Shown piece after piece: positions 1-64,000 of a stretch of DNA of 64,000 bases (within the stretch, counting starts at the first letter, position 1; every line of letters starts with the position of its first letter). This DNA comes from Eunapius fragilis (Eukaryota > Porifera > Demospongiae > Spongillida > Spongillidae). The position numbers were made by a program, and so were the translations under genes. The stretch spans positions 8,270,239 through 8,334,238 of the forward strand of contig OY811974.1 of assembly GCA_963681505.1 (NCBI GenBank), in the 5' to 3' direction. Below the pieces are notes generated by a model. That model made no database searches. It saw only the letters and a program-made list of their open reading frames with translations, and was not told where the DNA came from.

Positions 1-262
1 CAATGGCAATGTCCTAGGGGTGTCGCACAGTGAGATCTGTCCGGAGGGGTTTCAATGATAATGTCCTAGAGGGGTGTCCTACATCAGGATGTGTCCAGAG
101 GGGGTTCAATGGTAATGTCCTAGGGGGGTGTCCTACATCACGTTGTGTCCAGAGGGAGTTCAATGGTAATGTTGTGTCCAGAGGGGGTCCAAAATAAATG
201 TCCTGGGGGGATATGGTGTAGAGGCTTTATGTCCTGGGGGGATACCTTGATATGCGTCATCA
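1..262. repeat. Imperfect tandem repeat, unit about 55-60 bp
   Basis: About four diverged units run from the window edge. Each carries the phrases CAATGGTAATGTCCTAGG, GTGTCCTACATCA and GTGTCCAGAGGG in that order. Later units are shortened. No coding potential is visible. The array may extend left of the window. Confidence 0.75.
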
Positions 263-282
263 GTAGGGGTGTACAATTATTT

Positions 283-955
283 TATGGAATAGCCCAATGA
301 GTGGCACCCAAAGAGTATGACCGAATCGACAGGGACACATATTGTTGTGCGCGCGTATCGGTACTGGTAGTACGTACCGTGTTTTGTATGGTGATGGTAG
401 CTGAATCCCACGCATTTTGATCGCTTAACGAATCTTGTTCGTTGTAGAAGAGAACCACTGACGTTTGTAAGAACGTAAATTAACGGTGGTACTTCAGTAC
501 ATGTAGTGGCATGGGTACGGGAGGTTATTGTATATTCATGTGCTCGGAGTAGCGGGAACCAGGTTGTAATAGGTTAATGGCGCGAAATGAAAGAGAAATG
601 TGCAATTACTTTGCACAGCTGTATCTCCGTAATGGATCAAGTAAAAATTAACGAACAGGACACATCGATAGGTACAGGATCCCTCTGCATATAAACCGAA
701 TTTGAAGTTAATTGAGATGTCCTTCCGAAAGATATGGCCAGTTTGAACCCCAAGGATATCGGACGTTGCAACACTGGCACGAAGCTAATGCAAGAGCCCA
801 AAATTTGTTTTACCAGAGAGAAATGATGTAGTATGAAGTGTTGAAAATAGGAAGTAAATAACATTTACGGTTCGGGAGATGTAGCGATTTCAAAGAGAAT
901 CATTTTTATAACTTCATATTTATATAGCGATACGACATTTTCTCAGACCCTGTCC
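283..955 (-). repeat. Family A terminal-repeat copy (solo arm)
   Basis: This block is matched, in the same orientation, by 56440-57110 and more distantly by 4870-5280. Shared landmarks are the GAGTGGCACCCAAAGAGTAT segment, TATCTCCGTAAYGGATCA, ATCGGACGTTGCAACACTGG and GTAGTATGAAGTGTTGAAAA. It ends at GACCCTGTCCCATATAT, related to the termini of its neighbours. Short ORFs inside are not conserved between copies and I do not regard them as genes. I infer a non-autonomous DNA element arm. Confidence 0.7.
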
Positions 956-967
956 CATATATATATG

Positions 968-1479
968 TATGGGATAAATCACCCTTATGGTACTTTTTCA
1001 AAATTTCCAGAACAAGCAAAAGAAAAGTAACGCTCGCATTGAAATGTATAGCTAATTATAAATTCAGTGCCTAATAACTTTGTGATGGATAGTCCGATTT
1101 AGGATGCGTAAGGACCATTTGACAGAAGCTCATGGGTGTTCAAGGAAAATCAAAAAATTTGAAAACTTGAAAAACTAGCCAGAAGGGTGATTCTGCTGGA
1201 CACCGTCCCATATATATATATATATGAGACAGTGTCTAGCTAAATCACCCTAGCTTATGGTACTTTTTCAAAATTTCCAGAACAAGCAAAAGAAAAGAAA
1301 CGCTCGCATTGAAATGTATGGCTAATTATAAATTCAGTGCCTAATAACTTTGTGATGGATAGTTCGATTTAGGATACGTAAGGACCATTTGACAGAAGCT
1401 CAGGGGTGTTCAAGAAAAATCAAAAAATTTGAAAACTTGAAAAACTAGCCAGAAGGGTGATTCTGCTGGACACTGTCCC
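968..1479. mobile_element. Two tandem MITE copies of about 240-250 bp
   Basis: Two nearly identical units (about 968-1206 and 1227-1479) are separated by a (TA)n linker. Each begins near AAATCACCC and ends with AGAAGGGTGATTCTGCTGG followed by ACACYGTCCC, so the ends are inverted repeats. A third, inverted copy lies at 9172-9421. There is no ORF of note. The terminal sequence is the same as that of the large fold-back at 5297-9080, which suggests a shared mobilising transposase. Confidence 0.75.
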
Positions 1480-2103
1480 ATATATATATATATATGGGTC
1501 AGTTCACGAGAAAATGAGCCTTCGCTATAATATTTAAAGTTATAAAAATGACTCGCGTTTGAATCGCTATAACTTCGGAACGGTAAAGGCTATTGACTTT
1601 CTATTTTCAACACTTCATACTACATCATTTCCCTCTGGTAAAATCGATTATGGGCTCTTGCACTAACTTAGTGCCAGTGTTACCGCGTCCGATACCCCTT
1701 GGGGTTCAAATCCGCCATATCTTTCTGCAGGAAAATTCAATTCACTCCTAGTTTGGTTTGTACGTAGAGGGATCCTGTACCTATTGATTTGTTCTGTTCG
1801 TTAATTTTCTCTTTATCCGTTACGGGGATACAACTGTGCAAAGTAATTGCATATTTCCCGGTCGTTTCGCGCCATTTATCTATTACGACTGGCATCGAGG
1901 ACATGAATATGCAATTCTTCCTGTTAAATAACTATGTCTCCGCCCATCTATACACTATACAACAAGTACGCGGCGTTTCGCTTCTTGCAAACGTCTGGTT
2001 CAGTTCCCCTTCTTGGCTTCTTGGCTTGATATTCACTGCCAGGTATGCAAGGCTTCCAACCCATACATGTATGCCCTTTTCCAGAGTACACGTATCACAC
2101 AGG

Positions 2104-2173
<70 letters not shown>

Positions 2174-2200
2174 CACACACACGCACACACACACACACAA
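2104..2200. repeat. (CA)n microsatellite
   Basis: About 95 bp of CA dinucleotides with a few CG interruptions. It produces spurious His-Thr and Val-Cys reading frames on the two strands. Confidence 0.95.
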
Positions 2201-2984
2201 TCAATCTCTAAATGACATCTGGAAATTCCATTAGCTACGTGTAAGGAGGTGAAGCAGAGGCCAGTCTATAGCTGGTGCCTCTGTACATAGAACTCAGCAA
2301 CAAGTGGAAACACTCACCCCAGATCATAATAATTGGTGTCATAAAACAGGCATATTTTCGATCTTTGTGGCCTGGGCATACATGCTGTGTATAGTGTTAA
2401 GGGTTTGGATAGGTGGTGGACAGGTCTAGAGCCATGAGCCTTACCAAAGCTTCTAGCAATACACTGAGGTGAGCTTAAGTGATGGAAATCACTTAGCCCA
2501 TTGAGGTTAGCAGGCTTATCATGATGGTGGGGGTAGTCAACCTACGGCATGAGATGAGTCCACACAGACATGGACGGGTCAAAGTGAAGGGCAATTAATG
2601 GAATCACAGAAAGCCAGCTCAGAAACTATCTCTCCATAGCATCGGAGATTCTTCTTAGCCTGGATACATGTACATGTCTTGTATGTTGAAAACCTCAACG
2701 GCTATGGGTGATGGTGTATGGTTGTGCACCTACATAGCTGCTGGCGCTACTCAACCTGACAAGTTAGTACTTAGAATCATGCGACATGAGCATCCAGTGT
2801 AGGTGATGGGACATGAGCATCTAGTGGAAGCCATGGGTGCATCAGTGGAAGCCAAACAGGAGCAGAAGAAGAAAAAAATCAAAATTGCATATGAGGTGAA
2901 TTATGGACCAACAGGCTGTGATGGTGGAGGTACAATTGTGAGTGTACCAAGCAGAATGGAGAGTGGGTGGTTTGCACTTGTGTA

Positions 2985-3805
2985 TGTGTGTGTGTGTTTG
3001 TTTGTTTGAGTGTGTTTGAGTGTGTTTATTTGTTTGTTTGTTTGTGTGAGTGAGTGTGTGTGTTTGTGCATGCATGCCTGCATGCATAAGTGTACATTCT
3101 TGTAGTGCAGGCTCACATCTAGTAAGTGTGCTCATAGCAACAAGAGACAACAGGGAAATTAGATAATAATTTTACAAAGCAGAGGCCAGTTCTGTGTATG
3201 TGTGTGTGTGCATGTGTGTGTGTATGATGGATGACTGCCAAAGCCATTTTTATGTGTACATATGCACATGTTTGTGATTGAAGCATGACTCCTGTGTGTG
3301 TGTACATGAATGTTCGTGCATTTTAATGTGGGTTTGTGTGCATGTGTGTGTGTGTGTGTGTGTGTATGTGTGTGTGTGTGTGTGCATGTGCATGCATTCA
3401 TGTATGTTTAAAAGTGCAAAAGGCAACAAGAAGACCTGTTGGTAATTGCCAGAGCTAGGAAACACAAATTTACACAAACAATAAACATGTGACTGCAGTT
3501 GCAAGTGTATGCTAGTGCTTGTGTGTGCATGCATAAACGTGCACATTGATACACAAGACAATTTAGAAAAAGGTACGGCTCCAATAGAAATACAAAAGAG
3601 AAGCATGTGATGAATAGGATGACAGCTAAAAACAGTTTAATGTTTGTGGGTCGACAATTAGGAAATAAAATAAATTGCAATAGCAAAGCATTGATGTTGA
3701 TGCGTGAATGACTGACTGCCCATGGTGTGTGTGTGTGCACATGTATGTGTGTATGTGTGTATGTGTGTGTGTGTGTGTGTGTGAGTGTGCATGTGTGTGT
3801 ATAAG
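2985..3805. repeat. GT-rich region with several interrupted (GT)n tracts
   Basis: Clusters of GT dinucleotides, with GTTT and GCAT interruptions, lie near 2985-3065, 3195-3225, 3335-3392 and 3726-3800. The sequence between them is non-coding filler of the fold-back element. The shorter inverted counterpart is at 59480-59705. Confidence 0.85.
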
Positions 3806-5296
3806 TGCACATGGCAACACTAAATTCCCAGCTAAATTCTAGCCTGGAGTATCCTCTGGGAAAACCTCACTTTCATTCTACCCTGAGCCTAAATGTCTGG
3901 GAAAGCCTTGCCTCCATTTAACTCATTTCCTCACTTTCGGTCATACCCCAACTAACACACTGTCCCCAATATATTGACACCTAGTATGGTTGCAGGTCAC
4001 ACATGTATGTGTAAAGGATGGTAGAGGTGGGCTGCAATCACTTCAGCCAAATGCCAGCTGCGTTGCTTACCATGGCTGTAGGTATAAATGTATTGCTACA
4101 GGTGTTATTGTTTATACATCAATGGCAGGTAGCACCCTTTTGGCTTCTACCCTGGCCTAACCACCTTACCTTGACCAGCGTCAAGGTGTGGGCTGACCAA
4201 TTGGTAACCTTGGTTCCAGTCACACTAAGGGTAGGGGGACAGCAAACCCACAGTCGCCTGACCCCTTTTGGGCAAAAAATCAACTATGCCAAGCACATCA
4301 CCAATTAGAAACTAGACAGAATTAAATGACACCAATTCCTCTGATCTGAGGTTGTGTATGAATGTGAGTGTGTGCATGTGTGTGACTTATGGATCTTATT
4401 TTGTATGGATATTATTTTGTAGAACCAAATATAATTGGTTCACCACTGAAGATAAATTAAACAAGAAAGAGGTTTTAGTAGGCCAATGAGAGTACTACAT
4501 GTTGGTAAATACATGTAGCTACAACGGGGGTGCATGTTTGATATATATATCTGTGTGTATGCAGAAGTCAAAAAGGAAGGGTGCGTTTCAGATTAATCTA
4601 GCCCTAGACACTGTGCACTTTCATGCTCTGCAGCGTTGTGCACGCATAAACGAAGCAGTTTGACCGAGCCAACACGCTCGATTTCTACGAGCATGCGCTA
4701 CAGAGTACGTACCGTGTTGCGCAGGCTGATGGCAGCTGAACCCACGTATTACGAATCTTTAGCTTCTGCTCGCTATGATGAAGAAGCCAAGAAGGGGAAC
4801 AGTACCAGACGTTTGCAAGAAGCGCGTACTTGTTGTATAGTGTATAGATGGGCGGAGACATAGTTATTTAACATCCTCGATGCCAGTCGTAATAGATAAA
4901 TGGCGCGAAACGACCGGGAAATATGCAATTACTTTGCACAGTTGTATCCCCGTAACGGATAAAGAGAAAATTAACGAACAGAACAAATCAATAGGTACAG
5001 GATCCCTCTACGTACAAACCAAACTAGGAGTGAATTGAATTTTCCTGCAGAAAGATATGGCGGATTTGAACCCCAAGGGGTATCGGACGCGGTAACACTG
5101 GCACGAAGTTAGTGCAAGAGCCCATAATCGATTCTACCAGAGGGAAATGATGTAGTATGAAGTGTTGAAAATAGTAAGTCAATAGCCTTTACCGTTCCGA
5201 AGTTATAGCGATTCAAACGCGAGTCATTTTTATAACTTTAAAATATTATAGCGAAGGCTCATTTTCTCGTGAACTGACCCATATAATTATATATAT

Positions 5297-8200
5297 GGGA
5301 CGGTGTCCAGCAAAATCACCCTTCTGGAGTTTAAATTTTATCACTATAAAAATTGTACGTTACGCAAAGCAACATATCTTCACAACGGTTTTATATTTTC
5401 TTTTCAATATTCGTACACTTGTTCATACATCAGTTCTCTCTGTGCAAACCGATTTTGGTGCTCTAGATATTTTCCGTGCCATGGTTGCAAAGGTCTCTAA
5501 CCGAACGGGTGAAGATTCCACATTTCTCCAGATACGAGTGACGATGATATGTCAAATTTGGAGTGTACATAGAAGGGTCCTGTAGCTATTGATTTCTGCA
5601 GATCGTTAAGTTTTTTCTTATCCGTTACGGAGATATGGATTTTCAAAGTAATTCGACATTTCGCGCCACTCACGTTAGCAACCCAATTAATATGCGATTA
5701 TGTAATGGTCACGCCCTTTAAATTTGAAGTTAGGTAAATGAACCCCGCTATGATCGTTCTACGTTGGTATATAAGCGATCGTACCTCCTACGCTATCTTT
5801 CAACATTAAATAGTATCGTACGTTCATATGTATCGCTTATGATGGATGCTGTGAATATTCATGGTAGTTTATATTGTGCACCCTATTTCTATATCTGCTC
5901 AGTTTCTGGCATGTACATGTAAGCATGCATGTACCATGCCTTCTAATCATGGGGCCACCTTCTTCACCCTCTACACCCTCTACACTAGTCTGGGGACCAG
6001 ATGGCTTGCTTGCGACAGTCAGTTATCTGGTACACAAACTGCAGTACTTTTACTCATAATGGCATATCTCTCTACACATATTCACTGCCTTTCTTTCTAT
6101 CTTACCTCCTCCTCCTTCTCCTCCTCTCCCTCAACCTCTTCCTATCTTCCTTCTTCCACCCATCCTCCTCCTCTCCTCTACCCCTCATCCTTCTCCTCCT
6201 CCCCTCCTCTTCCTCCTTCTTTTACTCCTTCTCAATTTCCCTCCTACCTTCCTTCCTATTACACCTACCCCCTCCTTCTTTTGGATGCAATCAAAAGAAA
6301 GGAGGAGGGGGGGGTAGGTGTAATAGGAAGGAAGGTAGGAGGGAAAAGGAGAGGGAGTAAGAGGAGGAGGAGGGGGAGGGAGGAGGAGGAGGAGGAGGAG
6401 GGGAGGAGGAGGGGAGGAGAGGAGGAGGAGGATGGGTAGATGAAGAAAGATAGGAAGAGGAGGAGGGACAGGAGGAGAAGGAGGTAGAGGAGTGGGAGGA
6501 GAAGGTGGGGTGGATGCAACGGGAAGAATGGAAGGAGGAGGAGGGGAGGAGGGGAGGATGCAACAGGTAGGAAGGTAGAAGTAGGAGGATGAGGAGCAGG
6601 AGGGGGAGGCGTGGATGCATTCAAAAGAAAGGATGAGGGGGAGGGGTAGGTGTAATAGGAAGGATTGTAGGAGGGAAAATGAGAGGGAGTAAGAGGAGGA
6701 GGGGGAGGGGAGGAGGAGGAGGAGGAGGGGAGGGAGAGGGAGGAGGATGGGAGGAGGAGGAGAGGAGGCGAGGGGAGGGGGAGGAGAGGAGGAGGAGGAT
6801 GGGTGGATGGAGGGGGAGGAGGGGAGGATGCAACAGGTAGGAAGGTAGAAGGAGGAGGAGGAAGAGAGGGAGGTGTGGATGCAATCAAAAGAAAGGAGGA
6901 GGGGGAGGGGTAGGTGTAATAAATAGGAAGGAAGGTAGAAGGAAAAATGAGAGGGAGTAAGAGGACGGGAGGGGAGGAGGAGGGAGGAGGAGGAGGGGGG
7001 AGGATGAGGATGGGTAGATGAAGGAAGATAGGAAGAGGAGGAGGGAGAAGAGGAGAAAGAGGTAGAGGAGGGGAAGGAGAAGGTAGGGGGTGGATGCAAT
7101 GGAAATAATGGAAGGAGGAGGGAGGATGCAACCGGTGGGAAGGTAGAAGTAGGGGAGGGGAGGAGGGGAGGAGGGGGGAGGGGAGGAGGGGAGGAGGGGA
7201 GGAGGGGAGGAGGGGAGGAGGGGAGGAGGGGAGGAGGAGGGAGGAGGAGGGAAGGAGGAGGGGAAAAGGTGGGAGGAGGAGGGGAGGAGGAGGGAGGAGG
7301 AGGGGAGGAGGAGGGAGGAGGAGGGAGGAGGAGGGAAGGAGGAGGGAGGTGGAGGGGAGGAGGATGGAGGAGGAGGGGAGGAGGAGGGAGGAGGAGAGGT
7401 GGTGGAGGGAGGAGGAGGGGAGACGGAGAGGAGGAGGAAGGGAGATGGAGAGGAGGAGGAGGGGAGACGGAGAGGAGGAGGGGAGGAGGATGGGTGGATG
7501 AAGATAGGAGGAGGAGGGGGAGGGGAGGGAGGTGGAGGGGAGGTGAGGGGGAGGAGAGGAGGAGGGGAGGAGGAGGATGGGTGGATGAAGGAAGATATGA
7601 AGAGGAGGAGGAGGTAGAGGAGATGGAGGAGAAGGTGGTGAGTGGATGCAACGGGAAGAAGAATGGAAGGAGGAGGGGGGAGGGGAGGATGCAATGGGTA
7701 GGAAGATAGAAGTAGGAGGATGAGGAGGAGGAGGGGAGGTTTGAATGCAATCAAAAGAAAGGAGGGGGAGGGGTAGGTGTAATTGGAAGGAAGGTAGGAG
7801 GGAAAATGAGAGGGAGTAAGAGAAGGAGAAGGGGAGGTGAGGAGGAGGGAGGATGAGAAGGAGGAGGGGAGGATGGGGGAGGAGGGGGAGGAGGAGGATG
7901 GGTGGATGAAGGAAGATAGGAAGAGGAGGAGGAGAAGGAGGTAGAGGAGGGGGAGGAGAAGGTGGGGGTGGATGCAAGGGGAAAAAGAAAGGAGGAGGGG
8001 AGGATGCAACCGGTAGGAAGGTAGAAGTAGGAGGATGAGGAGGAGGAGGGGAGGTGTGGATGCAATCAAAAGAAAGGAGGAGGAGGGGTGTTAGGTGTAA
8101 TAGGAAGGAAGGTAGGAGGGAAAATGAGAGGGAGTAAAAGAAGGAGGAAGAGGAGGGGAGGAGGAGGACGAGGAGGGAGGAGGAGGAGGGGAGGAGGAGA

Positions 8201-9080
8201 GGAGGAGGAGGGAAGAGGAGGGGAGGAGGAGGATGGGTGGATGAAGGAAGATATGAAGAGGTGCAGGGAGAGGAGGAGGAGGAGGTCAGATAGAAAGAAA
8301 GGCAGTGAATATGAATGGTCTAGAGAGATATGACATACTAAGTAAAGGTACTGCAGTTTGTGTACCAGATAACTGACTGTCGCAAGCAGATCATCTGGTC
8401 CCCAGACTAGTGTAGAAGTTGTAGAGGGTGAAGGAGGTGGCCCCATGATTAGAAGACATGGTACGTGCATGCTTACATGTACATGCCACAAACTGAGCAG
8501 ATACATGTATAGAAAAAGGGTGCACAATATAAACTACCATGAATATTCACAGCATCCATCATAAGCGATACATGTGAACGTACGATACAGTTTTATGTTG
8601 AAACATAGCGTACGAGGCACGATCGCTTATATACCAACGTAGAACGATCAAAGCGGAGTTCAATACCTAACTTCAAATTTAAAGGGCGTGACCATTACAT
8701 AATGGCATATTGGAATAGGGTGAGTGGCGCGAAATGTCGAATTACTTTGAAAATCCATATCTCCGTAACGGATAAGAAAATAAATCAATAGCTACAGGAC
8801 CCTTCTATGTACACTCCAAATTTGACATGTTATCGTCACTCGTATCTGGAGAAATGTGGAATCTTAACCCATTGGGTTAGTGACCTTTGTAACCATGGCA
8901 TGGAAAATATCTAGAGCACCAAAATCGGTTTGTACAGAGAGAACTGATGTGTGAACAAGTGTACGAAATTTGAAAAGACAATACAAAACCGTTGTGAAGA
9001 TATGTTGCTTTGTGTAACGTACAATTTTTATAGTGATAAAATTTAAACTCCAGAAGGGTGATTTTGCTGGACACCGTCCC
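5297..9080. mobile_element. Fold-back element FB-B with about 800-bp inverted arms and purine-rich core
   Basis: The left arm (5297 to about 6110) starts GGGACGGTGTCCAGCAAAAT. The right arm (about 8285-9080) is its reverse complement and ends in GACACCGTCCC. Arm landmarks present on both sides include the TATAAGCGATCG segment and CTGGGGACCAGAT. The core (6110-8285) is almost pure CT before about 6285 and almost pure GA after it. No transposase is visible, and the many Pro/Ser- or Gly/Glu-rich frames in the core are composition artefacts. The short motif TCCGTAACGGATAAG is shared with family A arms. Confidence 0.85.
6110..8285. repeat. Polypurine/polypyrimidine higher-order array with an internal dyad
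   Basis: GGA/GGGGA-rich tandem sequence organised in larger units. Each unit starts with GATGCAATCAAAAGAAAGGA and continues with GGGTAGGTGTAATAGGAAGG. Starts are near 6289, 6615, 6878, 7745 and 8061. At 6232-6350 the array turns on itself: a CT-rich arm meets a GA-rich arm around GGATGCAATC, forming a long hairpin. The strand asymmetry favours triplex or G-quadruplex structures. Confidence 0.85.
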
Positions 9081-9171
9081 ATATATTTATTTATTATTTA
9101 TATTTTTACACGAAATTTTTATTTAACCGTAATACATTTTCCTCGATTTTTGGCAGCATACGCGTTCCATA

Positions 9172-9421
9172 GGGACAGTGTCCAGCAAAATCATTCTTCT
9201 GGGTGGTTATTCAAGTTTTCAAATTTTTTGGTTTTCCGTGAACTCCAAAGAGCTTCTATCGAACGATCCTTACGTATCCTAAATTGGACTATCCATCATA
9301 AAATTATTAGGCACTGAATTTATAATTAGCCATATACTGTACATGTACATGTATTTCAATGCAAGCATTACTTTTCTTTTGCTTGTCCTGGAAGTATCAC
9401 AAGGGTGATTTTGCTGGACTT
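9172..9421 (-). mobile_element. MITE copy, inverted relative to 968-1479
   Basis: It begins GGGACAGTGTCCAGCAAAAT and ends AGGGTGATTTTGCTGGAC. The interior reads TTCAAGTTTTCAAATTTTTTG, then CCATCATAAAATTATTAGGC, matching the reverse complement of the units at 968-1479 with moderate divergence. Confidence 0.7.
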
Positions 9422-9528
9422 CCATATATTGAAGTAGATAGAGTAGACGTTTATGTATTACTGTTATCACCATTAATCAAAAAATACATGTACATGTACA
9501 TGTTCATATAACACATTTCTTACTTCAG

Positions 9529-12500
9529 AAATAGTCATGAATTGTCTAAAGTATATGGCGTAGTGGATGTACAGGAAGAGATGGAAACAGAAGGAGAGAA
9601 GAAAGAGAGTACTGTACCAGAAGAAAAGTCTGATGAACCATCACCTGATCTCATGTCTGGGATGGAAGATGTGATGATACAAATCGTCAAGATGTTAAAG
9701 GAAGGCTCACTGACCTCTGAACTATTAATGTGTGCTATTAAACAAATGGCTTCTTCTCAATACAGTTCTGAAAACAAAAAAATACAACCTGATGTGGTAG
9801 GTTAATGTTAATTGTGGGCCTGCAACACGTCCTCCTTCCATGAAATAATCATGGCAAATTGTATAATTGTAGGCAACACATCCACTGAGTAATTGCACAC
9901 CCATGAGCAGATGTTTGGGTGTTTGTTAGTCAATCACAGAATAAATTTTGCATTGACCAAAGAAGTGTGCAATGTCAAAATACTTTTAGTTAATGATACT
10001 TGCAAACAAAAATCGATATTAGCTTCTAGAACTGAGATTACAAAAGTATATACATGTATGTTTATACAATGTACAATGACACAATGCACAGTTTGTATAC
10101 AATCAATTATTTCTCAACAGTTTGTGCACTATTTTCAAGTATTTTTATAGATAGATAATCTACATCTTTCTAAACTCAACCATATATACTTTAGTTCATA
10201 AATGTTTCCATGTTCCAACCTATGTTCACAAGTACTGAAGGGTTCCATGAAGGATGCGTTTGCCAACACAAACTTAGACGTGTCTACTTCTACTAAGTTT
10301 GTTTGCATGGCTTCCTACTGGCTATTAGCCTTGTCCCCAGCCCTGGTGTATTTATACAATCTGGGGGTACACCTGCAATTTTTCTGAAGACTTGTTGCAA
10401 AATAGACACCTACATGTATTCCTTAGAGAAGAGCACTATGCAGTGTTGTGTGCATGTAGAAGAATGGTAGCATGTTACTCCACTAAGCAACAATATTAGT
10501 TTGGTAATATTGGTTAGTATTCTAGTTCTGTACATGGTATGGACATAAAATTGAATACAAAAATGGACCATTTCATTATGCAGCCATGGATGAAGCTAGC
10601 ACAAGTTAGTATACAGAAAGATTTGAACAAACAAATTACCCAGAATATGGTGAATGGTCTAGCACATGCGTGTAACATGTATAATCATTGCCTTCGTGGA
10701 TGTTCTGTAAATCACATTTGCATGTAACCATGTACATATTTGGAGGTACATTTATAGTGCTGATGTAACGGCTTTAATGACACAATCATATGCACATTAA
10801 GGAGCACTTGCTCAAATACACTAAAGGCCATTGTAGAAGGCAATGGGATCTGACATATCTAAATACATGTTTACTCGTTATTGTGCATTGTCTTATGCAG
10901 GCGTTGTTACAAGATGTCATCTACAATCTGAACAACAAGGTACTATTTAACCCAATCAATGGTGAGTCCAATGTTCTCAGTGATAGAGATATGAACATAC
11001 TGACATATAATGACATTACAGATGGCTTGGACCCAGGAGCTCTGAAAGATAAAAGTGGAAATCATAAGGTACGACCAAACAGATACATGTATATGTACAT
11101 GCATATGTACATGTATATGTACATGTATATGTAAGCATGTGTACTATAGTATACATCTGTACATGTACATGCTTATGAATCCACTACATGTACATCTAGT
11201 CCATTAGAAATTTTTCATTTGAGATGCATGTGTACAGTATCGACATTTGCGACATTCTATACTATTTCTTTTACTACCAACTACAGTACTAATACAATTC
11301 AAATTCTCTGTTTCTAATAGTGCTCATATAACGTCATTTTCAGATGTTAGATTGTTAATCTGCCTTCTTAATGTAGTATTTTCTTTCTTCATATTTTGCA
11401 AAGTACATAGATTAAATTGTAACATTACACTAAACACAAACATAAGCAGTTAGGGGGGTAGAAGCTAGCTCTCTAACCAGCAGTGGCGGGCCTACAGTAG
11501 GAATAAGGCTATGGAGGGCGGGGGGGATGGAGGCGGTGTTCCTCGTCAGCAAGGGGAGCGTTGTAAGCTCCCCAATCGGGGTCTGGGGCTCTGCCATATG
11601 CTTTTGGTGGCATAACGCGTCAAGCCACGCTATAAATTGTATTCCACAGCATGCGACTATGATATTGCAAGCATGAATTTATCTGTAAAATATGACAGAA
11701 CAACACAAATGTGCATGCATGCTTTAGTGACACACTACGTCCATTCAGTGCAACAAACAATGAAGCTTAAGCGCCTCGCACAGCCTGAGGTAGTGAAGTG
11801 ATTCACGACCGCTTCAACATCAACTGGTTGAGAATATATATTGTAAATGCATATGAACAAGGCCATTTAAGCATACTTCTCCCATTGTCGTTCGGAGGTA
11901 AGTCTTAAGTCGCTTCAAAACTGAAAAGCTTCACTCAGCGCTCGCACTAGTCAATGGCAATGTTGCTGTGAGTTGCAATAGACGTGCGATATTTGGCAAG
12001 AAGGTACATACGGTATCAAAATATGTCCATGTACATTAACTTATAATGACCTGGTTAGCCTTTAAATAATTTGCCCCTGCCTTTCCTTGGTGATCATCAC
12101 TGCTGCCATGTTCCCATGGTGATCACCATGTTTCCATGGGGACCATTACTGCCCCCACGTTCACCTGGTGACCCACACCTAATACACCCCCACATTCCTC
12201 TGTTAACCATGTTACTGCCCTCATGTTAATATGTGCTGCCACGATCCCATATGTTTCATGTGTTTATATGTGCTTTAGGTCATTTCATTTCATCATCATA
12301 TCAGGGGAACTATTCCACACATGTATCTCTCCACACCCTTACAGGAGTCCAATGATGTCATCATTTCAGGACTGAGGAGTGAGTTGAGCAGTCTGAGCCA
12401 GAAGAAGCTAGAGGAGGTGACATCATATCATCAGGTGACTTAAGTCATGGATGGTCTGGGTACCCATGTCCACGTCCATGGGTAGGCGGCCTTGTTACCC

Positions 12501-15500
12501 ATAACCTGCGGGGGGGGGGGGGGGGGGGGGGGGGGGGTACATGTATTTGCACATATGGTTAAACATTCCTCTTCCCTACCTGTATGACCAGGCTGAGGAG
12601 GGTAGAGCTAAGGCATTGAAACATGACGGCAATGAGGTATCAATAGACATTGGTATAGCTTTATACATGTAGACCCTTTTATGGGTTGGAAACTTGGAGA
12701 TGTTTCCTGAAGATAAAGAAAAAAATCTACACATTAATTAATGGCATATGTACACAGTACCGAGCATCAATTTCAAGGGCTAAAGCCATCAAAAGGAATG
12801 TACATGTACATGTAGAGTCTATTGGTTTGATATGGTGTACTGCAATGTATAAACCATGTCATGCTTGCGGCAGATCCAAAATGTAGGTCTGACAATGATA
12901 CATACTAATGGGGGAGCGCATTTAGAAGGGGGTCGCTTTTTATAAGCCATACTTTTAACAGTATTGCCCAACAAAAACTTTATACACATATTTATCAAAT
13001 CAATTAGTCTGTCTTGCATCAGGTTGGCTGCTCATGCCCAGATCCACTCACCAGCATTGGGTCGTCTAATACCTTGGCCCTTCATAACTGTGGTTGGATT
13101 ACTTCACCACTCTGCTTCGTACATGTTCATAGCATCTTGTAATCCACCCACGGCACAACTGTGACATATTTAATGGCCTGGGTACTAGACTAGTGGATCA
13201 CACTATGGTGATGCAATCCATCTCTGCTAACCTGTCATTGTTCAGCATACATGTATATAGTGTTGTCATCTATTTTGTAAGCAAAACCTGCCATATAATT
13301 ATTTATCAAGGGAGGGGTGTGTCTTTAGACTGCTCCTCTCCTTCCCCCCCACATTTGGATTTAGGTATCATGCACGTTGGTGCTTAGCTTGCTCAGGAGA
13401 GAGGTGGAGTGTGTGTGTGAGGTACACATACACTTCGTATATAATATTACATGTAAGATTGCAAAGCAATATTGGTATAAACAAGCATCAATGAATAAAG
13501 CAGATTAGCACATGTTATATAAGGTTATAGTCCATAAGTGATATAGAGGATATGTTTTTATACCTTTAATTATTACTATTGCTGTGCATTCACATTTGAA
13601 CGGAGTGTTGTACATTTATTGTCTTGTAGCATTATGAACCTTGTATAATGAACCTTGCTGCAATGAATCATACATGTATTATTGTGCTACATGCCATTCA
13701 TCATTATTAGCCATAGAAAACCATACAGTAGTTGAACTAAATGTACACTCATTTTGGGAACATGCAATTCATGAGACCTGTACATGTACATGTAGAATTT
13801 TTTTTATATCTGCAGTTATTCTGTCCACTTGCATAGTGGAGAGAAAGTAGGACAAGAGGGCACTCACAATAGTTACCATGCAGTCTGCATATTTATCATT
13901 TCGATTTAACAGCTTGCTGTTGGCCAATATCAATATCTCCTTTTTTGATTCAGGTGCCAAAGGTTGAAACTGTCCCAGCGTTGTGCCCAGTACAATCCCT
14001 GAGGCATGAAGAGAAGGGAGCAGTAAAAGAGAAGGGAGCAGGAGGAGAGAAGGGAGCAGGAGGAGAGAAGGGAACAGGAGGAGGGATGGAAGCAGGAGGA
14101 AAGATGGAAGCAGGAGGAGAGAAGGGAGCAGTAGGAGAGAAGGGAGCAGGAGGAAAGATGGAAGCAGGAGGAGAGAAGGGAGCAGGAGGAGAGAAGGGAA
14201 CAGGAGGAAAGATGGAAGCAGGAGGAGAGAATGGAGCAGGAGGAGAGAAGAGAGCAGGAGGAGAGATGGAAGCAAGAGGAGAGATAAAAGCAGGAGGAGA
14301 AAAGGGAGCAGGAGGAGAGGAGAGAGCAGGAAGAGAGATGGAAGCAGGAGGAGAGATAGAAGCAGTAGGAGAGAAGGGAGCAGTAGGAGAGAAGGGAGCA
14401 GGAGGAGAGAAGGGAGCAGTAGGAGAGAAGGGAGCAGGAGATGAGAAGGGAGCGGGAAGAGAGAAGGGAACAGGAGGAGAGATGGAAGCAGGAGAAGAGA
14501 TGGAAGCAGGAGGAGAGATGGAAGCAGGAGGAAAGAAGGGAGCAGGAGGAAAGATGGAAGCAGGAAGAGAGATGGAAGCAAAAGGAGAGATAGAAGCAGA
14601 AGGAGAGAAGGAAGCAGGAGGAGAGAAGGGAGCAGTAGGAGAGAAGGGAGCAGGAGGAAAGATGGAAGCAGGAGGAGAGAAGGGAGCAGGAGGAGTGAAG
14701 AGTGCAGGAGGAGAGATGGAACCAGGAAGAGAGATAGAAGCAGAAGAGAAGGGAGCAGAAGGAGAGACGAGAGCAGTAGGAGAGAAGGGAGCAGTGAGAG
14801 AGAAGGGAGCAGGAGGAGAGAAGGGAGCAGGAGGAGAGATGGAAGCAGGAGGAGAGAAGGGAGCAGGAGGAGAGAAGGGAGCAGTAGGAGAGAAGGGAGC
14901 AGGAGGTAAGATGGAAGCAGGAGGAGAGAAGGGAGCAGGAGGAGAGAAGGGTGCAGTAGGAGAGAAGGGAGCAGGAGGAAAGATGGAAACAGGAGGAGAG
15001 AAGGGTGCAGAAGGAGAGAAGGGAGCAGGAGGAGAGAATGGAGCAGTAGGAGAGAAGGGAGCAGGAGGAGAGAAGAGAGCAGGAGAGAGGGAAGCAGGAG
15101 AAGAGATAGAAGCAGGAGGAGAGAAGAGAGCAGGAGGAGAAAAGGGAGCAGGAGGAAAGATGGAAGCAGAAGGAGAGAAGGGAACAGGAGGAGAGAAGGG
15201 AGCCGGAGGAGAGAAGACAGCGGGAGAGAAGGGAGCAGTAGGAGAGAAGGAAGCAGGAGGAAAGAAGGGAGCAGGAGGAGAGAAGGGAGCAGGAGGAGGG
15301 AAGGGAGCAGGAGGAGAGAAGCGAGCAGGAGGAGAGAAGGGAGCAGGAGGAGAGAAGGGAGCAGGAGGAGAGAAGGGAGCAGGAGGAGAGGAGGGAGCAG
15401 GAGAAGAGATGGAAGCAGGTGGAGGGAAGGTAGCAGGAGGAGAGAAGAGAGCAAGAGGAGAGATGGAAGCAAGAGGAGAGATAAAAGCAGGAATAGAGAA

Positions 15501-17760
15501 GGGAGCAGGAGGAGAGATGGAATCAGGAGGGATAGAAGCAGGAGGAGAGATGGAAGCAGGAGGAGGGATAGAAGCAGGAGAAGAGAAGGGAGCAGAAGGA
15601 GAGAAGGGAGCTGGAGGAGAGAAGGGAGCAGGAGGAGAGATGGAAGCAGGAGGAGGGAAGGGAGCAGGAGGAGAGAAGAGAGCAGGAGGAGAGATGGAAG
15701 CAGGAGGAGAGATAGAAGCAGGAATAGAGAAGGGAGCAGGAGGAGAGAAGGGAGCAGGAGGACAGAAGAGAGCAGGAGGAGAGAAGGGAACAGGAGGAGA
15801 GACGGGAGCAGGAGGAGAGATAGAAGCAGGAGGAGAGAATGAAGCAGGAGGAGAGAAGGGAGCAGTAGGAGAGAAGGGAGCAGGAGGAAAGAAGGGAGCA
15901 GGAGGAGAGAATGGAGCAGGAGGAAAGATGGAAGCAGGCGGAGAGATAGAAGCAGGAATAACGATTGGAGCAGTAGGAAAGAAGGGAGCAGGAGGAGAGA
16001 AGGGAGCAGGAGGAGAGAAGGGAGCAGGAGGACAGAAGGGAGCAGGAGGAGAGAAGGGAGCAGGAGGAGAGAAGGGAGCAGGAGGAGAGAAGGGAGAAGG
16101 AGGAAATATGGAAGTAGGAGGAGAGAATGGAGCAGGAGGAGAGAAGGGAGCAGGAGGAGAGAAGGGAGCAGGAGGACAGAAGGGAGCAGGAGGAGAGAAG
16201 GGAGCAGGAGGAGAGAAGGGAGCAGGAGGAGAGAAGGGAGCAGGAGGAGAGAAGGGAGCTAGAGGAGAGATGGAAGCAGGAGGAGAGAAGGGAGCAGGAG
16301 CAGTGAAGGGAGTAGGAGGAGAGAAGGGGGCCGGAAGAGAGAAGGGAGCAGGAGGAGAGAAGGGAGCAGGAGGAGAGAAGGGAGCAGGAGGAGAGAAGGG
16401 AGCAGGAGGAGAGAAGGGAGCACGAGGAGAGAAGGGAGCACGAGGAGAGAAGGGAGCAGGAGGAGAGAAGGGAGCAGGAGGAGAGAAGGGAGCAGGCGGA
16501 GAGAAGGGAGCAGGAGGAGAGAAGGGAGCAGGAGGAGAGAAGGGAGCAGGAGGAGAGATGGAAGCAGGAGGAGAGAAGGGAGCAGGAGCAGAGAAGGGAG
16601 TAGGAGGAGAGAAGGGAGCCGGAAGAGAGAAGGGTGCAGGAGGAGGGAAGGGAGCAGGAGGAGAGAAGGAAGCAGGAGGAGAGACGGGAGCAGGAGGAGA
16701 GAAGGGAGCAGGAGGAGAGAAGGGAGCAGGAGGAGAGAAGGGAGCAGGAGGAGAGAAGGGAGCAGGAGGAGAGAAGGGAGCAGGAGGAGAGAAGGGAGCA
16801 GGAGGAGAGAAGGGAGCAGGAGGAGAGAAAGGAGCAGGAGGAGATAAGGGAGCAGGAGGAGAGAAGGGAGCAGGAGGAGAGAAGGGAGCAGGAGGAGAGA
16901 AGGGAGCAGGAGGAGAGAAGGGAGCAGGAGGAGAGAAGGGAGCAGGAGGAGAGAAGGCAGCAGGAGGAGAGAAGGGAGCCAGAAGAGAGAAGGGAGCAGG
17001 AGGAGGGAAGGGAGCAGGAGGAGAGAAGGAAGCAGGAGGAGAGACGGGAGCAGGAGGAGAGAAGGGAGCAGGAGGAGAGATAGAAGCAGGAAGAGAGAAG
17101 GAAGCAGGAGGAGAGAAGGGAGCAGGAGGAGAGAAGGGAGCAGGAGTAGAGATGGAAGCAGGAGGAGAGAAGGGAGTAGGAGCAGAGAAGGGAGTAGGAG
17201 AAGAGAAGGGTGCCGGAAGAGAGAAGGGAGCAGGAGGAGGGAAGGGAGGTGGAGGAGAGAAGGAAGCAGGAGGAGAGACAGGAGCAGGAGGAAAGAAGGG
17301 AGCAGAAGGAGAGAAGGGAGCAGGAGGAGAGAAGGGAGCAGGAGGAGAGAAGGGAGCACGAGGAGAGAAGGGAGCAGGAGGAGATAAGGGAGCAGGAGGA
17401 GAGAAGGGAGCAGGAGGAGAGAAGGGAGCAGGAGGAGAGAAGGGAGCAGGAGGAGAGAAGGGAGCAGGAGGAGAGAAGGGAGCAGGAGGAGAGAAGGGAG
17501 CAGGAGGAGAGAAGGGAGCAGGCGGAGAGAAGGGAGCAGGAGGAGAGAAGGGAGGAGGAGGAGAGAAGGGAGAAGGAGGAGAGAAGAGAGCAGGAGGAGA
17601 GAAGGGAGCAGGAGTAGAAAAAGGTGCAGGAGGAGAGAAAGGAGCAGGAGGAGAAAAGGGAACAGAAGGAGAAAAAGGAGCAGGAGGAGATTTGGGAGCA
17701 GGAGGAGAGAATGGAGCAGGAGGAGAGAAGGAATCTGAAGTAAATAGCAAAAGAAGAAAG
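9529..17760 (+). CDS. Multi-exon gene with giant GAGGEK-repeat exon, function unknown
   Basis: I do not recognise the family. Candidate exons, each with a plausible AG acceptor and GT donor, are 9529-9796, 10901-11068, 12345-12434, 12592-12636 and 13954-17760. All joins between them are phase 0, so they read through in one frame. The first four encode an acidic, mostly helical segment of about 190 residues (EEKSDEPSPDL, then DVMIQIVKMLKEG, then SELSSLSQKKLEEV). The last exon encodes about 1,269 residues, nearly all (GAG/MEA)GGEK-type hexapeptides, ending in a basic patch SKRRK that could be a nuclear localisation signal. The exon at 9529 starts mid-codon, so an upstream exon with the start codon is missing. 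Exons after 17760 are not resolved; if the donor is not used, the frame stops at 17805. The repeat resembles low-complexity linker or scaffold proteins. Confidence 0.5.
11070..11135. repeat. TACATGTA-type palindromic microrepeat
   Basis: Repeated ATACATGTATATGTACATGC motifs occur immediately after a candidate splice donor. The same TACATGTA palindrome recurs throughout the window (for example 9486-9500, 12800-12812, 13782-13793 and 37671-37681) and seems a genome-wide signature. Confidence 0.7.
12511..12537. repeat. Poly-G homopolymer, about 27 bp
   Basis: An uninterrupted G run in a presumed intron. Similar long poly-C runs occur at 57430-57452, 57686-57700, 57733-57753 and 63903-63924. Exact lengths are unreliable in any sequencing technology. 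Confidence 0.9.
14000..17700 (+). repeat. 18-bp coding minisatellite (GGAGCAGGAGGAGAGAAG)n
   Basis: About 3.7 kb, roughly 205 units of 18 bp. The last part (16000-17650) is nearly homogeneous; the first part is mixed with variants encoding MEA, IEA and AVG. Seventeen of eighteen bases in the consensus are purines. Because the period is a multiple of three and lacks stops, long open frames appear on both strands; only the plus frame joins to upstream exons. Confidence 0.95.
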
Positions 17761-17805
17761 GTTTGCGTAACTGCCTTGTGGATTATGTGTGGATATGCAC
17801 TGTAG

Positions 17806-18136
17806 CTTCTTCTACTACAATGATAGTTCAACATGGTAATAGTACACATGTTGATAATGTAATCTGTTCATGGGATTGCTCAGCTATTGCATAGTGTTAT
17901 GAGAAAGTAAAAGTACACATAGTACACGAAGAATGGTCATTTCAAATGCTAAATATCATAATGTGCACACTATTGTTTCTGTGCAATTCTATTTCAATCA
18001 AGGGTTTCCTTCGCTTATATTTGCTTTATTAACTGATATTTTGGTTGAAGTACAATTTTAGACTAATAATCTGTTCCCTATACATTACCACTTTTGTCTT
18101 ACCCTTCTCTTATCATAAAAGTACCACATTGCTTGC

Positions 18137-18167
<31 letters not shown>

Positions 18168-18209
18168 CTCCAGATATCTTTATGTGTGTGGACAAAGAAA
18201 TTCACGGCA
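17806..18209. other. Intergenic or intronic spacer
   Basis: AT-rich sequence with a (TA)n stretch at 18139-18168. I see no supported exon. It separates the repeat gene from the start codon of the Ig/FN3 receptor and may include that gene's promoter. Confidence 0.5.
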
Positions 18210-21200
18210 ATGTGCCCAATTATGTTCATTCTAACTCTCCTAATCGTCAGTAAGTACAAGTATACTGTGTTCTACCAGGCTGTATTCATGTATTCATGTT
18301 TCCTAGACGCCTATTGTATGAACATTGATACATGTTCATAATGATCTGTGTTTATACCACATTCTGGTGCTTAGTGGTGTTTTGTTATCTAATTGTTAGT
18401 TATTTCATCAGTTGGTAGTAATATTATTATTGGATACCATTTGTTACACACACTAGGTGCTGGTAGCGTTGTCATTTCACCATCAAATGACTATACAACA
18501 TTTGAGAACAATACATCAAATTTTACCTTCAATTGTTCTGGAAATGGGACATTATTGTTCTGGACAGTGGATGGGTACTCATCTGGTGCACCATATGTAC
18601 TCAGTAAAGGAATAAGCTACACAAACCCTCCAATTGTGTCACCAGATGGACTTACTGTATCATCTCAGCTCACTGTTCCCACCACCAATGCTCATAGAAC
18701 AATCACAGTTGTCTGTAATGTGCTGGATGCATCATATCAACTTCACTCAAGTAATCCAGTGAGGCTCACTCTTCAAGGTACAGCGTAAGAAGTAACACGT
18801 ATTGTTGAGTTAATGGTATTGATCCATATACAGGTAATGTAGTGAGGCTCAATCTTCATGAAACTGCTAAGTTTTATTGAGAAAACCATTAAAAGCGGTA
18901 GAGCTAGTTCATTACAATTCACAGGCACACACATACACAAGCACTTTTAAGGTGGTGGCAAGTATCATATAGAAGTCATGGTACATGTAAGAAGGGGAGG
19001 AAGACTTTAAAACATACTACCATTTCTTGCTGATTGGGCAACAACCATAACTCCTCTATCCCCTGTTGGCCATGTTTGACAAAATGCGACTTCACATACA
19101 TGTAAACAAAACCAGGCATTATTAGCAAGTGTACTCATTTCATATGGCGACTTTCTGGGTGATGAAATAGGTATAGCACAAAACATAATTTCATCATGTT
19201 TGGGAAGCCAGTTGTAATAGGTTAATGGCAGCAATTACAATTTACCATGCACTGTTGTATCTCCATAACACATTGAGCAAATAATAGCTATCAGACCAAA
19301 GTGTTGGTTTACAGAAACTCTTTAAACTTCAACCTGAAGTTTAGAATCTCATAGTACATGTATGTCAGATCATGAAACGTCAATACAGTGCATGTGAATA
19401 TATTCTCGCACAGAGATATGGTGTAAAGCTAACAAAAACGTTACAGTTGTCTGTAAAACGTCACCATACAACCCTCAGACAAGTAATCCAGTGAGGCTCA
19501 TCCATCACGGTACATGTACATCAATGGTGATTGGGATAATTAATTTCATTTTATCAGTTAGGGTTAATTAAAGATAACAAATTAATAGTTGCAATGAAAA
19601 TTACTTACATGTATACGCCTATATACATGTAGGTAATTTAAATATTAAGTTATTTGTAGTTAAATAAAAAGGTACGTTTGCAATAACCTGTTATAATTTG
19701 CCTACCCCAGCCGAGTATTATATGTGAGAACAGCCTCTCGGACTGCTGATCCTTTTCCATCTTGAAGTCCCATTCATTCTCCCTTTACTCTTTTCACATT
19801 CTTAAATCACCCATTAGTATTAGCTTCCATGTATTGCATCCCACAAATGTCACCATAAGCTTCAATGGTGCATTGAAGGCATATTTCCAGGCAAATACCG
19901 TAAAGTCCTGCATATAATGCCCCTCCGTTCCCATCGAAAAATGTTTTTTAAACGCACGTATCTCCGGTAACCATCAGCGCTGGGCTAAAACAATTATAGA
20001 CAACCCTTTTTATCTCGAAAAACGAAATAGCTTAGTCCCTGCTCTTGTGGTTACGGAAACGCGCGTATTTTTTTTCGATGGGGGCGGAGGGTATTATATG
20101 CGGTACTTTACGGTACATGTAAACAGGTGAATGTAACTGAAGTTAAGAGGATCAATACGTAGTTCTATGGGCACATACATGTACAACTTTTAAAGAGTCA
20201 TTGCATGTGCAAGTCGCTGCTGTATGGTTATGGTCTTCTAGTTCTAACTAGAAATGTACTTGTACATGCAACTGTTTTAATTACCTGCATTATACTGTAC
20301 ATGCATTTTTGTTCATGTATTTCCTTTTATTTTCCCCATCTACATGTAGGTATCCCTCCTCAACCACTGCAGTTCAATGTTCGTTCAACCAACACTATCT
20401 TAGTGGTCTCCTGGGTTGCACCACCATCTCTTGAAGTTTCAACCCCTCCCACTATATCTCATTATGTACTTAGTAACAATGTCACCAACATTACAAAGAT
20501 CATCAGTAATCCACCTGGATGCAGGCCTAGTGTGTCTTGTATTTCAACACTTGATCTCTCTGATCCATCATTGTTGGGATCTTATGGCGAGCAAAATACA
20601 ACCATCTTGGACTATAATGGTACAATTCAGTTTACATTGTTTGCTGTCAATGGAGCTGGAAATGGAAACTCAACCACTTGTATCTACATAACTCCAAAGA
20701 GGGAGCTGACATGTTAGTTTACAATTTGTTAAAATTACATTATTCAGGAGAGTGGATCTCATGTGGAATATATATCCAGCCGACCACATGCTTGTACATG
20801 CATCTAACGTACTACATAAAGTGTACATGTATTTTAGGACACCTATATGTCAATGAGAAATAGTATTTTCTCTCTCCTTTTGCAATAGCTAAGATCCCTC
20901 CTCCAAGCCCAACAGTACAGACAACAAATATATCTAACATCTCGGATAGTCCCAGTGCACCTACTCCCAAATTATCTACTAATGGTTAGCATTACTTTTC
21001 ATGGGTATTTCATTGTTTTTAGTTTTTCTTTTTCAGGAATAATTGCATTAATAATCGCACTGTCAGTTACAGTAGTGATGATAGGTGCAGTTGTCATGGT
21101 TATGCCTATACTGGTCATATATATCAGGAGGAGGAAAGGTAAGTCATGGCTAATGTAACATATATGCCATCACATGTGTACTTATCATCATGCAGCTTCT

Positions 21201-21907
21201 GGGATGATTATATCTCATGATACTCCACCTGCAAATAACATATATGTTCGATCATCTGATGTCAGGAGGTAAGTCATTGCTGTTCCACTGCATATCATTT
21301 ATTCCATTCAAAATGTCAAGATTGGAGGAAGATCCATATTTTTTTCCTGTGCTGCACCTTCAAAGAAACAATGATCAGAGTAACCTTAATGGCTCAGCGC
21401 CATATCAAAATAAGGTTAGTCATGTAACATATGCACATGTACTTAATTTCTCATAATATATATGGGGTCGGGCACATATTAATATTCTAAGAGACACCAA
21501 TGTCCTCTTTAACATCTTTCTTATGCATTGGAAATTAGCCTATCTGTCATGGAGTTACAGTGGCTTGAACTTTAATTATGCGTACATTTTAATACTGGGA
21601 TTGATTATATTTGTAGAGCTGTGATAATAATTAATTACTTGAAATTCATCTATTCTATGTAACACTGATATCTATACAGAAACTGTAGCTGAAACAATTC
21701 CACTTTTATGCTGGCTTTCATAATTACTTTAGTGGAACAAAGAAATTTGAACACATGGGCCTCTTGCATACACTCTCAAGTGTACACTTCCTCTTCTGTA
21801 ATCAACAGGAAGCTGAAAGTGAACTTCATGGAAGTTCAAATGCATCCACAACCATCACCCTCACCACCTCAGTCTCCCTCCCATCTGATGGCACAGGAAG
21901 GGAATGA
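18210..21907 (+). CDS. Ig + FN3 single-pass membrane receptor
   Basis: Eight exons join in frame: 18210-18249, 18457-18777, 20350-20712, 20889-20984, 21037-21138, 21196-21268, 21321-21414 and 21809-21907. They give 395 residues. The first exon is a signal peptide (MCPIMFILTLLIV). The second is an Ig-like domain (about 15-120) with paired cysteines in FNCSG and VVCNV and a core tryptophan in LFWTVDG. The third is an FN3-like domain (about 121-241) with VVSWVAPPS. Then come a Ser/Pro stalk, a transmembrane helix (IIALIIALSVTVVMIG, stop-transfer RRRK) and a tail of about 85 residues with tyrosines in NNIYVRS and APYQNK but no kinase. The first five junctions are phase 1, the shuffling-friendly phase of extracellular modules. 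A paralogue lies at 32806-35101 on the other strand. The ligand is unknown; adhesion or recognition is an inference. Confidence 0.75.
19196..19345 (-). repeat. Decayed family A fragment in receptor intron
   Basis: The phrases AGTTGTAATAGGTTAATGGC and GTTGTATCTCC, then weak matches through AACTTCAACCTGAAG, follow the same order as 560-710. Divergence is high, so this is an old insertion. Confidence 0.45.
19450..19512 (+). pseudogene. Relic of an Ig-domain exon 3' end
   Basis: ACAGTTGTCTGTAA, then CAAGTAATCCAGTGAGGCTC, matches the end of the live Ig exon (18706-18777) in the same order, with a deletion between them. A second scrap, GTAGTGAGGCTCAATCTTCA, lies at 18839-18858. These are remnants of at least one duplicated Ig exon inside the receptor's second intron. 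Confidence 0.65.
19896..20115. mobile_element. 220-bp MITE with about 45-bp TIRs and TA target
   Basis: It starts TACCGTAAAGTCCTGCATAT and ends ATATGCGGTACTTTACGGTA. Inner TIR portions CCCATCGAAAAA and TTTTTCGATGGG also pair. The outer TA on both sides fits a Tc1/mariner-type TA duplication. No ORF. It lies in the intron before the FN3 exon. Confidence 0.8.
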
Positions 21908-22254
21908 TGGATAGTATGGAGACATGTTATGCTGCTGCAATGTGTTATAAATGAGTAAATTTAACCCTTGAACTGTGCTCGTTGAAATTCATAACTAATT
22001 GAATTGGCTGTCATTTTGAATTGAAAAATTCCACTTGCATATTAGGTGTATGGCCTTGTTGCTAGGCGACACGTCTGATGATACCAATCTAGCAATATGG
22101 GTTACCTCTCCTTCCACCCTTTATCCTGTATCTCATACCTCTCCTCCCCATCCTATATCCTCCTCCCCCCCTAAACGCATACAATGTACATGCAGCTCTC
22201 CAAGGACATCACAAGTTCAAATTCTATGATGAAAAAAATGTACATGATGGGAAG

Positions 22255-22385
22255 TGTCACTGGAAATTTGGTCCGCGGTAATTTTGGTCCCGGACCGAAA
22301 TTATCATTGAAATTTTTGGTCCGGGCGGACCAATATTCTCAGTAATCTTGGTCCACTTTAAAAAAAATGGTCCGGGCCTTATTTT
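22255..22385. repeat. GGTCCG-rich inverted motif cluster
   Basis: TTGGTCCGCGG, TTGGTCCCGGACCGAAAT, TTGGTCCGGGCGGACCAA and ATGGTCCGGGCC occur within 130 bp, giving several small hairpins. It lies just beyond the stop codon of the Ulp1/PHD ORF and may be the decayed end of that transposon. I cannot define a TIR partner. Confidence 0.45.
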
Positions 22386-22439
22386 ATGTTAGTTTAATTA
22401 TGAATACAATGAGGATGACATACACAACTTGAAAAGAAG

Positions 22440-23405
22440 CTATTTACAACCACAACACCAACGCACACTACTGTTCAATACTTTTCTTGGTGCTCGTACA
22501 CAATCTACGTGGTACCATTCCTTGCACACTTCACATTGTATCATTGGCCGACCATTGTTAGGCATTCTGCAAGTGCAATAGATATCAATGAACTCCCTTT
22601 GCAACACATGCTGTGAGACTCTGCGCATCTTTGAAGGGAACTGCATTAAACGCAACGTGTCAAATGCTTTCATTAAATGCTTTCTCATGTCGTCTTGAGT
22701 GTATTTGACAACAGATGGGTCTCCACCAAAGCAAAGTTCGCAAGCATTGGCAATCGCAAAGAGTCCGCAGTCCTCGGAACCCTGCTGGTACTGGCAATTA
22801 ACATACTCCACTTCGATTTTCTTTGTGCTAGAGTGCAAAAGATCAGCAACAGTGTTCTTCAATGCTTTAGTCAATTTCTTATTCAAACTGTCGTAAACCC
22901 TTATAGTTCCAGGAGTACAGCCTACTGTAGCTATTGTGATCCAATGCATCCCAGCAACATTCAAACATTGAATAAATTCAGTGCTCTTCTGGATATTGAA
23001 AGTGTTTGTGACTTGAAGCATTGGGTCTTGAAATCCAGATATGCAAGGAAAAGCTGTTTTAGGAAGATGCATCCCAGCTTTAATAATTTTATCATTCAGC
23101 CATTCCCTGTTCATCAGGATACTCTTTTCTTCTTCTAACAATGTTGTCTCCCCTATAGTAGTCCACATTTTTTCAACATTTGTTTCTTCTTCTGTACTGA
23201 GGGAGAGGGATTCTGTTTCAGAAGCTTCTTGATGACTGTTCACACATGTTTGGTTAGGGAGGCAATACTTACTGCAAAACGAACCAATCTGCTTACAAGG
23301 ACACCGTCTTGTCGCGCACCTGGTCTTGCACTCACAAATCGACGCACTGGTGCTGTCTTCATCAGAGGTATGGACACCAAAGGTGCAAGATTTTGGAGCC
23401 TCAGA
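22440..23405 (-). pseudogene. Ulp1/PHD half of a Ginger-like transposase, cut by hAT insertion
   Basis: One open frame runs from the hAT junction at 23405 to the stop at 22440, without its own start. In order it shows a cysteine-rich CXC-like block (CECKTRC, RRCPCKQ), then a Ulp1/C48 cysteine protease with HWITI, a YDS aspartate and the QGSEDCGLFAIA Gln/Cys region, then a PHD finger ending in the Cys/His pattern CEVCKEWYHVDC. Ulp1 proteases cut SUMO-like conjugates; PHD fingers usually bind histone tails. The frame is intact, but the integrase half is absent here. The matching half, ending in the same 8-bp site, is at 61437-62560 on the other strand. The protein is clearly diverged from the intact 24000-27237 element, so this is a different copy or subfamily. 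Confidence 0.75.
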
Positions 23406-23999
23406 GATGGCACTAGGGTGTGTAACCTTTTTTATAAATCAAAATCGATTATTTAGACTTTGAAAAAAAGTCCAATCGATTTTTCAGGTTTATAGCAACT
23501 TGCAAATCGGTTAGTAGAAACAATAAATCGATTTTGGCAATTAATGCACTATTAATTTGCCAACGATTACCTAGGTTTTTCCAGGTTTGTCCTTTTTTAA
23601 TAATGGCACGATAAATAACAGTTTCTGCAAGTCTGATGCAAGTATAGCCAGTTTTATTGCTCATCAGTTTCTTATGCCAACTTTAAATCATTAAAACAAC
23701 AAAGATAGGATCCACAGGGACTAGGAGCGATGTCCATGCCAATATTACGCCAAACCCACGATTCAATGGCGGCGGATTGTGAATAAGCATCTTTTTTTCA
23801 CCGAAAAACACGTGGCTATTAGTTTCCCCGCTACCATAGTACTCAGTACTAAGAATGGGACAAGTAAGATTTTAGTTTATACTGAGATAAAAATGAAAAT
23901 GAATAGTTTGTCCATCCCGCAGCTTGCGCTCTTTTCTGATACAAAATGCTTTAAACACATACATGTATCATTCCCATCCGCCACAATTGGCAGTTATAA
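23406..23999 (-). mobile_element. Right half of a hAT-like element
   Basis: The terminus TAGGGTGTGTAACC begins at 23414 and is preceded by the 8-bp target GATGGCAC (reverse complement GTGCCATC). Subterminal AATCGATTA/AATCGATTT motifs follow, as is usual in hAT elements. No transposase is seen in the 590 bp up to the Ginger-like TIR at 24000. The other terminus with the same 8-bp target is at 62553-62574. Confidence 0.7.
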
Positions 24000-26900
24000 T
24001 GTTGCGCGCGGTCGATCGATTTGCGCTATCCATCGATTGCTCTGCGCGAACAATAGATCTATCGTTTGCGCACCAATCTATCGATCGCGCAACCACCGAT
24101 GGATCGCGCAACAAACATTTTGCGCAATTTACTGATAATGAAATGCACTCCATCGATCGCGCGCAACGATACTTTCGGCTATAACTTGCATGCATGACTC
24201 TGATATTTCATGATAGCATACTGGCAAAATACTGACATGCAGAATCCTTATAACAGGGTTTTGGAGCACAAGTCACACATCCATTTCTTTAACTGAGTCG
24301 CACTGATTCCAACACAGTTTGAATGGAAGCGTTCACTGCAAGCACAGCAACGGATATCCAGTTTGCCATCATCTGTGGACCTACACTTGCAATATACTCT
24401 TCTCTTAATTTGGTAGATAATCCGTGGGTGGCGATTTACAACAGTAGATGGAAAAGGAACTATACCAAACTTATCAACACAGTCTTTAAGATGATTGCGC
24501 AATTGCTTGTAATGCAGTTGAGTTGGATCTTCTCCATGAATCAGAGATGTGGCAAAAGCTACAGCTAGGTCGCCACAAGAGTAGCTGTCTTCTTGTTCTT
24601 GGACATTCATGACATTAATCGTTATTTGGGATTCAGAGCATTGTATATATTTGGATACAATCGAAAGGCAGTCTGAGTCTGGTTTCAGTTGCATAGAGTC
24701 ATAAATGCAGACTGTATTCATTTCTTCTCCAATATTTGATATGAGCAACCAATGGTTTTTATTTACAAGAAGGAACTGTGCAAATTCAAAGTTTGGGGCA
24801 TCAAATGACATATTCTGTTGCAGAACAGGATTTTGAAGACCATCTATGGCAGGAAAAGATTCTTTCAAGAGCTTATTAGCGGCATCCATGTGTGTGTCAT
24901 TCAGCCACTCAGTTGTGTCCAATATTGCTCTGTTAGATGATGAAAGCAGAGGTGACTTGAGTGATAAATTTGTGTCGAATTGGTTGGAACAAGTTGTAGA
25001 CAGATGACATTGAGTGGAACATTCTATGCCATTTTTCTTACAAATACACCTCATAGATTTGCATCCACTTGTGCATTTACAGCTGGACTTTGTGAATTTT
25101 GTCAGTGGATGGAATTTCAGAGCCGCTTCACGAAGTGATAAATGTACTTCAGCATTACCAGCATCAATTTGACCATCATAAGACTGGAGATCCCCTCCAT
25201 GGAATTTTGGCTTGAGGGTTCCATAAGCAGTTGTAAGGCAATATGTCTTCACTTTGTCCCCATATACATGTGCAACAACACAAGGAAGCCGTGGTACATC
25301 AGTTTTGGATCTATCTAGCTTGGGAATGCTAACAGTTACCTTATCACCAATATGAAAAGTTTGAACCTTCATTCCTTTCTTTTTATTGTAATATGTGGAC
25401 ATTCGTGCTGCAGAATGATACGAATTATCAAGGGCTTTCTTTCTAATTTTGGTATGCACTGTTGTATCGTGGTCGTACAAAGTATTCGTAACCTTTTCAT
25501 CTAGTACACTACCACTATCTGATTCTGACTCCTGCTCTGAATTGGTGGAATGATGCTGGGATTGTTCATTTGAGATCTTTTCATCTCCTGCTACTTCTGA
25601 TAATTCTTGTATTGCTGCACTAGTGCTAGGGTGAGACACTGTATCGACAGGTGCAACTGATTTGGGTTCATCAGTTTCAGAAGTAGAGGTCGATGCAGTT
25701 GGTTCAAAATGTTTTGCAGGTGAATGCACAAGTGCAATGCTGTCTGTGGAGAGTTGTGCTTCATCCTCTTGTTTTTTTTCACCATCAGTGCATATATCCT
25801 CCTCATCAACGCAATGCTTTACTGCTCCTGGAAAGAAACCAGTTGGAGAATGCCTTCCAAAAACAACATGGTATGGTGAATCTTTAATGCCTTCATGCTT
25901 TTCACTGTTCATTGAAAACATGATACGCGGTAACCAGGAAACCCAAGGGTATTTGAAACCTGTGTGTCCTTCATCTTGCTTCATGACTGCTATTTTCATT
26001 TCTACTGTGCGATTTCCACGTTCTATAAGACCTTGAGACTGAGAATGACGTGGACGACCATTGACAAATGTTACATCTCCACCCCATCTCTTAAACATAG
26101 CATGAATGAGATTGTTCACAAATTCGCGACCATTGTCTGAGTGGAATATCTTTGGAGGTCCTAAATATGCCAACACACGCTCCTCTAGCATATAGGATAC
26201 CTCTTCAGCTGTTTTCTTTCTCAGTGGAAAAAGTATGTGAAACTTTGAGAAATGATCCATGAAATGGCCAATGTAATTAAATTCGCCATCAGGATTGTGT
26301 CTCATGTCAATCAAATCTACCTGGATCCTGTTTAGAAAGTCTGTCTCAATGATTGGTTGCAAAGGAGGTCTGGTAGTTTGTGCTTGCTTGAGCTGGCAAA
26401 CTGGACAGTGAGAGCAGAATTCCTGTACAAACCCTCTTGTCACTCCAAAGTACTGGCGTTGCATCTGAAATCAAGACATACATGCCAGTATGTCTATGTC
26501 AGTAAGATAATTCAGCTTATACATCTACTTACGTAGTCCAATACTTTTTTATAGCCACTGTGCTTCAATTCGTTGGCATGGATTGCCTGAACTACATCAA
26601 CCAACTGGTCTGCATGTAATACACGAAGAAATTTCGAACTTTCCTGTAAGAGAAAAATAGGTAGCGTTTACATACAAGCGGATATACTCATTGTGGACTA
26701 CACCAAACCTTGACGCTTTCGTCATTTGGAATTACAAGGACTTGCGAGAGACCAATCCCAGGAAGATCGACGACCTGAAACTTTCTGGTTTTCACCCAGT
26801 GTTTGAAGTGATGATCGACCTTGTCTGCTGGATGCAAGAGATGATTGACAATGGCGTCAAACTTTGCTTTAGTTAAAATGCAGCTCTTTTTTGAAGCTGC

Positions 26901-27237
26901 TTTACTATTGGCAACACTAGTCATCCGAGCTTTAAACAGCGGATCCATGTCAAGCCACGCCGGATACGCGTGTATCTGACAGCACACTGAAAGGCAAAAC
27001 AGTCAAGACACCAAGCTTTTGCACCTATTCGCACACGTGCGCTATCAATCGACTGCGCAAGCGCATTGCTGTTCACGTGTATTCTATTGATCGCGCAAGC
27101 TGCTTGCTGCACAATCGATCGATTGTTGCGCGATCCATCGGTGGTTGCGCGATCGATAGATTGGTGCGCAAACGATAGATCTATTGTTCGCGCAGAGCAA
27201 TCGATGGATAGCGCAAATCGATCGACCGCGCGCGACA
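24000..27237 (-). mobile_element. Ginger-like DNA transposon with long TIRs
   Basis: The two ends carry inverted repeats of roughly 115 bp: TGTTGCGCGCGGTCGATCGA from 24000, and the reverse complement of CGATCGACCGCGCGCGACA ending at 27237. TIRs are packed with GCGCAA and ATCGATCG motifs. TGT...ACA termini and an integrase-type transposase fit Ginger elements. Immediate flanks do not form a target duplication (ATAA on the left, TATC on the right). The right flank TATC does match, as its reverse complement GATA, the flank of the 3' end copy at 63715. Confidence 0.85.
24248..26948 (-). CDS. Ginger-like transposase: integrase + CXC + Ulp1 protease + PHD
   Basis: Three exons, 26948-26709, 26643-26533 and 26464-24248, join at phase 0 to give 855 residues with no stop or frameshift. 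An N-terminal basic segment is followed by an HHCC zinc motif (HANELKHSGY, then CSHCPVC). The DDE integrase core has Asp in VDLIDM (about 167), Asp in HSDNGREF (about 227) and Glu in GLIERGNR (about 265). After an acidic Ser-rich linker come an SH3-like C-terminal segment, a CXC-like block (about 576-612, CKCTSGCKSMRCICKK), a Ulp1/C48 protease (about 618-795; His-Trp near 688, Asp near 706, Cys near 747 in SYSCG) and a terminal PHD finger (about 808-855). The integrase part should cut and join element ends; roles for the protease and PHD (SUMO processing, chromatin targeting) are inferences. Being intact, it could be active. Confidence 0.85.
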
Positions 27238-27316
27238 TATCCATAACTATATATATGAGGATGCATTCAGCTTCCTCGATAGGTCGATGTAAGGGGTATA
27301 GGGTCCAGAGCCTGCG
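27238..27316 (+). promoter_or_regulatory. Putative core promoter of the spongin-like gene
   Basis: A TATA-like ACTATATATATGAGG at 27245-27259 lies about 60-70 bp before the start codon and begins right at the transposon end. The Ginger-like insertion therefore sits immediately upstream of this gene's core promoter. Confidence 0.4.
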
Positions 27317-27986
27317 ATGAAGTTAGCTCTTTTTTCAGCCTTACTTTGTACCGCCGTGTCTGTGTCATCAGGTAAAGCTGCATGGCCGGGCATGCTCTGT
27401 CTGTTTTGAGCAGTCAGTATATTCATTCATTTTCTAATTCTTGTCAGGTGCCGTGTACACACGATGGGGACAGGTTACCTGTCCAGCAAGTGCGCAGTTG
27501 CTCTATAGCGGCACAATGGCAGGTAAAAGCCAGTCTGAAAGTGGAGACGGCGCCAATTTCCTATGCCTCCCGAAAAAACCGACGTATGTCACTGCCCCGG
27601 GGGGGACGGGTGACGGCCTCATTTCGGCGGCCCACTACGCCTGGGCCAGCAGCAATACTCCATTTCAGGCCGTCAACAACAAAGCCATACCGTGTGCCGT
27701 GTGCCTTACTACTCACGCCGACCTATTGATGATGCCGGGCGTGATACAATGTCCAACTAACGCTTGGACACTCGAATACGTGGGCTTCCTGGCTTCTGAG
27801 CATTCCAGCCTTAAGAACCCTACTTCATACGAGTGCATCGATCGAAGTACCATGACCCTGGGAGCTCTCAGTACTGGCGCCGCCCTTTACCACGTCCGCG
27901 CAAATTGCGGACCCGTAGATTTACCGTGCGGAGTAGGACTCTATGATATCAAAAAGGATTTGACCTGTGCAGTGTGCACTATCTAA
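27317..27986 (+). CDS. Secreted spongin / short-chain collagen C-terminal-domain protein
   Basis: Two exons (27317-27371 and 27448-27986) join at phase 1 to give 197 residues. The first is a classical signal peptide (MKLALFSALLCTAVSVSS). The rest matches the non-collagenous domain that follows the Gly-X-Y helix in sponge short-chain collagens (spongin type): AVYTRWGQVTCP, QLLYSGTMAG, ANFLCLP, PCAVC, CPTNAWTLEYVGFL, YECID and the terminal LTCAVC. About ten cysteines suggest disulfide cross-linking. No Gly-X-Y repeat is present, so this is the globular domain alone. I expect an extracellular matrix or secreted role. Intron phase and start are well defined, with a TATA-like box upstream. Similar domains also occur in some other invertebrates. 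Confidence 0.8.
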
Positions 27987-28725
27987 CTAAAGCGGTTGTA
28001 CAATGACATTGGTTATATACTTATGTGTGCAGATAGTTTTGTTTTCTTCAAGTTTTTAGTTTTAGTTACTCGTGTGCATGACGCTGAATTTGCAAACGTG
28101 TAATGTTGTTCTGTCCTCAAGTATAGTAGTGGGCTCATGAACAGCGAGGTCTAGCACATGGATATGAATTTATGATATCAGTCTAAGGATATACTCATTA
28201 CAACAACAAACACATGTGGCGCAATGCAAGCAAGACATTTTCGTTACAAAATGTTTTGTGGCAGGTAGATTTCTAAAAATAGAATATGACCACATTAAAA
28301 GGTATCGGAACCTAGCTGCGGAAGCAGATGTCGTATAATGAAAAACGTGTCTCGCAAGCCTGACGTATTTAGTTGTTGGGACTGGAGACATGGGGAAATA
28401 GAAGTACTTTAACGTAGAAGTACTTCAACGCTTCCCTCTCACATCCCCAGTCCTCCGCACGCGTACGTCGTAAGTATACGTCTTCTATGTCTGGAGGTAG
28501 TCTCGGTCCCAGACCCAGTTAGCAGCAGCGGATGGATTACATCATCGCTACGCTAAACAAGGGTCTGGTAGAAAAAGTGACCACGCCGCAAGAAATCTTG
28601 CAGCTCCAATCAGGTTGCAGCATTATACATTGTACGATAATTAAGAATTTTATGAGCGATTTCGCGTGAAAGTTACATTCATACTGCCACTGTATCTCAT
28701 TAACCAATCATATATTAGGCTAATG

Positions 28726-28970
28726 GCGATCACACCAGAAGCTAGTAAGCTTGGCTACAGTGATTTCACATCGGATCAGCGGCTTGTCGTAGAACGGTTT
28801 TTGTCCAGATCGGACGTATTGTTCAGTAGCCTTCCAATAGGTAGCGGCATGTCTCTGTGCTACTGGATGCTTCCCTTTGCCAGCGACTAATATCCTGAGA
28901 GGCAGACATAGTTCCATCGTGCTCGTAGTAAGTCCCCTGATCGCTCTAATGAAGGATCAGGTATACAGTG
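28726..28970 (+). pseudogene. RecQ-like DNA helicase fragment, decayed
   Basis: The frame from 28727 reads LGYSDFTSDQ (Q motif), SLPIGSGMSLCY (Walker A) and then hits a stop near 28888. After a frame change, SIVLVVSPLIALMKDQV (motif Ia) follows to about 28962. In RecQ helicases the Walker A lysine is essential; here it is Met, and the frame is broken. I judge it a non-functional scrap. RecQ-like copies are common near repeats in sponge and cnidarian genomes as far as I recall. Confidence 0.6.
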
Positions 28971-29194
28971 TTGGTAGCCATGGAAAGAGGTGTCTCAGCC
29001 GTACGGGCAAAATGTGGCATGTGGAGTTGCTCGCAACTTGACGTCGATCACCCACCGCCGTGCGGGTAAACCACAGCACACTTAAAGCCCCTTTAAGGCC
29101 AATCATAGCTGATGGGCTATTTTCTCGTATCCAGGTAGGTTTGATCACTATTCATGCTTACTAACACGTACAAAATATTTATACATATCTGTAG

Positions 29195-29303
29195 ATCGAT
29201 CTGATTGGTATGCCACAAAATGGACGCAACTGGATATTACACATCGTGGATCATTTGTCAAAGTTTAATTTTGGATTTCCTCTTGTAAAAAAGAAATCTC
29301 CAG
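29195..29303 (+). pseudogene. Integrase-core fragment
   Basis: After an AG acceptor the frame reads IDLIGMPQNGRNW, HIVDHLSKFNFGFPL and KKKS. This lines up with VDLIDMRHNPDGEFNYIGH...FSKFHILFPL in the intact element at 24248-26948. It contains the first catalytic Asp and is followed by unrelated AT-rich sequence, so this is an orphan exon or relic. Confidence 0.65.
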
Positions 29304-31086
29304 GCAGTGGTCCTAGATCTAGACCGTTAGCGGTCCTAGATCTAGTACCACCATATTATAGCTTCGAAATTAATTGAAATAAACATTGTATTTTCTAATT
29401 TAATATTTTATTATGGTCTCCAATATTATTTGGATAAATAATAGTTAAGAAGAAATCATTATAACAATTCGTTTATTATTGCATCAGCATGAGTTTATTG
29501 CAAAAATTGGTGAAATAAGAGATGAAAGTTAATCGGTTTCTGTTTTTGCTTGTAACTTCACACCCATATGTGCTCAATTTCAGGGGAACACATTTTAATA
29601 TTAGTAAAACACTGCCCTAAATGGATAAGTTTAAAAACCATATTGAATGGTTTTCAAAACTGTTCTTTTTTGTAGCTTATTCCAAACCGGAGAAACGGGC
29701 CTTTAAGTACCGATAAAACAATGTATGGATGGATATTGAGACGCAACTATTATAAAAACTGTGATCCACATAATGCCGATATTCAAACGGTCATAGATGT
29801 TTTGTCTTTTAATATTTTGATACCAATTTTCATATGAAGAATGGCATGTTCACATAGAATGCGATTTGAGAACAAATATTATTTTCTTATATACTGGAAT
29901 TGCAGCATGTGTTTATAAATGGATAAAACTAAATTTTGACGAACGTCTGATTAAATGTATCCAAGGCCCTGTATTAAAATTTCCTATTAATCCTAGCACT
30001 CTCAACTGAAGTATTATTAGTTTATTCAGTTAAGCTGGACTTCAAACTATTTTGCAGTAGCACATACTTTGTACATAATACAATAATCTTAATCATAAAA
30101 ATTTCCAGCCAAATAAAATAAGACGTTGAATCGATTTCCTACACATCGAACAACAATCCCTGGCCTTTATATATTCATGACTTCAAAAGTGCTTAAAGCC
30201 ACTCTGCTCACCTGTGCCCTGTTTAAATCTCATCTTGGTTAGTCCATATATAACATTTGCCACTGCATAATCACTGCCAAATGTGCAACTTTGTATTCCA
30301 TTCTACATCTGAACTAAAGCATGCTGAAATATGGCATCATTTATCGTATTGGCAATGTGTGCAATAATCATCCGTTTTTTTTATTGATTAATTTTACTTT
30401 TTCTGCAGGGGCACATACATGCACTAGTTGTCGCATCCCATTCTAATGTTATGCTATCTTGTGAAAGTAAGAATTTCTGCAGTCTAGATGTCACTTAACA
30501 CATCCACCTCAGAATTAAATGTAGCCACACAGCTCATCTAAGTCATTGGTTATTTTAACAGCCATCTGAAAAAGAATATGGCATCTGATTGGATCATGTG
30601 AAGCATTGAGGCTTACCAAACGATCATTGCATGCATGGTTAACAGTACTTGGTATCTCCCGCAATACTATAACTTGGTCCGAAGCGAAAATAAATCATTG
30701 CGGACTTTTAAAAAATTCTGAGAGTTACAACGATTATAGATTAATACAACGATGCAATGTATTCATACATAGGACCCGAGTATGTACCCTCAGAAAGGGC
30801 GCATTTATGTGGCTCGAAGGATTACATAATTCTTCAAAGAAAAATACTGTATTGTATTGTAAAACTATAGCACCTAACAGAGTATTAATTGATTCCAAAC
30901 CATGAAAACCAAATTCTGTTGTAATGTGATAAGCAATGAGATAGCTGTGACATATTCAACGGTGAGCTGAAAACGAGCCATTGCGCATAGCCAGATCGTC
31001 GTGAAAGTTTCAAGGTATATAGAAATGCCTGCCTGCTAGTACCGTCATTGGAAGAGTAGTCATGTATTCCAGCACTTCTATCAGCG
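29304..31086. other. AT-rich spacer with no supported gene
   Basis: I see no domain-like ORF. One weak possibility is a tiny two-exon secreted peptide: a TATATATTC box, ATG at 30177, 20 hydrophobic codons, donor GTTAGT at 30238, acceptor at 30408, then AHTCTSCRIPF and a stop (33 residues). It is unsupported by homology. Confidence 0.4.
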
Positions 31087-31204
31087 GTGCGATATTAGCG
31101 AAGAGGCGTATAGAAGTTGTTTTTAGAAGTTGATTTCGAGGAGTGGATAATTATAGTATATTTATCCACTCCTCGAAAGCACTCCTCTTCGCTAATATCT
31201 GCGG
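31087..31204. repeat. 118-bp palindromic MITE-like element
   Basis: Outer arms GCGATATTAGCGAAGAGG and CCTCTTCGCTAATATCTGC pair. Inner arms TTTCGAGGAGTGGATAA and TATCCACTCCTCGAAA also pair around an AT-rich centre, so nearly the whole unit is a hairpin. Confidence 0.8.
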
Positions 31205-31342
31205 TGATGGTGAGGGTGTGGTCAGGCTATATAAACTATAAATGAAGTGCAAAATTTCTCCTCCACATCACAGTTATGTGCATGTAATAATAACCTTGAT
31301 TTTAAAAACATGTTACATATGCATTTATATACAAATGTATGA

Positions 31343-31344
<2 letters not shown>

Positions 31345-31384
<40 letters not shown>

Positions 31385-31388
31385 TGTG
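31345..31388. repeat. (GT)n microsatellite
   Basis: About 44 bp of GT dinucleotides in non-coding sequence. Confidence 0.95.
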
Positions 31389-31976
31389 CCTGGATCAATT
31401 CACTTACTGCTCGTCCTCATCAATATTGAAGACGTCCTCTAGTCCATTCTTTTCATACCAGGCAACTCCTTCTGGGCTCTAGCCACACCTTGCTGGTAGT
31501 ACCATCAGCCTCTTCAAGTAAGCACACACTGCATCAGTCTGCATGCAGAATACACCATGCCATTCATTCCACCTACAAAGCTAACAATAAGCTGTCCATC
31601 TACAGTTAAAACATCACCGCTGGAAGCTGTTGGGGATAACTGTTGTCTGCTGCTACTTTGGGTGTGGCTCCCTCTGGATGGCTACTGTTGGAGTAACTGG
31701 TATTGATAGTTAGAACGTGATAAAGATGTAGCTTCCAAGGACAACAATGGTTCAAGGGTGCAAGATGGATACCCAGCTCCTGAGCCATTCTGGCAGCTTT
31801 TGTGAGCAAAAGAGCATGCAATAGCACACAATTATGCCCACGCACACCGAAGTGAGAAAAAGCATCGTTTATCATAATTATTTTTCATTTCTCTGCTAGT
31901 TATGCAAGGAGTTTGCTTTATTTACCTGCTGAACCAAGAGAAAATCAAGAAGTGGTCATTTGGGAGACAGTGACAT

Positions 31977-32060
31977 CTCCTCTGACTCCTTTGTATTCTG
32001 ACTTCTTTGTCCTCTGACTCCTTTGTCCTCTGACTCCTTTGTCCTCTGACTCCTTTGTCT
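31977..32060. repeat. 16-bp tandem repeat, about five copies
   Basis: The unit TCCTCTGACTCCTTTG is repeated with few changes. On the minus strand it encodes a short basic GQRSQRTKESED-type stretch. It could be a distal tail exon of the receptor gene at 32806-35101, but I cannot show a valid join. Confidence 0.8.
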
Positions 32061-32805
32061 CTATCAGAGGCAAGTGTCACTTCTGGTACAGCAGCCATAG
32101 TGCATGAGAAAGAAAGCACCTTGCCCCACAAATGCCACACTCTGGTTGGTCTTGCATTCCCCTAGCTGTTGAGTGCTAAGGTAACTGGGATTTTGAACCA
32201 GACAAACCTTCTCGTTTTTAGCCTCACGTCATTAATAAATTGGCCTTCCAGGCCCTAGCTAAGTCTAAAACAATAATAATGTTGAACACAACTCTTCTTA
32301 GATAATGATGTAACACTAGATCTCTATTTGGGTATGCCCCATGATGCCATGTTTTTTTTTTCTTGCATTGTTTAGTAGACTATAGCAGGACCTACGATTT
32401 TTTCGATCTCATTTTTTCTCATTTTTTCGGTCAAATCTGTTATAGCATTTCTTTAGCAATTACCCTCCATACTCAGCAGCTTGCATGGTCATGAAGATAT
32501 GCTCCTCTGCTGTTCTGTTGCTGTGCTTTACGCCGAATGCCATTCACGTATAGCTGGGCGTGGCCCAACTTATTATAATAAGGGTTGTATTCACAATCAC
32601 TGTTCATCACATATGTGTTCCATACATTGGAAAAGTTATACCATTAGGTATATAACCAGTGTCAACGTATAGCATGATGTCCGAAGAAATTGCAAAATTG
32701 ATGGCATATCTAATGAATTAGCATACATTCTTTTGGCCACAAACAAACGGTAGCACAACTAATAGTTGATGTTGCCATAGTTAAAGTTAAAAGGTAGAGC
32801 TTTAC

Positions 32806-35101
32806 CTTTTTCTTTCATTGATGATGAAGGCGTTTATGGTGTCATCTTCTACATTTCTTTGGACTCTAGTAATAAGCTTCAAACACAGTACATTGAACGT
32901 ATATCAGATGACAATTGCCTACAACAATATTAAAAATTAAAAAAAAACGCTTGGTTAATGAATCACTCCATATGCTGGACATTCCTCCATGTTCTGTATG
33001 TTCAATGGAGGAGCTTTTATTCCTTCATATGCACTGTTCTGTTCAAGTTCTATTTGCTTGTTCTTAGTTCTTCCTATTTTTGTAATGTATAATGCTTACA
33101 ACATAACACCAATGATATCCCCTTACCTTTAAGCTTAAATCTTATGTATACACCTATACAAACCACACCTCCAACTGCTAATATCATCAGTACTACCACA
33201 CCACATATTGTTCCATACACTGAGTAAATAAAACACATATTATTGTACACAAAAAATGGATATAAAAATTCATGTCATCTAATCATATTCTATTAACTAA
33301 CATTGATGCCTTACCTAATGCATTAGTGGATAGCTCAATATTATGGCCACCAGTAGTAATCATGGGACCAACAGTGCTCATGATATGTATGGTGGTGGGT
33401 GTGGACACCATTGTTTGCAGTTCTGAGTAAGGTATACAAGGTTGGTGAAGATATCAAATCAAATACATGACAAAATGTAATAACTGTGCCCCTCTGCTCA
33501 ATACAGTATTTAAAATTGCACAACATTCTGCACCATGCCATACAACAAACCAGTGCAGCCACAGATGATTTTTTAAACCAACCAATCAGTGACTTCTTTG
33601 GAGGTATGAAGATAAATGTGGTTGTATTTCCTCTCCCAGCTCCATTAACAGCAATGAAAATGAACTGAATTGTATCATTATAGTCCAAGATGGTTGCATT
33701 CTGCTCTCCATATCTTCCAAAATGTATAACAAATGATGGATCTGAAAGACCTAATGATGAATTACAAGGCATGGCAGACCTGCATCCTGGTGGATTACTG
33801 ATGGTCTTTGTAATGTTGGTGACATTGTTACCAAGTTCATAATGAGATACAGTGGGAGGGGTCGAAAGTTCAAGAGATGGTGGTGCAACCCAGGAGACCA
33901 CTAAGGTAGCTTTGGTAGAATTAATCAAGAACTGCTGTGGAGGAGCTAGTATGCCTATACAAACATAAGTGACACTTAGAAATGACACTAAGGCTACATC
34001 AGTTTATGTTTATATTAGTAATAATTTTATTGCAATATCACTGTGTGTATACGTTCCAAAGACTGGCAGGTTTTGTCTCAGCATGCTTTACCTCTTGCTA
34101 TCAGATTTCACAGCATTAGTCATAATCATGACTAAGGCAAACTAGAAGTGTGATATTATGAATAAGTCTTAGAACGGACAATCGGTCTGGGTCTTACGTA
34201 TCCCAGATATACATGATCACTCTTTCAGTCATAGAATTTTACTGCCTTGATACACAGTACTCAACATACCCTCCCCACTCCACCTTTCTCAGGTACCTTT
34301 TACACACAAGCCACATATACTTCATCATTTATGGTCATGGAGGCTAAAGAGAGATTACTCGGATTCATGTTAGTGACTGCTTCGTCAATGTACTACTCAA
34401 GGTACAGACTATGGCAATGACTGGTCATTTGGTATTCACTGTAAATCAAAGTGCTGTTGTCCAGTAATGACATTCCTTAACTATACAGGTCAACAGTTAA
34501 AAGGTTTGATTTAATGTTATATATATATATAGATATAGTGGACATTATCATGAAGTTTAAATAGAATTCTAACAGAATCTAACCTTGCAGAGTGAGTCTC
34601 ACTGGATTACTTGAGTGAACCTGATATGATGAATCCACAACTGTACACCTCACTGTAATGTTTCTGTTGGCTTTGGTGGTGGGAACATTGAGCTGAGTGT
34701 ACACAGTAAGTCCATCTGGTGACATAATGTAGTGTATATCCTGTATTCTTTTACTGAGTGCATATGGTGTGCCAGTTGTGTACCCATCCACTGTCCAGAA
34801 CACTACTGTCCCATTTCCATAACAACTGAAGCTTAATGTCAATGAATTGTTCTCAAATGTTGTAAAGTCATAAGATGGTATAATGACAATGCTGCCTGCA
34901 CCTAATGAATATGATAGACCAAACAATGCAACGATAACAATACTACATGTATAATGCACTAGCTCTATATCAAGGTACAAAAGCCTGACTAGTTAATGCA
35001 TGCAATCTCCATTTTTGGAACTGTCCATTTAAATACTTACCAATGGTGCTCAGTAATAGGTCTAGAAGTAGAATGATTTGGTAGTTCTTGGAATTATTCA
35101 T
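32806..35101 (-). CDS. Ig + FN3 membrane receptor, paralogue of 18210-21907
   Basis: Exons on the minus strand: 35101-35041 (signal peptide, NYQIILLLDLLLSTIG), 34901-34584 (Ig), 33954-33583 (FN3), 33422-33315 (Thr-rich stalk), 33219-33127 (transmembrane, GVVVLMILAVGGVVCIG) and 32863-32806 (start of the cytoplasmic tail). All joins through the transmembrane exon are phase 1, and the tail exon leaves phase 2, exactly as in the plus-strand paralogue. The Ig domain keeps the Cys pair (SFSCYG, VRCTVVD) and VFWTVDG; FN3 keeps LVVSWVAPPSLE and PPGCR. Stalk and tail are much more diverged than the Ig and FN3 domains. The final exon and stop lie below 32800 and are not resolved. Confidence 0.7.
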
Positions 35102-35640
35102 TCACTTAACGGTCTATCGCAGAAGCCCTGCATGTGTAAGAGCAATCAAAACTTACACTCATGTACATGCTTCCTTTCGACAGTTCATGAAGAAGAATTG
35201 ATTCGGGCACATTGACATGCCATCAGCATGCATTAGAGATGTCTCGTTTGTGACATTGGACGAAGCTAAGGAGGTCATATTCATTACCTATCACTATGCT
35301 CAAGCGTTGATTAATAATGCATTATTTTAAATAACGCTATTTGTTATTAATTTTAATCGGTATAACTTTGATGTTTTAAATTATAAATATTATTGTTTTT
35401 ATTTTTTTATTTTTTGTACATGTACATAGAAGAATATAAGATACAAGAGAGAGAGAGTACAATAATCAATAATACTCTAACTAAACACAAGATATTTAGC
35501 TATGTACTTAAGTAAGCAGCCCTATTGGCCCGAAAGCTAGAATGGCCCTTGCAATGGTCTTCATCAGGGTTTCCATAGAGGTCAGCAATAAACTTTTATT
35601 AAAGTAGTAAAAGATTCATTATAAACATGTAAAATAACAC
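35102..35640. other. Spacer upstream of the minus-strand receptor
   Basis: AT-rich, with a GAGAGAGAGA run near 35447. It presumably contains the receptor promoter. No gene is seen. Confidence 0.5.
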
Positions 35641-35930
35641 TGAAACTAGAACCCAGATCATTCAGGGTCAAACTCCCGATCTAGGACAATACCCAACATA
35701 GTTAGAATGGCGCTTGCATTTGACGGATCAGGATAAAACTCACCCCGCCATAATAAAGATCGCAAAGTACTTTATAGACATTGGATAGTTGGTTATGATG
35801 TCTTCACGCCTTGCCAAAAAAGTGAAAGCATAACATGCTTCGACACCCCAAGCACAGTAAGATTAACAGCAAGAGGGACACATCCCCAGCCAAGTTCACG
35901 GAGTGCATTTAGCATCCTTTTCCTCCTGGT
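35641..35930 (-). pseudogene. Possible retroelement relic
   Basis: Read on the minus strand with several stops and frame changes, it yields ELGWGCVPLAV, then pieces resembling a tail motif that follows reverse transcriptase in many invertebrate retroelement copies (LAV.TYGAWG...LYGRL). Support is weak and from memory of the pattern only. It might simply be unannotated spacer. Confidence 0.3.
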
Positions 35931-36112
35931 TCCTCTTTTTTTTTTGCTGCCCTGGCACCTGGCCCACACTCGCCCGCTTCAGATACAAGACTGGAATTTA
36001 GCGGGGAAATTACCGTGGCATCGAATGTTGCTAAGCCTTTAATACCCCAGGTAGTCACTGGGATATCAGCCCGATGAGGTCGGATTCCATCCGAACCCAA
36101 GCCACTCCCGGC

Positions 36113-36174
36113 CCCATGCAGCTGCTTGGCTGAATGACAGGTGGTGTGATAGTCAACCAAGCAGCTGCATGGGG
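36113..36174. repeat. Perfect 17-bp inverted repeat
   Basis: CCCATGCAGCTGCTTGG at 36113 and CCAAGCAGCTGCATGGG at 36158 form a hairpin with a 28-base loop. It could be a regulatory site or the ends of a tiny element. Confidence 0.7.
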
Positions 36175-36267
36175 GGAGGATACAGACAGTAGTCGAGCCC
36201 CATGGCATATGACAAAGAATCTAACTGTTGGTTAAAAGAGTGGTTGTCTAGACAAAAACAATCACAC

Positions 36268-36605
36268 ACTACATGATGAGGGCAGTACACTACATGATGA
36301 GGGCAGTAGACTACATGATGAGGGTAGTAGACTACATGATGAGGGCAGTAGACTACATGATGAGGGCAGTAGACTACATGATGAGGGCAGTAGACTACAT
36401 GATGAGGGCAGTAGACTACATGATGAGGGCAGTAGACTACATGATGAGGGCAGTAGACTACATGATGAGGGCAGTAGACTACATGATGAGGGCAGTAGAC
36501 TACACGATGAGGGTAGTAGACTACGTGATGAGGGCAGTAGACTATATGATGAGGGCAGTAGACTACATGATGAGGGCAATAGACTATAGGATGTGGGCAG
36601 TAGTT
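36268..36605. repeat. 21-bp minisatellite, about 16 copies
   Basis: The unit GACTACATGATGAGGGCAGTA is repeated with rare substitutions. Because the period is a multiple of three, stop-free frames appear on both strands; there are no flanking splice or start signals, so I treat it as non-coding. Confidence 0.95.
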
Positions 36606-37089
36606 TAAAAGACGCAGCCGGACACTATATTACTACAGCATGTGTATACATGTATTTCTGGATGAACTCTCACCTTGAGAGTTGAGTGTGTGTGAAGGCT
36701 GCCTGTTATCCAGGTTGGCCTTCGATGGCCACTGCACACTGCGGGATTAACAAAACATTCATTGATGATTCAGTGTGCAATGGCAAACACATGACATTAA
36801 ATGGTGCTGCCCTATGAAAATTGTAAAATAGCTATGGTACTTGTGTGCACATCCACCATACCTTTACTTTGACGTTACATCAAAAAATACTAATCAAAGA
36901 ATATGTATGCACATGTACACGTATTGCATGCTCCCTGTATTACATACATGTATTAATAGCACCATAATAAAAGATTAGGGCCTACAGTAAATGCTTAATA
37001 TGTAACACACCTAAGGGACTCTGTGTACAGAGGAATTGATATGTGGATACATGCAGGTGTTTCCAGGTATAATGTCATATTGTATGTAC

Positions 37090-37862
37090 CCTGGTCTCCA
37101 CATCGGTCCACTCCTCATCTGATGCACTGTGGTCTGTTGAGTCAGCTGAACTTTGACTTGAATTGCATTGATTTGCAGAACTGTTTCAATAGATCAGTGG
37201 AAGAAAAAATGTATAAGAATCTGATAGTAATCACTATTCTAATTAAAGCACAAGGTGTTAGATGCTCCTGTATACACAATCCTGAGTTTCCATGCACAAA
37301 GACCTGCCACACCCCATGGCCACACACCCTGCCCACACTAGAGCAATAAAGCAAAGCTGCTGCTGTACATACACATACCCCTGACCACACCCCCAGGCCA
37401 AACACTAAGCATTTCACTTTCCTGTTGGGTGAGGCTTGTGGCTTTCTGAATTTGGCAGGTCTGGAGTGATGGAGGACCTCCACATCAGTGAACTGAACAG
37501 ACGTTCCTCCTCCAACTGTCTGTTTGATTTCACCCTGAAGCAAGGAAGGACATGTACATGGATAATTTTTAAGAATCGGGTCATGATTAATGTCCAGAAT
37601 TAATATAACCACAATCTCCTTGCTATACCAATGTTGTTATACAGATCAATGAAGATGTGAAAGTTACATGTACATGTACAACCTGATACAGTAAAGATAC
37701 CATAATTTTACAGTTTCAACGACCCAAGTAATATGATGTACACACCACATATACTTAATATGCAGTGTACATACATGTAGTGTATGCTACAAAGGCCTGA
37801 CAAGGGAACATGTGCTATCTGGGTACCTTAAACATCTTGGTCTTCACATCTCCATAAGAGAC
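37090..37862 (-). CDS. KIF23: C-terminal exons resembling kinesin KIF23/MKLP1
   Basis: Three candidate exons on the minus strand. 37862-37827 encodes VSYGDVKTKMFK; 37534-37418 encodes GEIKQTVGGGTSVQFTDVEV and on to PNRK; 37180-37090 encodes SADSTDHSASDEEWTDVETR. This order matches the tail of animal KIF23/MKLP1 (GDIYKTRGGG..VQFTDIE, then EWTDVETR), the region that binds Arf6. KIF23 is the kinesin of centralspindlin, needed for cytokinesis. The first two exons join at phase 0; the third needs two bases from its predecessor, so an intermediate exon or other donor is missing. I find no motor domain upstream within the window, so this is either the end of a long gene or a duplicated tail fragment. 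Confidence 0.6.
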
Positions 37863-37896
37863 CTGCTTAAATTATATATGCATGTATATAATTATG

Positions 37897-38176
37897 TTAT
37901 ATTATTACACTGGTCATTAGAGTCAGCTGAAATTCTGATTGGTTTAACGAGTTCTGCAAGCACCATGCTTTTGCCTCCTCTTTGAGATCTTCCGCTAATA
38001 GACCCGTCATATCACGCGCTTTCGGATTAAGCTCGTGGCTCTTGTTCCAGAATGGTCCATTTGGGATGCCAAGCTGCATTGGTTCTGATCTCTGGAAAGA
38101 ACCCGTGGCGTTTGACGCGGATAACCCGCCGTACATGGCTATCTGTAGTACCCACACTCTCAGTGACGTCACGTAA
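37897..38176 (-). CDS. Hypothetical ORF, unrecognised
   Basis: A 91-codon minus-strand frame with balanced composition (GPFWNKSHELNPKARD, LKEEAKAWCLQNS). It is GC-richer than its surroundings. It lies just upstream of the KIF23-like exons in their orientation, but I see no match to KIF23 and no clean splice to them. It could be a 5' exon of another gene or chance. Confidence 0.25.
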
Positions 38177-39585
38177 TCAAATAATATTTACTGAAGAATC
38201 CTAACATTTAATACAATGCCTTAAATTTTAAGCTTTTCTGCCTTTATCGCAATGTTTAGTATGGTTAGCAAATGTACAATAAATTATTAACAATTATACG
38301 GTTACCTTAAAGACCTCTGAATAGTAGGACATGACTTTCATCTCTTAAGTCGAAGTAATTCAGCCGTAATTATGCTAAGCAGCACTCATATCAAAACCTT
38401 ATAAAAACAATCCTAACTTCACAACGAATTAGAGTTAAGATTTCAAACATTCCATACATAAAGCTACTATAATGAGCTATCTGTGCAACAAAAAGGAGCA
38501 CTTAAGTCAAACTATTTGTTGAGTTATAAGTCAAAAACCTTAACCTGAAGATACTTTAATGTTTTGCCCCTGAAAATTCAGTGTTAGATACATGTAGGAA
38601 TTCCGACATCTTTGGTGATCCAAACCAAAACGTTATGATCTAAGTTATAAAAAATGATGTTTCTGTAGATCCTGGTGTATAGTACCATTTGATGTATCGG
38701 TCCAAAGATGTTCAGTAACTGGCGCATCGTAGAAGGTACCCTGCATGCGCTTTGTCAAATCTTTATGAAACTTCTTAGAAAGATAGAAGGATGAATTATC
38801 TAAACGGGAGAGTACTTACCGTGGAGGGGACGCAGCGTTTAGGAGTCGAAAATTGTGGCCAGAAAACTATATTTAATTTGAACAACACTGACTTAATAAA
38901 TACGTCACTTGTTTTAAAACTTAAAAACTAGTCTGGTCTATTGCCCACACCTTCGGCAGTCGTTCTGAATGCATAGTAAGCCATAATGGTACATAATGAA
39001 GCTACCAGATCGTTTTTACAAAATGGTGTCAATAAACATTTTTAAAATTGCAAACAGAAATATTTTCTTCTGACGTCTAGGATTTTACGGTCTTAAACAC
39101 TTATTCCGCAGTGCCTAAATTAGGCCTAAGACATGTACTGTCCTTAGTTGTAGAGAAGTAACAATGCGACCGCTACAGTGTAACGTTAACCATAATCAGA
39201 TATGTCAACTTATATGTACGTAATTTATCCGTGAGACGGAAGTAGCCCCTGCCTGTTATGGAAGCGTTCTGCGTGAAGAACTAACAAATCTCTAATTTTA
39301 CTATGTGTGGTAGTAACTATACCATAGCTTAATAGAGTTTTTTGATATCAGAACTCTTTCAAAACAGACAGGGACTGTTTTCGTCTCTCTGTGGTAGAGT
39401 CTGTAATAGCAAGGAAAATGTCATAGTCCTATATTTAATTTAGTACACGAACGTAGTATGGGCTACAAAGGAATAATTATAGGACTATTCCCCCTCCTCC
39501 CCTTCGAAATCGTGTTGAAGAAATTATCCAGGTGTTGTTAGACAGTAGCTAGAGGTAAATTTTGTGATAAAACAAGCTTGAATAT
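38177..39585. other. AT-rich spacer with no supported gene
   Basis: No convincing ORFs, tRNAs or inverted repeats were recognised. The KIF23 motor, expected on this side if the tail exons belong to a whole gene, is not seen here. Confidence 0.5.
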
Positions 39586-39587
39586 TT

Positions 39588-41440
39588 CAGAGTCTCAGAG
39601 GGAACAGAAGAACGTATATGACAGAAAGCATCAGACTACTATCTTGTCAGTCAATATACAATGGTTTTAATGGAAAATGGACGTCAGAAACAGGCAAAGG
39701 AAAGAAATTGGACGACCGTTACACTGGTCCATATTTCATTAATAGACATGTGGCTAAAGGGGTTTACGAGAACAGAAATGCACGTGATAAAATTGTAAAG
39801 AAAAAGGTAAATATCAATAGATTGAAGATGTACACTTGCAGCAAAGACATAAAAAGTTCTAGTGATGACAAAGCAAACGGAGAACATGAAGAGTTTATCA
39901 GGAAAAGCTTTTAAACAGCTCCATTCACCAAACCTTACGTATCTATTGAGAACTGGAACATCGAAACTATTGTACAGCACAGAGGAAGATGATTACTTCG
40001 ATGTAAGTGTGCATATGTTCGATGCGTTTTTTTAATTACCAATGTATATCTTATTATCAGCCTGAATCTCTGGATTTGCAGAGCAATGAATCTGCACTAA
40101 GCAAAGACCTCATGGTGTGTCTGTGGACACAGTACCGGGACCTTCTCGGGTAATTAACCGCTAAGAGAAGTTTATAATGTTTATGAATTCATCATTGTTG
40201 ATGATGACCTTTATGATGATTTTAAGGTATTTAAATAGAATGGTGAATCACTTGAGCACTGTACATGTATTATTGATATTCTTAAATAGTGGAGCAGACC
40301 AATTATGAAAGAGATGAAAGCAGTTCACATCATTGGGAAAACATTTTTCTTATGTCACAATTGGAGTTAGATGAATTCTGTAGTTGGGTCTATGCAACAA
40401 GAAAGCAGACTCTGAAAGGTATATGTACGTAAATGTTATAATACTAAATGATTTGTTTCTGCATACCAGTGCTTCAATGATTACAGGTATACTAAAGAGG
40501 TTACCTCATGCAAGAAGAACATATATTTAATGCACCTACTGGTGAATCTTCAAATGAAAATGAACTGGATATACCTACTGATGAACTTCCAGAAGGACAT
40601 GTACTTGATGCATCTTATGATGAACTAAAGAAGAGACGGCATGATTTGTGGTTAGAAGTAGATTTTATAAAACTGTACCACACATAGAAGTATAATATTG
40701 TCCTGTACTGGATGGTTGGATGATAAGATTGTTAATGCAGCGTAATCATTGCTTCGTAAGCAGTTTGGATAGCAGGGCTTCAGAACACCAAATTGAGATA
40801 CACTTAATGTATGGCATTATGCATAAAGCATTTGAATGTTCAGATCTTACACAACGGACAAGATCACTAGCTAACAGTTTCAACCATTGGGTTGCAGTCA
40901 TCCTACATCAACATATAATTATATGACAGTATGTATTCCATATTGTCAAGCTTTGGTAAAGACGAAATTTGTGTTTTATACTCTTTGCCAATGACAACGT
41001 AATTAATCTGCAATTTATTGATTTAGATAAGCAGGAAAATACACATGATTGCGGCCTCTGTGCTATTGCATATGCTACAAGTGTGTGTCATGGTGATGAT
41101 GGTTCTCAAATGAAGTATAACTGTGCTGAAATGAGACCACATTTGATACACTGTCTTGATACAGGCCGATTTCCAAGTACGCACAGAATAAATGGACTCA
41201 CTTTGGCTGAAGAAGGCATTCCAGTTTACTGTTATTGCAGAAAAACACAAGAGGAAATGGTGCAATTGTAAGGAATGGTTTAACTTGAAATGTGACCGTA
41301 GGTAGAACTGGAAAAAGCCCAACTATTCATGTCTCAGCAGAAACTGTTTATAGGTGCATGCAATTTCGTGCATACTATTTTACTTCACTTTCTAGTTTAT
41401 TGTGCATCGCTTGTGCTTCAGAAAATGCATGGGATAGTTC
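39588..41440 (+). pseudogene. Decayed integrase/Ulp1/PHD transposon
   Basis: Remnants in element order on the plus strand. An integrase C-terminal piece (YDRKHQ near 39620, then after a frame change GKGKKLDDRYTGPYF at 39693-39737) is followed by acidic linker-like frames at 40520-40660. The Ulp1 start (WLDDKIVNAA in a broken frame near 40715) and the Ulp1 core ENTHDCGLCAIAYATSVCHG (41038-41097) follow. The PHD start (VYCYCRKTQEE), CKEWFNLKC and a final CIACASE lie at 41223-41430. Several stops and frameshifts show it is dead. It is a third, independent relic of this transposase architecture in the window. Confidence 0.7.
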
Positions 41441-41444
41441 AGAT

Positions 41445-42326
41445 CCTCAAGATGGTACAATTGGGTTTTACATATTCGATTACGAGCTTGAATTTTATGA
41501 CATAATAACTAATAAAATTAGTCTATCTGGATCTAATCATAATATAATCGAGCTGTGTATTAAGCTGTAATCTCGCTTGACTCTATCGACTCATCTACGC
41601 TGTATTGAGCATGCACCTCACCTGAAAAAGCACCAGCTAAAGCAACTTTATTAAAAAAGGAGAAATTGGTGTTATCGGTGAGATTGTGATACACTGACAT
41701 ACAGGTACATGCCAAAATGGAGAAATTAGTGTGATCGGTGAGACTCACATACATGTACATACACCCATAAGGCGAGTTAGTGCTTAGGAATGATGCTGAC
41801 GGGGGGTCCTTAGTTTCACGAAGGGATCCCCAATTTATGGACAGGGGAGTAATAATGTATTATTAACTACTCAATGAACGCAAAGCAGTGTACGAAATCA
41901 GACGCGAGTTAGCCCAGAACTAGTACTAATTTTATAAAGGAATGGGTATTCATTTTTTGGTTTCCTGGAGTAAAACGCTGGTGTTGCGTGGTTTATAACA
42001 ATATTGTCAACCGTGAGATACAAATCAGTCTTAATTAGTTGCATTGATTGCTATTTTCATTAAAGCTCTAGCAACATGCGCATGCATCACAGCCATACAC
42101 GTAATCAGGTACATGTATATAACACAGTACAGCCTTAATAATGTCACTTATAGTCCATTTTATGCCAAGTATCCACACGTCAGTTTTTATTATGCTTCCT
42201 TGGTAGTACCTTCGCTGAGTACAACGTTGTGCCTAACGAGAGACCAAACAATAGAGATGAGTCAAAAACACCTGCAGATAGTGGCACCATTTAACTTTAG
42301 TTGCAAGGGGTTTAGAGCCATGCATG
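41445..42326. other. Spacer with a small direct repeat
   Basis: Two copies of GGAGAAATT(G/A)GTGTTATCGGTGAGA-like sequence at 41657 and 41720. No supported gene. Confidence 0.45.
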
Positions 42327-43313
42327 ATCCCGGGTGAAAAATTTGCAAATGTCTATACGTAACATGCAATCTGGGGACATCCATTGTCCCCGCAGGATTT
42401 ACGGCGTTGCATTATACACGCTGCATTATATGACATATTAAGTCAGCGTATAGAGGATGCGTGGCTCTATAAGTCACGATCTATACGTACAAACCGCTTG
42501 ACATGCACCAATGGCTTTAGCCGTCACTATGCATACGAAGTAGTTAAGTACTTGGCCGACCTTGCACGTGCACAAAACGAACTTGATACGCTCACGGGTT
42601 AAAATTTTGAATGCGTAAATACACATTAGATCAACAGCATATTCATTGCATGATTGCGACCGAATCAGAAATGGAGGCTTAACTTAGTGCGTAGCCCATT
42701 TTGATAAACCTGTGTGCTTTCTTTTTTGCGTTGTAAAAACATAGATTGGTTGAAGGACAAACAGCAATGACTTTTTATCCGTTTACTTATTTAATTTCTA
42801 GTTTAGGGGTGATTATGCTGTCAAAAACTGGTCTGAACACACCGCCAATGGGCACAATGTTTACGTTGTGAATTCCTTCAGATCAATTGAATTTACTGCA
42901 AACTATATATGCGATGTGTAAGTACCAATGTGCATTGTATTTGTGTACATAAGTTTAATAGTACCGCCCATTTAATGCTCTCACGCTAAGCTATGGGATA
43001 CAATTACGATACAATACTTCGGTTCGCCTAGTTTTTGTTTTCCAATGACAGCAAGCAGTTTGAACTATTGTATTTGAGGTTTTCATCGTAAACAAAAACC
43101 AAGCAGTCATTTTAACATTTATTTGATTGAATACCAGAATGAAATTCATACCAAAATGCTATAAATGATGTTCCCAAACAACGCGTTGCCAATAGTTTTA
43201 ATTGTGCATATCAAGCGGAACAAATTTATAATGTAGCCAACGTGGCAACGAAACCTCAAACGGTTCATTAACGTCGTCACACGCGTTGCAACGCGAAATT
43301 TTTCACCCGGGAT
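42327..43313. mobile_element. 987-bp segment bounded by perfect 18-bp inverted repeats
   Basis: The left end ATCCCGGGTGAAAAATTT and right end AAATTTTTCACCCGGGAT are exact reverse complements. No clear target duplication is visible. It holds a 72-codon frame (42384-42602, LRRCIIHAALYDILSQRIED) preceded by a CCGCAG acceptor-like site and of unknown nature. A non-autonomous DNA transposon is likely. Confidence 0.55.
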
Positions 43314-43526
43314 GTGACTGTACATATCGCATGTTAGTAACAATTACATGCTGCATGAAATGCATGCATCCATCAATTGGAGGGATCAGTACTTCTATAG
43401 CTTTCCATACGTACTCTATACGGATTTTAGAAAAATGTTTTTTAACATTGCTATTAAATGTTGCATTCATTCCCCGTTGCAGGAGGGTGGAATTATAGTG
43501 ACCTGATCAGTCAAACCGGTGCGTAC

Positions 43527-45783
43527 CTGATTCATTATAGAACGTGACAACCATGTCATTTCGACTAATGGACACGGAGGTATAGCCGCCATGTTCAAGA
43601 TTGCAATCGGGTAAACCATAGAAAAACTTCAGTGAACCAGCAGGGAGGTCGGACTGCAAAGGAGGAGCAGAAACAGAAGCCTGTCAATACTATCAGAATA
43701 ATGGCTACGCTAGGCTGGGGTAGAGGAGGGTTTTATGTTCGGGTAATGCAAATTTGAGATTATTTAAATTGAATAATGGAATATTTACAACATGAGCAGT
43801 TGATGGATCAGTGTTTAGGCCAGCTCCACTTATAAAGTAGTAGACATCACTGCTGTTTTCCTTAATATGCTGCAAATTGTGATCGTGGCCGGCGAAGTAA
43901 CTACATACATATAGAGAGATAAAAGCGGAATTCATTTCACAAGGTAAAATAGATGGAGTCACTGGTGGATATACGGGGAGGGGGGTGGTTGAGATTATAT
44001 ATTGTATTGTTGAGTCCATACATGGTGAAAATTGCATCTCAACCTCCTCCCCTGAATAGTTCCATTACACCAACACAGAGGAGGGCCAACAATACCACAT
44101 AATGTGCGGAGAAGATTGATAAGGAGTGGGTGTGGTAGAGGAGAAAATAGAAAATCAAGGGAGAGAAGAAATTGAAGAGGGAGAAATGGAAGCCAAAGTA
44201 TATTCAGTGTTAAAACCATGCGCGATATTAATTAAGAAATAATTATGGGGCATGAGAAGAGTATTTTGCCGCTTACGCATTGACTTTGTACTGCTCCAAC
44301 AATGGTTTAATACCCTGAACCATAGCAGCAGTAGGTCCATGTGACGAACCAGACAGCACTGTGGAAGTATGACAAATTCATAGGTTTTCGGAAGAACACA
44401 TACGTTCAAATGACCTTTTTAAAACTATTTCTGCTAATCAATCTACTTTTGTAACTCCCATGATATATTCAAACGTACCGGGATAGTGTCCGGCCATTAT
44501 GATCCAGTCTGCTCTCGACTGTTGTAGAGTATGTGTGATCCACTTTAACTCATCTCGAGCCAAGGCTGGGTCCTCAGGACCTGAAGGTTTCCACTCCCTT
44601 ATTTTGAGGTTAGTTTTCCCAGCCAGAATAACAGTGTCAATGAAGATAAACTGGACAGTACTGTGAGCACCTGGCTCTGTAGCATCTGGGATGGTTATGA
44701 TCTGGTGTGTATTGCATGTGTTGGCATTGTATTTTGAGTCAGTCGATGGATCGGTGTGCACATGGTTGAGAGTAGGTGTGGGTAGGTGAGAGTGAGAGTA
44801 TATGACTGGGTGGTTATATCCATGCAACAGGCGTTTTGGGTGACTAATTAGTTGGGCCTTTTTTATTGCTCTGGGCACCCTTCCCATGCATTGCCCGCTG
44901 TGTGAACAAGGCATTATGTAGGCCGTACGTATACATCCGACGTGGCGCGTAAATAATAAATGGGCGGCCCATGGCATTGCATGGATTTGTAGATTTCCCT
45001 TGAACGCGTCCCATTTACTACGTCGCCACGTGTAAAGCGGGGTGTTTGCTGACCCCGCCGCATTGCCACCATCTTTTCGACTAGTCACCAAGGGCTGGAC
45101 TTTCCTTAAAATTACGGACAGTGAGATACAATTGGGTTATAGTGCTGCTCTTACTAGAAAAGAGAAACTTTGTGTCTTTTCTCCTCCCGGACTATATTAC
45201 TATATAATGGGCTGGAGTCAACGCTTGATAAAGCCGATGGCATGGATTTGCAGCTAGCCCTCACTACATACATGCTATACTCTGACCTCACTGTAGAACA
45301 TCCTCGGCATGTACCACCTCTTCGATAGCTTCGTGTACGCCACCTGCGCCGAGGCGTTACCATAGTGATCGTGGTTTCCGCACACCATATACCAGCGGGA
45401 CTGCAGCGACTCGGCCGTGAACACGTTCTGCAGAAGATGAATTATACGTGAAGGCGTTATTACATGGTTCTTATGCACGGTTCTTTAATTTCCACGGAGC
45501 GTACCTCGAAAGTTGTCTGGAATCTCGGGTCATTCACGTCTTTCACCCCGGTAAAGTAAAAGTTGTCGCCTAGGCCGATCGTGAACTTCGAAGAGATTTT
45601 AGCGGCGGTGACTCCCATCGCAGCAGCGACGCTCTTCTCTCCCTGGGTGTAGTAAGGCGGGTTGGGCAGTCCCCCCCAGTCGCCCACCACGAGGAACTCC
45701 AGGGATCCGGTGTTCCTGGGCTTTGCTTCTGCGCAGAAGCTTCGGAAACCCGCCAGAATCGAGATACACAGAATCCAAATCAT
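43527..45783 (-). CDS. ACP5: Tartrate-resistant (purple) acid phosphatase type 5
   Basis: Six minus-strand exons: 45783-45505, 45427-45287, 44701-44479, 44358-44277, 43900-43789 and 43653-43527. Their phases are compatible throughout and give 321 residues so far. A signal peptide (MIWILCISILAGFRSF) precedes the metallophosphatase core. All dinuclear metal ligands are present: VVGDWGG, LGDNFYFTG, GNHDHYG, AGHYP and AGHDHNLQ. Purple acid phosphatases hydrolyse phosphate monoesters with a binuclear iron centre, in lysosomes or after secretion. The sequence follows animal TRAP from the N-terminus to the GGYTSVSI/MVVTFYNES strands near the C-terminus. The last exon (after a phase-1 donor at 43526) is not identified; only a few tens of residues should be missing. 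Confidence 0.85.
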
Positions 45784-46394
45784 CGTGTCACGACGATGCG
45801 CAGCAAAAGTAGCTAGTAGCCGCAGTGCAACGAGCGATAGCATTTGTGCGATGTTTAGATGGGGGCCGCTTTGAATGGCATGCAACAACCGTTTAAATAG
45901 GTCATGCGCTTCACGAATACGGAATGGCGGTATTTCCTAGTAACTACTCTACTACGGGCCCAGCACGTGTACGCTCGTTTCTTCTGAACTTGTACATGAA
46001 ATGAAATTGTAGTACTGTAATATCCTGAACTCCAGGGAGAGCGGAGTCCAGGATCAGACACGCGGACTTGTGTTGACGCTACCAATGTCACCAGCCAACA
46101 GGACAACAACTCTGATCACACACGAGCAAACATACAATATATATACATGTGCATCACATCGAGAATGTTCTATGGCCGGCTGTGGCTGGCTTGCGCCCTG
46201 GCCGGCGCGGCCTAGACACACAATGAGGTCGCCACATTGTCCCGCATTACAACACTCCTCCCCCCTTAGGTTTTGTGTTCATGGGTTGCGCCAAGGGACA
46301 ACAGTGGAACCAAGTCTTTTTCATTGGCACTTCGCGGCGGGTATTGGCCGCCCTGCGGTAGCCTCAGACACACGGCGCACGCTCTGTCCTTTGT

Positions 46395-46560
46395 TAGGCT
46401 CGCTCTCTCTTCCCCGGCGGCAGGCGCTAACTGTCTTCTCCGGCTGCAGGCGCTAACTGTCCTCCCCGGCTGCAGGCGCTGACTGTACTCCCCAGCGGCA
46501 GGCTTTGACTTTCCCTCCCCGGTGACAGGCATCGACTGTCCTCCCCGGCGGCAGGTCTCC
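46395..46560. repeat. GC-rich ~28-bp tandem repeat inside the LTR element
   Basis: Repeats of CCCCGGCTGCAGGCGCTAACTG-type units, about five to six copies with drift. Non-coding interior of the LTR element. Confidence 0.7.
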
Positions 46561-46586
46561 CTCACTGCATGAAAGTTTGGATTTAC

Positions 46587-46756
46587 AATATATTTACTAC
46601 TGATCAAACGTGGTGCAAATGTGTTAGTAAATATTGTATATGTGACATCAACACTGCAGTAAAAATAAAGCTTTCATTTACTATAGCAGAAATGTCACAT
46701 ATACAATATTTACATACACATGTGCACCACATTTGAACAGTAGTAAATGTATTATA
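46587..46756. repeat. Inverted repeat inside the LTR element
   Basis: A roughly 62-bp left arm ending TATTGTATATGTGACAT and a right arm starting ATGTCACATATACAATA pair closely, with about 42 bp between. It is either a nested MITE or an RNA hairpin of the element. Confidence 0.7.
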
Positions 46757-47694
46757 AAATGCAGTGCCTCTCAGCGGTGGAATCCGTCCACACGAGCGCT
46801 GGGAGTGTTGTTTTCCACGCGGAGAGCTGGGGTCCGACCCTCCTCTCTCCGGGGGGCTGTGACACTTGGTAGTATATATATATAGCTAGCAGATGTTTTA
46901 CCCTCGTCGCCAAATGTAATATCCTGAACTCCAGGGAGAGCGGAGTCCAGTATCAGACACGCGGACTTGTGTTGACGCTACCAATGTCACCAGCCAACAG
47001 GACAACAACTCTGATCACACACGAGCAAACATACAATATATATACATGTGCATCACATCGAGAATGTTCTATGGCCGGCTGTGGCTGGCTTGCGCCCCGG
47101 CCGGAGCGGCCTAGACACACAATGGGGTCGCCACATTGTCCCGCATTACTACAAATACAAATGTTGGATGTCCCACCATTCCCCCTCCCCCCCTACCCCA
47201 CCCCCACCCCACCCCCACGTTTTTGGTGCGATCGATCAGCTAACACCAAACAATACGTCAATACCCTTTTTTAAATCCTGACCTTGGGCTAATAATACCT
47301 AGTATATGTTCTTATAATGGAATGGATGATATTGAAAAGGGTGGCCTTCTGTTTGCTTTCGCATCCTAGACTGTAATTACTCTTTCTCCCATTAAACTAG
47401 AAAAACTTGTAAAGAAAGAAAAGGAAGTTGGGTATCAGTATTTCCATTATCTACCATTCCTCAAAATCTCATTGAGGAGGCTGTAATAATGGCTATACAG
47501 CTGTTGAATAAACCATCCATACAAGCGATATACAAGCCCTTATGGGTATTTACCATTACAAATTTCTTTGACTCCACATCTAAACAGAAAGATCAAGTTT
47601 TGAAAACTTCTGTCCACCCACCTAACTGGCGAACAGGTCATCAGGTTTGGGCAAGGGGTACTGGTCAACTTCCAACACACCAGTTACTATTCCC

Positions 47695-48100
47695 CCCCAT
47701 TATCCATCTCCCTTTGGAACCACAACGATTGGGGCTGCCCACTCACTTAAGATCTAACCACTTCCTGTTCTAAGCGGTCCAATTCATATTCCACAGCCTC
47801 TCGTTAAGCACATGGTACAGGGCGTGGTCTGAAAAGATTTGGGTACTGCATTTGGCTTAACATGCAACTTGGCTTGTACATCCCTTAAGGATTCCCAATC
47901 CACCCTGGAACACGTCGTGATATTTCTGCAGCAGCGAGTCAACAACACCTTCGGCATGGCTAACACTTTTGACACCACCCACATATTTCCAATCAAGACA
48001 CATGTGTTTCAACTAATCTCGTCCAAGTAAGCTATAGGCTCAGTTCCCTTGACAGCAAACAGATTGACTACGTGTAATGAGTCTTTGAAGGCATCTGCTG
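47695..48100 (-). pseudogene. Gypsy-type reverse transcriptase N-terminal relic
   Basis: Minus-strand pieces in order: LLQKYHDVFQGGLG near 47930, then KLHVKPNAVPKSFQ, then after frame changes EWAAPIVVVPKGDG (47701-47746). These follow the usual Ty3/Gypsy start of RT (pits of KARPVPYAL...EWAAPIVPV). Stops and frameshifts make it dead. It may be related to the donor family of the adjacent LTR element, but that is unproven. Confidence 0.6.
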
Positions 48101-49060
48101 GGCTTTTCTCCCTAGCATCCATATAAGTCTACACGGATAAGAGGATACAAGCCCCGCCCAAACAGTTGCATATCACATCATTGGTGGCATGATTGTTAGC
48201 TGAGTTCGCCAGGATCCGGCCATCACACACGCTTCGTTCGAAGTACAGGGGCGGCTCGGAACAGTGCATGGACTTTCACACTTCGGAACAGTGGAACTTT
48301 GGCATCATTCATAGTTATTTTAGGAATTGTAAACGTAAACGTGGTTTAGGCGTTGCGGGATCGGAAAGATAGCGTCTGCATTGCGTAAAATTCTGCAATT
48401 TATCCCTATAGCATTACATGATTCCAGGTGGCCCGCAAATAAATGGAAAAGCATTTATGAAAAACACGTATTTTGGTAGGGCAAGGAATGCATTACAACC
48501 TGCGATATATCGCAGCAACCCTGATTACAAGGTACAATAAGAGCAAAGAATACAGTTAAAGCTTCGGCTCAAACAACCCTCCCAACGATGTGTTGTAATT
48601 AATAAAACACAATACAATCCTAGTACGGGGAACAACCAACCACAACAAGAATGAAGTAAGCTCACCACTACAATTAGGTTTGTGTAGAACATCGGACCAC
48701 ATTGTTATTACAGCATAAACAGACGTGCTTGTGCATTCTGAAAACCATGCAAAAACAGCTCCGGTTATTTTCGGAAAACCTTGGCATCACCCCGCGGGTC
48801 ACTTAAAACAGAATCCTTGACAATTAGTCAATTCAGCTTTTCAGAGACGTTGAATTGTTTTGCCAAGTGGTTATATCCATGTATTGTACATAACAGTACG
48901 CACATTTAACTTACATACATTCGCATTAGGTTTCCCTTCATGCCTCAATCATTCTACAGCATGCCTTTTCTCATATGCGGTATACTATTATACTACAAGT
49001 AAAGAATAACATTCTTAATCCCGCCCCCCACATCCCACCCTGCTGATTTTATTCATGACG
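48101..49060. other. Spacer with no supported gene
   Basis: Mixed-composition sequence. No ORF with recognisable motifs and no clear inverted repeats were found. Confidence 0.45.
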
Positions 49061-49543
49061 TTAATGTCTAATGTCCTGGGCGTGCTCCGCGGTGCACGTT
49101 TGTACACCGTGGGGTACGCAAAACAAATTTTTTTGCATTCCGCCGTTTCAGCATTCTAGTGAAGTCTGACTGTTATGCCACGTTGTATAAGTCCTTATCT
49201 GCTTGGGCTGAAGCTTTGAAGGCCTAGAACCTTTCGCTGCTAATACAACAAGTCGCCACAGCGGAGGTACACTGTACGGCGAGTGTACGCGGTAATTGAA
49301 AAATAATAATAACATACGTACCAGAAGTTTCGCGTGCCTCCGCTGTGACAAGTTGCTGTAAGAGCAGCGAACGGTATTAGGCCTTCAATGCTTCGGCCCA
49401 GGCAGATAAGGACTTATACAACGTGGCATAACAGTCAAACTTTACTAGAATGCTGAAACGACGGAATGCAAAAAACTTTGTTTTGCGTACCCCGCGGTGT
49501 ACAAACGTGCACCGCGGAGCACACCCAGGACATTAGACATTAA
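49061..49543. mobile_element. 483-bp fold-back MITE with about 200-bp arms
   Basis: It starts TTAATGTCTAATGTCCTGGG and ends CCAGGACATTAGACATTAA. The arms (49061-49262, 49340-49543) pair along most of their length, including TGTTATGCCACGTTGTATAA with its reverse complement. No ORF. Confidence 0.85.
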
Positions 49544-49638
49544 TGTACTACTCCATTCGGTTTCTCCATTAAGGTTGTACGCATGTTATTGGCCACGCAA
49601 GGAGTGGCACGGTGGCGCGCAAAGAGTTTCACAAAAAC

Positions 49639-49770
49639 ATGGCACAGGGTTTGGTTGACTTGTCGCTTTTTGAAAACGTCAGAAAGCGTGGTTCTATTTC
49701 TGCTTCTTTAATGAAGAAGCCAAAGATTCATGAAGCGATCGACATGTTCAACTGCCGGCACAGGAAGTAA
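49639..49770 (+). CDS. Small ORF or first exon, unrecognised
   Basis: ATG at 49639 opens 43 codons (MAQGLVDLSLFENVRKRG, then LMKKPKIHEAIDMFNC). An ATTGG box lies about 55 bp upstream. A donor-like GTAATT overlaps the stop, so it may be the first exon of a longer gene. No homologue is recognised. Confidence 0.25.
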   Translation: MAQGLVDLSLFENVRKRGSISASLMKKPKIHEAIDMFNCRHRK

Positions 49771-50446
49771 TTGTATAGACATGTATATGTAGAACATCAT
49801 TGATTTGTCGTGTTCATTAATTACTCCGTTTGTTGCAAAGGTATACCTGTGCAAAGAGTGTGCACATTATCCCGCTCTATTCCCCCTATACGTTGCTCAC
49901 CCCCCTCCCATATATTGGATGGAGCGTAAATCAATGGCGGATTCAAGCGGGAATATGTGCACTCATATTCCAACTTGCGCATGTAAAACTCATTATAAGA
50001 AAGTTATGTATAGGATCTAATAAATATGATATGCATGGAATTTTGCCGATTTCGTCTATATCGCGATATAACGGGTAAAAATTGCATACATCGCGATATT
50101 TCGATACATGCACTCATCGAGTATTGTTAATAATCATAGTTGAGGCTGCGTTGTTGTAGCGCCGACACTAACATGCTGTAGGGCAAGCCGGGGTATATCA
50201 TATAGAATGGTCCCTAATGTTCCCCTCCCTCGACTGCGCCTTCACACTGTTAAAAAAAAAAGTGTTACCGCAACACACTTAGGGGTGTTCGTATGCATGT
50301 TTAAAAATAACACCCCCCTCCCTGGGGTGTAGTCGTAACCGCTCAGGAGTGTTACACTAGAAAATTTTTTTGTTGAAACAACGTATTCTTAAATGGTTAA
50401 AACAATTGAAACTGAGGTAACAGTTTAAAATGTTTTTTTAACAGTA

Positions 50447-50749
50447 CTAACAGTACTCAGTGCAGAATTGAAAAATGCTTGCTAAAGTGGGTGTTAGTGT
50501 GGTCATTGCACTAAGCAGATCTGCCCATTGAAAGTTTTTCAACTCTTCGAACGACTTGCAACAAAACTTGGAGTTTGGGGCACACATCCTTTTTATTTCT
50601 TTTTTCAATGAACGTCCCATTTTTCTGACCATTAGTCTTCGAAGTTCTGTGTCTTTGTAGCAATGATCATGGAAACTCTTATTACTGCCTCTTGCAATAC
50701 TTTTGCACAAGTTTCTCCTGGTCTGGCTCTTGATTGGAAAAGTTTTCAT
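50447..50749 (-). CDS. Uncharacterised basic ORF, possibly transposon-derived
   Basis: A 100-residue minus-strand frame with KMGRSLKKEIKRMC, a Cys pair and LKNFQWADLLSAMTTLTPTL. The ending resembles a module I have seen in repetitive invertebrate ORFs (FQW...L....P.L), where it often follows helicase- or nuclease-like parts. The flanks at 50250-50360 carry an imperfect GTGTTAC / GTAACAC inverted pattern. Function unknown. Confidence 0.35.
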   Translation of the reverse strand: MKTFPIKSQTRRNLCKSIARGSNKSFHDHCYKDTELRRLMVRKMGRSLKKEIKRMCAPNSKFCCKSFEELKNFQWADLLSAMTTLTPTLASIFQFCTEYC

Positions 50750-51195
50750 CCCTGACGGATAATCAATGTTAACCTGAAGGAACGGTAATTGTATAGAACC
50801 ATTTGCCCATAAAAGAGGTCACTGATTGTAAGAAAAGTAGGCTGAAAACCGCATGTGTCAATGGTCCCTAGCGCTTATAGGACTGCCACACTGAGATTGA
50901 GCATTTAAAACCCTTGTCACAGTAACCATGGGAAGGCACATAACATATATACATGTACCCCAATGATGTACGTACTGTGACTGCAATTGAATCCTGTGTA
51001 GACCTATCCAGATTAGCTCTCCCATCGCTTGTCGCCATTATTCAAATTTGGTTAACCAGCACGTGGGCAATTAAAAGTACAATAAACTTTATTCATTGCA
51101 CGATGAATTTCATATCAACACAAACAATCGACATAAACAACCAGAACAAGTTTGATATACGCACTTGGCCAGACTGACTGCTGAAAGCCAGTCGT

Positions 51196-52605
51196 CTGGT
51201 CCCCAGACTAGGCAAGCTACTTGTAGACAGGTGGAAGCCTTGCATATAGTGGGCAGTGAATATTATTGCTAGCCTATCTGAAGGTTTGGAAAGACTAGGC
51301 CTCTGTAGAGTTTATACAGCGAGCATTCACTGACATGGCTTCTATTTACCCATGGTATTTACTTACACAACAGAGATGAAGCTTCAGGACTAGTATGTAG
51401 GGACCAGCATGTAACTTAGTAAGCACTGCCAATAAGAAAGATTACCATTGACGGGGACATGAGATTTTTGAGCCCCCCATCTTTCATGACCACTATCAGC
51501 GGAAATAGAGGAGTCCATATAAACCTCCCAATGAAACACACTCTGAATTTCAGTACAGTGAGTAGTATAGTATATGGGACATGTATAGTGGAGCCTCACA
51601 GGGTCCTCTGACAAATGTTTTGTGGCATTTGCTCCCATGACCCCCGTGCTTCCTACCACCAGTCCAATGCATGCAACACACAGTCCAGTTACATGTGTGA
51701 AAAACACATCCACATCAGTGACATGGAAGCCTTTGGACATGACCATGTAGAGGAGGCCATGGGATATGAGCATACAGTGGAGGGCACGAGTCTGAAAAGA
51801 CATACTACCATTTTTGTGCTGATACAAATACGACCACTAAAGAAATAGAAGGTAATGGAATATTTGCACATGTAGAACCAAACAAAAAGAGAATGAATCT
51901 GAATATAAACATAACAAAAAAAGAGGTTGTATATAAGGCCAGTGAAAGCACTGTAACCGAAAGACATAGAAAAAAAAGTTCAAATGGACAAAGCATATGA
52001 GTGAATCTATGTAGCACACAACATAACAATTTACAGGCAAGGGGAAAAGAATAGTGTCTTATGGTAGAAAGAGTGTGTATGGGTGTGACATGAGACGTGT
52101 GTATGTGTTGGTTCATGGGTGTGTGTGTGTGTGTGTGTGTGCCAGCCATGCAGATGAAATGAAAAACTGTGGGCATTAAAATATATGTGTCATTAACTCG
52201 ACCACGCCTCTCCCATAGCCTAGCTGATACACCGTGCACTATAAATCATAGCTCTGATGTACTGTTAGTGCCTATAAATGGTCAGGCGCCCATCAACAAG
52301 GACACTATTTCTTCATAATGTTGTGCACGCATATCGGTACTGGTAGTACGTACCATCCAATCCTATATGCCAGCAACTTTCTCATAGAGAATGTCTTTAT
52401 TACTTGTATGCAAGGCTTCCATCTCTAGGTGAGCAGATCTAGAAGTAGCTTGTCAACACATCACAAAAATAAATTGCACATCCTCCAAGAAAGAAAGGTT
52501 CCAATGCTACACACACACATGCACACACACACACATATATATGTGTAATAAACTTGACAGTCATCCTCACCAGAACCACTAATTCTAAGTAGCATTGGAA
52601 TTTCC

Positions 52606-52648
<43 letters not shown>

Positions 52649-54075
52649 TGTGTGTGTTTGTGTGTGTGTGTGTGTATGAGTGTTTGTGCAGTAACATTGG
52701 AACCTTTCTTTCTTGGAGGATTTGCAATTTATTTTTGTGATGTGTTGAAAAGCTACTTCTAGATCTGCTCACCTAGAGATGGAAGCCTTGCATACAAGTA
52801 ATAAAGACATTCTCTATAAGAAAGTTGATGGCATATAGGATTGGATGGTACGTACCACCGGTACTAATATGCGTTCACAACATTATGTAGAAATCGTGTC
52901 CCTGTCGATTTGGTCATACACCTTGGGTGCCTGCCCATTTATAGACTCACAACCTCTAACAGTACGTCAGAACCATGATATATAGTGCACGGTGTATCAG
53001 CTAAGCTATGGGAGAGGCGTGGTCGAGTTAAAGACACATGCAGCGCAGCTAGGTTGAAACACATGTAACCCTTTCTTATTGTTGGGATTTGCGTTCTGCT
53101 GGCACATATATTTTAAACGCCCACTGTTTTTCATTTCATCTGCATGGCTGGCACACACACACCCATGAACCATCACATACACACGTCTCATGTCACGCCT
53201 ATACACACTCTTTCTACCATAAGACACTATTCGTTTTCCCTTGCTATTCATACCTGTAAATTGTTATGTTGTGTGCTACATAGATTCACTCATATGCTCC
53301 ATTTGAACTTTTTTTTCTATGTCTTTCGGTTACAGCGCTTTCATTCGCCTAATACGCAACCTCTTTCTCAACCATTTTTGTTTTGTTTATATTCAGATTC
53401 AGTCTCTTTATGTTTGGTCCTAGATGTGCAAATATTCCATTATCTTCTATTTCTTTAGTGGTCATAATTGTATCAGCACAAAAATGGTAGTATGTCTTGT
53501 CAGACTTGTACCCTCCACTGTATGCTCATACCCCATGGTCTTCTCTACATGGTCATGTCCAAAGTCTTCCATGTCACTGATGTGGATGTGTTTTTCACAC
53601 ATGTAACTGGACTGTGTGCTGCATGCATTGGACTGGCCCCTGTGAGGCTCCACTACACATGTCCCATATACTATTTACTGTACTCAAATTCAGAGTGTGC
53701 TTCATTGGGAGGGTTTTAAGGACTCCCCTATTTAAGCTGATAGTGGTCATGAAAGAGTTGGAATGATGTGGGGGGGGGGCTCAAATCCCATGTCCCGATC
53801 AATGGTAATCTTTCTTATTGGCAGTGCTTACTAAGTTACATGCTGGTGGTGCTCTTGTTTATATACCTACATACTAGTCCTGAAGCTTCTTATCTGTTGT
53901 GTAAGTAAATACCAGCTCAGTGAGTGTATACCCATGGGTAAATAGAAGCCATGTCTGTGAATGCTCTCTGTACAAACTCTACAGAGGCCCAGTCTTTCCC
54001 AATCTTCAGATTGGCTAGCAATAATATTCACTGCCCACTATATGAAAGGCTTCCATCTGTCTACAAGTAGCTTTC
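51196..54075. mobile_element. 2.9-kb palindromic fold-back element FB-C
   Basis: The left arm (51196 to about 52540) and right arm (about 52690-54075) are reverse complements with small indels. Paired landmarks: GTAGACAGGTGGAAGCCTTGC / TGAAAGGCTTCCATCTGTCTAC, GGGACATGTATAGTGGAGCC / GGCTCCACTACACATGTCCC, and GAGCAGATCTAGAAGTAGCTT on both sides of the centre. The centre (52505-52690) holds CA and GT tracts. Reading frames in the arms are mirror images and not coding. Confidence 0.8.
52505..52690. repeat. CA then GT tracts at the palindrome centre
   Basis: Interrupted (CA)n at 52510-52540 and (GT)n at 52605-52690 flank a short unique segment, AACCACTAATTCTAAGTAGCA. The same segment recurs at 55040 and 55335. 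Confidence 0.85.
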
Positions 54076-54109
54076 CTACACATGAAATCCTTCTAGAAAG
54101 GTACCAATG

Positions 54110-54142
54110 CTACAAGCACACACACACACGCACACACACACA

Positions 54143-54182
<40 letters not shown>
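54110..54182. repeat. (CA)n microsatellite
   Basis: About 70 bp of CA with a few CG steps, directly after the right arm of FB-C. Confidence 0.95.
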
Positions 54183-54790
54183 GGTGGTCTTGACAAAGCT
54201 TAGCAAGCTGTGTCCGGACCTCCACCAGTGGACACCTTGCTACATGTAGCTCCATCACATCCCCTTCATGTTGGGACACCCACACCACTACAAGGCCACC
54301 AATGGATGCATGCTACTTGCTCCACCACATCAAGGCTTCCATCTCCACCAGTAGGGATTCCCCACCCTCTTCACAGCAGGTGCCCCTTGTCCTCCACATC
54401 AAGGTACCCCCTCTTCGATAGATGTCACACTTCTACGTAGGGATCTCCTTCCCCCCTTTTTACCATTCCATCCAGGAGACACCCCCCCTCCTTCTCACAG
54501 TATACCCTCCTAAACTGTGTAACACCACTAATGGTCTTATTTCAAAATACTATAAATTAAATATAGTTACCGGTATGTACTATCTCATGACGAAAAAAAA
54601 CTGTCTGATGGAACAAGCAATAAAAAACATTCTTTGTGAGAAAGTTGGTATATAGGATTGAAAGGCAATAGTGGTGTAAAAAGGAAATAATATGGGAAAT
54701 AGTCCTATATTTAGCACATTTGTAGGACATTATGTTGTTCAACTGTGTGCGTATTACATTACCCCTTATTAGTAGATCCTTGTTTCCTTC
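54183..54790. other. Spacer with CAC-rich partial repeats
   Basis: Phrases such as CTCCACCACATCAAGGCTTCC recur loosely between 54210 and 54480. No gene is supported. Confidence 0.4.
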
Positions 54791-54794
54791 CTTT

Positions 54795-54956
54795 TTGCCA
54801 TCCAATCCTATATGCCATCAACTTTCTCATAGAGAATGTCTTTATTACTTGTAAGCAAGGCTTCCATCTCTAGGTGAGCAGATCTAGAAGTAGCTTGTCA
54901 ACACATCACAAAAATAAATTTCAAATCTCCAAGAAAGGTTCCAATGCTACACACAC

Positions 54957-54996
<40 letters not shown>

Positions 54997-55452
54997 ACAC
55001 ACACACACACAAACACACACGGAAATTCCAATGCTACTTAGGATTAGTGGTTCTGGTGAGGATGGCTGTCAGGTTTGCTACACATATGACCAAATGCAAA
55101 AGCCTGTGGAAGTCACCTGGAAGCGGCACTGCCCCAGATCCAAAAACATACATAAAAATGACACCAAGTGCTCTGACCCTCAGGTGGGTATGTGACCAAA
55201 TGTCTCATTGATTGCAGAGCCTTAAACACAAAGGCATTAGCCTATCTATTTGCCACCATCTCATGTAAATCAATATTCCATGGGTGACTTCCATGGGTGG
55301 CTTTGCATCTGGTCATAGCAAGCTGACAGTCGTACCTACCAGAACCACTAATTCTAAGTAGCACTGGTTTGTGTGTGTGAGTGTGTGTGTGTGTGTGCGT
55401 GCGTGTGCGTGTGTGTGTATGTATAACTATACATGGGCCCTTCTAGGTGTGT

Positions 55453-55497
<45 letters not shown>

Positions 55498-55500
55498 GCA
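54795..55500. repeat. Partial copies of FB-C inner arm and centre
   Basis: 54800-55075 repeats 52365-52600 (CATCCAATCCTATATGCC, GTGAGCAGATCTAGAAGTAG, CA tract, GGTTCTGGTGAGGATG). 55320-55360 repeats the central segment in the other orientation before (GT)n tracts at 55368-55420 and 55445-55495. Confidence 0.75.
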
Positions 55501-55959
55501 ATATACATGGGCACCTTTTAGGAATCTGTGCTATTTATTTATCCTACGTGATATTACTTGCAGGTCCACCACTCTGTAAGAGGGACTTTAGTAGACCTAC
55601 TTATACCTGGTATAAAAGCCTGGCAGGAATATTATTCCTGCTGTATCCCAAGAGATAAAGATCAGGGCCCTGGGAATTTTATATAAACCTCTCAATGGTA
55701 CTCACTCAGAGCTTCAGCGTATATGGTGATTGGCATGGGATAGTTGTGAGTGTTGTGTGTATGAGTGTGTGAGTGTGTAAATGTATATATGTATGTAAAG
55801 GAATATGGGACATGAGGCATGGTACGTCATGATGTGGCAGGTACTGTGAGACAGGAACAAATAGTCCAGTACATACAACACATTAATCCAGTACATGCAA
55901 CCAATGGGGGGAGGGGGGAGATGCCCTTCCTCTGAAAAAAGTGTTGGGGCATTTGCCCC

Positions 55960-56400
55960 ATGCTCATATACCACTATGTATACAACACACAATCCAGTTA
56001 CACATCGGTCTGAATATAGATAGTTGGTTGTATAGTAGGCCAGTGTAACCAAAAGACATAGAAAAAAAGTTCAAATGGACAAATCTTATGAGTGAATCCA
56101 TGTAGCACACAACATAACAATTTACAGGGTGTACAGCAAGGGGAAAAGAATAGTGTCTTATGGTGGAAAGAGTGTGTATAGGCGTGACATGAGACGTGTA
56201 ATGTGTTGGTTCATGGGTGTGTGTGAGTGTGCCAGCCATGCAGATGAATTGAAAAACGGTGGGCGTTTAAAATATATATGTGCCAGCAGAACGCATATCT
56301 CGACAATAAGGAACGGTTACATGTGTTCCAGCCTAGCTGCGCTGCATGTGTCTTTAACTCGACCACGCCTCTCCCATAGCCTAGCTAATACACCGTGCAC
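55960..56400. repeat. Partial copy of FB-C outer arm
   Basis: Matches 51900-52260 in the same orientation (AAAAAGTTCAAATGGACAAA, ACAACATAACAATTTACAGG, GGTAGAAAGAGTGTGTAT-like) and the reverse complement of 53000-53330. It joins directly to a family A arm at 56440, as the FB-C arms do near 52300 and 52900. Confidence 0.75.
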
Positions 56401-56439
56401 TACATATCATGGCTCTGACGTACTGTTATAGGCTGTGCG

Positions 56440-57110
56440 CCTATAAATGGCCACGCAATGAGTGGCACCCAAAGAGTATACGACAGGGGCGCGATTTCTA
56501 CATAATGTTTTGCGCGCGTATCGGTACTGGTGGTACGTACCGTGTTTTGTATGGTGATGGTAGCTGAATCCCACGCATTTCTATCGCTTAGCGAATCTTG
56601 TTTGCTATAGAAGAGAACCACTGATCATGAGTGACGTTTGTAAGAAGCTGGTACTTCAGTTGTACATAGTGGCATGGGCACGGGAGGTTGTTATATTTCA
56701 TGTGCTCGGAGTAGCGGGAACCACGTTAATGGCGCGAAATGAACGAGAAATGTGCAATTACTTTGCACAGCTGTATCTCCGTAACGGATCATGTAAAAAT
56801 TAACGAACAGGGCAAATCGATAGGCACAGGACCCCTCTGCGTATAAACCGAGTTTGAAGTTAATTGAGATGTCCTGTCGAAAGATATGGCTAGTTTGAAC
56901 CCAAAGGGGTATCGGACGTTGCAACACTGGCACGAAGCTAATGCAAGACCCCAAAACCTATTTTACCTTAGAAATGGTGTAGTATGAAGTGTTGAAAATA
57001 GGAAGTCAATAGCGTTTACCGTTCCGAAGTTATAGCGATTCAAACGTGAGTAATTTTTATAACTTTTATAAAATATAGCGAAGGCTCATTTTCGCGGATA
57101 CTAGCTGATC
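56440..57110 (-). repeat. Family A terminal-repeat copy
   Basis: Same orientation and content as 283-955 (GAGTGGCACCCAAAGAGTAT, TCGGTACTGGTGGTACGTAC, ATCTCCGTAACGGATCA), ending near ATAGCGAAGGCTCATTTTCGC. No coding potential. Confidence 0.75.
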
Positions 57111-57129
57111 CATATGTATATATTATAAA

Positions 57130-57965
57130 TATATATATCTGTGCGTGTGCAGAAGTCAGAAAGGAAGGTGCGTTTCAGATTAAGCTAGCCCCACCGTGCA
57201 CTTTCATGCTCTGCAGCGTTGTGCACGCATAAATGAAGCAGTTTGACCGAGCCAACACGCTCGATTTCTACGTGCATGCGCTGCAGAGTACGTACCGTGT
57301 TGCGCAGGCTGATGGCAGTTGAATCCACGTATTACGAATCTTTAGCTTCTGATCACTATGTTGAAGAAGCCAAGAAGGAGAACAGAACACAGTGGTGTAT
57401 CCAGAGAGGGTGCTCCTGGTGCTTGAGTACCCCCCCCCCCCCCCCCCCCCCCCTAGGCCTTAGGTGGTAAAATTATTAAAAATTATACTTTGTATTATTA
57501 ATAATTTGTCGCCGCGTATATTCGATCATGTCGATTTTAGAGCACTTCCAAAAATCGAAAGTAGTAGCTGTACGCTTGCGCTGCCTATTGATACCCGTAC
57601 GCATGAACTCTACTATATCCCGGACCTCCTGATACGCGATCACACCCCCCACTTTTCGTATCAGGCCAGAAGCCGGCAGCACCACCCCCCCCCCCCCCCA
57701 GCTTTTCGTATCGGGCCAAAAACCGACAGCACCCCCCCCCCCCCCCCCCCCCCACTTCTCGTATCGGGCCTGACCTTAAGCACCCCCCTTGCTGAAATCC
57801 TGGATACGACCGGGAAAGATGCAATTAGTAGTACTAATAGTATTACGAAGTGTTGAAAATAGGAAGTCAATAGCATTTACGGTTCGCGGGAGATGTAGCG
57901 ATTTCAAAGTGAATCATTGTTATAACTTTATATATATAAACGTGATACGCCAGTTTCGCGTGAAC
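57130..57965 (-). repeat. Broken family A arm with poly-C insertions
   Basis: 57145-57390 matches 4565-4800 and 57838-57965 matches the arm tip (GAAGTGTTGAAAATAGGAAG to CGTGAACTGTCCCG). Between them lies an unrelated segment with several long poly-C runs and the phrase CGTATCRGGCC repeated three times (57656, 57707, 57759). Confidence 0.65.
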
Positions 57966-57983
57966 TGTCCCGTATATATATAT

Positions 57984-60486
57984 GGGTCAGTTCACGCGAA
58001 AATGAGCCTTCGCTATATGTTATAAAAATGACTCGCGTTTGAATCGCTATAACTTCGGAACGGTAAACGCTATTGACTTCCTATTTTCAAAACTTCCTAC
58101 TACATCATTTCCCTCTGGCAAAATCGATTACGGGCTCTTGCATTAGCTTCGTGCCAGTGTTACAACGTCCGATACCCCTTGGGGTTCAAATCCGCCATAT
58201 CTTTCTGCAGGAAAATTCTATTCACTCCTAGTTTGGTTTTTACGTAGAGGGATCTTGTACCTATTGATTTGTTCTGTTCGTTAATTTTTTCTTTATCCGT
58301 TACGGGGATACAACTGTGCAAAGTAATTGCATATTTCCCGGTCGTTTCGCGCCATTTACCTATTACGACTGGCATCGAGGACATGAATATGCAATTACTT
58401 CCTGTTAAATAACTATGTCTCCGCCCATCTATACACTATACAACAAGTACGCTGCGTTTTCGCTTCTTGCAAACGTCTGGCTCTGTTCCCCTTCTTGGCT
58501 TCTTCAACATAGCGAGCAGAAGCTAAAGATTCGTAATACGTGGGTTCAGCTGCCATCAGCCTGCGCAACACGGTACGTACTCTGTAGCGCATGCACGTAG
58601 AAATCGAGCGTGTTGGCTCGGTCAAACTGCTTCATTTTTGCGTGTACAACGCTGCAGAGCATGAAAGTGCGCGGTGTCTAGGGCTAGCTTAATCTGAAAC
58701 GCACCCTTCCTTTTTGACTTCTGCACACGCACAGATATATATCGAACATGCACCCCCTTGTAGCTACATGTATTTATCAACGTGTAGTACTCTCATTGGC
58801 CTACTAAAACCTCTTTCTTGTTTAATTTATCTTCATTGGTGAACCAATTATATTTGGTTCTACAAAATAATATCCATACAAAATAAGATCCACAAGTCAC
58901 ACACATGCACACACTCACATTCATACACAACCTCAGATCAGAGGAATTGGTGTCATTTAATTCTGTCAGAATGCTCCCTCATGCTTAGTTTCCAATTGGT
59001 GGTGTGCTTGGCATAGTTGATTTTTTGCCTAAAAGGGGTCAGGCGACCGTGGGTTTGCTGTCCCCCTACCCTGAGTGTGACTGGAACCAAGGTTACCATT
59101 TGGTCAGCCCACACCTTGACGCTGGTCAAGGTAAGGTGGTTAGACCAGGGTAGAAGCCAAAAGGGTGCTACATGCCATTGATGTATAAACAATAACACCT
59201 GTAGCAATACATTTATACGTACAGCCATGGTAAGCAACGCAGCTGGCATTTAGCTGGAGTGATTGCAGCCCACCTCTACCATCCTTTATACATACATGTG
59301 TGACCTGCAACCATACCAGGTGTCAATATTTTGGGGACAGTGTGTTAGATAGGGTATGACTGAAAGTGAGGGAATGAGTTAAATGGAGGCAAGGCTTTTC
59401 CAGACATTTAGGCTCAGGGTAGAATGAAAGTGGGGCTTTCCCAGAAGATATTCCAGGCTAGAATTTTAGCTGGGAATTTAGTGCACATGCACACACACAC
59501 ACACACATGCACACACATGCACACACACATTCACATACACAGAACTGGCTCTGCTTTTATCTAATTTCCCTGTAGTCTTTTGTTGCTATGAGCACACTTA
59601 CTAGATGTGAGCCTGCACTACAAGTATGCACACTTATGCACACAGACATGCATGCACAAACACACATACTCACACAAACAAACAAACACACACATACACA
59701 AGTGCAAACCACCCACTCTCCATTCTGCTTGGTACACTCACACTTGTACCTCCATCATTAGAGCCTGTTGGTCCTTAATTCACCTCATATGCAATTTTGA
59801 TTTTTTTTTCTTCTTCTGCTCCTGTTTGGCTTCCACTGATGTACCCATGGCCTCTACTAGATGCTCATGTCCCATCACCTACACTAGATGCTAATGTCCC
59901 GTGATTCTAAGTACTAACTTGTCAGGTTGAGTAGCGCCACATACACCATCACCCATAGCCGTTGAGGTTTTCAATATACAAGACATGTACATGTATCCAG
60001 GCTAAGAAGAATCTCCGATGCTATGGAGAGATAGTTTCTGAGCTGGCTTTCTGTGATTCCATTTGACCCATCCATGTCTGTGTGGACTCATCTCATGCCA
60101 TTGGTTGACTACCCCCACCATCATGATAATATGCCTGCTAACCACAATGGGCTCAGTGATTTCCATCACTTAAGCTCACCTCAGTGTACTGCTAGAAGCT
60201 TTGGTAAGGTTCATGGCTCTAGACCTGTCCACCACCTATCCAAACCCCTAACACTATACACAGCATGGCTGCCCAGGCCACAAAGACTTGTTTTATGACA
60301 CCAATGATTATGATCTGGGGTGAGTGTTTCCACTTGTTGCTGAGATCTATGGACAGAGGCATCAGCTGTAGACTGGCCTCTGCTTCACCTCCTTACACAT
60401 AGCTAATGGAGATGTCATTTAGAGATTGATTGTGTGTGTGCTTGTGTGTGTGCGTGTGTGTGTGCCTATGTGTGTGCTTGTATGTG

Positions 60487-60521
<35 letters not shown>

Positions 60522-60600
60522 CCTGTGTGATACGTGTACTCTGGAAAAGGGCTTACATGTATGGGTTGGAAGCCTTGCATGTCTGGCAGTGAATATCATT
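57984..60600. mobile_element. Inverted second copy of FB-A (right arm plus interior)
   Basis: Starts GGGTCAGTTCACGCGAAAAT and follows the reverse complement of 5280 back to about 2030, including GCATGCTCTGCAGCGTTG-type, GGTCAGGCGACCGTGGG and GATCTGGGGTGAGTGTTTCC landmarks. The GT-rich part is shorter than in the first copy, and the distal arm (1496-2020) is missing. Beyond 60600 the sequence switches to one related to 51230-51300. Confidence 0.8.
60428..60520. repeat. (GT)n microsatellite
   Basis: Interrupted GT tracts corresponding to the (CA)n at 2104-2200 of the other copy. Confidence 0.9.
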
Positions 60601-60711
60601 GCTACCCTATCACTACTGATAGTGGTTAGACTGGGCCTCTGTAAAGTTTGTATTGGATTGAGTGTAATAGTATTCACATCCAACTGCTCCCATGTCTCCA
60701 TGAGTTCTAGC

Positions 60712-60712
60712 A

Positions 60713-60752
<40 letters not shown>
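60712..60752. repeat. (CA)n microsatellite
   Basis: About 40 bp of pure CA in repeat-derived sequence. Confidence 0.95.
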
Positions 60753-60755
<3 letters not shown>

Positions 60756-60891
60756 ATGGAGTAAATGAAATTTAGATTTCTGAGACAGCTTATAGCTGAT
60801 GCCTCTGTACCTTAGCAACAAGTGGAAAATAGGTGTCATTGAACAGGTTCATGTTTGGCATGCCAGCTCTGCTACAGGGTCATGGCATGAA

Positions 60892-61005
60892 TGTGTGTGT
60901 ATGTGTGTGTGTGTGTGTGTATGTGTGTATGTGTGTGTATGTGTGTGTACATGTGTGTGTGTATGTGTGTGTACATGTACGTGCGTGTGTATGTGTGTGT
61001 TGTGT
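60892..61005. repeat. (GT)n microsatellite with ATGT interruptions
   Basis: About 110 bp of GT dinucleotides with regular AT and ACAT interruptions. Confidence 0.9.
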
Positions 61006-61204
61006 ATTAAGTGCACATGACAACACCTGACAATTTAGTAACCAGATGTTTAAAAATTGGTTCTAGACCTTTTCATCATCTCTCGACTTAACTCCCTAAC
61101 AGCGTAAATACCCAGGCCACAAAGGTCCCAACATGTACTTTTAAGTACATGCACACACACACACACTCACATACCTACTCTCACACACCAGAAATAATAC
61201 ATAT

Positions 61205-61415
61205 GTACACACAACACACTTGCTTGGTGTGTGTATGTGTGTGCATGATAAAAGTGCACAAGATGATTTATAAAAAGCAAAGGCTCCAATAGAATACAAA
61301 TGTAAAACAGGATGACTGAGGCAGTTTTACGTTTGTATGTGGGTGGACAATTAGGAAATAAAATTACAACAGCAAAACCCGGACGTTGATGTGTGAATGA
61401 CTGACTACCCAAGGC
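61205..61415. repeat. Diverged second copy of 3540-3730
   Basis: AAAAGCAAAGGCTCCAATAG, TTTGTATGTGGGTGGACAATTAGGAAATAAA and GTTGATGTGTGAATGACTGAC follow the same order and orientation as 3565-3720. The FB-A interior therefore has a further copy here in direct orientation, ending abruptly at the transposase fragment. Confidence 0.7.
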
Positions 61416-61436
61416 ATGGGAGCCGCCCTCAAGGTA

Positions 61437-62560
61437 ATGGAACAGAATTTTAATGATACCCTTAATGAATTGCTTGGCATCAAGAAAAGGCTTACATCAC
61501 CATATCACCCACAAGTAAGTTTATAGTTACTGAGATACATGTGCATGGGCTGCTTAAATATAACCAAGCACCATTTCAAGATTGTATTAATGAGGTCCTA
61601 CATTTCTGACATAGATATCAATTTTCTCTTATTGTAGGCTAATGGACTCGACGAACGTTTTAACCAGACCTTTGCAGAATATGCTGGTCAAATTTGTATC
61701 CTCTAAAAATGAAAAATGGAGCTTATGTCTGGACACTTGTGCATTCGCTTATAATACATCTCGTCATAATTCCACAAAGTTTACACCTTTCTACCTAATG
61801 TTTGGCCGACAAGCTTATCTTCCTGTTGATGCTGACTTTCAGATTCAGTCTCCTGAGGAACTATGTACTGGTTATTTTGAATTAAAGGATTCAGACATTT
61901 CATCGAAAGAATATCAGTTAGTCTTGGAAGAAGCAAAACGAAACATCTTAGAAGCTCAAATGAAACAAAAAAAAAATTATGATAAGAAACATTCAAAACC
62001 TGGAAAGATTCAAGTCAGTTCACTAGTCCTAAAATTGGATTTTAAACGGAAAAAATCAAAGGGAGGTAAATTAAAGGATAGATATGTGGGTCCATACAAA
62101 ATCCTCGGTTGCCTTCCTCATGGAGTCTACAACTTGCAGGATAATAAAGGCATTACAATTCGTGCAACAGGCAGCCATCTAAAAATCTTCCACCCTGACC
62201 CCTCATCCTCCATTTCAAACAGTTCCAAAACAAGCCCTGTTGATGATTTTCCTTCTGTAAAGGATAGTGATCAATCACGTCGCAAGGATTCAAAGTGGTC
62301 TCCTGCCATCTCTGAGGATGACCCACCATCAGAAGGTGAATCAAGTCACTCTGTCGATGAGAATTCCAAGAGCTCTCCTCCAAAATCTGGTGCCATCTCT
62401 GAGGATGACCCACCATAAGAAGGTGAATCAAGTCACTCTGTCGATGAGGATCCCAAGAGCTCTCCTCAAAATCTCTGAGGATGACCCACCATCAGAAGGT
62501 GAATCAAGTCACTCTGTTGATGAGGATCCCAAGAGCTCTCCTCCAAAATCTGGTGCCATC
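61437..62560 (+). pseudogene. Integrase half of a Ginger-like transposase
   Basis: An upstream exon (to 61512, donor GTAAGT) encodes NDTLNELLGIKKRLTSPYHPQ. After an intron, 61639 onward reads ANGLDERFNQT with the catalytic Glu, then shifts frame near 61671 into LQNMLVKFV, continuing through TKFTPFYLMFGRQAYLPVDAD and the SH3-like C-terminal segment (GGKLKDRYVGPYKI). A Ser/Asp-rich 29-residue repeat (AISEDDPPSEGESSHSVDE type) follows about three times, with one stop at 62416. It ends precisely at the 8-bp site GTGCCATC before a hAT terminus. Its natural continuation, in frame, is the CXC/Ulp1/PHD block at 23405-22440. The upstream zinc and first Asp exons are absent. Confidence 0.75.
62290..62560 (+). 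repeat. About 87-bp coding tandem repeat in the transposase linker
   Basis: Three units containing CATCTCTGAGGATGACCCAC, GGTGAATCAAGTCACTCTGT and AAGAGCTCTCCTCCAAAATC; the middle one is shortened. Each encodes an acidic Ser-rich linker segment. Confidence 0.85.
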
Positions 62561-63146
62561 TAGGGTGTGTAACCGATTTTCAAGTTTTGTAGGTTAATCG
62601 GTTATTCGCGATCACCTATTCGGTAGACTATGTACTTAGTAAAATAGCAGGTTACCGATTGCAGAATTTCCTTTAGTCGAAACAACCGATTCCGTTTTTC
62701 TTAGTCGCGATTAGTCGATATTCGTTTCCTTCATATGCAAAAATCGATAGCAAATCGATTACTCCTTTTTATATGCCCTACGCTTTTCCCGCCTGTACAA
62801 GGGGATACTAACGGGTTAAAAAAGAAACGGGGACCCGGCTGAAGGTAACCATCAGCCTCAATATACGCGCAATGGGGCCCTGGGCACGGCTATTTAAATA
62901 TATAGCTCGCACTTTCTCTGCAGTATTATACATGTGCATTAACCAAACGCGCTATGTACTCTTTTGCACAGGTGACAGGTGTCCAAATACTCGGTACACT
63001 GGCTTGTTTCCAGACGTTCGGCCCATGACGTTCTGAATATCGTACATGTCTCGATTGTCATATGCGTGGAGCGGTTTTTCACCATGAGGTGTGCTGGCAC
63101 TGCTCAGTACTTATTGAATTGTATATTGATGGCGAATAATGGATTA
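62561..63146 (+). mobile_element. Left half of a hAT-like element
   Basis: Starts with TAGGGTGTGTAACC right after GTGCCATC. Subterminal AATCGGTTA, ACCGATTGC, AACCGATTCC and AATCGATTA motifs are characteristic of hAT ends. No transposase is seen. At 63146 it is interrupted by Ginger-like sequence. Confidence 0.7.
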
Positions 63147-63715
63147 TTAGCTGTAGCTTTTGCCACATCTCTGATTCATGGAGAAGATCCAACTCAACTG
63201 CATTACAAGCAATTGCGCAATCATCTTAAAGACTGTGTTGATAAGTTTGGTATAGTTCCTTTTCCATCTACTGTTGTAAATCGCCACCCACGGATTATCT
63301 ACCAAATTAAGAGAAGAGTATATTGCAAGTGTAGGTCCACAGATGATGGCAAACTGGATATCCGTTGCTGTGCTTGCAGTGAACGCTTCCATTCAAACTG
63401 TGTTGGAATCAGTGCGACTCAGTTAAAGAAATGGATGTGTGACTTGTGCTCCAAAACCCTGTTATAAGGATTCTGCATGTCAGTATTTTGCCAGTATGCT
63501 ATCATGAAATATCAGAGTCATGCATGCAAGTTATAGCCGAAAGTATCGTTGCGCGCGATCGATGGAGTGCATTTCATTATCAGTAAATTGCGCAAAATGT
63601 TTGTTGCGCGATCCATCGGTGGTTGCGCGATCGATAGATTGGTGCGCAAACGATAGATCTATTGTTCGCGCAGAGCAATCGATGGATAGCGCAAATCGAT
63701 CGACCGCGCGCAACA
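63147..63715 (+). mobile_element. 3' end of a Ginger-like element, duplicate of 24000-24568
   Basis: Comparison by eye shows no difference from the reverse complement of 24000-24568 over about 569 bp, covering the end of Ulp1, the whole PHD finger, the stop codon (63467) and the TIR ending in GCGCGCAACA at 63715. It is truncated on the 5' side at TAGCTGTAGC. The next bases are GATA. The coding frame is open but incomplete. Confidence 0.85.
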
Positions 63716-63719
63716 GATA

Positions 63720-64000
63720 CACTGCATGTACGGATTCAGGCGATTTGATAATCCATGATTTCCTTTTAAGGCGAAGCCAAATTTAAATCTCTATGCGCAT
63801 GCACTTTACCACATCAGATGCAGGTTAATTACCTCCTGAAAATAATATCACATCAAATATTCTATTGTATGGCTTAAGGCCTTATCATCGTAACATGGGT
63901 ACCCCCCCCCCCCCCCCCCCCCCCACAAAAAGGGCATTTGTAAGGGATTGACACCACTATAGTTTATTGAATTGCGGTTTTTTCGTTTGACTATAGACGG
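63720..64000. other. Spacer with a poly-C run
   Basis: No gene is seen. A poly-C run lies at 63903-63924. Under the inversion model, this sequence originally lay upstream of the spongin-like gene now at 27317. Confidence 0.4.

What the first reader, a model, noticed from the sequence alone, without database searches (positions are those of the whole stretch)
24000..63719. A 39-kb inversion mediated by two inverted Ginger-like 3' ends
The intact element's outer flank at 27238-27241 is TATC (GATA when read into the element), and the 3' copy ending at 63715 is followed by GATA. Combining these gives GATA-TGT...ACA-GATA, the 4-bp target duplication expected for Ginger-type elements. Neither copy has a duplication with its own neighbours. 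The shared 569 bp are in inverted orientation and appear identical, which is what homologous recombination between them needs. Undoing the inversion also reunites a split hAT insertion and a split transposase gene. The segment carries the spongin-like gene, one Ig/FN3 gene, the KIF23-like exons and the phosphatase gene.
Basis: partly seen in the sequence, partly recalled or inferred. Interest (0 to 1): 0.9.

Follow-up and report, generated by a model that had tools for sequence, protein, structure and literature searches.

The report
Jumping gene flipped 39-kb sponge segment
In a freshwater sponge genome, two copies of one mobile DNA element lie at the ends of a 39,000-base stretch that was flipped, and undoing the flip restores several interrupted sequences, which makes this a clear example of a known way in which mobile DNA reshuffles chromosomes.

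Summary
Confirmed. The arms 24000-24567 and 63148-63715 are 568 bp, inverted and identical. Independent tests agree. The joined left site is a continuous repeat at 31 other loci; 18 of the 20 copies aligned carry a single intact ATAA. The halves of a hAT-like insertion meet again with an 8-bp duplication. Three other loci, 97% identical, run across the rejoined host transposase. At the right site a neighbouring paralogue aligns across the rejoined junction. Best mechanism: ectopic recombination between two oppositely oriented insertions, one cut down to its 3' end before or after. Hybrid-end transposition and one-step break repair are not excluded. Arm identity does not discriminate: two independent copies are identical over 1978 bp. 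The element resembles Ginger1 but lacks its CCGG target preference (0 of 18). New member of a known kind.

The parts
22440..23243 (-). ORF with Ulp1 peptidase and PHD finger: C-terminal half of a second, interrupted Ginger-like transposase gene
   Evidence: Pfam PHD 7.2e-07, Peptidase_C48 1.6e-04; continuous with the 61642-62418 side in other loci
23406..23413 (+). GATGGCAC, left copy of the 8-bp target duplication of the hAT-like insertion
   Evidence: partner at 62553-62560
23414..23999 (+). left half of a non-autonomous hAT-like repeat (about 1170 bp when rejoined)
23996..23999 (+). ATAA, one half of the exchanged target duplication of the relic
24000..27237 (-). intact Ginger-like element, 3238 bp, 115-bp TIRs
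24000..24567 (-). inverted-repeat arm 1 (3' end of the intact element)
24248..26948 (-). transposase, 855 aa in three inferred exons (26948-26709, 26643-26533, 26464-24248): H2C2, integrase core, Ulp1, weak PHD
   Evidence: splice sites chosen by eye and spliced; Pfam
27238..27241 (-). TATC, read as GATA into the element: one half of the exchanged target duplication of the intact element
27242..63147 (.). inverted segment outside the two copies
27317..27986 (+). first exons of a gene called 'spongin-like' in the finding (name not tested; secretion inferred by eye), start codon 79 bp from the element
   Evidence: start codon read; ORF; paralogue at C4:8336168-8336590
61642..62418 (+). integrase C-terminal ORF: other half of the interrupted second Ginger-like gene
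   Evidence: Pfam SH3_Tf2-1 below its cut-off
62553..62560 (-). GTGCCATC = GATGGCAC reversed, right copy of the hAT-like target duplication
62561..63147 (-). right half of the hAT-like repeat, ending in TTAT (ATAA reversed, 63144-63147)
63148..63715 (+). inverted-repeat arm 2: 3'-end relic of the Ginger-like element, 568 bp, identical to arm 1
63716..63719 (+). GATA, other half of the exchanged target duplication of the intact element
63720..63860 (+). former upstream region of the gene at 27317, left behind by the inversion
   Evidence: aligns with the upstream region of the paralogue: score 126.5 against 500 shuffles with mean 56.4, sd 5.3, max 74

Best explanation
Two insertions of one young Ginger-like cut-and-paste transposon lay about 39 kb apart in opposite orientation. 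One was at a GATA site just upstream of a gene ('spongin-like'). The other was at an ATAA site inside a hAT-like repeat that itself sat in another Ginger-like gene. Recombination between them inverted the segment between and exchanged their target duplications. One copy was cut down to its 3' 568 bp, ending exactly at its target duplication; the likely cause is excision followed by one-sided, aborted gap repair, before or after the inversion. Shown: both 4-bp duplications, the restored nested insertions, and colinear paralogues at both rejoined junctions. Inferred: that recombination rather than transposition did it, the cause of the truncation, and the order of the two steps.
For: Identical inverted arms. 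Reciprocal GATA and ATAA duplications against 5 of 600 wrong-partner matches. Left empty site: 31 of 45 rows cover at least 993 of the 1000 joined bases and 7 more cross the joint; of the 20 aligned, 18 keep a single TTATAA there and 2 have a deletion over it. hAT 8-bp duplication GATGGCAC. Host transposase crossed at the joint by three loci at 97% and one at 76%. Right empty site: one paralogue at C4:8336 kb aligned across the joint. The family makes 4-bp duplications, 18 of 25 other two-ended copies exact. No N in the window; HiFi assembly.
Against: No reads, second haplotype or related species could be examined. The arms carry no difference, so the chimerism that marks recombination cannot be seen. 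The relic has one terminus only, and no second relic of that kind was found: the one candidate tested, L062, failed the empty-site test; the other single ends were not examined. Local duplicates do not speak clearly for the undone order: between the left outside and the inverted segment 6 rows lie in the same orientation now and 9 inverted (one of these is the element's own TIR pair), between the segment and the right outside 3 same and 2 inverted. The 'spongin-like' pair becomes head to head when the inversion is undone.
Confidence: 0.68

Rival explanations
1. Hybrid-end transposition: the 3' end of the element on one sister chromatid and the 5' end on the other inserted together at the ATAA site. 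That makes the inversion, both copies and the exchanged duplications in one step; the second copy lost its 5' part later.
For: Gives the same duplications; predicts identical copies, as found (0 of 568). PMC2775673 states that the outcome is strikingly similar except that copies are identical instead of chimeric (passage).
Against: Identity is not informative here: copies on C20 and C1 with different target duplications are identical over 1978 bp. It still needs a separate truncation.
Confidence: 0.12
2. One-step break repair: transposase excised a copy at the ATAA site; one broken end copied the 3' 568 bp of the element at the GATA site, and the repair was resolved as a half crossover plus end joining. 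Inversion and relic arose together.
For: Explains why the relic stops exactly at the ATAA duplication and why the arms are identical.
Against: No precedent was looked up; needs some end homology for strand invasion; only one example.
Confidence: 0.1
3. Misassembly: the individual has the uninverted order and the assembler swapped arms at the identical repeat.
For: Would give exactly the same sequence pattern. [quoted passage not shown] the suggestion is mine). Libraries were of the ULI type.
Against: Mean HiFi read length is about 9.8 kb (184.53 Gb from 18.74 million reads; my division), far longer than 568 bp; 0 N in the window.
Confidence: 0.08
4. Chance: unrelated flanks that happen to match.
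For: A 4-bp match alone is weak (0.5% for random window 4-mers).
Against: Two 4-bp matches, an 8-bp match and three separate colinear rejoined sequences.
Confidence: 0.01

Closest known systems
Drosophila buzzatii inversion 2z3 made by the transposon Galileo (PMC2775673)
   Same: Two oppositely oriented copies at the breakpoints with exchanged target duplications; single target copies at empty sites (passages seen)
   Different: There non-inverted chromosomes were sequenced and the copies were visibly chimeric. Here the proof of the old order comes from paralogous repeats, the copies are identical, one is a one-ended relic, and the element is Ginger-like in a sponge
Ginger1 DNA transposons, nearest by architecture Ginger1-9_HM of Hydra (3,758 bp, 120-bp TIR, 2 introns, Ulp1 and PHD; PMC2836005, passages seen)
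   Same: TGTNR ends, 115-bp TIR, 4-bp duplications, H2C2 and integrase core, Ulp1 and a weak PHD, two inferred introns
   Different: Duplications are not CCGG/CCGT (0 of 18); no clear GPY/F motif seen by eye
Inversions by alternative transposition in maize (PMC8225341)
   Same: Transposase-made inversions (search listing and start of abstract only)
   Different: Two complete cooperating ends are needed (PMC2775673 passages); not shown here
Abortive gap repair of cut-and-paste transposons
   Same: Shortened copies left after incomplete repair of an excision (search listing only; mechanism recalled)
   Different: Here one terminus is lost completely, up to the duplication

Membership tests
Inversion by ectopic recombination between transposon copies (Galileo type) | homologous copies in opposite orientation at both breakpoints | tested here: met
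   568 bp, 100%
Inversion by ectopic recombination between transposon copies (Galileo type) | target duplications exchanged between the copies | tested here: met
   GATA and ATAA
Inversion by ectopic recombination between transposon copies (Galileo type) | single target copy at the sites without insertion | tested here: met
   left site in 18 of 20 aligned paralogues, deleted in 2; right site only by one diverged paralogue
Inversion by ectopic recombination between transposon copies (Galileo type) | copies chimeric | tested here: inconclusive
   no differences between arms; no change private to the arms against 8 other copies
Inversion by ectopic recombination between transposon copies (Galileo type) | non-inverted chromosome known | not testable with these tools
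   alternate haplotype, reads and related sponges not held
Ginger1 | TGTNR termini, 40-270 bp TIR | tested here: met
   TGTTG/TGTCG, 115 bp; definition
Ginger1 | 4-bp target duplication | tested here: met
   of 25 other two-ended copies 18 exact, 4 with 3 of 4 bases, 3 with 2 or fewer
Ginger1 | CCGG or CCGT/ACGG target | tested here: not met
   0 of 18
Ginger1 | Gypsy-type integrase with H2C2, plus C-terminal Ulp1 (PHD in one family) | tested here: met
   rve 4.1e-10, H2C2 8.1e-06, Peptidase_C48 2.7e-05; PHD 0.016, below cut-off; a CXXC1 chain matches the same stretch at 1.5e-04 (that this is its PHD finger is recalled)
Ginger1 | GPY/F motif | tested here: inconclusive
   not evident by eye in the element's protein; VGPYK present in the other element's ORF 61642-62418
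hAT | 8-bp target duplication and short TIR | tested here: met
   GATGGCAC; TAGGGTGTGTAACC ends; the definition is recalled
hAT | hAT transposase | not tested
   non-autonomous repeat; no search made

The most novel reading that the evidence does not exclude
The transposase itself started the inversion: excision of a Ginger-like copy broke the chromosome, repair copied 568 bp from a second copy 39 kb away, and resolution of that repair produced the inversion and the one-ended relic in the same event.
Probability: 0.12. Interest if true: 0.6.

Novelty: new member of a known kind. Interest (0 to 1): 0.42.

Why it matters
It is a closely dissected inversion in a sponge, with both junctions supported from one assembly, and a worked example of using nested repeats as paralogous empty sites when no second genome is at hand. 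My searches of the held library found no report of an inversion made by a Ginger element or of one made by ectopic recombination in sponges (6 papers: 2 papers, judged from titles and starts of abstracts; none). It also moved a gene away from its former upstream region, so an effect on expression can be tested.

Tried and rejected
Chance match of flanks: rejected by reciprocal duplications and by paralogues. Identity of the arms as proof of a single event: rejected, because independent copies are equally identical. Private mutations shared by the arms as a sign of parent and daughter copies: none against 8 other copies. L062 as a second relic with CAAA near both sides: rejected, because 0 of the 40 rows returned (40 of 348 candidates scored) cross the joined flanks by more than a few bases, and the two flanks match different sets of loci. 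L051 without a duplication: it lies in a minisatellite array (read), so uninformative. Orientation of local duplicates as support: mixed, not used. The annotation of the window is not complete: 13 ORFs went to Pfam.

Rows dropped before the count of 18 of 25: the two window copies, L062 (5' end missing) and L065 (its 5' end lay outside the locus; it was counted through its ends L079 and L080). For the nine pairs only 40-60 bases at each end were read, and the ends were paired by position and strand.
Full report
WHERE IT IS. The window is G000:C4:8270239-8334238. The held genome has 218,937,333 bases in 24 contigs. I saw the lengths of 21 contigs; 20 agree to rounding with the chromosome table of the Eunapius fragilis assembly odEunFrag1.1, and C5 differs by 0.01 Mb (11.68 against 11.69) (PMC12616128, section 5 read). 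I take the organism to be that freshwater sponge. The assembly is from PacBio HiFi reads (ULI libraries) with Hi-C, 802 gaps in all; the window holds no N.

THE OBSERVATION. Arms 24000-24567 and 63148-63715 are 568 bp, inverted and identical, with no outward extension. The intact element is 24000-27237, with 115-bp TIRs and one mismatch. As found, the intact copy has flanks GATA and TTAT and the relic TTAT and GATA.

IS 4 BP ENOUGH? In 25 other two-ended copies of the family, own flanks match exactly in 18, in 3 of 4 bases in 4, and in 2 or fewer in 3. Pairing the wrong copies gives 5 matches of 600. Two reciprocal matches are therefore unlikely by chance, but the stronger evidence is independent of the 4-mers.

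LEFT SITE. I joined 23500-23999 to the reverse complement of 62644-63143, keeping one ATAA, and searched the genome. Of 45 rows, 31 cover at least 993 of 1000 bases (81-87% identity), 7 more cross the joint at base 500, two are the window's own halves, and five are fragments (40 of 395 candidates were scored). I aligned the 20 best loci: 18 read straight through the joint with one TTATAA (L017 and L023 differ by one base next to it), and two have a 10-base deletion over it. So the sequences left of 24000 and left of 63148 are two halves of one repeat copy.

The repeat ends at 23414 and 62561, with TAGGGTGTGTAACC ends and GATGGCAC on both outer sides, an 8-bp hAT-type duplication that exists only when the inversion is undone. 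Outside it lie two halves of another Ginger-like gene, 22440-23243 and 61642-62418. A query with both halves joined (joint at base 974 of 1885) is crossed from 1 to 1223 by loci on C1, C23 and C2 at 97%, and from 555 to 1610 by one on C5 at 76%; C1 and C23 also carry the rest, next to it. The host has internal tandem repeats around query 960-1223, so the C2 rows beyond the joint overlap.

RIGHT SITE. Joined flanks (27242-27700 reversed, GATA, 63720-64000) have no comparable repeat copies, but one neighbour matches: a paralogue of the gene at 27317, at C4:8336168-8336590, about 2 kb beyond the window. It aligns colinearly across the joint, including the upstream region that is now at 63720-63860. 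That part alone scores 126.5 against 500 dinucleotide shuffles with mean 56.4, sd 5.3 and max 74. The gene has thus been separated from its former upstream region. This site rests on one diverged paralogue (about 72-75% over the gene part).

CONTROLS. The same empty-site test on two other copies without an exact duplication found no spanning locus: L050 (40 of 109 candidates scored, listing truncated) and L062 (40 of 348 candidates scored). In both cases the two flanks match different sets of loci. The test therefore discriminates. L050 may itself be a second rearrangement.

THE ELEMENT. The protein, spliced from three inferred exons (855 aa), has an integrase zinc finger (8.1e-06), integrase core (4.1e-10), Ulp1 peptidase (2.7e-05) and a weak PHD finger (0.016, below the cut-off). 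The integrase region matches the PFV integrase by sequence (2.2e-09). Architecture is nearest to Ginger1-9_HM as tabulated in PMC2836005 (passages seen). That paper gives Ginger1 a CCGG (75%) or CCGT/ACGG (24%) target; here 0 of 18 exact duplications are of that kind. I therefore call it Ginger-like and do not file it as Ginger1.

MECHANISM. Exchanged duplications fit recombination between two insertions and also hybrid-end transposition. PMC2775673 (passages seen) separates them by chimeric against identical copies. The arms here are identical and carry no change private to them against 8 other copies. This does not decide it, because two copies with different duplications on C20 and C1 are identical over 1978 bp: the family is young. 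I prefer recombination because it needs nothing unusual. The relic ends exactly at its duplication, with at most one base of ambiguity, as expected if a transposase-cut end was joined to a partly copied element.

WHAT REMAINS UNTESTED. Reads, the alternate haplotype (GCA_963681495.1, named) and related sponges were not available. The inversion could be heterozygous. Gene names in the finding are only partly verified. Local duplicates around the segment give no clear vote: left outside against inside 6 rows in the same orientation and 9 inverted, inside against right outside 3 and 2.

LITERATURE. In the held library, 'Ginger' with 'inversion breakpoint' and 'transposon' gave 6 papers, none about this by title and start of abstract; 'Ginger1' with 'ectopic recombination' and 'inversion' gave 2, likewise; 'Eunapius fragilis' with 'inversion' gave none; 'Porifera' with 'inversion', 'transposable element' and 'ectopic recombination' gave none.

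VERDICT. A real and well documented transposon-bounded inversion (unless the assembly is wrong), of the kind described for Galileo in Drosophila. New for a Ginger-like element and for sponges as far as these searches go.

Noticed in passing
L050 (C13:3418598-3421835): Nearly identical full-length copy (12 differences of 3238 bp) with flanks ATGT and CATA. Its left flank matches 12 other loci at 100% over 453 bases and its right flank another repeat, whose closest copy (97%) lies 29 kb upstream on the same chromosome: possibly a second rearrangement by the same family.
   Followed up: partly
L056, L058-L061, L063, L064: Non-autonomous subfamily of about 2.0-2.15 kb that lacks roughly element positions 811-1860; L059 and L060 are identical over 1978 bp on different chromosomes, so it was recently mobile.
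   Followed up: partly
G000 pattern hits with TGTTACGCGCGATCGATGGATTTGCGC: A further related subfamily with its own end sequence, 11 of the 67 pattern hits.
   Followed up: no
window 2027-5293 and 57973-60598; 18454-20700 and 33595-34904; 44470-45733 and C4:8347178-8348874: Local duplicates with long rows that are inverted now and would be in the same orientation once the inversion is undone; other rows, and the 'spongin-like' pair, behave the opposite way.
   Followed up: partly
window 13886-17850: About 4 kb array of an 18-bp unit that leaves long ORFs open on both strands.
   Followed up: no
left flank of L050, query 369-454: Repeat with an internal tandem unit, successive matches about 163 bp apart, in many loci.
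   Followed up: no
window 63902-63924: Run of 23 C close to the right breakpoint.
   Followed up: no
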